Source of the DNA: Vicinamibacterales bacterium
GTDB taxonomy: Bacteria; Acidobacteriota; Vicinamibacteria; Vicinamibacterales; Fen-181
Assembly: GCA_036504215.1 (NCBI GenBank)
Contig: DASXVO010000076.1
Span: forward strand, 1 to 35,078
Direction: 5' to 3'
Length of the DNA stretch: 35,078 nt
In this document: piece by piece, positions 1-35,078 of the stretch
Layout of the letters: every line of letters begins with the position of its first letter
Numbering within the stretch: position 1 is the stretch's first letter
Translations under genes and position numbers: made by a program
Notes under the pieces: generated by a model
Databases searched by the model: none
What the model saw: only the letters and a program-made list of their open reading frames with translations
What the model was told of the DNA's origin: nothing

Positions 1-663
1 CACGAAGAACACGTTGCGCCGCCAGCCCCGGTCGTAGATGACCTGCAGTTCTTCCAAGATGCGCGACGGAGGCTTGGTCCGGACGACGTGCCCCAGCATC
101 GTCGTCACGTCGCAGAACTCGCACTGGAAGGGACACCCGCGGGAGAACTGGATGTCGATTCCGAGGTACAGGTCGAAATCCAGCAGGTCGAATCGCGGCA
201 CGGGCGACGTGGCGAGGTCGGGCTTCTCGCGGGCCTCGATGACCACGCCTGACGCGTGGCGCTCGATGGCGCTCACCAGTTCGCCGGCCACAGCCTCGAG
301 TTCGCCCTTGACCACGATGTTCGCGCCGGCGCGCAGGAACTCCTCGGGGACGTGGAAGGCCAGCGAGCCGCCCACGACGACGAGTTTGCCGTGCGCGCGC
401 CCTTCCGCCACCGCCGCCATCATGCTGCTCGTGTGCGCCGCCATCCCCGAGACCATCACCACGTCGAACGTGTTCCACTCGTCCGGGGAGACGTCTCGGA
501 CGGCCAGTTCGACCAGGCGGTATTCCCATGTCTGCGGCAGGATGGCGGCCACCGTGGTCAAGGCGAGGGGCGAGTCCGCCAACCGCCGGCCGACCATCCG
601 CAGCACGCGTTCCTTGGTCCAGTAGGTCTGGGTGCAGCGCGGGTTCAGGAGGAGGATTCTCAT
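1..663 (-). CDS. B12-binding-type radical SAM protein, partial (3' end off window)
   Basis: Reading the minus strand from an ATG at 663 gives 221 uninterrupted codons to the left edge, so the C-terminal part is missing. The start MRILLLNPRC is typical of radical SAM proteins with an N-terminal cobalamin-binding Rossmann domain, here about residues 1-150 with a VVVGGS strand-turn. The canonical DxHxxG cobalamin-ligand motif is not obvious. The radical SAM cluster motif is C177-PFQ-C181-EF-C184, after the core strand DIQFSRG. The following residues (DVTTMLGH, then ILEELQVIYDRGWRRNVFFV) resemble the DUF4070-associated subgroup. The substrate is unknown. It is divergent from the tricorn-type gene and separated by about 220 bases, so it probably belongs to a transcription unit to the left. 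The family call is secure; the role is not. Confidence 0.88.
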   Translation of the reverse strand, partial: MRILLLNPRCTQTYWTKERVLRMVGRRLADSPLALTTVAAILPQTWEYRLVELAVRDVSPDEWNTFDVVMVSGMAAHTSSMMAAVAEGRAHGKLVVVGGSLAFHVPEEFLRAGANIVVKGELEAVAGELVSAIERHASGVVIEAREKPDLATSPVPRFDLLDFDLYLGIDIQFSRGCPFQCEFCDVTTMLGHVVRTKPPSRILEELQVIYDRGWRRNVFFV

Positions 664-699
664 CGGGCTACGCTGAGGTCCGGTGCGAGGACATGCCTC

Positions 700-705
700 A
701 TCATA
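700..705 (-). promoter_or_regulatory. possible -10 element for the left-edge radical SAM gene
   Basis: Read on the minus strand, 705-700 is TATGAT, preceded by CTAG. It stands out in GC-rich DNA about 37 bases before the ATG at 663. No good -35 is visible at the expected distance, so the call is weak. Confidence 0.3.
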
Positions 706-746
706 CTAGAGGCCGAGGGCGATCTGGCCGCTCGCGCACGCTGGTC

Positions 747-762
747 CCCCAGTTCCCCAGTT
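747..762 (+). repeat. two tandem copies of CCCCAGTT
   Basis: Positions 747-754 and 755-762 are identical 8-mers, CCCCAGTT. They sit in the non-coding gap between the divergent radical SAM and tricorn-type genes. This is either a short simple repeat or a direct-repeat operator half-site pair. Nothing in the sequence decides between them. Confidence 0.5.
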
Positions 763-887
763 GAGGTGGACGGCACCCCCGGCGTCCGTTGATTCCCGAA
801 ATCTCGCCGAACCAACATGCCGCCACCGACGTCTGATACGCTGATAGACTCTCCGTGTCTTCGGTTCCTCCAACGCCCATGCTGCCC

Positions 888-3800
888 ATGAATACCAGAC
901 GATTTGCCGCCATCACCACGCTCGTGCTCACCCTGGGCCTCAGCGCCCCCCGCGGGCAGGCGCCCGAGTCGCGCCTGTTGCGGTTCCCGGCCATCCACGG
1001 AAATCAGATTGTCTTCACGTACGCCGGCGATCTCTACACGGTGCCGGCCGCCGGTGGCGTCGCGCGTCGCCTCACCAGTGACGTCGGGTTCGAGATGTTC
1101 GCCCGTTTCTCGCCGGACGGGAAGTCGCTGGCGTTCACGGCCCAGTACGACGGCAACACCGAGGTCTACCTGATGCCCGCGCAGGGAGGCGTGCCGAAGC
1201 GGCTCACCTGGACCGCCACGCTCTCGCGCGACGACGTCTCCGATCGCATGGGCCCGAACAACCTGGTCATCGGCTGGAAGGACAACCAGCACATCCTCTT
1301 CCGCTCGCGGCGGGCCGACTGGAACGACTTCCTCGGCAAGCTGTATCTCGCGAACGTGGCCGGCGGCCCGATCGAGGAACTGCCGCTGCCCCGTGGCGGC
1401 TTCGCCTCCTTCTCGCCTGACGGGTCGCAGTTGGCCTACAACCGGATCTTCCGCGAGTTCCGCACCTGGAAACGCTATCGCGGCGGCATGGCCGACGACG
1501 TGTGGCTCTACGACTTCAAGACGAAGACGACCACGAACCTGACCAACAATCCGGCGCTCGACATCGTTCCGATGTGGAAGGGAAACAAGATCTTCTTCGC
1601 GTCCGATCGCGATCAGAACTCGCGGCTCAATCTCTACAGCTACGACCTCACGTCGAAGCAGACCAAGAAGCTCACCGACTTCGCCGAGTTCGACGTGAAA
1701 TTCCCGTCCCTCGGCGACGATGCCATCGTGTTCGAGAATGGCGGGTTCATCTACCGCTTCGACCTTGCGACCGAGAAGACCGCGAAGGTGCCGATTACGA
1801 TTGCCGAGGACTTCGACGGCGGCCGGCCGAAGGTGGTCGATGTCAGCCGCAGCGTCACCAATTTCGAGCTTGCGCCAGACGGAAGCCGCGCGCTCTTCGG
1901 CGCGCGGGGTGATGTATTCACCGTGCCGGCGAAGAACGGGCCGACGCGCAATATCACGCGGACGTCCGGCATCCACGAGCGCAACTCGAAATGGTCGCCG
2001 GACGGAAAGTGGATCAGCTACATCTCGGACGCCTCCGGCGAGGACGAGATCTGGATGACACCGCAGGACGGACAGGGGGCGGCCATCCAGGTCACGAAGA
2101 ACGGCGACGGGTACAAGTTCGACGCCATCTGGTCGCCCGACAGCAAGAAGCTGCTCTGGTCCGATCGCCAGCAGCGGCTGCTGTTCGTCGATCTCGACAC
2201 CAAGGCCGTCACCACGGTGGCCCAGGCCCAGCCGGACATCGTTCGGAGCTATGCCTGGTCGCCCGACAGCCGGTGGATTGCCTACGTGAAGCCGGAGGAC
2301 CAGACCGCCGGCCCGCTGCTCCTCTACTCGCTCGACACCAAGCAGGCGATCGCGGCCACCGACGGCTGGTACCCCGCGAGCCAGCCGGCCTTCAGCCCCG
2401 ACGGGAAGCTGCTCTTCTTCGTGTCGGCGCGCACGTTCAACCCGACTTACGGCCAGACCGAGTTCGAGCACATCTACGCCGACATGACGCGGATCTACTT
2501 CGTGACGCTGACCAAGGACACGAAGAGCCCGCTCGCGCCGCGCAGCGACGAGGTGAAGATCAAGGACGAGGCGAAACCGGGGGCAATGGAGGCGAAGCCC
2601 ACCGACGCGAAGAAGGACGAGCCGAAGAAGGACGTTCCTCCAGTCGTCAAGGTGGACGCCGACGGCCTCCTTGCGCGCATCGCGGTCGTGCCGGCGCCGG
2701 CGGCGAATTACCGCGGCCTGACGGCGGTCGGGAATCGCCTCTACTACGGGCGCGGTGGCCTTCGCGAACAGGCGGCGCTCTACGTCTACGATCTCGACAA
2801 ACAGGCGGAAACGCAAATCGTCTCCGGCCCAGGCGGCTTCGAGATCTCGGCCGACGGGAAGAAGATGCTGTTCGGCACGGCGGGGCGCTTCGCGATCGTC
2901 GACGCGCCGACCGGCAAGGTGGAGGCGCGCGACTACCTCGACCTGTCCGACATGAAGGTCACGGTCGACCTCCACGCGGAGTGGCGGCAGATGTTCAACG
3001 AGTCGTGGCGGCAGATGCGCGACTTCTTCTTCGCGCCGAACATGCACGGCGTGGACTGGCCGTCCGTACGAACGAAGTATGCGCCGCTCGTCGAACACGT
3101 CAATCATCGGGCCGACCTGACCTACGTCATCGGTGAGATGATCGGCGAGCTGAACGCCGGCCACACCTACGTCGGCGGCGGCGACCTTCCGCTGGCGCCG
3201 CGGGTCTCGATGGGGCTGCTCGGCGCGCGTCTCGAGCGCGACCCGCAGTCGAAGTTCTTCCGGATCACGAAGATCCTCAAGGGCCAGAACTGGGCCCCGG
3301 CGCTTCGCTCGCCGCTCACCGACATCGGCGTGGACGTGAAGGAAGGCGACTTCGTCGTCGCCGTGGACGGCCGCTCCACCGCGGAACTGGCGGACATCTG
3401 GGAGGCGCTCGTCGGCAAGGCCGGCAAGCAGGTCGCGCTCAAGGTGAACGCGGCGCCATCCGCGCAGGGCGCACGGACGACAATGGTGGTGCCGACCGAA
3501 GACGAGCGGCCGCTGTACTACTTCAACTGGGTCGAAGACAATCTCGCGAAGGTGACGAAAGCCACCAGCGGGCGGGTCGGGTACGTGCACATTCCCGACA
3601 TGGGCCCCGCCGGACTGAACGAGTTCTCCAAGTACTACTACGCCCAGACCGCCAAGGAAGCGCTCATCGTCGACGTGCGGAGCAACGGCGGCGGGAACGT
3701 GTCGCCGATGATCATCGAGCGGTTGCGCCGGGAGATGGTCCTGGTGGACATCGCGCGCAACGGCACGCCGCAGACGAACCCCGGCGCGATGATCGTCGGG

Positions 3801-4199
3801 CCGAAGGTGCTGCTGGCCGACGAGTTCTCGGCGTCGGACGGCGACCTCGTGACCTGGCGCTTCAAGACGCACAAGATCGGGCCGGTCATCGGCAAGCGCA
3901 CGTGGGGCGGCGTCGTGGGGATCAGCGGGTCGTTGCCGTTCCTCGACGGCGGTGTCCTCAACAAGCCCGAGTTCTCGCGATACGACGTCGCTGGCAAGGC
4001 GTGGGTGATAGAGGGCGTCGGCGTGGAGCCCGACATCTACGTGGACAACGATCCGGCCAAGGAGTACGCGGGTGAGGACCAGCAGCTGGACAAGGCGATC
4101 ACGGTGATCCTCGACCTGCTGAAGAAGCAGCCGGGTACGCTGGCGCCGCCGCCTCCGTTCCCGGTGAAGCGTCACGGGAGTTCGGAGCCGGGAAAGTAA
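888..4199 (+). CDS. exported tricorn-type S41 peptidase
   Basis: A large exported serine protease of the tricorn family (S41B), expected to trim peptides in the periplasm. From the ATG at 888 it is 1103 aa; GTG 855 and ATG 879 are in-frame alternatives and none has a clear ribosome site. I prefer 888 because MNTRRFAAITTLVLTLG is a clean signal-peptide start. Beta-propeller repeats (FSPDGK, WSPDGK, WSPDSK) fill about residues 35-600, with a Lys/Glu/Pro-rich linker near 560-590. A PDZ-like segment lies near 790-870 and the S41 domain follows. Candidate catalytic residues are H759 (AGHTYV), S983-D984 (EFSASDGD) and E1047 (GVEPD), matching the tricorn tetrad pattern. Length is normal for the family. 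It heads a run of exported proteins on the same strand. Confidence 0.93.
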   Translation: MNTRRFAAITTLVLTLGLSAPRGQAPESRLLRFPAIHGNQIVFTYAGDLYTVPAAGGVARRLTSDVGFEMFARFSPDGKSLAFTAQYDGNTEVYLMPAQGGVPKRLTWTATLSRDDVSDRMGPNNLVIGWKDNQHILFRSRRADWNDFLGKLYLANVAGGPIEELPLPRGGFASFSPDGSQLAYNRIFREFRTWKRYRGGMADDVWLYDFKTKTTTNLTNNPALDIVPMWKGNKIFFASDRDQNSRLNLYSYDLTSKQTKKLTDFAEFDVKFPSLGDDAIVFENGGFIYRFDLATEKTAKVPITIAEDFDGGRPKVVDVSRSVTNFELAPDGSRALFGARGDVFTVPAKNGPTRNITRTSGIHERNSKWSPDGKWISYISDASGEDEIWMTPQDGQGAAIQVTKNGDGYKFDAIWSPDSKKLLWSDRQQRLLFVDLDTKAVTTVAQAQPDIVRSYAWSPDSRWIAYVKPEDQTAGPLLLYSLDTKQAIAATDGWYPASQPAFSPDGKLLFFVSARTFNPTYGQTEFEHIYADMTRIYFVTLTKDTKSPLAPRSDEVKIKDEAKPGAMEAKPTDAKKDEPKKDVPPVVKVDADGLLARIAVVPAPAANYRGLTAVGNRLYYGRGGLREQAALYVYDLDKQAETQIVSGPGGFEISADGKKMLFGTAGRFAIVDAPTGKVEARDYLDLSDMKVTVDLHAEWRQMFNESWRQMRDFFFAPNMHGVDWPSVRTKYAPLVEHVNHRADLTYVIGEMIGELNAGHTYVGGGDLPLAPRVSMGLLGARLERDPQSKFFRITKILKGQNWAPALRSPLTDIGVDVKEGDFVVAVDGRSTAELADIWEALVGKAGKQVALKVNAAPSAQGARTTMVVPTEDERPLYYFNWVEDNLAKVTKATSGRVGYVHIPDMGPAGLNEFSKYYYAQTAKEALIVDVRSNGGGNVSPMIIERLRREMVLVDIARNGTPQTNPGAMIVGPKVLLADEFSASDGDLVTWRFKTHKIGPVIGKRTWGGVVGISGSLPFLDGGVLNKPEFSRYDVAGKAWVIEGVGVEPDIYVDNDPAKEYAGEDQQLDKAITVILDLLKKQPGTLAPPPPFPVKRHGSSEPGK

Positions 4200-4212
4200 C
4201 CGGTGAGCAGGG

Positions 4213-4246
4213 GTCAGGGGCCAGGGACACTCTCCTGGCTCCTGAC
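4213..4246 (+). terminator. strong hairpin after the tricorn-type gene
   Basis: The arms 4213-4226 and 4233-4246 form a continuous 14-bp stem as RNA, with two G-U wobbles and a 6-base loop. It begins 14 bases after the tricorn stop codon and lies between two convergent reading frames. No run of T follows on either side. It may be a terminator or 3'-end stabiliser without a U-tract, or a copy of a dispersed intergenic palindrome. Confidence 0.45.
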
Positions 4247-4325
4247 ACGGCGGCTGTAGACCTGTCGCTGTGACGCCGGAGACGGGCACGGGGCTCCGGG
4301 CCAGACCGAGAAGCCGGCGATCGGC

Positions 4326-4472
4326 TCACGGCCGACCGAGGACGTCGATATTGTCCGTGACCGCGATGGAGGTCATCTTCAGCCGATTCGCCTGCCTGGC
4401 CACGCCCAGGACCGTTTCGTCCTTCGTCAACGACGCCTCGAGGGTCACGTCGCTCTCGGTCTTCTGGGGCAT
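4326..4472 (-). CDS. possible small protein, 48 aa, unknown
   Basis: A 48-codon frame starts at ATG 4472 (MPQKTESDVTLEASLTKDET) and ends DNIDVLGRP. A ribosome-binding sequence AAAAGGA lies at 4487-4481, eight bases before the ATG. The frame lies in an otherwise empty 498-base gap, so it is not the shadow of another gene. Composition is soluble, with no signal peptide or membrane segment. I recognise no family. It is convergent with the tricorn-type gene, with the hairpin at 4213-4246 between them. Chance is possible at this length; the spacing of the ribosome site is the main support. Confidence 0.4.
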   Translation of the reverse strand: MPQKTESDVTLEASLTKDETVLGVARQANRLKMTSIAVTDNIDVLGRP

Positions 4473-4668
4473 TTCGTGGGTCCTTTTCCCCCGCGTTCGA
4501 CCCTCGCAGCACTCGGGCCACGGCGGCTGAGTGCCACCGGGAACGGGACACGACGAGCGCAGACTTCGGCTCCTGGTCACATAGACACTCGCAGCACCTC
4601 GCCGGCGCGGCCGATCCTACAATCCGGAATCAACAAGCCCAGGCGGTCGAACCCGTCGGTCTCCGCGA

Positions 4669-4693
4669 TATACTCGGCAGGCTCAAAGGAGGT
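4669..4693 (+). promoter_or_regulatory. -10-like TATACT and strong ribosome binding site for the HisC-like gene
   Basis: TATACT at 4669-4674 is the only AT-rich -10-like hexamer near the gene; no convincing -35 is seen. AAGGAGGT at 4686-4693 is an essentially perfect Shine-Dalgarno sequence four bases before the ATG at 4698. It fixes the start and removes an in-frame upstream extension to 4476. Confidence 0.5.
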
Positions 4694-4697
4694 GGTG

Positions 4698-5846
4698 ATG
4701 GCTTTGTCGAGGCGTGCTTTTGTCAGGACCCTTGGTGCCGGTAGCGCGTTCACGGCGGCGATGATGGCAGGTCGCGGCCACGAAGCGCTGGGTGCATTCT
4801 TCCCTGCCGGCTTCGTGCCCACCCTGCACGCTGACGCCGGCCCCATTCGTCTCGACAGCAACGAGAACCCGAACGGGCCGTGCCAGGCGTCGATCGACGC
4901 TATCCGCGGCGCATTCGGCGAAGCCTGCCGCTACCCGGACATCGGGCCGGCCGAGTTGCTGCAGGCGATCGCGAAGCACCACCAGGTCGCACCCGAGAAC
5001 GTGCTGCTCGGCTCGGGCTCGGGCGAGATCCTGCGGATGGCGGCGTTCGCCTTCACCACGGCCGGTCGCCCGCTCGTCCAGGCCACGCCCACCTTCGAAT
5101 CGCCGGCACGCGACGCCGAGCTGATCGGCACGCCGATCGTGTCGATCCCGGTCGACGCGTCGCTCAGGCTCGACCTGACCGCGATGGCGGCCAGGTCGGG
5201 TGGCGCAGGGCTCGTGTTCCTGTGCAACCCCAACAACCCCACGAGCACGGTCCACGGCGCGGCCGCCGTGAGCCAGTTCATCTTCCAGGTGTTGAAGGTG
5301 TCGCCCGCCACCTGCATCCTGGTGGACGAGGCGTACCACGAGTTCGTGGATGACCCCGGGTACAGGACGGCGCTGCCGCTGGCGCTCGAGAACCCGCAGA
5401 TCATCGTGTCCCGCACCTTCTCGAAGGTGTATGGCATGGCCGGACTCCGCGTCGGCTACGCGATCGCCCACGCCGACACCATCAAGTCCATGTCTCGGTT
5501 CCGCATCGCCAACAACGTCAACGTGCTCGGCGCCGCGGCAGCCATCGCGGCACTGCCGCAAAAGGAACACGTCGCGCGCCAGGTGACGCTCAACCGCGAG
5601 GCGAGGGAGTTCACGCGCCGCGCCTTCACCGACGCCGGCTACAAGGTTGCCGCGTCGGAGGCGAACTTCGTGATGGTGGAGATCAGGCGCGACGCCAAGG
5701 CCTTCCAGGAGGCGTGCAAGCTGAGAGGGGTGCTGGTGGGCCGTCCGTTCGCGCCGCTGACCACGCATGCCCGCATTTCGATCGGGACGATGGACGAGAT
5801 GCGGCAGGCGCTCGACATTGTCCGCACCGTGCTGGCGCGGGCCTAG
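4698..5846 (+). CDS. Tat-exported HisC-like PLP aminotransferase
   Basis: A fold-type I PLP aminotransferase of the histidinol-phosphate aminotransferase class, 382 aa. The start is fixed by the ribosome site at 4686-4693. The N-terminus MALSRRAFVRTLGAG carries a twin-arginine motif followed by an Ala-rich stretch, a Tat signal. Export folded with PLP bound would fit that route. Visible motifs are the substrate-loop LDSNENPNGP, the CNPNNPTST segment, DEAYHEF, and the Schiff-base lysine K243 in SRTFSKVYGMAGLRVGY. The C-terminal GTMDEM segment is also HisC-like. No his genes are nearby, so a role in periplasmic amino-acid or aromatic amino-acid transamination is more likely than histidine synthesis; this is inference. 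It lies between exported hydrolases. Confidence 0.9.
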   Translation: MALSRRAFVRTLGAGSAFTAAMMAGRGHEALGAFFPAGFVPTLHADAGPIRLDSNENPNGPCQASIDAIRGAFGEACRYPDIGPAELLQAIAKHHQVAPENVLLGSGSGEILRMAAFAFTTAGRPLVQATPTFESPARDAELIGTPIVSIPVDASLRLDLTAMAARSGGAGLVFLCNPNNPTSTVHGAAAVSQFIFQVLKVSPATCILVDEAYHEFVDDPGYRTALPLALENPQIIVSRTFSKVYGMAGLRVGYAIAHADTIKSMSRFRIANNVNVLGAAAAIAALPQKEHVARQVTLNREAREFTRRAFTDAGYKVAASEANFVMVEIRRDAKAFQEACKLRGVLVGRPFAPLTTHARISIGTMDEMRQALDIVRTVLARA

Positions 5847-5917
5847 CACGGACAGGCTGCAGCATGATCGGGGCGCGCGACATGGCGCCCCCGCCATTCA
5901 CGTGAAGGGGTAACGCG

Positions 5918-7612
5918 ATGCGCGGACGCACGGTACTTGTCGTCACCTTCATCGTCGCAGCCGCGGTGGGGGTCGTCACCGCGGCCCGCCCACCAGCCCC
6001 CGAGTCTGAACGGAATTTGTCGCGCCTCGATCTCCTGCCGCGCAGCCGCGGCTGCACTCAGGCGGCCACGCCAACTGGCCTGCCAGGCGGTTCGCAGGGA
6101 TTCAGGGCCGAACCGCCGCGGTTCGCCGATCCCGCCAGGCGGCAGACGCTCGCCGGCGCCTTCGTCGAGATCGACCGCGTCGTGCGCGACTACGCCGTTC
6201 GCGCGCACATCCCCGGCGCCGCCTGGGGACTCGTGATTGACGGAGAGCTTGCGCACCTCGGCGTCGCGGGCACCCGGGAGGTTGGCAAGGAGGCCCCGGT
6301 GGACGGCGACACGGTGTTCCGCATCGCGTCGATGACCAAGAGCTTCACCGCGATGGCGATCCTCAGCCTGAGGGACGAGGGCCGGCTCTCGCTCGACGAT
6401 CCTGCCGAACGATACGTCCCGGAACTGCGCGGGCTGGCGTACCCGACCGAAGACGCGCCTCGACTCACCGTGCGTCACCTCCTGTCGCACGCGGCCGGGC
6501 TCCCCGAGGACAACCCGTGGGGCGACCAGCAACTATCGGCCACTGAGGAGCAGTTGTCAGCGCTGCTGCGCGGCGGCATTCCGTTCTCCAATTCCCCGGG
6601 CGTGGCCTACGAGTACTCGAACCTCGGCTTCGCAATCCTCGGCCGCATCGTCGTGCGCGTGTCCGGCGTGTCGTACCGCGAGTTCGTGACGGCCCGGATC
6701 CTCCGTCCACTCGGCATGGCGTCTTCGACGCTGGAGCCGTCCGAGGTGCCGAAAGGCCGGCTGGCCCACGGCTACCGATGGGAAGACGAGACGTGGAAGG
6801 AGGAGCCGCCGCTACCCGATGGGGCCTTCGGCTCGATGGGTGGCATGCTCACGTCGGTGCGCGATCTTTCTCGCTACGTGGGCGCGTTCCTCGACGCGTG
6901 GCCTCCAAGAAATGGTGCCGAGAAGTCGCCGGTTCGGCGGTCGTCCCTTCGCGAGATGCAGCAGGCGTGGAGGTGGCGCCCGGCCACCGTCGGTCTGGAG
7001 GGTGCGAGTGGCGCGCCGCGCCTGAACGCAGGCGGGTACGGCTTCGGGCTTGGGATGTCCCAAACCTGCCAGTTCGATCACGTCGTCGCGCACAGCGGCG
7101 GTCTGCCTGGATTCGGTTCGTTGATGCGGTGGCTGCCCGAGTACGGCGTCGGGTTCATCGCCTTCGGCAACCGCACCTACACGGGATGGGGTGGAGTGGC
7201 CGACCAGGTCTTCGCGATGCTGGCGAAGACCGGGGGACTGCAGCCCCGTGAGGTTCAGCCCTCGCCGGCGCTGGCGGCGGCACACGACGCGGTCTCGCGC
7301 CTGGTCGTCGCGTGGGACGCCGGACTCATCCGACAGATCGCCGCCGTGAACCTGTTTCTCGACCGTTCGGAGGAGCGACGCCGAGCCGATTTCGAACACC
7401 TGCGCGCCGAGGTTGGAACCTGCCGTGCCGACGGCCGCTTCGAGGTCGTCGAGAATCCGTTGCGCGGGAGCTGGCTGTTGCAGTGCGAGCGCGGTCGCGT
7501 CCGGGCGTCGGTCACGTTGGCGCCCACGATGCCGCCGACGGTCCAGTACCTCGAGGTGCACGCTGTGCCGGCGTCCGGCGAACCACCGCGACGACCGACG
7601 TGCGGGCAATGA
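5918..7612 (+). CDS. exported serine hydrolase, class C beta-lactamase/esterase fold
   Basis: A beta-lactamase-related serine hydrolase (S12 type) of 564 aa with a hydrophobic signal segment in residues 4-23. A ribosome site AAGGGG (5905-5910) precedes the ATG by seven bases. Active-site motifs are S138-M-T-K141 (SxxK), Y233-S-N235 (YxN) and H392-SGG in place of KTG. The H-x-G form is common in penicillin-binding-protein-like esterases and D-peptidases. About 170 residues after the hydrolase domain form a C-terminal extension of the type seen in other long family members. Likely substrates are D-amino-acid peptides or esters, not necessarily antibiotics. It follows the HisC-like gene by 71 bases and may be co-transcribed with it. 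Confidence 0.92.
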   Translation: MRGRTVLVVTFIVAAAVGVVTAARPPAPESERNLSRLDLLPRSRGCTQAATPTGLPGGSQGFRAEPPRFADPARRQTLAGAFVEIDRVVRDYAVRAHIPGAAWGLVIDGELAHLGVAGTREVGKEAPVDGDTVFRIASMTKSFTAMAILSLRDEGRLSLDDPAERYVPELRGLAYPTEDAPRLTVRHLLSHAAGLPEDNPWGDQQLSATEEQLSALLRGGIPFSNSPGVAYEYSNLGFAILGRIVVRVSGVSYREFVTARILRPLGMASSTLEPSEVPKGRLAHGYRWEDETWKEEPPLPDGAFGSMGGMLTSVRDLSRYVGAFLDAWPPRNGAEKSPVRRSSLREMQQAWRWRPATVGLEGASGAPRLNAGGYGFGLGMSQTCQFDHVVAHSGGLPGFGSLMRWLPEYGVGFIAFGNRTYTGWGGVADQVFAMLAKTGGLQPREVQPSPALAAAHDAVSRLVVAWDAGLIRQIAAVNLFLDRSEERRRADFEHLRAEVGTCRADGRFEVVENPLRGSWLLQCERGRVRASVTLAPTMPPTVQYLEVHAVPASGEPPRRPTCGQ

Positions 7613-7719
7613 GGACCGAAGGCGCAGGGCTGAAAGGCAATGGCGCGCCGCCCCCACCACGATGACCAATGTCGCCCCGTCGAGCCGTATCACGAGTTGG
7701 GAGATCCAGGGAGCATCGG

Positions 7720-10488
7720 ATGCGCATGATGACAACCGCGTTTCTTGGTGGCGCGCTCGTCGTCGCCAGCCTGGCGCCGGCGGCTGGCGTGTCGGCCGCC
7801 TCCGTCGATCAGGTGGCCGTGACCAGCCCGAAGGCCGCGCTCGGATTCAGCCTCGGCGACGACTACCAGCTCGCCAACTACACGCAGCTGTCGGGCTATT
7901 GGCGGACCCTCGATCGGGAATCCGATCGGGTCTCGGTTGTCGAGTACGGGACGACGTCCGAGGGACGCCCGATGCTCATGGCGATCGTCACGTCCCCGGA
8001 CAACCACCGCAATCTCGCCCGGTACAAGGAGATCGCGCGCCGGCTGGCGCTGGCCGAGTCGTTGACCGTCGATGAGGCCAGGGATCTCGCCGCCGAAGGA
8101 AAGGCGGTGGTGTGGATCGACGCCGGGCTGCACGCGACCGAGGTGGCCAACGCGCAGGCGCTGACCGAGATGGTGTACGAGATGGCGAGCCGCAACGACG
8201 CCGAGACGCTGCGGATCCTGAACGACGTCATCTTCCTCGCGGCGTTCTCGAACCCGGACGGGCTCGAGTTGGTGGCGAACTGGTACATGCGCGAGCGGGA
8301 GCCGGCGAAGCGGTCGATGGCCGGCCTTCCGGTGCTCTACCAGAAGTACATCGGGCACGACAACAACCGCGAGTCGCTCCTGATGAACATGCCGGAATCC
8401 GAATCAATCGGCCGCGCGCTCTACCGCGAGTGGTTCCCGCAGATCATGTTCAACCAGCACCAGAGCGGTCCGGCCGGAACGGTCCTGTTCGTCGGACAGA
8501 TGCGCGATCCGTCGAACCCGTTCCTCGATCCGCTGATGGCGCCCAGCATGGAACTGGTGAGCGCCGCGATTCACGGCCGCTTCGTGGCGGAGGGCAAACC
8601 CGGCGCCACCAACCGTTCGTTCGCCAGCTACCAGAACTGGTGGAACGGCGGCGTCCGGAGCACGGCGTGCTTCCACAACCAGATCGGCATTCTGTCCGAG
8701 ATCTCCGGGAGCCCGACGCCGATCGACATCGCCTTCGTTCCGAAGAACCTCGTGGCCACCAACGACAACCCGTTCCCGGTCCAGCCGCAGACGTGGCACT
8801 TCCGTCAGACGATCGAGTATCTGTTGACCGCCGACCGTGCGATTCTCGACATCGCGTCCGAGCACCGCGAGCACTTCCTGCTCAATGTCTACCGCATGGG
8901 CCGGAACGCGATCGACAAGGGGAATCGCGACACGTGGACCTTCACGTCCAGGCGGCTGGCCGAGGTGCAGGCGGCGATGGCGCGGGACAACGTGCAGCCG
9001 GGCCGCTCCGGCGCGCCGGCGAAGTACGCCGCGGGCCTGCGGGACCCGGTGCTGCGCGATGCCAGGGGCTACGTCCTTCCGTCGGATCAGCCCGATTTCC
9101 TCACCGCGACCAAGTTCGTCAACGCGCTCATCAAGAATGGCGTGACGGTGCACCTGGCCACGACGGCCTTCCGAATCGGCGACAAGAGCTATCCCGCCGG
9201 GTCGTACGTCGTGAAGACCGCCCAGGCATTCCGGCCGCACGTGCTCGACAACTTCGAGCCTCAGGACTATCCGGACGACTTCGCCTATCCGGGCGGCCCC
9301 CCCGTGCGCCCGTACGACGTGACCGGATACACGCTCGCTTTTCAGATGGGGGTGCAGTTCGATCGCATCGTCGAGGGGTTCGACGGCCCGTTCGAGAAGA
9401 TCGAGGGGATGGCGCGCTCGCCCCGCGGCAGGCTCGTCGGTGCCGCCCGGCCTGCCGGGTACCTCTTGAGTCACCGCCCCAACGATGCCGCCACTGCCGT
9501 CAACCGTCTCCTCGCCCAGGGGGAGAGCGTGTACTGGCTCGATGCACCGCTGCAGGTCGGTTCGACCTCGTACCCGGCTGGAACAATCTACGTTCCGGCC
9601 AGGGCTTCGACCTCAGCCGCTGTAGCCGGGCTCGCCTCCGATGTGGGCCTCAATTTCGTGGGGCTGGCATCCGCGCCCGCGGGCGCCGCCCTTCGGCTGA
9701 AACCTCCACGCATCGGCGTGGTGGACGTCTACGGCGGGTCGATGCCCTCCGGATGGACGCAGTGGCTGCTCACGCAGTACCGCTTCCCTTTCCAGGTGAT
9801 CTACCCCGCGACGCTCGACGCCGGCGATCTCGCCGCCAGGTTCGACGTGATCGTGCTCGAGGACGGTATCATGCGCGAGCCGGCGCGCGGCGAGGGCGGG
9901 CAGCCGAGGCTCGACGCCGCGGGCGTCCCCGCCGAGTTCCGTGATCGCCTCGGTGTTGTCACCGACACTCGGACGATTCCTCAACTGCGCCGCTTCCTCG
10001 AAGGCGGCGGCACCGTCATCGCAATCGGCACATCCACGTCGATCGCGGGCAAGCTGGGCCTGCAGGTCGCGAGCGCGCTCGTCGAACCGGGCACCGCCAG
10101 GAGCCTTCCGCCCGAGAAGTTCTACGCGCCCGGCAGCATCCTCCAGGTCCGTGTAGACACGGCCCAGCCGCTCGCCTACGGCCTGCCCGAGACACTCGAC
10201 ATCTTCTACGACAACAACCCGTTGTTCCGGATCCCGCCGGATTCCCCCGTCCGCCCGGTCGCGTGGTTCGACGCCGAACGCCCCGTGCGCAGCGGGTGGG
10301 CGTGGGGTGTGACGTACCTGAAACAGGCGGTGGCCGTGGCGGACGCCCCGGTGGGGAAGGGCCGGCTCCTTCTCTTCGGGCCGGAGGTGGCGTTCCGGGC
10401 CCATCCGCACGGGAGCTTCAAGTTCCTGTTCAACGGCTTGTTCGTCGGCGGCGCGGAGCGCGTGACGCTTCCGGCCCGGCGGAAGTGA
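7720..10488 (+). CDS. exported M14-family zinc metallopeptidase, long form
   Basis: A zinc carboxypeptidase-type protein of 922 aa. I start at ATG 7720, with AGGGAG at 7708-7713 as ribosome site; the frame is open 51 bases further up. MRMMTTAFLGGALVVASLAPAAG is a signal peptide. Zinc ligands appear to be H138 and E141 (GLHATEVANAQ) and H247 (FNQHQSG); E327 in ILSEISG is the candidate catalytic glutamate. The peptidase domain ends near residue 360. A long middle part follows. A C-terminal region from about residue 660 (PRIGVVDVYGG, then FDVIVLEDG) looks like a class I glutamine-amidotransferase fold, as in other 900-residue M14 proteins. It closes the run of exported hydrolases. Confidence 0.9.
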   Translation: MRMMTTAFLGGALVVASLAPAAGVSAASVDQVAVTSPKAALGFSLGDDYQLANYTQLSGYWRTLDRESDRVSVVEYGTTSEGRPMLMAIVTSPDNHRNLARYKEIARRLALAESLTVDEARDLAAEGKAVVWIDAGLHATEVANAQALTEMVYEMASRNDAETLRILNDVIFLAAFSNPDGLELVANWYMREREPAKRSMAGLPVLYQKYIGHDNNRESLLMNMPESESIGRALYREWFPQIMFNQHQSGPAGTVLFVGQMRDPSNPFLDPLMAPSMELVSAAIHGRFVAEGKPGATNRSFASYQNWWNGGVRSTACFHNQIGILSEISGSPTPIDIAFVPKNLVATNDNPFPVQPQTWHFRQTIEYLLTADRAILDIASEHREHFLLNVYRMGRNAIDKGNRDTWTFTSRRLAEVQAAMARDNVQPGRSGAPAKYAAGLRDPVLRDARGYVLPSDQPDFLTATKFVNALIKNGVTVHLATTAFRIGDKSYPAGSYVVKTAQAFRPHVLDNFEPQDYPDDFAYPGGPPVRPYDVTGYTLAFQMGVQFDRIVEGFDGPFEKIEGMARSPRGRLVGAARPAGYLLSHRPNDAATAVNRLLAQGESVYWLDAPLQVGSTSYPAGTIYVPARASTSAAVAGLASDVGLNFVGLASAPAGAALRLKPPRIGVVDVYGGSMPSGWTQWLLTQYRFPFQVIYPATLDAGDLAARFDVIVLEDGIMREPARGEGGQPRLDAAGVPAEFRDRLGVVTDTRTIPQLRRFLEGGGTVIAIGTSTSIAGKLGLQVASALVEPGTARSLPPEKFYAPGSILQVRVDTAQPLAYGLPETLDIFYDNNPLFRIPPDSPVRPVAWFDAERPVRSGWAWGVTYLKQAVAVADAPVGKGRLLLFGPEVAFRAHPHGSFKFLFNGLFVGGAERVTLPARRK

Positions 10489-10686
10489 GGCCGTGTCGCG
10501 CTCTCGACTGGCATGCGACAGGTTGGATGCGGCCTGCCTGGGCCTGGGCGTGGCGGCTCTTCCGAACGGCGCCGACGGTGTCCGACAATGCTCATGACGT
10601 CAAGCGCCGCCGGAGACCGTTGATGCGTCCTGTCGTCACCGACCGACGCTCGTGGCGATCCTGGTGCGCTTAGTGGTCTCGACGGT

Positions 10687-12639
10687 TCAGCGGTGCGGGG
10701 CCGGGGGCTGGCACGGGGCAGGAGGCCAGACGCCGTGGCCGAGTTCCGTGCCCGGTGCGGCTTGGGGCCGATCGGCCGGGCAGGCGCCGGGGCCGAGCGT
10801 CGAGTCCTCCGGCACGCTCAGCGCGGCCGGCCGGCTGGCGACGGGCAGCGGGACCTTCTTGTTGGGACTTGCGTAGACCTCGTGCCGCCCGTGCTGGCGG
10901 TGCCAGTCCGCCACGCTCGGGTTGCAGCGCATGCCTTCGACGATCTGGCGCCAGCCGATGCCCGTGTTGTAGGCGCAGAAGGCGATCTCGCCGATCGGCG
11001 TCGCATACGGAATCAGGCACATCTCCGTTCGCTGGAAGTCGTACGTCCACAGGTCCTGGAACCACATTCCGGCGACGAAGAGGATCAGCCAGTCATCGCC
11101 CTTGCGATTCTGGTTGTCGGTGGCCCCCATCTTGCCCCCCAGGGCCCCCCCGCTCTGCTTGTCGAACTTCTTGATCAGGTCGCGCAGTTGGAAACCGGCC
11201 GGCGCGTGGGCGGGGCGGTAGTTGCGGAGCAGCGCCAGCGCGCTCTGGATCTTCGTCAGCGCCGGTCCGCGTTTCGAGCGCGCGATCACCGCGGCGTCGG
11301 CGAAGAACCGCTCGACGTCCAGCATGCGGGGCAGCGGCGCCCACGCCTTCGTCCGCTTGTTCACCATGAGCGCGGTGGCGACGCCGCAATCCGGGTGGCA
11401 GGCGCACTTCAGGGTGCCGAACTCCGCGGCCGGACCCTTGATCAGATCCGTCAGGTCCGCCGCCACCGCCACGGCCGACAGCGGGAACCAGTCGCGCATC
11501 GGCTCGAGCACCCCGGTCTGGTTGTGCACGTCCTCGACCAACTGCGACAGCGTGTAGCGCTGGCGCGCCTTCCGTGCCTCGTCGATGTTCTCGTCGCGCC
11601 CGGTGAACGACACGGGCTGGAACGCCACGAAGCTGACCTTGTCGGCATTCTCGACGGCGAACTTGATGATGTGGCCGACCTGCCGGTCGTTGACGGTCCT
11701 GACCACCGTGACGACCAGAACGACGTCGATGCCGGCGTTGTAGAGATGCTCGATCGCGCGGAGCTTCACCTCGAACAGGTTCGGCACCTTGCGGTGCGCA
11801 TTCGCGTCCTCGCCGACGCCGTCGAACTGCAGATACGCGATGCGCAGGCCTGCCTCGGCGGCCCGCTTCGCGAACTCCGGATCCTGCGCGAAGCGGATGC
11901 CGTTGGTGGCGGCCTGGACGCTGAAGTAGCCGACCTTTCTCGCGTAGGCAATCGCGTCGAGGAACACCGGCGACAGCGTCGGCTCGCCGCCCGAGAACTG
12001 AATCGAGATCTGCCGCTTCGGCCGGATGGTCAGCGCGTTGTCGATGAGCTGCTTGACCTCGTCGAACGAGGGTTCGTGCACGTACCCCACCTGGTTGGCG
12101 TCCATGAAGCACGGGTCGCACATCATGTCGCAGCGGTTGGTGAGGTCGATGGTCAGGACGCCTCCGCGGCCGTAGCGGATCGAGGACGCCCCGTGATTGT
12201 GGAGCCGGTCGCACGACGAGTCGAAGTCCCGGCCCAGGAACAGGCCTTCGATGCGCCGGGTGAAGGCGGCGTCGGTCGACAGCGTCTCTTCGAACGTGCC
12301 GTGGATCGCGCAGTGCTTCTCCAGCACGATGTGGCCGTCGCGGTCGACAATGCGCGCGGGCACCTGGCCGGCATCCGAGGTCCGCAGGTCTTCCAGGCCG
12401 ACCTCGCCCGCCGCGATGCGCGTCCGGAGATCCCGGACGCAATCGGGACACAGCGACCGGGTGTCCCGGGGCAGGGAGAACGGCGCCGACGCCGAGCGGG
12501 CGGCGTTGGACGCGCCAGGTGGCGCCCATGGGGGGGGCTGCCTCATCGCCGGAATCAGGCGGTTTCCCGCCTGAAACAGGCGCCACATGCCGCTTGCCGC
12601 GCGCGTCAGCAGGTTTTCCCAGAACTTGGAACCGGACAT
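10687..12639 (-). CDS. COG1964-type radical SAM protein, tetraether-synthase-like
   Basis: A 650-aa multi-cluster radical SAM protein. The N-terminal Cys-rich part (C64-PD-C67, C110 in EKHCAIHG, C143) has the layout of archaeal tetraether synthase (Tes/GDGT-MAS) and COG1964 relatives, where it binds a rubredoxin-like iron. The radical SAM motif is C170-DMM-C174-DP-C177 in LTNRCDMMCDPCF, then FSGGEPTLSP and AATNGIRFAQDPEF. Further family marks are YLQFDGV, FQPVSFTGRDE, the auxiliary cluster region C412-A-C414-HPD-C418, and ATPIGEIAFCAYN near the C-terminus. The last 35 residues are a Pro-rich tail. Tes joins lipid tails by carbon-carbon coupling, and bacterial relatives are proposed to make membrane-spanning lipids. 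That function here is inference; COG1964 also has members of unknown role. It is transcribed alone, divergent from the radical SAM/ammonia-lyase operon. Confidence 0.85.
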   Translation of the reverse strand: MSGSKFWENLLTRAASGMWRLFQAGNRLIPAMRQPPPWAPPGASNAARSASAPFSLPRDTRSLCPDCVRDLRTRIAAGEVGLEDLRTSDAGQVPARIVDRDGHIVLEKHCAIHGTFEETLSTDAAFTRRIEGLFLGRDFDSSCDRLHNHGASSIRYGRGGVLTIDLTNRCDMMCDPCFMDANQVGYVHEPSFDEVKQLIDNALTIRPKRQISIQFSGGEPTLSPVFLDAIAYARKVGYFSVQAATNGIRFAQDPEFAKRAAEAGLRIAYLQFDGVGEDANAHRKVPNLFEVKLRAIEHLYNAGIDVVLVVTVVRTVNDRQVGHIIKFAVENADKVSFVAFQPVSFTGRDENIDEARKARQRYTLSQLVEDVHNQTGVLEPMRDWFPLSAVAVAADLTDLIKGPAAEFGTLKCACHPDCGVATALMVNKRTKAWAPLPRMLDVERFFADAAVIARSKRGPALTKIQSALALLRNYRPAHAPAGFQLRDLIKKFDKQSGGALGGKMGATDNQNRKGDDWLILFVAGMWFQDLWTYDFQRTEMCLIPYATPIGEIAFCAYNTGIGWRQIVEGMRCNPSVADWHRQHGRHEVYASPNKKVPLPVASRPAALSVPEDSTLGPGACPADRPQAAPGTELGHGVWPPAPCQPPAPHR

Positions 12640-12675
12640 CGTGATCGCCTCGCCGCCGTCGAGATCGGACCGCGT

Positions 12676-12704
12676 ATTATATCGTCAGCAAGGCCCAGAC
12701 CCAA
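12676..12704 (-). promoter_or_regulatory. sigma-70-type promoter for the tetraether-synthase-like gene
   Basis: On the minus strand, TTGGGT (12704-12699) and a perfect TATAAT (12681-12676) are separated by 17 bases. Transcription would start near 12669, about 30 bases before the ATG at 12639. It is the only consensus -10 in the divergent gap. Confidence 0.6.
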
Positions 12705-12771
12705 ACCGTTCGCGATCCTGCCCGCCAGATTTCCGATCGCGGCCGGCCTTTCGGCATCCGCCGAACTGGTC

Positions 12772-12777
12772 TAGAAT
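12772..12777 (+). promoter_or_regulatory. possible -10 for the radical SAM/ammonia-lyase/ligase operon
   Basis: TAGAAT at 12772-12777 lies 28 bases before the ATG at 12806, in the divergent gap shared with the tetraether-synthase-like gene. The region where a -35 would fall (12749-12754, TTTCGG) is poor. GGGGA just before the ATG may serve as ribosome site. Confidence 0.35.
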
Positions 12778-12805
12778 CAAACGCCCGCTTCCTTCTGGGG
12801 ACCCG

Positions 12806-14437
12806 ATGAAGGTGTTGCTCATCTCGATGCCGGACCGGCATCCGTACATCGCCAAGCGCGAGTACGAGGCGCCGTCGCTCGGCATCTCATCGATTTCCGC
12901 CAACCTGGACCGCCGCCACCAGGTGTGGATTGCCGACCTGTCGGTATGCAAGTGGAGCGTCCGTTCCTCCGTGCGGCGCTCGGTGCGCAAGTTCCGGCCG
13001 GACATCGTCGGCCTGTCGGCGATGATCTTCCAATATTTCACGGCCCGGCGCATCGCGAGACTCATCAAGGAAGAGTTCCCGGGCACGCTGGTCGCCCTGG
13101 GCGGGTACCACGCCACCACGATGGGCCGAGAACTGGCGGAGAGCCCTGAGGCAGAGGCGCTCGATTTCATCTGGCGGGGCGAGGCGGACCACGGATTCGG
13201 CGAGCTGCTCGACGCGCTCGAGGGGCGTCGCGACATCGAGTCGGTCGCCGGGCTGTCGTACAAGCGCGGGGGTGTGTTCCACCACAATCCGCCGCGGCCG
13301 CTCGAAGACCTGTCGACGATCGCGCTGCCCGACCGCGACCGCCGAGTCTACGGGCACTACCACTACTACTTCAACAAGACCGACGTCATGGAGACCTCGC
13401 GGGGTTGCCTGCAGCAGTGCAACTTCTGCTCGATGACCCAGATGTACGGGCCGACGTTCCGCAAGTACACGGTCGATCGCGTGCTCCAGGACGTGCTCGA
13501 CATCGCGAAGCCGCGCGGTGTGCGGCGCGTGGGCCACGCGCTGATCCTCGACGACAACATCACGCTCGACGTGCCGCGGTTCATGGACATCTGCGACGGC
13601 ATCGCATCGCTCAAGACCGGCATGCAGTTCCTCGTCCAGGCCAGCTGCGCGGGCATTGCCAAGGACCCGGCGCTCCCGCGGAAGATGGCCGACGCGGGCG
13701 TGACCATGGTCTTCCTCGGCATCGAGAACGCCTCCGAGGAGAACCTGCGGCAGATGAACAAGGGCCGGATCATCGACGTCACCAGGATTGCGGTGACCCG
13801 GCTGGCCGATGCGGGCATCATCGTCACCGGAGGGCTCATCACCGGGTTCCCGGACGACGATGTGACTGCGATCCGTCGCAACTACGAGTACTTCGCCGGC
13901 CTCGGGATCCGGACGGTGCTCGACCAGATCATCACGCCGTACCCCGGCACCGAGATGCGGCGTCAGTTGCTCGACGCCGGCCTCATCACCAATTTGTACG
14001 ACTACAAGTGGTACACGGGGTACTGGCCGCAGGTACGGACGCGGCACCTGACGTCGAAGCAACTGCTCTTCGAGAAATGGAAGGCACACCGGGAGATCAT
14101 CGACGACTGGCTCGCCGACGATCAGTTCAAGAAGAACTACCCGTACTGGTCGCTCATCTGGAACCGCCTCCTGCGCCCGGTCATCCGGATGAACGAACGC
14201 CGCATGTGCTGGATGTACGGCGAGAAGGGGCGCTTCAAGCGACAGATGGTGCAGTGGGCGCAACTCAACGACTACTTCGGCGACATGGTCATCGACGAGG
14301 GGTTCTTCGACCCCGACGTCGAGGCGCCCGCAGGCATCGGCGACCCGGATGCCGTGCTCGACTTCGGCCGGGCGCCGTACAAGGACGCGAACGACGAGCC
14401 GGCGATCGTTCGCACGGCGACGACAGGACACGCGTGA
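12806..14437 (+). CDS. B12-binding-type radical SAM protein
   Basis: A 543-aa radical SAM enzyme with an N-terminal B12-binding-like domain (MKVLLISMPDRHPYIAKREY, then VALGGYHATT near residue 97). The cobalamin-coordinating DxHxxG histidine is not evident: the corresponding strand reads IADLSVCKWS. The radical SAM motif is C201-LQQ-C205-NF-C208 after ETSRG. The barrel continues with LDDNITLD, MVFLGIENASEENLRQMNKG and GGLITGFPDDD. The last 150 residues are rich in aromatics and Arg. The stop codon overlaps the start of the ammonia-lyase gene (GTGA), so the two products are likely translated together. That suggests it acts on the same pathway intermediate, for example by methylation or a carbon-carbon rearrangement. 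The reaction is not predictable from sequence. Confidence 0.9.
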   Translation: MKVLLISMPDRHPYIAKREYEAPSLGISSISANLDRRHQVWIADLSVCKWSVRSSVRRSVRKFRPDIVGLSAMIFQYFTARRIARLIKEEFPGTLVALGGYHATTMGRELAESPEAEALDFIWRGEADHGFGELLDALEGRRDIESVAGLSYKRGGVFHHNPPRPLEDLSTIALPDRDRRVYGHYHYYFNKTDVMETSRGCLQQCNFCSMTQMYGPTFRKYTVDRVLQDVLDIAKPRGVRRVGHALILDDNITLDVPRFMDICDGIASLKTGMQFLVQASCAGIAKDPALPRKMADAGVTMVFLGIENASEENLRQMNKGRIIDVTRIAVTRLADAGIIVTGGLITGFPDDDVTAIRRNYEYFAGLGIRTVLDQIITPYPGTEMRRQLLDAGLITNLYDYKWYTGYWPQVRTRHLTSKQLLFEKWKAHREIIDDWLADDQFKKNYPYWSLIWNRLLRPVIRMNERRMCWMYGEKGRFKRQMVQWAQLNDYFGDMVIDEGFFDPDVEAPAGIGDPDAVLDFGRAPYKDANDEPAIVRTATTGHA

Positions 14438-15966
14438 CGACTATGGGAACTCAAGCAGCGACTGACAAGGCTATCGTGCTCGACGACCGCCAGGTCTCGT
14501 TCGATTCGGTCGTGCAGGCGGCGGTGGACGGACGGAGCGTCGAGTTGGCGCGCAACCGAGCGTGGCGCCGGCGGCTCGCCGCGAGCCGCGAGGTTCTGGA
14601 ACACGCCCTCGACGCCGGTCAGACGGTCTACGGCGTCTCCACGGGCGTCGGCAACAACTCGTCGCGGGCCGTCGACCGGCAGAACCAGATCGACTTCGCC
14701 ATCTCGGTGATGGAGCAGCACGGCTGTGGGGTCGGCGACCCGTTGTCCGAGGCCGAGGGGCGCGCGGTCACGTTCGCACGTCTGGTGAGCCTGACGAAGG
14801 GGCTGTCCGCGGTTCGGCCGCCGTTGCTCGACGCGCTCTGCGCCCTCCTCAACCACCGCATCACCCCGGTGATCCCGCGGTGGGGCTCGGTCGGCGCGTC
14901 CGGAGACCTGACGCCGCTGTCGTACGTGGCCGCGGTCCTTGCCGGGCAGCGCAAGGCGTACTACCGGGGCCGTATCGTGGACGCCTCGCGCGCCCTGGCC
15001 GCCGAAGGCCTCGAACCCTGGGCCTTCGGTCCCAAGGAGACGCTGGCGATCATGAACGGCACGTCGGTCATGACCGCGGTGGGGATTCTGGCGGTGGCGC
15101 GGTTCGAACGGCTGATCGAGCAACTCGAAGGCGCGTCGGCGCTCGCCACCGAAGTGCTGCTCGGACGGTCGCAGGCGTTCGACCCGCTCGTGCACGCCGC
15201 CAAGCCGCATCCGGGGCAGATCGAGACGGCCAGACGCGTCCGCCAGGCGCTGCGCGGCAGCCGGCTGCTGGATCCGCCGCACAAGAACGGCCGTCCCGTG
15301 CAGGACCGCTACTCGATTCGCTGCGTGCCGCAGGCCGCCGGGGTCGCCCGCGATGTCATCTCGTGGGCGCGCCAGGTCCTCCAGATTGAACTCAACAGCG
15401 TCAACGACAACCCGTTGGTAGACCCGGAATCGAAGCAGATCCTGTTCGGCGGCAACTTCTTCGGCGGCCATCCGGCGGTCGTGATGGATACGGTCAAGAT
15501 CGCGGCGGCCTCGATGGCCGACCTGATCGACCGGCAGTTCGCGTTGCTGGTGGACGAAGGCCACAACATGGGCATGCCCGAAACGCTCGTGCCGTACGGC
15601 GGCTGCGGCGTCAAGGGGCTGCAGATGACCTGCAGTGCGCTCACTGAGTTGGCCGTGCAGCGGTCGTTCCCGGACGCGGTTCTCTCGCGGTCCACCGAGT
15701 GCGCCAACCAGGACAAGGTCAGCATGGGCCTGCAGGCGGCGCTGCACGCGAGCGAGATCATCGGCCTGGTGGGCCGCTCCCTCGCCACGGAGATGATTGC
15801 GCTGTCGAACGCCGCGGCGCTGCGCGAGGAATCGAGGCTGTCGCCGGCCGGCCGCGCCCTGCTGGTGGGTGTCCGGAGGCGGTCGGCGGTGCTCGTCCGC
15901 GACCGTCCGCTCGACGTCGATATCGAGCGGGTCGCGCGCTGGCTGGAGGCGGGCGGGGCGAGGTGA
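14434..15966 (+). CDS. MIO-type aromatic amino acid ammonia-lyase (HAL/TAL family)
   Basis: A 510-aa ammonia-lyase that should remove ammonia from histidine, tyrosine or phenylalanine to give a 2-enoic acid. I use GTG 14434, which overlaps the previous stop and has AGGA five bases upstream; ATG 14443 is the alternative. The MIO cofactor triad A155-S156-G157 is in GSVGASGDLTPLSY, and the catalytic tyrosine Y66 in VYGVSTGVG. The selectivity position reads Q95-H96, whereas bacterial HutH has Ser-His and PAL has Phe-Leu. Retention of His argues against PAL. Other family motifs are IMNGTSVMT, VQDRYSIRC and ELNSVNDNPL. No hut genes are nearby. The one-base overlap with an AMP-ligase gene makes it a supplier of a cinnamate-type starter acid, as in flexirubin and dialkylresorcinol clusters. 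Confidence 0.92.
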   Translation: MTTMGTQAATDKAIVLDDRQVSFDSVVQAAVDGRSVELARNRAWRRRLAASREVLEHALDAGQTVYGVSTGVGNNSSRAVDRQNQIDFAISVMEQHGCGVGDPLSEAEGRAVTFARLVSLTKGLSAVRPPLLDALCALLNHRITPVIPRWGSVGASGDLTPLSYVAAVLAGQRKAYYRGRIVDASRALAAEGLEPWAFGPKETLAIMNGTSVMTAVGILAVARFERLIEQLEGASALATEVLLGRSQAFDPLVHAAKPHPGQIETARRVRQALRGSRLLDPPHKNGRPVQDRYSIRCVPQAAGVARDVISWARQVLQIELNSVNDNPLVDPESKQILFGGNFFGGHPAVVMDTVKIAAASMADLIDRQFALLVDEGHNMGMPETLVPYGGCGVKGLQMTCSALTELAVQRSFPDAVLSRSTECANQDKVSMGLQAALHASEIIGLVGRSLATEMIALSNAAALREESRLSPAGRALLVGVRRRSAVLVRDRPLDVDIERVARWLEAGGAR

Positions 15967-17315
15967 TGACGACCGAGCCACGGGCGCTACGGCTTGGGGC
16001 AGAGCGTCTGGCAACGACCTTCGCAGGTGACCCCGACCGCCCCTTCCTGCGCGAGGGCGGCGAGGTGTGGACGGTTGGCCGTCTGCTGGCGTACGCCGCG
16101 GACGTCGACCACCGGCTCCCTCGAGATGCCGGACCCGCGGTGGGCGTGCGGAGCCATTCAGCCGCGTTCGTCGTGGCATCGCTGCTCGGTCTCTGGAAGT
16201 CGAACCGCCTGCCGCTGCTGATCGATCCGTCGCTGGCGGCCGAGCCGTCCGGCCTTCGAAGCTCATCCCCCCGGATGCCCGTGCTCGCGCCGGCGGGTGT
16301 GACCGACCCCTGGGCCGACGTCCTCGTGGCGGAAACAGGGGGCGGGCTCCTCGATCCACACCTGCCGTTGGCCGACGAGGCCGAAGTCGGGTTCTTCACA
16401 TCCGGCTCCACCGGCGAGCCGAAGATCGTTCGCAAGAGGGCGTATCAGCTCGGGGAACAACACGCGATGGAAGCGCCCTGGCTCGGCCTGAGCGGACCGA
16501 TCTCGGTGCTGTGCCTCGTGCCGGCGTTCCACATCCTTGGCTACATCTACGGTTTCTCGACGCCGGCAGCCGGCGGTGGCGTCACGACGTTCTCGCGCGG
16601 CGCGTCGCCTCAGGCGTGGGTCGAGCACATCGCGGCCGAGCAGCCAACGCTCATCATCGGCGTGCCTTCACACTATCGGCTCATGGCGCAGGTGTCGGGC
16701 CCGTCGCTTCCGCGGGCGATCTATCTCTGTTCCGGCGGACCCCTCGACCCTGCCGTCGCCGCGGAGTTCGAACGTCGGGCGGGGACGCCGGTCCTGCAGG
16801 TCTATGGATCCACCGAGACGGGCGGCATCGCCACGCGCCTTGGCGCCGGGCCCTGGCGCACGATGCCCGGCCTGGCCTGGGAGCGCCGCAAGCTGGATGG
16901 ACGGCTGCTGATCACGTCCGCGTGGCAGGATCGGCCGCAGGAGTGGTACTGCACCGACGACGTCATCGCGTCAGATGGAGAGACGTTCCGCCTGTTGGGG
17001 CGCGCGGACTCGATCGTGAAGATCGGCGGCCGGCGCTTCTCGACCGGCGAACTGGTGCAGGCGGCGCTCACCGCGCCCCACGTCGAGCAGGCGCACGCCG
17101 TCGTCTACGACCGTTTCGGCGAGTTGGCCGTGGCGCTCTTCGTCGTGTCGCCACGGGACGCCGTCGTGACGCCGGCCGACGTCCGGACGTTCCTCGCCGG
17201 CCGGCTCGCGCCGTTCAAACTGCCGCGGACGATCCAGGTCGTGAACGAGTTGCCGACGCGCAGCATCGGCAAGATCGACGACGAAGCCCTGCGCGAGAGC
17301 CTTTCCCGGGGATGA
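15966..17315 (+). CDS. short AMP-dependent ligase (aryl/acyl-acid activating)
   Basis: An ANL-superfamily adenylating enzyme of 449 aa. The ATG overlaps the ammonia-lyase stop by one base (TGATG); GTG 15963 is also possible. Motifs are the ATP loop T145-SGSTGEP-K153, Y280-GSTETGG, YCTDD, the hinge GRADSIVKIGG, and the C-terminal catalytic lysine K436 in SIGKIDD. It is about 50-100 residues shorter than typical acyl-CoA synthetases. This is the size of the AMP-ligases of aryl polyene and dialkylresorcinol clusters, which load aryl acids onto an ACP. The predicted job is to activate the acid made by the preceding lyase and transfer it to the ACP encoded at 33786-34061 or to CoA. It ends 15 bases from the convergent DegT-type gene. 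Confidence 0.9.
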   Translation: MTTEPRALRLGAERLATTFAGDPDRPFLREGGEVWTVGRLLAYAADVDHRLPRDAGPAVGVRSHSAAFVVASLLGLWKSNRLPLLIDPSLAAEPSGLRSSSPRMPVLAPAGVTDPWADVLVAETGGGLLDPHLPLADEAEVGFFTSGSTGEPKIVRKRAYQLGEQHAMEAPWLGLSGPISVLCLVPAFHILGYIYGFSTPAAGGGVTTFSRGASPQAWVEHIAAEQPTLIIGVPSHYRLMAQVSGPSLPRAIYLCSGGPLDPAVAAEFERRAGTPVLQVYGSTETGGIATRLGAGPWRTMPGLAWERRKLDGRLLITSAWQDRPQEWYCTDDVIASDGETFRLLGRADSIVKIGGRRFSTGELVQAALTAPHVEQAHAVVYDRFGELAVALFVVSPRDAVVTPADVRTFLAGRLAPFKLPRTIQVVNELPTRSIGKIDDEALRESLSRG

Positions 17316-17330
17316 GGGCCTCCGAACCGT

Positions 17331-18575
17331 TTACGCCTTTTTCAGCAACTCCGTTCTGACCCTCCGGCCGATCCGCTCGATTTCATGGTCCGCCAGCGAC
17401 TCGTACACGGGGACTTGAACAGCGGTCGCCGCCTTCTCGGCGCCCACGGCCTGCAGACCCTGCCAGCCGAACAGATCCATGTGCGTGCACACGTCCACGT
17501 GCATCGGCGCCACGTCGACGCCCCGCCGGATGCAGCGCCGAACGAGCTGTTGATAGTTCGGGACGTAGGGGCAGTACTGGTAGTAGACGTGCGTCTGCCC
17601 CTCGGGTATGCGCGGGACGCTCACCCCGGGGAGATCCCCGAGCATCTCGTCGAACACCTTCGCGTGCCGCCTGGTGCGCTCGATGAATTCGGGCAGCCGC
17701 TCCAGTCCGGCGAGTCCGAGCGCCGCCTGCACGTTCGAGAACTTGCCGCCGTAGTGGGCCGGCAACGGGTCGAGGCGCTCCACTTTCTCCCAGAGGAAAC
17801 GGTCAGGCTTCGCGTCGAGCCAGGACGTGACCCACCAGATCGGGAACCCGGAATACGTGAACACGGTCGGCCGGATAAAGGTCCGCTGCCACCAGCCGAC
17901 ACGCAAGACGCTCTCCACGCGCTCTGCCGTGGGCCAGGGTTCCGCCTCGGCGTACTCGCCAACGCGCCGCGCCAGCTCGGCGTCCCGCATCCAGGCCAGA
18001 CCGCCACCGAAGGTGTTCAGCGGCTTGAAGGCCTGGAAGCTGAAGAAGCTGGCATCGCCGAACGTGCCCACCATCTGGCCGCGATAGGTGGCCCCCAGCG
18101 AATGCGCACAATCTTCGATCACCTTCAGATCGTGACGGCGGGCGAGCGCGAGGATCGGATCGAGATCGCAGGAGAGCCCGTAGAGGTGCGTGGGCAGCAC
18201 CGCGCGCGTGTTGGGAGTGATCGCGCGCTCCATCGCCGCCGGGCTCAGGGTGAACGTCGTCGGGTCGATGTCGGCGAACACGGGTTTCAGGCCCGCCACC
18301 CTGGTGATCTCCGGGACCACCCAGAACGTGAGCGCGGGCACGATGATCTCCGAGCCCGGCGGGAACTGCATCGACTTCAGGATGTCGAGAAGCGCCATGC
18401 GTCCATATTCCAGGGAGACCGCACGCACGTGCCCCTGGCCCAGGAAGCGGGCAAACGCCTCTTCGAAGGCCGCGATGTGCGGTCCCTGAACGAGTTGCCC
18501 GCGTTGGCGGCAGTCCCGGATGATTTGCGCCGAGTCCGGTACCATCCGCATGCCATATCGCGCGATCGCCGCCAT
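17331..18575 (-). CDS. DegT/DnrJ/EryC1-type PLP aminotransferase
   Basis: A fold-type I aminotransferase of the sugar-aminotransferase (DegT/ArnB) family, 414 aa. I start at ATG 18575, where AAGGAAGG (18590-18583) gives a well-spaced ribosome site; the frame is open to 18635. Motifs are EYGRMALLDIL, IIVPALTFWVVPEITR, FADIDPTTFTL, VIEDCAHSLGATY, and the PLP-binding lysine K184 in FSFQAFKPLNTFGGG. A Trp-rich segment near residues 215-260 is unusual and may contact a hydrophobic substrate. Family members aminate keto-sugars or cyclitols. Here it may put an amino group on a sugar or polar head group of the lipid. It has its own promoter and a long leader, and follows the dehydratase pair on the same strand. 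Confidence 0.9.
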   Translation of the reverse strand: MAAIARYGMRMVPDSAQIIRDCRQRGQLVQGPHIAAFEEAFARFLGQGHVRAVSLEYGRMALLDILKSMQFPPGSEIIVPALTFWVVPEITRVAGLKPVFADIDPTTFTLSPAAMERAITPNTRAVLPTHLYGLSCDLDPILALARRHDLKVIEDCAHSLGATYRGQMVGTFGDASFFSFQAFKPLNTFGGGLAWMRDAELARRVGEYAEAEPWPTAERVESVLRVGWWQRTFIRPTVFTYSGFPIWWVTSWLDAKPDRFLWEKVERLDPLPAHYGGKFSNVQAALGLAGLERLPEFIERTRRHAKVFDEMLGDLPGVSVPRIPEGQTHVYYQYCPYVPNYQQLVRRCIRRGVDVAPMHVDVCTHMDLFGWQGLQAVGAEKAATAVQVPVYESLADHEIERIGRRVRTELLKKA

Positions 18576-18754
18576 GCTGTCGCCTTCCTTCCCGTTGTGA
18601 ACTGCCAGTACTCCCGTGTCCAACCAGCCCGCCACGGTCCCGAGGGCGGACCGGTCGAGACCCGTTTGGGGACACTGACGGCTTGGGCGCCAGCCGGAAC
18701 TGGCCGGATCCCCCGATCGACACTCGCGGCCCTGTCCGGGCCCGCGCTCGGTTC

Positions 18755-18782
18755 AGTATCCACGCGCTGAGAAGCGTGTCAA
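18755..18782 (-). promoter_or_regulatory. near-consensus sigma-70 promoter for the DegT-type gene
   Basis: On the minus strand, a perfect TTGACA (18782-18777) and GATACT (18760-18755) are 16 bases apart. The -35 overlaps the stop codon of the upstream dehydratase-like gene. Transcription would start near 18748, leaving a leader of about 170 bases. Within it, CGGTCC and GGACCG (between 18635 and 18653) can form a 6-bp hairpin. Confidence 0.65.
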
Positions 18783-20077
18783 GCCAGCGGCCGACGGATG
18801 CTCTTTCGCTGCTGGTAGCTGCGGGCGAGGTCCATGTAGACGCCGAGGTCCGCTTCGAGGTCCTGCGGCGTGCCGTCGAAGTAGAGCGTGCGGATCGGCA
18901 GGCCGTTCAGGTCTCGTGAGACGCGAGGATACACGGCCTCGCAGACGATTCCGTTCATGCAGGTGAAGGGGCTGATGTCGATGATGCCGTCAACGCCCTT
19001 TTCGGCCAACTTGATGGCGCGACCGACGCTCAACACCATCTCGCCGAGCGCGCCGTCCACGGGGAGGTATGGCTGGGCGGCCTGGACGACCTCCTGCACG
19101 TCAGGTTCTTCGTAGCCTCGAAACTCCTCCTCGAACGGCTCGAGCAGCACCTGCTCGTCGTGATGCTGGACCCGTTCGCGGACCCAGGTCGTGGCACCTT
19201 CGGTCGAGATGAGCCGCCCGTGCAGGCGAAGCTTCCGGTAGGTCTCCGCGACCGTGTACCAGATCCACTCCGTGATACCCGACAGCCAGACCTCCGCGCC
19301 GGCTTGCTCGAGGCGACGCACGGCATCTTCGTTCGAGAACGTGTTCAGCCTGCAGAAGATCTCGCCGACGACGCCGATGAGCGGGCGCGGCGTGGTCCTG
19401 CGGGTGTCGAGTCCGGCGAAGCGAAGGCGACAGCGCACGAGAGACGCCCGGAGCGACAGCAACTGGCCGCGCGGCGATGAAGGACCGTGCTCGACGGCGT
19501 TGCAGATGTCGTCGAGGCATTCCTCGAACGTCGCATCGGCCGTGCCGAGTCGTCGTTCGTACGGACGGTGCCGCAGCAGCAGCTTCTGCAGGATGTCGGC
19601 GGCGACGAGCATCCGCCACGCGGTGCGGACGAACGGTCTGGCGAGTGTGCCGAGCCCGTTGTACGCGTTCTTGCTCGTGGGCGACAGCACCTCGACCTGC
19701 GGAAAGCCGTTGGCGTCGAGTAGCTGCCGCATGTACGACGAGTACTGACCGAAGCGGCACGGGCCGTCGGCGGTCGGCAGGAAGAAGACCGTGCGCGCGG
19801 GGTCGGCGTCCTCGCGCTCGAGGACCCGCATGAAGTCGCCAACCGTCACCTTGGCGGGGAAGCACTCGTCGCCCGAGGTGTAGCGTGCGCCCAGTTCGCG
19901 CGTCCGCGCGTCCGAGGGCGGCGTCAACGCCGCCTCGACGCCGAGCGAGCGGAAGCCCGCCGCGAACGCCCGCGCGCTGCCGTACGCCATCGGGGGGATG
20001 TAGACCTTCTTGCCCGTCAGCGGGTGGGCGCCGTTTCGGCTGCTGACGCGCCGCCCTGGGTCGGCTCCGGATAACAT
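18779..20077 (-). CDS. 2-hydroxyacyl-CoA dehydratase (HgdB)-like / CoA-activase C-terminal protein
   Basis: A 432-aa protein matching the C-terminal part of long CoA-activase/2-hydroxyglutaryl-CoA-dehydratase-like proteins. I start at ATG 20077 because the family-typical TGKKVYIPPM segment lies close behind it; AAGG about ten bases upstream may serve as ribosome site. Conserved cysteines that could hold a [4Fe-4S] cluster are C72 (GDECFPAK), C107 (DGPCRFGQYS) and C373 (FTCMNG); C379 is an additional cysteine. The gene overlaps the end of the preceding activase gene by 61 bases in another frame. Together the two reproduce the order seen in one chain in clostridial PlsA (plasmalogen synthase) and in proposed bacterial glycerol ester reductases. 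The homology class is solid; an ether-lipid role is inference. The frame stays open to 23233, but that part is a shadow of the activase gene. Confidence 0.82.
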   Translation of the reverse strand: MLSGADPGRRVSSRNGAHPLTGKKVYIPPMAYGSARAFAAGFRSLGVEAALTPPSDARTRELGARYTSGDECFPAKVTVGDFMRVLEREDADPARTVFFLPTADGPCRFGQYSSYMRQLLDANGFPQVEVLSPTSKNAYNGLGTLARPFVRTAWRMLVAADILQKLLLRHRPYERRLGTADATFEECLDDICNAVEHGPSSPRGQLLSLRASLVRCRLRFAGLDTRRTTPRPLIGVVGEIFCRLNTFSNEDAVRRLEQAGAEVWLSGITEWIWYTVAETYRKLRLHGRLISTEGATTWVRERVQHHDEQVLLEPFEEEFRGYEEPDVQEVVQAAQPYLPVDGALGEMVLSVGRAIKLAEKGVDGIIDISPFTCMNGIVCEAVYPRVSRDLNGLPIRTLYFDGTPQDLEADLGVYMDLARSYQQRKSIRRPLA

Positions 20078-23000
20078 CGCAGGATGCCCTTGCTGTCGAG
20101 GTAGGCCTCGCAGCGTGTCAGGTAACCGGCGTCGTTGCCGTGGCCGTCGAACTGCAACACGAGCAGCGGCGTGCCGGCGGCCTGCCGGGTGAAGTACTTG
20201 ATGTAGGAATCCGGCCCGCACTTGAAGTTCGAGATGTAGATGATGTGCAGGTTCGGGCGAGACGCGACGAGGCGAGCCGACTCGAGTATCCGCTGGCCCG
20301 ACGTCCAGTACATGTTCGCGTGCAAATCGTCGATCGACTCGCGGCCCGTCACGAGGAAGTCGAGCGGAATGACGTTGGCCCCGTAGTGCCGACGCAGCTT
20401 TCGCGGGATGTCGCAGTTGATGTTCCGGTCGTAGATGTTGTACGGGCGTCCGACGAGCACGAGGCCCGGCGCGTGCGCCCGGTCGAGCGCGTCGAGCGCC
20501 CGCCGGCCGGCGTCGAGCAGGCGTTCCTGGAACTGCCGCTGCGCGGCGTAGGCGGCATCCACGGCGCGATCGCTCACGCGGCGGTCGATGCCAAGGTGCT
20601 GCGCCATCTCCGCCACCGACCGCTTGATCGATTCGCGCCCAAGCTGGAAGTGCAGGCTCGGCGCCAGGATGCGGCTTCCGACGGCCTCGAGGCGGGGGGC
20701 CGACCGCAGCACGTAGGGCAGCGTCTGCGTCCACGGACAGAAGTGCGCCACGCACGTGGACTCCTCGTGCGCCTCGTTGTCGAGCATGTTGGGGACGAGC
20801 ACGTAGTCCACGCCCAGCTCGAAGAGCGACAGGACGTGCCCGTGGGCCACCTGCACCGGAAAACACGGCTGGGCGAGCGCCAGTTCGATTCCCTGGCCGG
20901 CAATCGCCCGGTCGGTCGGGCGCGAGAGGACCGGTCTCAGGCCGACGGCTGAAAAGTAGGCGTGCCAGAACGGGTACCGCTCGAGCGTGGCCATCGTCCG
21001 CGGGATGCCGATCGTCAGCGGGCCGGGCGAGATCGAGTCGGGCGTCTTGAGCGACTGGCCCGTAATCTCCTCGAGCACCTGGTCGCGATACTCGAGCAGA
21101 TCGTCGATGACCGGCAGGCGCGCCGCCGCGGCGGGCCGCCGGTAGCGATCGGAGCACTTGTCGCCCCAGTAGCTCTTCTGGCCGTCGATCGTGAATTCCT
21201 TGATGTCGCACTCGTTGGAGCACGCGCGGCAGACGAAGTCGCGCGTCGTCCGGTCGAGCAGCGTCAGGTCGTAGCCGCGGAAGCGGGTGGATCCCTGTCC
21301 GGCGCGGTGCCAGCCGCGCGCGATGAGCGCCATGCCGATGGCCCCCATCACGCCGTTGTAGGGGGGCACGGTGATCGGCTTGCCGAGGATCGCCGCGAAC
21401 GCAGCCGCGACCGCGTCGTTGTAGGCCGTGCCTCCCTGGAAGTAGATGACGTCGCCAATCCGGCGCCCGCGCACGACGCGGTTGAGGTAGTTGAGCGCGA
21501 TCGAGTAGGCGAGCCCCGCCACGAGATCCGGAATCGGCTCCGCCTTGTGGAGCCACCCGGTCACGTCGCGCTCCATGAACACCGTGCACCGCTCGCCGAG
21601 CTTGGTGGGGGACGGCGAGGACAGCGCCAGCCGTGCGAATTCGTCCTTGATGTCGATACCCAGCTTCTCGGCCTGCTCCTCGAGGAACGAACCGGTGCCC
21701 GCGGCGCACGCCTCGTTCATCGTGAAGTCGACGACGACGCCGCCCTCGATGGCGATGAACTTCGAGTCCTGCCCCCCGATCTCGAAGATCGTGTCCACCG
21801 GCGGGCCGCCTTGCGTCGTACTGACGTGCACCGCGCCGGTCTTGTGGGCGGTGATCTCGTCGTTGACGACGTCCGCGCCGACGAACTCGGCCACCAGTTC
21901 CCGCCCGGACCCGGTCGTGCCAACGCCGGCGATGGCCAGGCGGGGTCCCCAGGCCCGTTCGAGTTCGGTCAGGCCCTGCTGTACGGCTTCGACCGGCCGT
22001 CCTGACGTGCGCAGGTAGCTGTCGAACACGACCTCGCCCGTCTCGTCCACGACCACGAGGTTGGTGGAGACCGAGCCGACATCGATACCCAGGTAGCCCC
22101 GAATCGGTTGGCCGCCTGGCGCCGGCGCATACCGTCGGACGCGGTCGCGCAGCAGCACCACGTTGTCGAGCGTGAGCGGCGTGCCGTCGAAGGGCCGCTG
22201 CTGGCCGGCGTGCTGGTGCAAGCGGTGAATCTCGCCGAACGAGCGCTTGTCGGTTTCCTCCGCCTCGAGCATCGCCGCGCCGATGGCGCCACACCACGCG
22301 TAGAGCGGCGGCACGACGAGTTGCGAGGCGTCGAGGTCGAATGCCTCGCGCAGGGCCTCGACCACCCCGTCGTTGCAGGCCACGGCGCCGATGAACAGGA
22401 CCGGTGTCTGGACCGACCGCCCCTTCACCACGCTGCTCTTGAAGTTCTGCGCGACCGCGCGGCACAGACCGCGGAGAATCTCCGCCGGCGAGCAGCCTTG
22501 CTGCTGCGCGTGAACCATGTCCGACTTGGCGAAGACCGAGCAGCGCCCCGCGATGCGGGCCGCCGTGGTTGCGGTCCTCACGACCGCGCTCATCTCCTCG
22601 ACGGAATAGCCGAGCCGGGAGGTCTGCTGATCCAGGAACGAACCCGTGCCCGCCGCGCACTCGCCGCCCCGGTCGTAGTCCGCGATCAGGGCCGGCCCTC
22701 CGGAAGCCCCGCGTTCGAGGCGGAGATAGCGCGAACTCTCGCCGCCAATCTCGAAGACCGTGCGGGTATCCGGGTAGAAGCGGGCGACCATGTGCGCGGC
22801 CGCCTTGAACTCGTTCTCGAAGTAGATGCCGAGAAGACGCGCAATCGTGCGGCTGCCGGAGCCGGTCACGCGAATGCCCTCGATGCGCGTCTCTGGCACC
22901 GTCTCGTAGAACGCCTGGAGCAGGTCGTAGGTCGCCTGGATGGGGCTGCCCGCAATGCGAACGTAGTGCGACACGACGAGCGGCCTGGCGCCGGCGCCCA

Positions 23001-23121
23001 CCCACCGGAATTCGGCGTGCGCCGCGCACAACGATTCGAGCAGAGGGCGATCGCCCGGTGCGCCGAGCGCAGCGAGTTTCAGGCCGATCGCGCCGATGTC
23101 GAGCCCGATGTTGATGGCCAA
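20017..23121 (-). CDS. double BcrA/BcrD-type ATPase (CoA activase) with DUF2229, PlsA-like
   Basis: A 1034-aa protein with two ASKHA ATPase activator domains. The best start is TTG 23121, directly before AINIGLDIGAIG with GGAAGGG upstream; no in-frame ATG is close. Domain 1 (about 1-300) has C155-AAGTGSFLDQQ and C194 in GRCSVF. Domain 2 (about 330-600, from YLGIDVGSVSTN) has C472-AAGTGSFLEEQ and C512 in ERCTVF. The 39-40 residue spacing of each pair matches the two cysteines that hold the bridging [4Fe-4S] cluster in HgdC activators. A Cys cluster follows (C631, C634, C638, C656), then a DUF2229/HgdB-like region (IGIPRTMATLERYPFW, PCFPVQVAHGH, ISNFKCGPDS). Such enzymes drive ATP-coupled low-potential electron transfer. 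Clostridial PlsA, which turns ester into vinyl-ether lipids, has this layout. Confidence 0.86.
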   Translation of the reverse strand: MAINIGLDIGAIGLKLAALGAPGDRPLLESLCAAHAEFRWVGAGARPLVVSHYVRIAGSPIQATYDLLQAFYETVPETRIEGIRVTGSGSRTIARLLGIYFENEFKAAAHMVARFYPDTRTVFEIGGESSRYLRLERGASGGPALIADYDRGGECAAGTGSFLDQQTSRLGYSVEEMSAVVRTATTAARIAGRCSVFAKSDMVHAQQQGCSPAEILRGLCRAVAQNFKSSVVKGRSVQTPVLFIGAVACNDGVVEALREAFDLDASQLVVPPLYAWCGAIGAAMLEAEETDKRSFGEIHRLHQHAGQQRPFDGTPLTLDNVVLLRDRVRRYAPAPGGQPIRGYLGIDVGSVSTNLVVVDETGEVVFDSYLRTSGRPVEAVQQGLTELERAWGPRLAIAGVGTTGSGRELVAEFVGADVVNDEITAHKTGAVHVSTTQGGPPVDTIFEIGGQDSKFIAIEGGVVVDFTMNEACAAGTGSFLEEQAEKLGIDIKDEFARLALSSPSPTKLGERCTVFMERDVTGWLHKAEPIPDLVAGLAYSIALNYLNRVVRGRRIGDVIYFQGGTAYNDAVAAAFAAILGKPITVPPYNGVMGAIGMALIARGWHRAGQGSTRFRGYDLTLLDRTTRDFVCRACSNECDIKEFTIDGQKSYWGDKCSDRYRRPAAAARLPVIDDLLEYRDQVLEEITGQSLKTPDSISPGPLTIGIPRTMATLERYPFWHAYFSAVGLRPVLSRPTDRAIAGQGIELALAQPCFPVQVAHGHVLSLFELGVDYVLVPNMLDNEAHEESTCVAHFCPWTQTLPYVLRSAPRLEAVGSRILAPSLHFQLGRESIKRSVAEMAQHLGIDRRVSDRAVDAAYAAQRQFQERLLDAGRRALDALDRAHAPGLVLVGRPYNIYDRNINCDIPRKLRRHYGANVIPLDFLVTGRESIDDLHANMYWTSGQRILESARLVASRPNLHIIYISNFKCGPDSYIKYFTRQAAGTPLLVLQFDGHGNDAGYLTRCEAYLDSKGILRCYPEPTQGGASAAETAPTR

Positions 23122-23231
23122 ACCGTCGCCCTTCCGCTCGAGGGTGCTGGATAGACAGACGCCCGCCAGACATCCGGCCGGGAAGAAGGGGGGGTGGCCG
23201 GTAGCCGTCGAGTGCTCGGTGGTGCCCGAGC

Positions 23232-23237
23232 ATTCTA
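23232..23237 (-). promoter_or_regulatory. possible -10 for the activase/dehydratase operon
   Basis: Minus-strand TAGAAT (23237-23232) lies about 110 bases before the TTG start at 23121. It is AT-rich in a GC-rich gap. The -35 region is weak. Confidence 0.3.
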
Positions 23238-23258
23238 TCGCACCCGCCCTCCCCGTGC

Positions 23259-23264
23259 TATTAT
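23259..23264 (+). promoter_or_regulatory. possible -10 for the methyltransferase operon
   Basis: TATTAT at 23259-23264 lies 71 bases before the ATG at 23336. It sits only 21 bases from the oppositely oriented TAGAAT, so the two promoters would overlap. No good -35 is visible. Confidence 0.38.
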
Positions 23265-23293
23265 GCGGCGTTTCAGCCGGTTGACCGCCGTGC

Positions 23294-23312
23294 GCGGGGC
23301 CGGAAGCCCCGC
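23294..23312 (+). promoter_or_regulatory. GC-rich leader hairpin before the methyltransferase gene
   Basis: GCGGGGC (23294-23300) and GCCCCGC (23306-23312) form a perfect 7-bp stem with a 5-base loop. It would lie in the transcript leader, 23 bases before the ATG. It could influence translation or simply reflect base composition. Confidence 0.3.
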
Positions 23313-23335
23313 CGGAACTGACATCAGCAACAGCG

Positions 23336-24394
23336 ATGCTCACGACGTCCGGCCTGCCTGGCTTTGCCGTGCAGCGCCTTTTGACCGATCGACTCCTGGC
23401 GTTCGTCGAGTGCAGCGGCATTGCGCGCCTGCTGGCGGGGCGTCGTCGCTTCACGCAGGATGACGCGATGGCGATGCTCGCCGACGAACTGGGCTTTGCG
23501 GTCCGCGATTCGATCCGCGCGCGGATGGTGCATGTCCTCCTCGATTTCCTGGACGACTGCGAATACGTCCGCACGGAACCGGACGGCACTCGGCGCTGGA
23601 ACCTGTCGGCGGTGCCTCCCTGGCACCCCAGTGAACACGAGGAACACGAGATCTGCCGCACGTTCGACGGTCAGATGGAGTTCTTCGGCCAGTGCCTCGC
23701 CTACGTGGGGCGCTTCCTGGAAGGTGCGCCCCCCCTGTTCGACTTCGCCGGCACCTCCACGAACGCATGGGAGCGGCTCCTCGGCAACGGCGAAATCGCC
23801 TACGCCCGCTCGGTGCTGTCCCGCCTGCTGCTGCCGCGCGCGGTCGAGGGGGCCCGGATCCTGGTGCTCTGTTACGGCCCGGGGTTCGACCTGGTCGAGA
23901 TCGAGCGGCGCCGGCCCGACGCCCGAATCACGGCGCTCGACTTCACGAACGCGTTCTTCGACGTGGCCTCGCGGCGCCTGACCAGGCCCGAAGCCGTTCG
24001 ATGGGTGGACGGATCGTCGTGGAAGGGCTTCGGCTCGCCGCTTCCGTTCGACGACGGCTGGTTCGACGTGGTGTTGTTCGCGTGCGCCGATCCCTACATT
24101 CCGCCGGCCGTGCGCGTCTTGGCGTACGAGGACATCCACCGTGTCATGCGGGCGGGGGCCGTGCTCGGCGTGCTGACGCACAGCTATCCCGACAAGGCGA
24201 GGCTCGCGGTCGCGGAGTCGTGGATTCGCCGCGGGACGTACTGCCACGACTTCCTCGAGAGCGTCTGCCAGGGATGGCAGGGCTTCTACGACGCGGCGGC
24301 AACGCGTGCGCTGTTCACCCAGGTCGGATTCGGCCTCGACGTCGTCACACTCAACGCGTCGGTGTGGCGGCTCCAGAAGCCAGGGACCCGGTGA
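23336..24394 (+). CDS. SAM-dependent methyltransferase (O-methyltransferase-like)
   Basis: A class I methyltransferase of 352 aa. The N-terminal 130 residues are helical, with a winged-helix-like stretch (VHVLLDFLDDCEYVRTEPDGTRRW) of the kind used for dimerisation in small-molecule O-methyltransferases. The SAM-binding motif is variant: ILVLCYGPGFD at about 175-185, followed by ALDFTNAF. A motif IV-like DVVLFACADPYI and a post-motif VMRAGAVLGVLTHSYP follow. No ribosome site is obvious before ATG 23336. The gene overlaps the next by four bases (GTGA). Methyltransferases of this sort decorate the aryl head in aryl polyenes; that use here is inference from context. Confidence 0.8.
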   Translation: MLTTSGLPGFAVQRLLTDRLLAFVECSGIARLLAGRRRFTQDDAMAMLADELGFAVRDSIRARMVHVLLDFLDDCEYVRTEPDGTRRWNLSAVPPWHPSEHEEHEICRTFDGQMEFFGQCLAYVGRFLEGAPPLFDFAGTSTNAWERLLGNGEIAYARSVLSRLLLPRAVEGARILVLCYGPGFDLVEIERRRPDARITALDFTNAFFDVASRRLTRPEAVRWVDGSSWKGFGSPLPFDDGWFDVVLFACADPYIPPAVRVLAYEDIHRVMRAGAVLGVLTHSYPDKARLAVAESWIRRGTYCHDFLESVCQGWQGFYDAAATRALFTQVGFGLDVVTLNASVWRLQKPGTR

Positions 24395-25575
24395 CCCGCG
24401 ACGAGCGCCTTCCTGGCCGCGCTCCGTTCGGGGCGGGCCTGTTCACGCGCTATCTCTACAGACTGCGAACGGAGGGCCGCGGCCGCGGCCGCCAGGCTGC
24501 CGCGATCGGCCTCGGCGTGTTCATCGGCTGCCTTCCCGTGTTCGGTCTGCATTTCTGGATGTGCCTCGCGGTCGGATCCGTGCTTCGGCTCAACAGGTTG
24601 AAGCTGTACTTCGCGGCGAACGTCTCGAATCCGTTGATGGCGCCTCTCATCGTCTTTTCCGAGATCCAGGCGGGATGCCTGGCCCGGCACGGCACGGTGT
24701 ACCCCATTACGCTGGCGGCGCTGCGTGCGGTCGACCCATGGTGCTTCGTCGCGGATCTCGCCGTCGGCAGCCTCATCGTCGGCGGGGTGCTCGGTGGGCT
24801 GGCCGCAGGGGCCACGTGGATGCTGACCGGTCGAGCGTTGGCCGGTCACGAAGACGAGCTCATCACGGAGGCCGCCGCGGCGTATCTCGGATCCGGCATC
24901 CTGGCATGGGAGTTCGCGAACGGCAAGCTGCGAATGGACCCCGTCTATCTCGACGTGATCCGCAACGTGCCGCTGCCGGATCGAGGGCGGATTCTCGATC
25001 TCGGCTGCGGACGGGGCCTGATGCTCGCGCTGCTGGCCGCGCATTACCGCCAACGGGCGGAGGGCGCCGGATCCGTGCCTCTCCACGGCATGGAGTACCG
25101 TCCGCGCATGGTGCGTCAGGCCCGCGGCGCGCTCGCCGATCGGGCGACGATCGACCAGGCCGACCTCACGACGTGCGATGTGCCCGCGTGCCGCACGGTG
25201 CTGCTTCTCGACGTCCTCCACTGTCTGCCGGAGGCCGAACAGGAGGCGCTGCTGTGCCGCGCGCGCGACGCCGTGGAGGCGGGCGGCCTCCTGATCGTCC
25301 GGGAGGCGGACGCCGGGGCCGGCTGGCGCTTCACGCTGGGGCAGGTGACGAACCGTGCCGTCGCGATCCTGCAGGGGCGATGGGGCCGGCGGTTCTACTT
25401 TCGGAACGCGGACGATTGGGCGCGGCTGTTCGAACGATGCGGGTTCGTTCCGGAGATCGCCCCCCTGGGGCAGGCCACCCCGTATGCCAACGTCCTCGTC
25501 TGGGCTCGCCGCTACGCCCCGGACACGGACCGCGCGCTCGGGAGCGCCGCGTCCTCGGTCGAGTCCCGCCAATAA
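24391..25575 (+). CDS. DUF2062-methyltransferase fusion protein
   Basis: A 394-aa protein starting at GTG 24391, overlapping the upstream stop by four bases. Residues 15-150 form a DUF2062 domain: an Arg-rich start (YRLRTEGRGRGRQAAA), then hydrophobic helices GLGVFIGCLPVFGLHFW and LYFAANVSNPLMAPLIVF, and another near 120-145, so it is membrane-anchored. Residues from about 195 form a class I methyltransferase with motif I ILDLGCGRGLML (D203), VLLLDVLHCLPE and a late GRRFYFRN segment. DUF2062 often occurs beside lipid and glycan glycosyltransferases. The fusion suggests methylation of a membrane-bound lipid intermediate. Its last 64 bases overlap the convergent acyltransferase gene. Confidence 0.86.
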   Translation: MTRDERLPGRAPFGAGLFTRYLYRLRTEGRGRGRQAAAIGLGVFIGCLPVFGLHFWMCLAVGSVLRLNRLKLYFAANVSNPLMAPLIVFSEIQAGCLARHGTVYPITLAALRAVDPWCFVADLAVGSLIVGGVLGGLAAGATWMLTGRALAGHEDELITEAAAAYLGSGILAWEFANGKLRMDPVYLDVIRNVPLPDRGRILDLGCGRGLMLALLAAHYRQRAEGAGSVPLHGMEYRPRMVRQARGALADRATIDQADLTTCDVPACRTVLLLDVLHCLPEAEQEALLCRARDAVEAGGLLIVREADAGAGWRFTLGQVTNRAVAILQGRWGRRFYFRNADDWARLFERCGFVPEIAPLGQATPYANVLVWARRYAPDTDRALGSAASSVESRQ

Positions 25576-26471
25576 GGGTAGAACTGGTACCAGAGGTGCG
25601 GGTACTTGCGGACCTGGACCTCGAGCGCCGAGGCAAACGCCTGCATGGCCACGCGGACGTTCACGTCTCGATCACCGGTCCGCGGCACGTAGATGGGGTC
25701 GGACGAGAATGCCGTGTAGCGGCCGTCGGCTTGCCGCAGCACGAATGCAGGCAGCAGCGGCGCGCCGGTCATGTAGGCCATGAGCGCCGGGGTCCGCAGG
25801 AAGCCGACCTTTCGGTCGAAGAAGTCCACGTCCACGCGGTCGCGGCCGAGCGCGCGGTCCGGCAGCATGGCGACGATCCGGTTCTCCGACAGCAAGCGGC
25901 GGATTCGCAACGCCGTGTCCGCAGCCTGTCGAACCTCGAGGCTCTCCACGCCAATCGACGCGCGCAGGGCCCTGCGCATGTCGTTCACGGCCGGGTCGGT
26001 CTCCGGGAGGCCGATGACGGTGAGCGGGTAGTCGTAGAAGACCCGCAGCATCACCCCGCCGAGTTCCCAGTTGCCGAGGTGGCCCGCCAGCAGGAGCACG
26101 CCTCGGCCCTCGGCCAGGACGCGGTCGAACCCGCTGTCGTCGATCATCCAGCGCGACAACTGGCCCTTGGAGAGGCGCAGCCCACGGAGGAAGTCGATCT
26201 CGTCGCGGGCGTAGCTGCGGTAGGTGCGCAGCGCGAGCGCGCGCAGCTCGCGTTCGTCGTAGTCTGGCCTCACCACGCGCAGGTTCTCGACGAGCGCGGC
26301 GGTCGTGTCGTGGAGCAGGCGATAGGCGAGCCAGGTGGCGACGTGCCCGATGGCCATGCTCAGGTGGCGGGGCATGCGAGCCACGCCCCAGCAGGTCAAC
26401 CCGTACACGGTCCTCGTGTTGAGGCCGTGCAACTGCCACTGCACCCGCTCCTGTTCCCGCGCACGCTGCAT
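25512..26471 (-). CDS. LpxL/HtrB-type lysophospholipid acyltransferase
   Basis: A 319-aa acyltransferase of the lipid A biosynthesis (LpxL/LpxM/HtrB) family. The HX4E catalytic motif is H131-LGNW-E136 in LAGHLGNWELGG. Later family features are MLPDRALGRDRVDVDFF with LRTPALMAYMTGAPLLPAFVLRQ, and the C-terminal YPHLWYQFYPYW. A short hydrophobic N-terminal helix (near 37-55) would attach it to the inner face of the cytoplasmic membrane. Members of this family are a constant part of aryl polyene gene clusters, where they acylate the lipid carrier portion. It is the last gene of a five-gene minus-strand operon and follows the glycosyltransferase by 46 bases. Confidence 0.9.
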   Translation of the reverse strand: MQRAREQERVQWQLHGLNTRTVYGLTCWGVARMPRHLSMAIGHVATWLAYRLLHDTTAALVENLRVVRPDYDERELRALALRTYRSYARDEIDFLRGLRLSKGQLSRWMIDDSGFDRVLAEGRGVLLLAGHLGNWELGGVMLRVFYDYPLTVIGLPETDPAVNDMRRALRASIGVESLEVRQAADTALRIRRLLSENRIVAMLPDRALGRDRVDVDFFDRKVGFLRTPALMAYMTGAPLLPAFVLRQADGRYTAFSSDPIYVPRTGDRDVNVRVAMQAFASALEVQVRKYPHLWYQFYPYWRDSTEDAALPSARSVSGA

Positions 26472-26517
26472 CGTGGTCCCCGCTCCGCTCCGGCATCGAG
26501 GCGCAGGGTGACCTGCG

Positions 26518-27189
26518 TCAGTCGCCGCTCAGATACCGATACCAGACTGCCAGCATACACGTCCTGAACGTGTCGCGGAACGATCGAAGCTTGCTGCTGG
26601 CGCCGTGGTACCGGGCCGGGATGGCCAGCCGTGCAATCGACGCGCGCCGCCGGGCGAGCTTGATGAGCATCTCGGTCTCCAGCTCGTAGCGCGTCGCCCG
26701 GAGCGGCACGCCTCGGACCGCGTCGGTCCGCACGAGCCGGAAGCCCGACTGCGAATCGGCCAGATCCATCCCGATGAAGGCCGACAGGATGCGGCTGCCG
26801 ATCCGGTTGCTGTAGAACCTGGCCGTCGGCATCTCGGCTTTCTTGAACGCGCGCTCGGTGATCACGACGTCACAGGCATCACGCTCGGCGATCTCGAGCA
26901 GGCGCGGGATGTCATCCGGATCGTGCTGGCCGTCGCCGTCGATGAGCAGCACGTGCGTCCAGTCCCCGGCCAGCACGTGCGCCAGGCCCGTACGGACGGC
27001 GCAACCCTTGCCGAGATTCAGGTCGTGGCGCAGCACCACGGCGCCCGCATCCCGCGCCCAGGCACCGGTTCCGTCCGTCGAGCCGTCGTCCACGACGACG
27101 ACATCCGAAAGATGGCGCTGGACGCGGCCCACCACATCGGCGATGTGAGTCGCCTCGTTGAACGCGGCGATCAGCGCGCAGACCTTCAC
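26518..27189 (-). CDS. family 2 glycosyltransferase
   Basis: A compact GT-A glycosyltransferase of 223 aa. Translation begins at GTG 27189 (VCALIAAFNEATHIADVV), overlapping the exporter stop by four bases (GTGA); an in-frame extension upstream is a shadow. The nucleotide-binding DDGSTDGTG and the metal-binding LLIDGDGQHDPDD are clear, followed by SQSGFRLVRTDA and a Tyr-Glu-Leu-Glu-Thr-Glu motif typical of dolichyl-phosphate-mannose-synthase-like members. No membrane segment is present. It probably transfers one sugar to a lipid or polyprenyl phosphate. A GT2 enzyme next to an acyltransferase and MMPL exporter is the usual arrangement in aryl polyene clusters. Confidence 0.92.
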   Translation of the reverse strand: MKVCALIAAFNEATHIADVVGRVQRHLSDVVVVDDGSTDGTGAWARDAGAVVLRHDLNLGKGCAVRTGLAHVLAGDWTHVLLIDGDGQHDPDDIPRLLEIAERDACDVVITERAFKKAEMPTARFYSNRIGSRILSAFIGMDLADSQSGFRLVRTDAVRGVPLRATRYELETEMLIKLARRRASIARLAIPARYHGASSKLRSFRDTFRTCMLAVWYRYLSGD

Positions 27190-29612
27190 GGTCGTCGCCG
27201 CTCCTGCAGCAGCGCCGGCAGCACCAGCACGGCCGCGACGAGGCAGCTGGCAATCGTGGTGACCGAGGTGATGCCGAACGAGTGGAGCGGGGCGTAGCTG
27301 GAATTGACGAGGGACCCGAATCCGATGAGCGTCGTCCCGCAGGCCACGAGGATGCCGGCGCCGGTGCGTGTCAGCACTTCCCGCACCTGCCACGTGTGCT
27401 CGACGCTGTGGCGGTAGATGACGTAGATCCCGTAGTCGGTGGCGATGCCGATGAACGTCATCGCCGCAAAGAGCGAGAACAGGTCGAGCTCCACGCGCAG
27501 GAGGGCGAGGAGTCCCGCGCTCCACACGAAGCCGAGCGCCGTCGGCAGGAACGCGAGGAGCGTATCGCGGACGCTGCGAAACACGAAGTAGATCAGCAGT
27601 GCGACCCCGAGCGTGCCGACGATCACCCCTTTCAGGAACTGGGGAAGGAAGCGCTGAGCCAGCTCGCGGTTCACCTGCGGGACGCCGGTCAGGCGGAACG
27701 ATGGGGCGGCACGATTGACCAGGCGCGAGACGCGTTCGACATCGGCTGCGGCCCGGGGATAGAGATACACGACCACGAGGTAGCCGGTCTCGGTGCGGGC
27801 GACGTACCGGGACACGAGCGACGAGAGACCGTGCTGCTGCAGGCCCTCGTACGTGATGCGCTCGGTGGAGTCGAGCATGCGGGGAAGCCGCCCAGCAAAC
27901 CCGTCGAACGTGCCTGGCCGGAAACCGGCCGCTTTTGCCGCCCGGCTGAGTTCTGCGACGACCGCCGCCGGCTGGAGGCCGGACTGTCGAACGAGCAGCG
28001 CCACCTCACCCTGCGCCGTTGCGGGGGGCAGCAGCGTATCGGGCGAACTGAACGCCACGGATGGCAGTTCGTGCTCGACGGCGCCAGCGATGCGGCGGGT
28101 GTCCTGGAGCAGCGGTTCGAGGTCGCGCCCTTCGCCAACGGCGAGCAAGACGTCGCGCGGAAGCGAAAAACGGGTTGCCATCTGCTGCTCGAGCGCCGCG
28201 CCCTCCGTATTCGCCTGGAGCTTCTCGAGGCGCGTGTCGAGGCGCAGCGAAGTGGCGGCAATTCCGAGCACGAGGGTGAGGACGGCCGCGGTCCAGAGGA
28301 TCGGGCGGCCGAACCGTTCGACGAACACCCCGAGCCAGGCCGATGTGACCGGCCGCCGGTGCACTTCGGGGCGAGTGAACCCGACGAGCGCGGGGACCAG
28401 CGTGAGGAGCAGCAGACAGCACGCGATGATGCCGAGGCCGACGAGACGACCGAGTTCCTCGAGGCTCGGGAAGTCGACGAGCATGAGCGCCAGGAACGTC
28501 GTGCCAGTCGTGGCGTACGCGAGCAGAATGCTCGAGGCCGTGCCCGAGCACCTCGCGACGGCCTCAACCTCGGAATAGCCCCGGCCGCGCTCCTCCATGT
28601 ATCGCAGATACAGCAATGCGATGCCGTCGATGCCCAGGCCGAACAGCATCGCCGACGCGCCGCTCGTGGCCGGCGTGAGCTTGCCGGCGAGACCGTTCAC
28701 ACCGAGCGTGAAGACAGCGGCAATGACCAGCGGCACCGTCGCGTAGAGCAGTATCCACGGCGTCCGGAAGACGATGAAGACGAGGGCGAGGAGGCCGGCC
28801 AGCGAGGTCAGGGAATTGACGATCGACTCCACGCGGATGACCCGTTCGGCCTCGAGCGCGATCCGGTACCCCCCCGCGATCTGGATCCGCAGGTTCGCGG
28901 TGCGATCCACGTCCCTGCGGGCAGCAGCCTCGACCTCCCCGAGCCGCGCGAACAGCCGCTTGCAGAAGTCGGTGTCGAACGGCGGCCGCACGGGTTTCGC
29001 AATGACCAGGCGGCTACGGCCGTCGCGAGAGACATAGCCTTTCTGCGTCGGATCGAAGCTGACGAGCGCCTCACCACGCGAGAGCCGATCGCGCAGCAAC
29101 CGCAGAAGACCGAGTGGGTCCTGCTGAACGTAGGCCTTGACCTCGGGCGACGACATCGCGAGCATCCCGCGCGATCGCTCGAGCTCGCCCGTCATGCCGG
29201 CCGGAGCCAGCCGCGCGAGCGCCGCGGCCGACTGGTCCTTCCCGAGGAGCAGCAGTTCGCGGTCGAACAGGTAGTTCCAATCCTTCACCGAGTCGAACAG
29301 TTCGGCGTCGACCGACGCGATCTCCGGCGCACGACGCAGCCGCTCGACGTAGGCGTCGATTAGATCCTCCTGATCCGAGATCCTTCCGTCCGGCACCTCG
29401 AACAGCACGTAGATGTGGTCGAGCGTGCCGAAGTGCTCGAGGTAGGTGTTGAAGCTGCGGACCGCCAGGCCCTTCTGGGGCAGGAGGTTGAGGATGTTGG
29501 CGTCGAACGACAGGCGGGACAGGAGCGCCACGGACAGGAGAAACACCGCGGCGGCGGCGGCGAGGACCGTGCCTCGACGTGTGAAGGCGAAGCGCAGGAG
29601 TCGCTCGATCAT
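27186..29612 (-). CDS. MMPL/RND-family lipid exporter
   Basis: An inner-membrane RND-type transporter of 808 aa, translationally coupled to the radical SAM gene upstream (ATGA overlap) and to the glycosyltransferase downstream. MIERLLRFAFTRRGTVLAAAAAVFLL begins the first membrane helix. A periplasmic loop follows (about 35-245), then five helices (about 250-420: SLAGLLALVFIVF, IAAVFTLGVNG, LFGLGIDGIALLYLRYMEERGRG and others). The pattern repeats in the second half (helix near 440, loop 460-640, then LGVALLIYFVF through AAVLVLPALLQ). The pairs GLGIDGIALLY and FIGIATDYGIYVIYRH carry the acidic residues used in proton coupling. Related proteins move hopanoids, glycolipids and aryl polyenes. It most likely moves the cluster product to the periplasmic side. 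Confidence 0.92.
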   Translation of the reverse strand: MIERLLRFAFTRRGTVLAAAAAVFLLSVALLSRLSFDANILNLLPQKGLAVRSFNTYLEHFGTLDHIYVLFEVPDGRISDQEDLIDAYVERLRRAPEIASVDAELFDSVKDWNYLFDRELLLLGKDQSAAALARLAPAGMTGELERSRGMLAMSSPEVKAYVQQDPLGLLRLLRDRLSRGEALVSFDPTQKGYVSRDGRSRLVIAKPVRPPFDTDFCKRLFARLGEVEAAARRDVDRTANLRIQIAGGYRIALEAERVIRVESIVNSLTSLAGLLALVFIVFRTPWILLYATVPLVIAAVFTLGVNGLAGKLTPATSGASAMLFGLGIDGIALLYLRYMEERGRGYSEVEAVARCSGTASSILLAYATTGTTFLALMLVDFPSLEELGRLVGLGIIACCLLLLTLVPALVGFTRPEVHRRPVTSAWLGVFVERFGRPILWTAAVLTLVLGIAATSLRLDTRLEKLQANTEGAALEQQMATRFSLPRDVLLAVGEGRDLEPLLQDTRRIAGAVEHELPSVAFSSPDTLLPPATAQGEVALLVRQSGLQPAAVVAELSRAAKAAGFRPGTFDGFAGRLPRMLDSTERITYEGLQQHGLSSLVSRYVARTETGYLVVVYLYPRAAADVERVSRLVNRAAPSFRLTGVPQVNRELAQRFLPQFLKGVIVGTLGVALLIYFVFRSVRDTLLAFLPTALGFVWSAGLLALLRVELDLFSLFAAMTFIGIATDYGIYVIYRHSVEHTWQVREVLTRTGAGILVACGTTLIGFGSLVNSSYAPLHSFGITSVTTIASCLVAAVLVLPALLQERRRP

Positions 29613-31015
29613 TGCCCGCTCAACCGGTGCTCGGCGAGGTAGTACTGAGGATCCATCATCCGCTGCGTGCGGTAGAGCATTCGCATGAGGTACGGAAGAT
29701 GCCCCGGCTTCACCTCCGTGAGCCACCGCCACCAGGGCTTGCTGCCGCCCAGGTTGAGCACCGACCGGCGCCAGGTCTCGCAGTAGAGCTCGAAGAAGCG
29801 CCGCGCCCCGAGCTTCGGTTCCCACAGCAGGTGGCTCATGTCGAACTGCGACCACAGATCCGCACGAATCTTCGTGCGCACCGCTTCGTAGTAGGGCGTG
29901 CCCGGTAGCGGCGTGAGGATCGTGTAGCCGGTCCGATGCAGCCGATGCTCGTCGACGAAGGCCCAGAGGCGCTCGAAATCGGCTTCGTCCCACTCCGGGT
30001 CGATGACGAAGTTCCCGGTCACGCCGTACCCGTGCTCGCGCGCCACGCGAATGCCGTCGATCGTCCGCTGGAGCGTCGTGTCCTTCGACAGACCATCGAG
30101 CGAAGCGTCGGAGGCGGCCTCGAGCCCGAAGAAGATATCGATCTTCGTCGAGAACGGCCGCCACGCCTCGAGCAGTTCAGGGTGCGCCGCCACCAGGTCG
30201 GTCCGCGTCTGCACCAGGATCCACTCCTTGTGAATCCCCCTCTTGATCAACTCGCGCGCCAGTTCCTCGCTGCGATCGCCCCGATGCCAGAACAGGTCGT
30301 CGGCGACGAAGACGTAAGGTCCGACGGACGCGAAGTCGCGGCACACCGCGTCCACCGACCGCAGCCGGTACGAACGGCTGTAGACCGGCCACACCGAGCA
30401 GAACGAACAGCGGAAGGGGCAGCCTCGCGCGGTCTCGACCAGCCAGGTCGGCCGGTAGTTGAGGCACGCGTAGTCGCAAAACCCGGTCACCACCGCGTGA
30501 CGCGCAGGCAGCGGCACCTCGTCCAGGCTGACGGGCTCGGCCTCAGGCGTGGCGACGAACCGGCCATCGCCGACGTTCAGCAGCAGCCCGGCCACTTCGT
30601 CAATCGACCGGCCCCGGCTCAGCGCCTCGACCAATTCGGGAACGACACGCTCGCCGTCCCCCACGCAGATCGCGTTCACCTCGGGGCATTGGAGTGGTTC
30701 AGGGAAGGCCGCCGCCGAGTGGCCGCCGAGCAGCAGGAACACGTCGGGCGCGGCGCGTCGCACCTGCCGCGCCACCGTCAGCGCGTCGTCCATCTCGAGG
30801 GAGTGCATGCAGGCCACGCCGACGACCGACGGACGGTGCCGCGCCAGGATCCGCTCCACCGAACCCGCAAACCGCAGGTCCAAGACGACGGCGCGGTGAC
30901 CGCCGGCTTCGAGCGCGGCCGCGACGTACTCGAGGCCGAGCGGCTCGGTCCTGAAGAACGGGCCGAGGCCGAAGCGCTCGTTGCACGGAACCGGTCGGAT
31001 CAGGAGAACATCCAT
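29609..31015 (-). CDS. B12-binding-type radical SAM protein
   Basis: A 468-aa enzyme; I start at ATG 31015 (MDVLLIRPVPCNERFGLGP) because the family domain begins there, while the frame opens at 31054. The N-terminal B12-binding-like domain has LLLGGHSAAAFPE near residue 100. Its ligand strand reads VVLDLRFAGS, without the usual cobalamin histidine. The radical SAM motif is C199-PFR-C203-SF-C206 in ETARGCPFRCSFCSVW. Other marks are VADDLFWHRGDR, FFGLEAASDASLDGLSKDTT and TPLPGTPYYE. The 60 C-terminal residues are basic and aromatic. It is co-operonic with the LolA-like protein and the exporter, so it probably modifies the exported lipid or pigment. The reaction is unknown. Confidence 0.9.
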   Translation of the reverse strand: MDVLLIRPVPCNERFGLGPFFRTEPLGLEYVAAALEAGGHRAVVLDLRFAGSVERILARHRPSVVGVACMHSLEMDDALTVARQVRRAAPDVFLLLGGHSAAAFPEPLQCPEVNAICVGDGERVVPELVEALSRGRSIDEVAGLLLNVGDGRFVATPEAEPVSLDEVPLPARHAVVTGFCDYACLNYRPTWLVETARGCPFRCSFCSVWPVYSRSYRLRSVDAVCRDFASVGPYVFVADDLFWHRGDRSEELARELIKRGIHKEWILVQTRTDLVAAHPELLEAWRPFSTKIDIFFGLEAASDASLDGLSKDTTLQRTIDGIRVAREHGYGVTGNFVIDPEWDEADFERLWAFVDEHRLHRTGYTILTPLPGTPYYEAVRTKIRADLWSQFDMSHLLWEPKLGARRFFELYCETWRRSVLNLGGSKPWWRWLTEVKPGHLPYLMRMLYRTQRMMDPQYYLAEHRLSGQ

Positions 31016-31072
31016 CCCGCCCGGAGGGTACCATCTGGTGGAGGAGTGGATCAAGGAAGGGGAGCAGTGCGA

Positions 31073-31699
31073 CTACTTCGCGACCTCGAAGGCGTTCGGG
31101 GCCAGTGGCGTGTTCAGCGTGATGTCGTCGATCCGGATGGTGTCGCTGTCGCCGCCGGGAAAGGACATCTTCATCTGGCGCAGCAGCAGGCTGTCGCGGT
31201 CGATCCAGATCTGCAGCCGCTGGAGTCCCTGCTTGATCTGCTTGCGCCTGGGCACCATGTCGAGCTGGTAGGCATTGCTGAACTCGGTGTCGGGGAAGGC
31301 CCGCACATCGAACGCGCGCCGCACCTGGCTGGCGTCGGCGTTGGTGAAGTACTGGTTCACGCGCTTCATGATCTCCGTGATATCCAGCTTCTCGGTCTCT
31401 CCTCGGTCGTGCCAGAACACCACGAGCCGGTTGCCATCCATCAGGAGCGTCTTGCGCTCGGGCGACATGTACTTCAGCAGGAGCCGAGGCGGCTTGGCCG
31501 CGATCAGCGTTCCCTTCGCGACCAAGGGCTTGGCCAGCAGCGACGAGACGGTCGTCTCCGTGAAGCGCGCGCTGATCGTCTGGATCTTCGCCTCCATGAT
31601 TCGCCCGCGGGCGTGCAGATCATCGAAGAGGTCCTGCCCACCTGACGCCAGGCAGACCGAGAGCGCGACGGTGATCAAGCTGATGGCGAGGATGCGCAT
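31073..31699 (-). CDS. LolA-like periplasmic lipid carrier
   Basis: A 208-aa protein with a signal peptide (MRILAISLITVALSVCLASGG) and the half-barrel LolA fold pattern: ISARFTETT, LAKPLVAKGTLIAAKPPRLLLKY, GNRLVVFWHD, WIDRDSLLLRQMKM, ITLNTPLAPNAFEV. The Cys at residue 16 (LSVCLASG) gives a weak lipobox-like sequence, so it could be a lipoprotein instead. LolA-like proteins carry acylated cargo across the periplasm, and a cluster-specific copy is a hallmark of aryl polyene loci. It heads the minus-strand export operon and is divergent from the ketosynthase-fold gene. A TATCAT hexamer (31763-31758 on the minus strand) is a possible -10. Confidence 0.88.
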   Translation of the reverse strand: MRILAISLITVALSVCLASGGQDLFDDLHARGRIMEAKIQTISARFTETTVSSLLAKPLVAKGTLIAAKPPRLLLKYMSPERKTLLMDGNRLVVFWHDRGETEKLDITEIMKRVNQYFTNADASQVRRAFDVRAFPDTEFSNAYQLDMVPRRKQIKQGLQRLQIWIDRDSLLLRQMKMSFPGGDSDTIRIDDITLNTPLAPNAFEVAK

Positions 31700-31776
31700 G
31701 GCGGCGGTCGGCGGCAGCGCGCAGGACGCGTGGGCGCTTGTATGGATCCGACGGCCAATGATAGCGTACTCCCCTC

Positions 31777-33000
31777 ATGCGCGACCGCGTGGTCATCACC
31801 GGATTCGGATGTGTGTCGAGCCTGGGCGTCGGCACCGCGGCCTTCGTTGACGGTCTGTTGGCCGGGCGGAGCGGCATCGCTCCAATCACCTCCTTCAGCA
31901 CCGAAGGTTGCCGCTCGCACACCGCCGCGTTGCTCCGCGACTTCGACCCCTCACGCTTTCTGGAACCCCTGAAGCTCAGGCGCGTGGACGAGGTCGGTCG
32001 CCTGGCCCTGGCCGCCTGCCGCCTGGCGATCGACGATGCGCGGCTGCCGACGAAAACGGACGGCGTCGGCGTCGTGATGGGGACGGCGACCTCGGGCCTT
32101 CACAGCACGCTCTCCCATCTGCGCAGCCTCACAGAGGGCGGACCGGCCGCCGTGCCGGCGCTGGGGTTCAGCAACACCGTGGGCAATGCCGCCGCCAGCC
32201 TCTGTGCCATCGAGTTCGGCCTGCGCGGCCCCAACATCACGTTCGCCCAGAAGCAGGCGTCGTCGCTCGCGGCCATTGCGTACGCGGCGCGCGCGCTAGA
32301 GGACGGGCGAATCTCCGCCTTCCTCACGGGCGGCTTCGACGACTTCGAGGAGCAGTTCTTCCGGGTGCACGACCGGCTTCGGGTGCTGGCGCGCGCCTCC
32401 ACCGACGGCGGCGAAGAGGCGAGCCGACCCTTCGACCGCCGGCGCAACGGCTTCGTGCTCGGCGCGGGCGGCCACGTCGTGGTCCTCGAGACAGCCACGT
32501 CGGCCGGCGCCCGTGGCGCGACGGTGTACGGCGAGGTCCTCGGCCTCGGGACGGGCGCGTCGGAGAGCGCGCTCAACGGCTGGCCGGCCGATGGCGCCGG
32601 CATCGCGAGGACGATGCGCGCCGCGCTGGACGAGGCAGGGCTGGAACCGGCGCACGTGGACGTCGTCTTCGCGTCCGCCAACTCGTCGCGCGGTCTGGAC
32701 CACGCCGAGGCCAGCGCCCTCGAGGCCGTCTTCGGTCCCTCGGCTGTTCCGGTCGTGTCGCTCAAGGGTGCCATCGGTGAACACGGCGCGGCGGGCGCGG
32801 CGGCACTGACGGCAGCGCTGCTTTGTCCTCGACGTGGTCAGGTGCCCCCGACCCTCGGGTCGTCGGAACCGGATCCTGCATGCCGGGTCGACATCAGCGT
32901 GGCGGCCCGTCCGGCGCGCGGACCGGTGGCGTTGATCAACGCCACGGCTGCCGGCGGGTCCCACTACACCCTCGCGGTCAAGGCACTGCCACAGGATTGA
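31777..33000 (+). CDS. ketosynthase-fold protein with inactive-type active site (CLF/KSQ-like)
   Basis: A 407-aa protein with the beta-ketoacyl-ACP synthase fold (RVVITGFGCVSSLGVGT, VVMGTATSGLHST, FSNTVGNAAASLCAIEFGLRGP). The three catalytic positions are all changed. The nucleophile cysteine position is Q160 (FAQKQASSLAAIAYA). The first histidine (HGTGT) is N302 (SANSSRGLDHAEA). The second (GH in KxxxGH) is E335, followed by H336 (KGAIGEHGAAG). Gln for Cys is the signature of chain length factors and of decarboxylating KSQ domains. It should therefore be the non-condensing partner of an active ketosynthase, as in the KS/CLF pair of aryl polyene and type II PKS systems. No active partner is in the window. 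It starts the operon with KR and ACP. Confidence 0.87.
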   Translation: MRDRVVITGFGCVSSLGVGTAAFVDGLLAGRSGIAPITSFSTEGCRSHTAALLRDFDPSRFLEPLKLRRVDEVGRLALAACRLAIDDARLPTKTDGVGVVMGTATSGLHSTLSHLRSLTEGGPAAVPALGFSNTVGNAAASLCAIEFGLRGPNITFAQKQASSLAAIAYAARALEDGRISAFLTGGFDDFEEQFFRVHDRLRVLARASTDGGEEASRPFDRRRNGFVLGAGGHVVVLETATSAGARGATVYGEVLGLGTGASESALNGWPADGAGIARTMRAALDEAGLEPAHVDVVFASANSSRGLDHAEASALEAVFGPSAVPVVSLKGAIGEHGAAGAAALTAALLCPRRGQVPPTLGSSEPDPACRVDISVAARPARGPVALINATAAGGSHYTLAVKALPQD

Positions 33001-33002
33001 AG

Positions 33003-33773
33003 GTGACCAACGTGTCGGAGAGTGCACGCCGTCGCTCGCTCGAAGGCCGCGTGGCGGCCGTCACCGGCGGATCGCGGGGGATCGGCCGTGCCGTCGCGGC
33101 GAAGCTGGCTGAGCAGGGGGCCGCAATCGCCGTGTCGTTCGTGACGCAGGAAGCCGCCGCGCGCGAGTTCGAAGCCATGCTCCGCGCCAGCGGCTCACGA
33201 GCGCTGGCCGCCAGGTGCGACGTCAGCCGGCCGGACGAGGTCGCCTCGTTCTTCGACCTCGTTCACGCCGATCTCGGGCCGGTGGACATCCTCGTCAACA
33301 ACGCCGGCATCGTCCGCGATGCGATGTTCGCGCTGATGGACGGCGAGCGGTGGGACCAGGTGCTGGCCGTGAACCTCGACGGTCCGTTCCACTGCATCCG
33401 TGCCGTCCTGCGAGGCATGCTCGTTCGGCGCTGGGGGCGTATCATCAACATGGTATCGCCCAGCGCGCAACATGGCGTGGTCGGTCAGGCCAACTACGCG
33501 GCCTCGAAAGGCGGACTGCTGGCCTTGACGCGCACGCTGTCACGCGAGGTGGCCCGAAACGGTGTGCTCGTCAACGCGGTCTCGCCCGGGCTGATTGACA
33601 CGGACATGCTGGCGGGGTTGCCGGCGAAGGCCCGCGACGGCCTCATGGCCAACGTGGCGATGGGTCGCGCGGGACGTCCCGACGAGGTCGCGGCGCTCGT
33701 CGCATTTCTCGCCTCGGACGAGGCGAGCTACGTCACTGGACAGGTAATCGGGGTCGATGGCGGCCTCTTCTAA
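33003..33773 (+). CDS. FabG-type 3-oxoacyl-ACP reductase (SDR)
   Basis: A 256-aa short-chain dehydrogenase that should reduce 3-oxoacyl-ACP with NADPH. GTG 33003 is used because AGGA (32992-32995) lies seven bases upstream; the gene starts two bases after the ketosynthase-fold stop. The cofactor loop is TGGSRGIGRA, followed by NNAGIV. The catalytic Ser is in NMVSPSAQHG, thirteen residues before the Tyr of NYAASKGG (YxxxK). The C-terminal VTGQVIGVDGGLF is the standard FabG ending. Within this operon it is the KR of the chain-extension system. Confidence 0.94.
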   Translation: MTNVSESARRRSLEGRVAAVTGGSRGIGRAVAAKLAEQGAAIAVSFVTQEAAAREFEAMLRASGSRALAARCDVSRPDEVASFFDLVHADLGPVDILVNNAGIVRDAMFALMDGERWDQVLAVNLDGPFHCIRAVLRGMLVRRWGRIINMVSPSAQHGVVGQANYAASKGGLLALTRTLSREVARNGVLVNAVSPGLIDTDMLAGLPAKARDGLMANVAMGRAGRPDEVAALVAFLASDEASYVTGQVIGVDGGLF

Positions 33774-33785
33774 CCGAACAATCCG

Positions 33786-34061
33786 ATGGATCAACCACTC
33801 TCGCTGCAGGTCAAGGAGGCCATCATTCGGAGCCTCCGTCTCCCGATGACACCCCAGGACATCGCCGACAGCGTGCCGCTGTTCGGTGAGGGCCTGGGCC
33901 TCGATTCAATCGACGCGCTCGAGCTGGTGCTCGAGCTCGAACGCTCCTTCGGCGTCGTCGTCGGCGACGACCAGTTGGGCGGTCGTGTGTTGCGCAGCGT
34001 CGACACGATCGTCGAGTTCATCGAACAGAAGCGCGGCCAGGGCCCGGCGCCCACGTCGTAG
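33786..34061 (+). CDS. acyl carrier protein
   Basis: A 91-aa acidic carrier protein. The phosphopantetheine attachment serine is S41 in GLGLDSIDALELVLELE, followed by the usual helix III region ending VDTIVEFIEQK. It starts 12 bases after the KR stop. It is the likely carrier of the aryl or acyl chain activated by the ligase at 15966-17315 and reduced by the KR. Its tail GQGPAPTS is disordered. Confidence 0.93.
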   Translation: MDQPLSLQVKEAIIRSLRLPMTPQDIADSVPLFGEGLGLDSIDALELVLELERSFGVVVGDDQLGGRVLRSVDTIVEFIEQKRGQGPAPTS

Positions 34062-34077
34062 GCGGGACGCCCGAACG

Positions 34078-34893
34078 GTGCGCAACTACCTGACCGTCGA
34101 CGTCGAAGAATGGTTTCACATCTGTGGCGTCGGCGGCCCCCTGGCGCCCGATCGGTGGACCACGCTGCCCAGTCGCGTCGAACGGACCACCGATCTCGTG
34201 CTCGACCTGCTCGAGCGGTGCCGCGTCACCGCGACCTTCTTCGTGCTCGGCTGGGTCGCCGAGCGGCATCCCCCCCTCATCGGCCGGATTCTGAGCGGCG
34301 GCCACGAGGTCGCGTCGCACGGCTGGTCGCACAGCCGGCTCTACGAGATGGCCCCAGACGCGGTCGAGACCGAGGTGGCACGCACCACGGCGGCGCTCCA
34401 GGCGGCCGGCGCACCGGCGCCCCTGGGGTTCCGCGCTCCCGAGTGGTCCATCAACGACCGCTCGCTCTGGGCACTCGACATCCTCGCGCGGCAGGGTCTT
34501 CGGTACGATTCGAGCATGGCGCCGCTACGCCTGATCGGGAATCCACGCTATCCTGAGATCCCGCACGTGCGGGAGACGGCGCACGGGCCGTTGCTCGAGG
34601 TGCCGCCGGCAGTCCGCCAGAAGTTCGGCTGCAACATTCCGTTCGGCGGCGGCTGGGGCCTCCGCATGTGCCGCCCCGCGATGGTGCTGCGCGAGATCGA
34701 GCGGCGCAACCGATTGGGTGTACCGGTGACCCTGTTCGTGCATCCCTGGGAGATCGATCCGGATCCCCCGCGCGTCAGCCTGCCGTGGACGCTGGCGTTC
34801 AGCCACTACTTCCGGCTGGATGGCTTCGACGGTCGTCTGAATGACATCCTCGCCGACGCGTCGTTCGGCCCGATCGGCGGTGGCATCAACTGA
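34078..34893 (+). CDS. polysaccharide deacetylase with DUF3473-like end
   Basis: A carbohydrate esterase family 4 protein of 271 aa; GTG 34078 gives the family-typical start RNYLTVDVEEWFH. D8 in the TVDVEE segment and H81-GWS-H85 (ASHGWSHSRL) are the expected catalytic and metal positions. GFRAPEWSIN is the conserved arginine motif. VTLFVHPWEIDPDPPRVSLPW near the C-terminus matches the DUF3473 tail seen in deacetylases of exosortase/PEP-CTERM exopolysaccharide loci. There is no signal peptide, so it is probably cytosolic or membrane-peripheral. It may deacetylate an N-acetyl sugar on the lipid. It follows the ACP by 16 bases in the same operon. Confidence 0.87.
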   Translation: MRNYLTVDVEEWFHICGVGGPLAPDRWTTLPSRVERTTDLVLDLLERCRVTATFFVLGWVAERHPPLIGRILSGGHEVASHGWSHSRLYEMAPDAVETEVARTTAALQAAGAPAPLGFRAPEWSINDRSLWALDILARQGLRYDSSMAPLRLIGNPRYPEIPHVRETAHGPLLEVPPAVRQKFGCNIPFGGGWGLRMCRPAMVLREIERRNRLGVPVTLFVHPWEIDPDPPRVSLPWTLAFSHYFRLDGFDGRLNDILADASFGPIGGGIN

Positions 34894-34949
34894 CGGCGCG
34901 CTGCGGGCGTTCCGCGGCTGGCGATGTACCCGGGAGCGATCACTTGACG

Positions 34950-35078
34950 ATGAAGGTCCTTCTTGCGTGGGTGACGGGTGTCTGGCTGTTTGGCGCCGCG
35001 CCCGTCTCGGCCGCCCCGCCGGCTCTGCGCGGTCTCGGCGTGGACGAAACACTGGAGGGGGCGCCCGTCCTCGCGCCG
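34950..35078 (+). CDS. start of an exported protein, partial (3' end off window)
   Basis: From ATG 34950, 43 codons run to the right edge. MKVLLAWVTGVWLFGAAPVSAA is a clear signal peptide with an Ala-x-Ala cleavage region. TTG 34944 is in frame, and GGGAG at 34932-34936 would suit that start better. The mature part in view (PPALRGLGVDETLEGAPVLAP) is too short to name. It starts 56 bases after the deacetylase and probably belongs to the same operon. Confidence 0.6.
   Translation, partial: MKVLLAWVTGVWLFGAAPVSAAPPALRGLGVDETLEGAPVLAP

Follow-up and report, generated by a model that had tools for sequence, protein, structure and literature searches.

A Tes-clade radical SAM gene and a PlsA-PlsR-like pair in an aryl-polyene-type gene cluster of a soil acidobacterium

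Introduction

Soil climate proxies face the open question of which bacteria make membrane-spanning lipids, and with which genes. Aryl polyenes, in turn, are a very widespread family of bacterial natural products. The locus described here joins these two separate fields and raises the question of what a radical SAM protein resembling tetraether synthase (Tes) does among aryl-lipid genes and near a pair of genes resembling those for ether-lipid formation. The window, i.e., the whole stretch of 35,078 nucleotides that was analysed, stems from the genome of a soil member of the Acidobacteriota (G000 in the comparisons). A preliminary description had suggested that a neighbourhood in it may encode part of the synthesis of membrane-spanning or ether lipids, perhaps joined to aryl-lipid genes. 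All gene starts given below are the output of a simple purpose-written caller.

Results

The radical SAM protein is a non-canonical relative of Tes

The open frame at 10687-12639 on the reverse strand encodes 650 amino acids, and its base composition is coding-like. The protein contains the Pfam domains Radical_SAM and Zn_ribbon_HMPTM and matched the NCBIfam Tes family NF045702 over its full length with 329 bits (E 3.9e-98), which does not reach the cut-off of 450, whereas the canonical Tes copy of genome G006 scored 582 bits. The second-best family was TrsS with 222 bits, and this identity was rejected. A sequence search yielded a match of 223 bits to the archaeal structure 7tol, and a predicted structure model (pLDDT 74, pTM 0.82) fitted 7tol with a TM score of 0.83 relative to the target. 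The identity to a canonical acidobacterial Tes was 34-36%.

The radical SAM motif CX3CX2C (C170/C174/C177) and the rubredoxin-type C-C-C-H ligands (C64/C67/C110/H113) were invariant in 29 of 29 aligned rows. The SAM-loop positions Q268, S271 and R275 of Tes are conserved, and the positions of the C-terminal auxiliary cluster (C338, M439, C455, C470) were kept in all nine rows of the window type; which of the cysteines bind is inferred, and Met439 alone is named in the available portions of the literature. In contrast, the ligands of the N-terminal auxiliary [4Fe-4S] cluster (C73, C77, C80 and a histidine in MjTes) are missing, so that the enzyme is predicted to carry two [4Fe-4S] clusters instead of three. 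C73/C77/C80 were present in 30 of 30 canonical Tes rows and absent from 39 of 39 rows of a bacterial clade, termed N-aux-less here, in which at least two rows are second copies of one gene. The Tes cysteine layout announced in the preliminary description was thus retained at the rubredoxin, CX3CX2C and C-terminal Cys/Met positions and lost at the N-terminal auxiliary cluster.

A tree was built from 58 rows picked by hand; L129 and L134 were left out because they lacked a single open frame with all motifs. It placed the protein among bacterial Tes relatives in the N-aux-less clade, which a long branch with support of 100/100 separates from canonical Tes. Within this clade the window branch (support 99/98) is a paralogous side branch apart from the copy that is near-universal in the order and also occurs in Edaphobacter and Granulicella. 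Judged by sequence and model, the 650-aa protein is a full-length, non-canonical relative of Tes; identity with canonical Tes was rejected on score, ligands and tree.

No canonical Tes was found in the window genome, and its near-universal second paralogue is located on another contig (C37). An ordinary membrane role, such as the formation of diabolic-type acids, is better assigned to this paralogue and, in other genomes, to canonical Tes. The neighbours of the near-universal paralogue, read by eye from start residues, showed no noticeable connection to lipids.

The Tes-like gene lies in an aryl-polyene-type cluster

At higher coordinates in the window, three genes on the forward strand encode a B12-binding radical SAM protein (12692-14437, start possibly at 12806), a protein resembling aromatic amino acid ammonia-lyases/aminomutases (14437-15966, start possibly at 14476; Pfam Lyase_aromatic) and an AMP-forming aryl/acyl ligase (15966-17315, profile matches). 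An orthologue of the first adjoins the Tes-like gene in G006; G001 has a remnant and G002 has none. Of the proteins with a solved structure, a probable histidine ammonia-lyase and tyrosine aminomutases came closest to the lyase. Because of the genomic context and the exchange for a chorismatase in relatives (see below), the lyase is likely to supply an aryl starter. A DegT/DnrJ/EryC1-family aminotransferase is encoded on the reverse strand (17331-18575); its membership in the cluster is uncertain, and it was not found in the related clusters examined.

Beyond the PlsA-PlsR-like pair, the forward strand encodes a SAM methyltransferase (23336-24394, assigned by Pfam) and a protein with DUF2062 and a SAM methyltransferase domain (24391-25575), which is conserved in related clusters with 41-47% identity. 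The reverse strand follows with an LpxL-type acyltransferase with a putative ApeD-like role (25512-26471), a family 2 glycosyltransferase with a putative ApeJ-like role (26518-27189), an ApeM-like MMPL/RND exporter (27186-29612), a second B12-binding radical SAM protein that is HpnR-like (29609-31015, termed q) and a LolA-like protein (31073-31699; best NCBIfam match flexirubin LolA2, 68.6 bits, cut-off 125). For q, identity with the hopanoid methylase HpnR was rejected (218 bits, cut-off 650), as was BchE for the cluster gene f (129 versus 481 bits). On the forward strand again, a ketosynthase-like chain-length-factor subunit (31777-33000), in which Gln replaces the active-site Cys of the partner ketosynthase, a FabG-type ketoreductase (32997-33773, start possibly at 33051), an acyl carrier protein (33786-34061), a polysaccharide-deacetylase/DUF3473 protein (34078-34893) and the start of a large protein termed w (34950-35078; 34950-37955 on the contig) are encoded. 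The latter contains a LolA-like segment and is a predicted envelope protein. The cluster continues beyond the window to about 41473 of the contig with a PHP protein, a ketosynthase with an ACSS active site and an alpha/beta hydrolase.

Starter supply and ligase, ketosynthase/chain-length factor, ketoreductase, acyl carrier protein, LpxL-type acyltransferase, family 2 glycosyltransferase, LolA and MMPL proteins are therefore all present, a gene content that fits the E. coli ape list in the available portion of PMC8253772. In G001, G002, G006 and at locus L112, the Tes-like gene has a FabA/Z-like dehydratase gene as a neighbour, and the window genome has a 72% homologue on contig C21. Equivalents of ApeK and ApeG were not identified.

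The linkage is conserved across four families

Of 120 relatives, nine had a full-length copy of the window type (at least 62% identity). The cluster marker w was present in each of these nine and in 7 of the 111 genomes devoid of such a copy (Fisher p 1.1e-9, uncorrected for kinship). Fragmentary copies were excluded (G062 and G119; in the order also G362 and G364); when the former two, both lacking w, were counted among the 120, p was 5.4e-8. Many genomes are fragmented, so that a missing neighbour is weak evidence of absence. The Tes-like gene and cluster genes share one contig in G000, G002, G088, G040 and G015, and it is accompanied by the starter lyase and/or the ligase in G006, G001, G042, G064 and G349; in G064 the gene and its ligase are on a different contig from the remainder of the cluster. 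Genomes with this association come from f1, f4, f6 and f10, four families of the order. The clusters of carriers comprise a chorismatase or ammonia-lyase for the starter, ligase, ketosynthase/chain-length factor, ketoreductase, acyl carrier protein, LpxL-type acyltransferase, MMPL and LolA. Among 80 named loci with a copy of the N-aux-less branch, cluster genes occurred only at L111-L113, the copies of which have at least 63% identity; apart from stray single weak matches, for example FabG-like ones, none were present at 76 loci (51-58% identity) or at L114 (62%, short contig).

The starter gene is exchangeable. While G000, G001, G002 and G006 have the lyase, G015 has an FkbO/Hyg5-type chorismatase (PF21168) instead, with homologues in G009, G021 and G049, and a chorismatase was read by eye in G040. 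The clusters of G009, G021 and G049 are complete without a Tes-like enzyme, and G023, G031, G057 and G103, which likewise lack it, carry w. As enzyme-free clusters exist, the Tes-like enzyme can be a tailoring step at most.

A PlsA-PlsR-like pair lies in the cluster in one genus

The gene at 20017-23121 on the reverse strand encodes 1034 amino acids with two BcrAD_BadFG activase domains followed by DUF2229 (Act1-Act2-Red1), as revealed by Pfam and alignment, and both activases contain cluster cysteines (ECAAGTGSF/GRC and EACAAGTGSF/GERC). An HgdB-like, PlsR-like protein (Red2) is encoded separately at 18779-20029 on the same strand, overlapping the end of the former gene. Its match to DUF2229 is weak and below the cut-off; it aligns colinearly with the last third, at the C terminus, of fused homologues of about 1400 amino acids, three cysteines are conserved across six HgdB-like sequences, and a sequence search yielded no PDB relative. 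The domain order noted before was thereby confirmed, distributed over two genes, and it is that of PlsA-PlsR and Ger; the two-gene layout is described in the available portion of PMC12838417, and a 2026 paper regards Ger and PlsA as indistinguishable by sequence. The distance to the Tes-like gene, which is on the same strand, is 6.1 kb rather than the 5 kb stated earlier. The B12-binding radical SAM, lyase and ligase genes (all forward) and the aminotransferase gene (reverse) lie between them.

Only in the window genus is the pair part of the cluster, on one contig in G000 and G002 and, in G001, together with cluster genes on a different contig; it was absent from the cluster stretches of G040, G088 and G015. 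A second PlsA-like pair of the window genome (contig C86) was rejected as a member of the same family, having a reversed gene order and about 27% identity. The steady company of the Tes-like gene is consequently the aryl-polyene-type cluster, not the pair. The proposed junction with aryl-lipid genes was borne out by the marker in nine of nine carriers, and for the pair in one genus only.

Elsewhere in the phylum the PlsA-like subfamily accompanies canonical Tes. It was present in 13 of 28 genomes with canonical Tes and in 4 of 219 others (Fisher p 4.7e-11, uncorrected for kinship; p 1.4e-11 if G214, with a fused gene of 43%, and G339, with a partial one, are included). The two proteins of the window do not, therefore, belong to unrelated clades, the result that would have spoken against a common lipid role. 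Canonical Tes, PlsA-like and PlsR-like genes form a row in G006 and G304, the only adjacent cases when 20 of 30 canonical Tes loci plus G006 and G005 were checked; in G005 the contig ends. The gene rows and the co-occurrence provide specific candidate genes for the step that forms the ether bonds of branched tetraethers in Acidobacteriota, an idea that had been proposed for Solibacter, according to the available portion of PMC10087280.

Discussion

What, then, could the Tes-like enzyme do in this cluster? We slightly favour the explanation that an aryl polyene lipid pathway gained a tail coupling of the Tes clade and, in one genus, ester-to-ether steps of the PlsA-PlsR type. Gene content, conservation, clade and ligands were observed, and the chemistry that follows is deduced from the protein families. 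The window holds most of an aryl-polyene-type lipid cluster, which lies at about 10.7-41.5 kb of the contig. The lyase, or the chorismatase in relatives, would form an aryl acid, which the AMP ligase would load onto the acyl carrier protein, and ketosynthase/chain-length factor, ketoreductase and dehydratase would build a conjugated chain. The LpxL-type acyltransferase and the glycosyltransferase would attach the chain to a lipid, which the MMPL and LolA-like proteins would transport to the outer membrane. At a tail end of this cluster lipid, either of an ordinary acyl tail or at a methyl group of the aryl ring or chain, an sp3 carbon may lose a hydrogen to the Tes-like enzyme, which would then couple two ends of this kind. 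Reduction of an acyl ester to a (vinyl) ether would be the task of the PlsA-PlsR-like pair.

A role in membrane-spanning or ether-lipid synthesis, as first suggested, is thus consistent with the predicted Tes-like fold, the catalytic ligands and the PlsA-PlsR-like pair, but it has to be recast for an enzyme that is not a canonical Tes and that keeps company with an aryl cluster. The tail-coupling explanation leaves the electron supply of the enzyme unexplained, given the missing N-terminal auxiliary ligands, and the confinement of the pair to one genus speaks against it, as do the split location in G064, the lack of identified ApeK and ApeG equivalents and the position of the dehydratase homologue on another contig of the window genome. 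A 2025 paper lists no confirmed activity for bacterial Tes homologues. More tentatively, the product could be an aryl polyene lipid with tails joined end to end, which is perhaps membrane-spanning or macrocyclic and in the window genus also ether-linked. If true, it would be a new lipid class that combines a bacterial pigment with archaeal-style tail coupling.

It is rather doubtful that the enzyme is instead a second synthase of ordinary membrane-spanning lipids of the iso-diabolic acid type, simply housed in an envelope cluster and co-regulated with it, while the pair serves ordinary glycerol ethers. The catalytic ligand positions are all common to the clade in Edaphobacter and Granulicella, Tes is reported, in the available portions of the source, to bind phosphatidic acid and to tolerate different headgroups, and the PlsA-like subfamily tracks canonical Tes in the phylum. 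However, eight of the nine carriers also have the near-universal paralogue, at least in part (G000, G001, G002, G015, G040, G042, G064, G088; none for G006 among the matches listed), so that this function would be redundant, and cluster linkage was seen only for the window branch.

It appears unlikely that the enzyme, acting jointly with the cluster's B12 radical SAM proteins, performs another radical chemistry on the aryl polyene, such as desaturation, ring closure or cross-linking of methyl or aryl groups. The HpnR-like gene q does occur in the clusters of G000, G002, G006, G088 and G064, all with the enzyme, and was not seen in the enzyme-free clusters of G009, G021 and G049; yet it was also not seen in the enzyme-bearing G040 and G015, and the Met/Cys positions of the C-terminal cluster tied to Tes coupling are retained. 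A mere chance neighbourhood of unrelated Tes-like, PlsA-like and aryl genes is very improbable and for the Tes-like gene already disfavoured by the conservation across four families and the co-occurrence in nine of nine carriers, even though the pair is not conserved in the cluster beyond one genus and the G064 gene and the rest of its cluster are on separate contigs.

Among the papers listed by literature searches, none dealt with a Tes-type enzyme in an aryl polyene cluster, although one of them, PMC8549736, mentions both aryl polyene and radical SAM; this is weak evidence of novelty. For the favoured tail coupling of an aryl polyene lipid, a defined cluster is now at hand for deletion or expression.

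Comparison with known systems

With Tes/GDGT-MAS (MJ0619, PDB 7tol, NF045702) the window protein shares the whole-chain fold predicted by the model, the rubredoxin-like motif, CX3CX2C, the C-terminal auxiliary Cys and Met439 positions and Q268, S271 and R275 of the SAM loop; it differs in the lack of the N-terminal auxiliary ligands, in its neighbours and in a score below the 450-bit cut-off. It is closer to the bacterial Tes homologues that Acidobacteriota and Myxococcota carry (Edaphobacter, Granulicella, Sorangium), which belong to the same N-aux-less clade with 52-59% identity, but no aryl polyene cluster was present in the neighbouring DNA examined for these copies. The pair corresponds to the plasmalogen synthase PlsA-PlsR and the glycerol ester reductase Ger in its Act1-Act2-Red1 and Red2 genes and in the cluster cysteines of both activases, a likeness of layout and cysteines; unlike these, it resides in a pigment-type cluster. 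With the aryl polyene clusters (E. coli ape, xanthomonadin, flexirubin) the locus has in common the ligase, acyl carrier protein, ketosynthase/chain-length factor, ketoreductase, dehydratase (in relatives), methyltransferase, LpxL-type acyltransferase, family 2 glycosyltransferase, LolA and MMPL proteins, and it exceeds them by the Tes-like radical SAM protein, the B12 radical SAM proteins and, in one genus, the PlsA-PlsR-like pair.

The Tes-Like Protein Belongs to a Separate Clade

The window has a G+C content of 68% and lies on contig C76 (138 kb) of a 5.9 Mb genome. The preliminary description had named the 650-aa protein encoded at 10687-12639 (minus strand) a tetraether synthase (Tes)-like radical SAM protein. 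The Tes match extended along its entire length, but its score of 329 bits (329.1 in a second scan) was under the curated cut-off of 450. With ligand residues numbered after MjTes (PMC9433317), the rubredoxin motif, the radical-SAM motif, C338, M439, C455, C470 and the SAM-loop residues were found to be retained. The three cysteines of the N-terminal auxiliary cluster were absent from all 39 rows of one clade of bacterial Tes relatives, in which a gene is represented twice in at least two cases. All 30 canonical rows had them. Their absence is a trait of this whole "N-aux-less" clade. An AlphaFold model (pLDDT 74, pTM 0.82) had by far its best structure matches in 7tol and 7tom (TM 0.83 and 0.81, to target). 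Ligand pattern and model fit together indicate that the tail-binding architecture is retained and that one auxiliary cluster is lost.

A tree with Tes relatives, which had been proposed as a check, was calculated from 58 rows. Between canonical Tes and the N-aux-less clade, which includes the 650-aa protein, lies a branch with a length of about 2.1 changes per column (support 100/100). Full-length match, retained motifs and fold agree with the earlier naming, but an assignment to Tes itself was wrong. Within the clade, the window branch (nine genomes of the order plus collection locus L112; 99/98) is sister to a Latescibacterota MAG (100/99). Next comes a group with copies from Deltaproteobacteria and the core copy of Acidobacteriota, including Edaphobacter, Granulicella aggregans and Luteitalea, and a further group includes myxobacteria. 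Among the latter, the cultured Sorangium and Minicystis (L128, L130, L160) have full-length N-aux-less genes; we know of no report of membrane-spanning lipids in them.

Besides the window copy, the window genome has a second N-aux-less gene, the core copy at C37:67999-69825. Canonical Tes was not found in it; the best matches of a canonical query were these two copies (34-36%). Matches of any kind (E 1e-3 or better) were present in 107 of 120 relatives, full-length window-type copies (at least 62% identity) in nine. The order sample yielded full-length window-type copies in 10/162 genomes, plus fragments in G062, G119, G362 and G364, and the phylum sample canonical Tes above the cut-off in 28/247. 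In G119 (L216, region C81:7329-10597), the fragment (63%, 273 aa aligned) directly adjoins the core copy, with an internal stop, possibly due to decay or an assembly fault. Canonical and N-aux-less genes share a contig, with spacings of about 4 and 6 kb, in two genomes of one genus (L230, G232:C21; L231, G188:C24). Zeng et al. listed bacterial Tes homologues, with 32% for Edaphobacter aggregans and 40-42% for Solibacter and Koribacter (PMC8941075), which would fit the two classes described here. The activity of bacterial homologues was unconfirmed as of PMC11868695.

The Tes-Like Gene Is Linked to an Aryl-Polyene-Type Cluster

Rightward from the Tes-like gene follow genes for a B12 radical SAM protein, an ammonia-lyase-like protein, an AMP ligase, an aminotransferase, a PlsA-PlsR-like pair, methyltransferases, an LpxL-type acyltransferase, a GT2, an MMPL protein, an HpnR-like B12 radical SAM protein ("q", 29609-31015, minus strand), LolA, a CLF-type ketosynthase subunit, FabG, an ACP and a deacetylase-like protein. 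The genes past the window end encode a large predicted envelope protein ("w"), then a PHP protein, a true ketosynthase with the active-site motif ACSS, and a hydrolase; the CLF-type subunit has Gln at the Cys position of that motif. The top NCBIfam match of the LolA protein was the flexirubin model, under its cut-off. At the window edge (1-663, minus strand) a further protein starts (MRILLLNPRCTQTYW...), with a sequence suggestive of a B12 radical SAM enzyme. Another contig of the window genome, C21, carries a cluster-type dehydratase (15747-16112; 72%) and a distant "w" homologue (44275-46089; 29%); this may be an additional, incomplete aryl polyene region.

The preliminary description had suspected a connection to aryl-lipid genes, and this was borne out. 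All nine full-length carriers (G000, the window genome, G001, G002, G006, G015, G040, G042, G064, G088) had "w" at at least 44% identity, compared with 7 of 111 other relatives (43-46%; G009, G021, G023, G031, G049, G057, G103; p 1.1e-9 for the 120 relatives, Fisher test, kinship ignored). Several cluster genes share the contig of the Tes-like gene in G000, G002, G088, G040 and G015; the ligase adjoins it in G042, G064 and G349, and it occurs together with lyase and ligase in G006 and with a partial lyase in G001. In the named collection, cluster genes occurred at only 3 of 80 loci (L111, 74%; L112; L113). Related complete clusters with chorismatase, ligase and dehydratase are present in G009 and G021 (single contig each) and in G049, and neither the Tes-like enzyme nor "q" was found in them. 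Therefore, the Tes-like enzyme is a tailoring step added to the cluster. This aryl connection is the discovery of the present analysis.

The putative starter gene encodes a lyase in G000, G001, G002 and G006, and an FkbO/Hyg5-type chorismatase in G015, G009, G021 and G049; the G040 protein, judged by eye, reads like a chorismatase. In G088 a ligase, a Trp-halogenase-like flavoprotein and a methyltransferase lie next to the Tes-like gene. The starter swap supports the aryl polyene reading, because both routes would deliver aryl acids.

The PlsA-PlsR-Like Pair

The overlapping genes at 20017-23121 and 18779-20029 (both minus strand) jointly have the PlsA-PlsR domain order, i.e., two activases and DUF2229 followed by an HgdB-like part, as had been described. 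In AlphaFold-based work these parts are named Act1, Act2, Red1 and Red2 (PMC12838417). Copies showed 77% identity in G001 and G002, and about 49-51% in G006 and G022. In G002 the pair is on the contig of the Tes-like gene, about 20 kb off at the opposite cluster end. A second activase/HgdB-like pair of a distinct family and with reversed gene order was found in the window genome (L073, C86:90328-95669).

In G006, canonical Tes, PlsA-like and PlsR-like genes are contiguous on a single strand (L067, C23:7923-14051). The row recurs in G304, a member of a different family, with identities of 78, 73 and 75% (L217, C20:4949-11135). This row of two acidobacterial families is a candidate tetraether operon. 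Full-length copies of this PlsA-like subfamily (at least 49% identity) were counted in the 247-genome phylum sample also used for canonical Tes. They occurred in 13 of the 28 genomes that have canonical Tes and in 4 of the 219 that lack it, the window genome among the four (p 4.7e-11, Fisher test, kinship ignored). This co-occurrence provides good circumstantial evidence for activity of the subfamily on tetraether-type lipids. Against this role counts that a PlsA-like neighbor was missing at 19 of 20 canonical Tes loci in the stretches examined. For Solibacter, Tes and PlsAR homologues have been proposed to be in use (PMC10087280), and Ger, with two activase domains, forms alkyl ethers (PMC13274423, PMC11150832).

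Proposed Function and Comparison With Known Systems

As a whole, the preliminary observation was right. Genes, gene order, clade, ligands and co-occurrence are established; function is a proposal. From family knowledge, the cluster would load an aryl starter, build the chain, attach it and export the product. The Tes-like enzyme may abstract a hydrogen at the tail end of the aryl lipid, followed by radical coupling, and the PlsA-PlsR-like pair may reduce an ester. The end used could belong to the anchor's ordinary iso-acyl tails; alternatively, it could be a ring or chain methyl group, which would be made by the methyltransferases or "q".

The proposed coupling is modelled on Tes, in which a substrate carbon bonds to cluster sulfur (PMC9433317). 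The gene content of the cluster agrees with that of the E. coli aryl polyene cluster, for which methyltransferase, KS, KS/CLF, lysophospholipid acyltransferase, ACP, ligase, dehydratase, glycosyltransferase, LolA and RND transporter are listed (PMC8253772). Like the window pair, C. perfringens plsA and plsR are split into two genes, which form a single operon (PMC12838417).

Follow-up and report, generated by a model that had tools for sequence, protein, structure and literature searches.

Which product is made by a set of genes that resembles an aryl polyene pathway in its core, and do the unusual lipid-modifying enzymes found among these genes belong to the same pathway? The question is raised by a locus in the genome of an uncultured Vicinamibacterales bacterium (Fen-181, Acidobacteriota; assembly GCA_036504215.1), of which the window, i.e. 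the whole stretch of DNA analysed, comprises 35,078 nt (positions 1-35,078 of contig DASXVO010000076.1). A preliminary description had proposed an aryl-polyene-like envelope lipid, and all the genes named in it, including the radical SAM enzymes, the dehydratase/activase pair and the DegT-type aminotransferase, are present according to Pfam, NCBIfam and the gene calls. The reading preferred here, to which we assign a probability of about 0.7, is that the locus makes a lipid of the aryl polyene type, following the logic of xanthomonadin and flexirubin synthesis, and exports it to the outer membrane, with lipid-radical chemistry recruited on top.

The locus spans positions 10687 to about 40137 of the same contig and is longer than first described. 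It starts on the left with a Tes-like radical SAM gene on the minus strand and goes on beyond the right edge of the window, where gene calls and Pfam identify LolX (34950-37955), a PHP protein (37952-38920) and an active ketosynthase (38917-40137). TesL and LolX, both just outside the coordinates of the preliminary description, had been missed there, as had the resemblance of the dehydratase/activase pair to Ger/PlsA. Also part of the locus, but left unnamed in that description, is the polysaccharide deacetylase at 34078-34893. No tRNA or Rfam match was found in the window. The genes, identified with Pfam, NCBIfam models and gene calls, are the following.

10687..12639, minus strand: TesL, radical SAM enzyme, apparent dedicated Tes paralog (NCBIfam Tes, 329 bits; PDB 7tol)
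12806..14437, plus strand: rSAMA, B12-binding radical SAM enzyme (PF02310 and PF04055; BchE-like, 130 bits)
14443..15966, plus strand: aromatic amino acid ammonia-lyase, MIO type (PF00221, E 8e-146)
15963..17315, plus strand: short AMP-dependent acyl ligase, putative aryl-acid activation (PF00501 and PF13193)
17331..18575, minus strand: DegT-type aminotransferase, accessory (PF01041)
18779..20077, minus strand: GerB, COG3581-like (activase-associated dehydratase) subunit (weak PF09989)
20017..23121, minus strand: GerA, two BcrAD/BadFG ATPase domains and DUF2229 (PF01869 twice, PF09989)
23336..24394, plus strand: methyltransferase MT1, accessory (PF13649)
24391..25575, plus strand: MT2, DUF2062 and methyltransferase protein (PF09835 and methyltransferase domains)
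25512..26471, minus strand: LpxL/PIM-type acyltransferase (PF03279, E 1.5e-32)
26518..27189, minus strand: GT2 glycosyltransferase, polyprenyl-phosphate type (PF00535; top models AglJ and PpgS, both below cut-off)
27186..29612, minus strand: MMPL/HAE3 inner-membrane lipid transporter (PF03176; ApeM counterpart)
29609..31015, minus strand: rSAMB, B12-radical SAM enzyme, HpnR (hopanoid C-3 methylase)-like (TIGR04367, 218 bits, cut-off 650)
31073..31699, minus strand: LolA-like periplasmic carrier (PF03548; LolA2_flexi the best NCBIfam model, score below cut-off)
31777..33000, plus strand: KS1, KS-fold protein of the chain-length-factor type
33003..33773, plus strand: ketoreductase, FabG/FlxB type (PF13561; FabG 282 bits, FlxB 243 bits)
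33786..34061, plus strand: acyl carrier protein (PF00550; PRK09184 best)
34078..34893, plus strand: polysaccharide deacetylase, XrtA-type family (PF01522 and PF11959; TIGR03006, 236 bits, cut-off 276)
34950..35078, plus strand: start of LolX (to contig position 37955), GH39-like and LolA-like domains and Omp85-type barrel (gene calls, Pfam, AlphaFold models)
37952-38920, beyond the window, after LolX: PHP protein
38917-40137, beyond the window, after the PHP protein: KS2, active ketosynthase

Gene content, orthology, synteny, active-site states and predicted folds are taken directly from the sequences in what follows. Several families of the order retain the same gene set, with core identities of mostly about 40-70%, and the arrangement is thus far above chance expectation. 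MT2 is conserved in the loci of the order (orthologs 41-46% identical), DegT and MT1 are without counterpart in the related loci compared, and Ger, the lyase and rSAMB were found in the locus only within the family or genus of the host.

The supply of the aryl starter is associated with the AMP ligase, together with the lyase here and with a chorismatase in relatives. Orthologs of the lyase, 74-77% identical, occupy the same locus in the relative genomes G001, G002 and G006, and those of the ligase, for which a 4-coumarate-CoA ligase model ranks second, adjoin the lyase at 65-69% identity. In other families, the position held here by the lyase is taken by an XanB2-type chorismatase (PF21168), and so, judging by gene position, this locus can carry either enzyme and the starter supply has been swapped.

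Turning to chain extension, the KS-fold protein named in the preliminary description, KS1, is present but has lost the HGT motif and carries Gln or Glu in place of the catalytic Cys in all the 11 orthologs compared. The flanks were searched for the active ketosynthase on which that description had made its reading depend, and KS2, with C-H-K-H intact in 11 orthologs, was found in the right flank, 4 kb beyond the window edge. By these active-site states, KS1 is of the chain-length-factor (CLF) type and KS2 its predicted active partner. KS1 and KS2 are each monophyletic in the ketosynthase tree; their placement among FabF, ApeO, ApeR and flexirubin-type ketosynthases is weak, with long branches meeting, and the tree does not group them with the ketosynthases of aryl polyene (APE) clusters; in it, neither of them is clearly a member of the APE clades or clearly excluded from them. 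The ketoreductase has the YxxxK motif and the acyl carrier protein a DSI phosphopantetheine site (46% identity to ApeE).

The radical SAM gene at the left border encodes TesL, a protein homologous over most of its length to tetraether lipid synthase (Tes; PDB 7tol, E 4e-65), the enzyme responsible for membrane-spanning lipids in archaea. TesL keeps the CxxxCxxC radical SAM motif and further conserved Cys residues and scores 329 bits against NCBIfam Tes (NF045702), below the equivalog cut-off of 450. A Tes-like gene occurs in 43 of the 51 good genomes of the order, nearly always as a housekeeping copy elsewhere. TesL falls in a separate clade of cluster-type paralogs. All ten such paralogs found in the order have an aryl-lipid AMP ligase in their neighbourhood, three of them having been predicted before the neighbourhoods were retrieved; this is true of none of 16 housekeeping Tes-like genes. 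TesL therefore looks like a dedicated Tes paralog of the aryl-lipid locus. It is missing from Luteitalea-type loci and hence would not be essential to the core pathway. As for the B12-radical SAM enzymes, rSAMA is conserved beside the lyase in G006, with a fragment in G001, and orthologs of rSAMB, 76-79% identical, lie inside the locus in G002 and G006.

The dehydratase/activase pair is best described as a split, Ger/PlsA-like putative ester-to-ether reductase, found in the genus of the host. GerB, tentatively labelled COG3581-like and with a weak DUF2229 match, has a 73% identical ortholog paired with GerA in G002, and the pair recurs in G001. Ger lies inside the locus in three species, at two different positions, and a separate GerA-GerB-Tes-like operon is present away from the locus in G006. 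GerA has two ATPase motif sets and the architecture of a Ger/PlsA-type glycerol ester reductase; the two-domain type (2x PF01869) has been tied to Ger, and ester-to-ether activity is held to be beyond what sequence alone can settle (PMC13274423).

The export genes end in an unusual protein. The C-terminal domain of LolX is modelled (pLDDT 74.7) as a 16-stranded Omp85-type barrel, matching BamA 8xnb in the fold search with Z 22.3 and rmsd 3.9 over 295 aligned residues; Pfam places a LolA_like domain at 514-569, the C-terminal model also matches the LolA-superfamily chain 3buu (Foldseek E 6e-6), and no POTRA domain was recognised. Glycosidase activity was considered and appears unlikely, the conserved acidic residues being absent at the GH39 positions inspected. 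A profile search of contigs with the LolX alignment gave a single named locus, in an Acidobacteria MAG, and LolX relatives outside the order are not beside such genes. With an inactive-looking GH39 domain, a LolA-like domain and an Omp85-type barrel, LolX is a candidate for the final step in the export of aryl polyenes, their insertion into the outer membrane or passage across it, described as unknown so far (PMC8253772).

The proposed pathway would begin with deamination of Phe or Tyr by a PAL/TAL-like lyase and activation of the aryl acid by the AMP ligase, followed by extension on the acyl carrier protein by the KS2/KS1 (CLF) pair, the ketoreductase and an unlinked FabA/Z dehydratase. The GT2, the deacetylase and the LpxL-like acyltransferase may attach the chain to a (deacetylated) glycolipid, and MMPL, LolA and LolX would transfer the product to, and then into or through, the outer membrane. 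The lineage-recruited Tes paralog could form C-C bonds between chains, the two B12-radical SAM enzymes could methylate them and, in the genus of the host, the split Ger-type reductase might convert ester to ether. From this gene set we infer all the substrates, the order of the steps and the action of the Tes, Ger and B12 enzymes on the same lipid. The most likely product would be an aryl-polyene lipid, C-C coupled or methylated and perhaps ether-linked.

Other products and substrates have to be weighed against this. An exopolysaccharide or O-antigen-like glycolipid locus, to which the GT2, the XrtA-type deacetylase and the DegT aminotransferase might point, is hardly credible: the KS/CLF pair, ketoreductase, acyl carrier protein, lyase or chorismatase and AMP ligase do not fit such a pathway, and both deacetylase and GT2 belong to the usual content of the arcuflavin and flexirubin clusters (PMC3949708, PMC3992019). 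That the lyase is a histidine ammonia-lyase (HAL) providing a urocanate starter, or a catabolic gene, is very improbable, even though HAL models are its best NCBIfam matches (412 bits, below cut-off) and its motif 1 shares with HAL a His as second residue. Along with the ASG (MIO) motif it has Gln, as in PAL/TAL, where HAL has the substrate-binding Glu; two further, more HAL-like lyase genes exist elsewhere in the genome; the gene shares an operon with a ligase of the aryl-acid type, in the position where relatives have the chorismatase; and the flexirubin enzyme FlxA, a TAL, shows a comparable mixed pattern with a HAL-like motif 1 (PMC3992019). Both the exopolysaccharide locus and the histidine-degrading lyase were rejected on this evidence. 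An aryl lipid with no conjugated polyene, such as one of the hydroxylated or resorcinol type, is unlikely rather than negligible, and turns on the dehydratase. The absence of a FabA/Z gene, treated as distinguishing in the preliminary description, holds for the window and its right flank as far as 47 kb on the contig but does not set the locus apart: in ten relatives such a dehydratase was found in or at the locus, with an additional ApeI-like one in G001, and the ortholog of this genome, unlinked on another contig (G000:C21:15747-16169), retains 70% identity and the FabA-like domain. Split arc loci, both required, are already known (PMC3949708). None of the genes annotated in the window and its right flank, up to 47 kb, looked DarA/DarB-like (KAS III-type).

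More serious, though still improbable, is the view that accepts the aryl-polyene core but assigns the Tes-like, Ger-like and B12-radical SAM genes to general membrane lipids (ether-linked or membrane-spanning), with no tie to the core beyond proximity or co-regulation. A part in making membrane-spanning lipids is known or has been proposed for homologs of Tes (PMC8941075) and of Ger (PMC13274423), and both the separate GerA-GerB-Tes-like operon of G006 and the core locus without TesL in Luteitalea-type genomes agree with it. Against it stand the housekeeping Tes copy that most genomes already possess elsewhere, the separate clade of the cluster-type copies with their constant proximity to the AMP ligase, and the retention of the Ger orthologs in the locus despite their shifted position. 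The opposite extension of the preferred aryl-polyene reading is offered tentatively and is itself doubtful: the Tes paralog might couple two aryl-polyene or aryl-acyl lipids at their distal ends or at mid-chain carbons (or else an aryl chain with a fatty acyl chain), and Ger might convert the ester link to an ether. The product would be an aryl ether lipid, macrocyclic or spanning the membrane, which the LolA-Omp85 fusion would deliver to the outer membrane. If true, this would be an envelope lipid class not described so far.

For bacterial homologs of tetraether synthase no role has been demonstrated (PMC8941075, PMC11868695), and the consistent link to the AMP ligase provides a concrete substrate hypothesis for one of them, along with a caution that not every bacterial Tes homolog signals brGDGT synthesis. 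The exchange of chorismatase and lyase at a single locus illustrates starter-unit change in pigment pathways. If G009 is Luteitalea pratensis, as we presume, the core locus is present in a cultured relative and is directly testable.

For comparison with the known systems, an annotated APE cluster on a Moellerella plasmid and a flexirubin-type cluster on a Persicobacter plasmid, the latter encoding an aromatic ammonia-lyase of its own, were used as yardsticks. Plasmid searches with MMPL, LpxL and TesL gave weak or distant matches, save for the lead to the Persicobacter plasmid; ketosynthase matches in an E. coli plasmid and in Enterobacter and Caballeronia loci, devoid of the LolA/MMPL/AMP-ligase set, were left out, as was an unannotated Cupriavidus record. 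Most core genes have counterparts in both yardsticks, and the aryl-polyene-type reading is further supported by the match to the arcuflavin (PMC3949708) and flexirubin (PMC3992019) clusters. In the Persicobacter cluster, DUF2062 is fused to the GT2, and here to the methyltransferase (MT2).

With the xanthomonadin/arcuflavin (arc) clusters the locus shares the AMP ligase, acyl carrier protein, ketoreductase, and ketosynthase with its KS-fold partner, the dehydratase (here only as an unlinked ortholog), as well as the glycosyltransferase, acyltransferase, LolA, exporter, methyltransferase and polysaccharide deacetylase (PMC3949708); the chorismatase is shared by the relatives, whereas the family of the window has the lyase instead, and the locus differs in adding the Tes-like, Ger-like and B12-radical SAM enzymes and LolX, with no DAR genes seen. 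The flexirubin (flx) clusters resemble it in an aromatic ammonia-lyase and 4-coumarate-type ligase as starter supply and in KS/CLF, ketoreductase, acyl carrier protein, deacetylase, LolA, GT2 and exporter (PMC3992019; Persicobacter), but identity is low (18-45%), DarA/DarB were not seen, and radical SAM enzymes, Ger and LolX are added. Counterparts of ApeH, ApeE, ApeQ, ApeO/ApeR, ApeJ, ApeL and ApeM link it to APE clusters of the E. coli/Vibrio/Xenorhabdus type, from which it differs in its dedicated lyase starter, in having GT2 and acyltransferase as separate genes, and in that no ApeG, ApeK or ApeN counterpart was found. TesL resembles Tes (GDGT-MAS, 7tol) in its homology, radical SAM motif and further Cys residues, but stays below the equivalog cut-off, in a paralogous clade tied to aryl-lipid loci. 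The Ger-like pair has the two PF01869 activation domains, DUF2229 and COG3581-like partner of Ger/PlsA but is split into two genes inside an aryl-lipid locus. LolX shares its C-terminal barrel with Omp85 proteins (BamA, TamA), although LolA-like and GH39-like domains precede it and no POTRA was recognised. What is new here is the dedicated Tes paralog, the split Ger-type reductase in the genus and the fused outer-membrane protein.

The window covers positions 1-35078 of contig C76, which is 138,216 bases long and belongs to a draft genome of 5.9 Mb. All the genes on which the preliminary description had based an aryl polyene-like locus at 12806-34893 were found there using Pfam, NCBIfam and gene calls (gene starts are those of a simple codon-score caller); those limits proved too short, and the locus extends from 10687 to 40137. 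Functions throughout were inferred from sequence, fold and neighbourhood. The features discussed below are:

10687-12639, minus strand: TesL, Tes-like radical SAM gene, left end of the locus
12806-14437 and 29609-31015: rSAMA and rSAMB, B12-radical SAM genes
18779-20077 and 20017-23121: GerB and GerA, putative Ger pair
23336-24394 and 24391-25575: MT1 and MT2, methyltransferase genes
31777-33000: KS1, ketosynthase-fold gene
34950-37955 (contig): LolX, fusion of GH39-like, LolA-like and BamA-like barrel parts by AlphaFold models and fold searches
37952-38920: PHP
38917-40137: KS2, active ketosynthase beyond the window, right end of the locus

Orthologous loci occur in three genomes of the same family (G001, G002 and G006), and the core, comprising the AMP ligase, LpxL, GT2, MMPL, LolA, KS1, KR, ACP, deacetylase, LolX and KS2, is also present in other families (G040, G042, G015, G009, G021, G049, G031, G435 and others). 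A named relative is the Acidobacteria MAG JADGOB010000056. MT2 and PHP accompany the core in many loci, and the window family or genus has added to it the lyase, rSAMA, rSAMB and GerAB. DegT and MT1 have no counterpart in the related loci compared, several of the genomes being fragmented, such that absence of a gene is less certain than presence. G001 carries an extra module of a deacetylase, a GT2, an ApeI-like dehydratase and a DUF2062 methyltransferase between KS2 and GerAB (L043:14971-18461). To the left of the locus, the contig opens with a partial gene for a B12-radical SAM protein (1-663), which has a 75%-identical DNA copy elsewhere in the genome (G000:C43:41051-41717); then come consecutive genes for a Tricorn-type protease, a class I aminotransferase, a beta-lactamase-family serine hydrolase and an M14 carboxypeptidase (855-10488), which probably function in peptide degradation and lie outside the locus.

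In KS1 a Gln stands in place of the catalytic Cys and the HGT motif is missing, Gln or Glu being found at the Cys position in 11/11 orthologs. The active ketosynthase that the preliminary description had required in the flanks is present there as KS2, whose C-H-K-H residues are intact (kept in 11/11). These residues mark the two as a KS-CLF pair, like ApeO-ApeC and type II systems (PMC8253772), and the KR and ACP look active. The window indeed lacks a FabA/Z-type dehydratase, as had been noted; ten relatives have one in or at the locus, and the ortholog of the window genome (70% identical) is located alone at G000:C21:15747-16169, adjoining M16-type peptidase genes as judged by eye. In Azoarcus two arc loci are likewise unlinked and both are required (PMC3949708). 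A DAHP synthase-like gene is situated about 5 kb from the unlinked dehydratase.

In G009, G040 and G015 the AMP ligase has an FkbO/Hyg5-family chorismatase next to it or close by; this chorismatase is of the XanB2 type, which provides hydroxybenzoate for xanthomonadin and arcuflavin (PMC3949708). In the window family an MIO lyase, together with a shorter ligase, occupies its place. This lyase carries the ASG motif, Gln-His as first motif, and, like PAL/TAL, Gln at the position matching the substrate-binding Glu of HAL. In flexirubin FlxA, too, the first motif is HAL-like, while the second is of the TAL/PAL kind; assays show the enzyme to be a TAL (PMC3992019). Because the lyase motifs are in part PAL/TAL-like and FlxA offers a precedent, the starter is likely to be an aryl acid derived from Phe or Tyr.

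TesL looks dedicated to the aryl-lipid pathway, the strongest evidence being the neighbourhood counts of cluster-type versus housekeeping copies. It matches the GDGT-MAS/Tes crystal-structure sequence 7tol (E 4e-65 over 92-583) and shares one Cys pattern with its paralogs, with a score below the NCBIfam Tes equivalog cut-off. A Tes-like gene occurs in 43 of the 51 good genomes of the order, and the tree sets a cluster-type clade (one group, support 73/82), represented in 10/162 genomes of the order, apart from a housekeeping clade (100/100). It was predicted beforehand that further cluster-type copies would sit in aryl-lipid loci; all three new ones (G435, G515, G446) adjoin, or are at most three genes from, a cluster-type AMP ligase, whereas aryl-lipid-type neighbours were found within about 3 kb of 0/16 housekeeping copies, except for one generic SDR match. 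G435 has the full core; support is thinner in G515 and G446 (contig of 7.8 kb) since the AMP ligase alone is seen near the paralog. The housekeeping gene, located at G000:C37:67996-69825 in the window genome and present in most genomes of the order, bears on producers of brGDGT or iso-diabolic acid. Between the AMP ligase and TesL, G435 has genes for a tryptophan-halogenase-like FAD enzyme and for a UbiE-like methyltransferase (L173:1973-4001); arcuflavin clusters also carry a halogenase.

PF01869 occurs twice in GerA, together with DUF2229, and GerB is presumably the COG3581-like partner of GerA, given a weak DUF2229 match. The two-activation-domain type has been tied to Ger, a maker of alkyl ethers, which cannot be told apart from PlsA by sequence alone (PMC13274423). 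GerAB lies inside the locus in three species of the genus, at two different positions. The putative link of Ger to the aryl lipid is weaker than that of TesL, because the pair of G006 sits away from the locus, adjoining a third type of Tes-like gene. This apparent Tes-like-GerA-GerB operon (G006:C23, L083:7922-14086), whose Tes-like protein is 33% identical to TesL, is a promising candidate for making ether or membrane-spanning lipids.

The best scores of the GT2 are to polyprenyl-phosphate sugar transferase models (NCBIfam), and polysaccharide deacetylases occur in arcuflavin and flexirubin clusters too (PMC3949708, PMC3992019). It is reasonable to suppose that the two would make an amino-sugar lipid, which the LpxL-like enzyme would then acylate. 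In AlphaFold models of LolX (mean pLDDT 68.6 for the whole protein and 74.7 for the C-terminal 589 residues), residues 26-401 form a GH39-like barrel (PslG, Z 24.1, rmsd 4.0, 335 aligned), about 420-660 a LolA-like domain and about 672-998 a barrel matching BamA (Z 22.3, rmsd 3.9, 295 aligned) and TamA. None of the GH39 catalytic positions inspected holds a conserved acidic residue, and the first domain is therefore probably not an enzyme. We hypothesise that LolA may hand the lipid over to LolX, which would insert it into the outer membrane or pass it across. The family, in which a LolA-like domain is joined to an Omp85-type barrel (L006:4950-7955), is found in 134/396 Acidobacteriota genomes; none of the copies examined outside the order is in an aryl-lipid-type locus, and some in other classes lie about 8-12 kb or less from fabG-fabF. 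The family may have a general role in lipid export at the outer membrane.

The preliminary reading of the core as aryl-polyene type was supported by BLAST: a textbook APE cluster (Moellerella plasmid) and a flexirubin-type cluster that includes an aromatic ammonia-lyase of its own (Persicobacter plasmid) hold counterparts of most core genes at 18-46% identity, ApeM and ApeL of APE clusters corresponding to MMPL and LolA, respectively. The KS tree places KS1 and KS2 neither clearly inside nor clearly outside the APE clades. Aryl-polyene clusters far from known families have already been reported in Acidobacteriota (PMC8692599), and the class as such is therefore not new there. What is new, on top of a core of the aryl-polyene type, is the dedicated Tes paralog together with GerAB and LolX, none of which belongs to any of the described clusters consulted.
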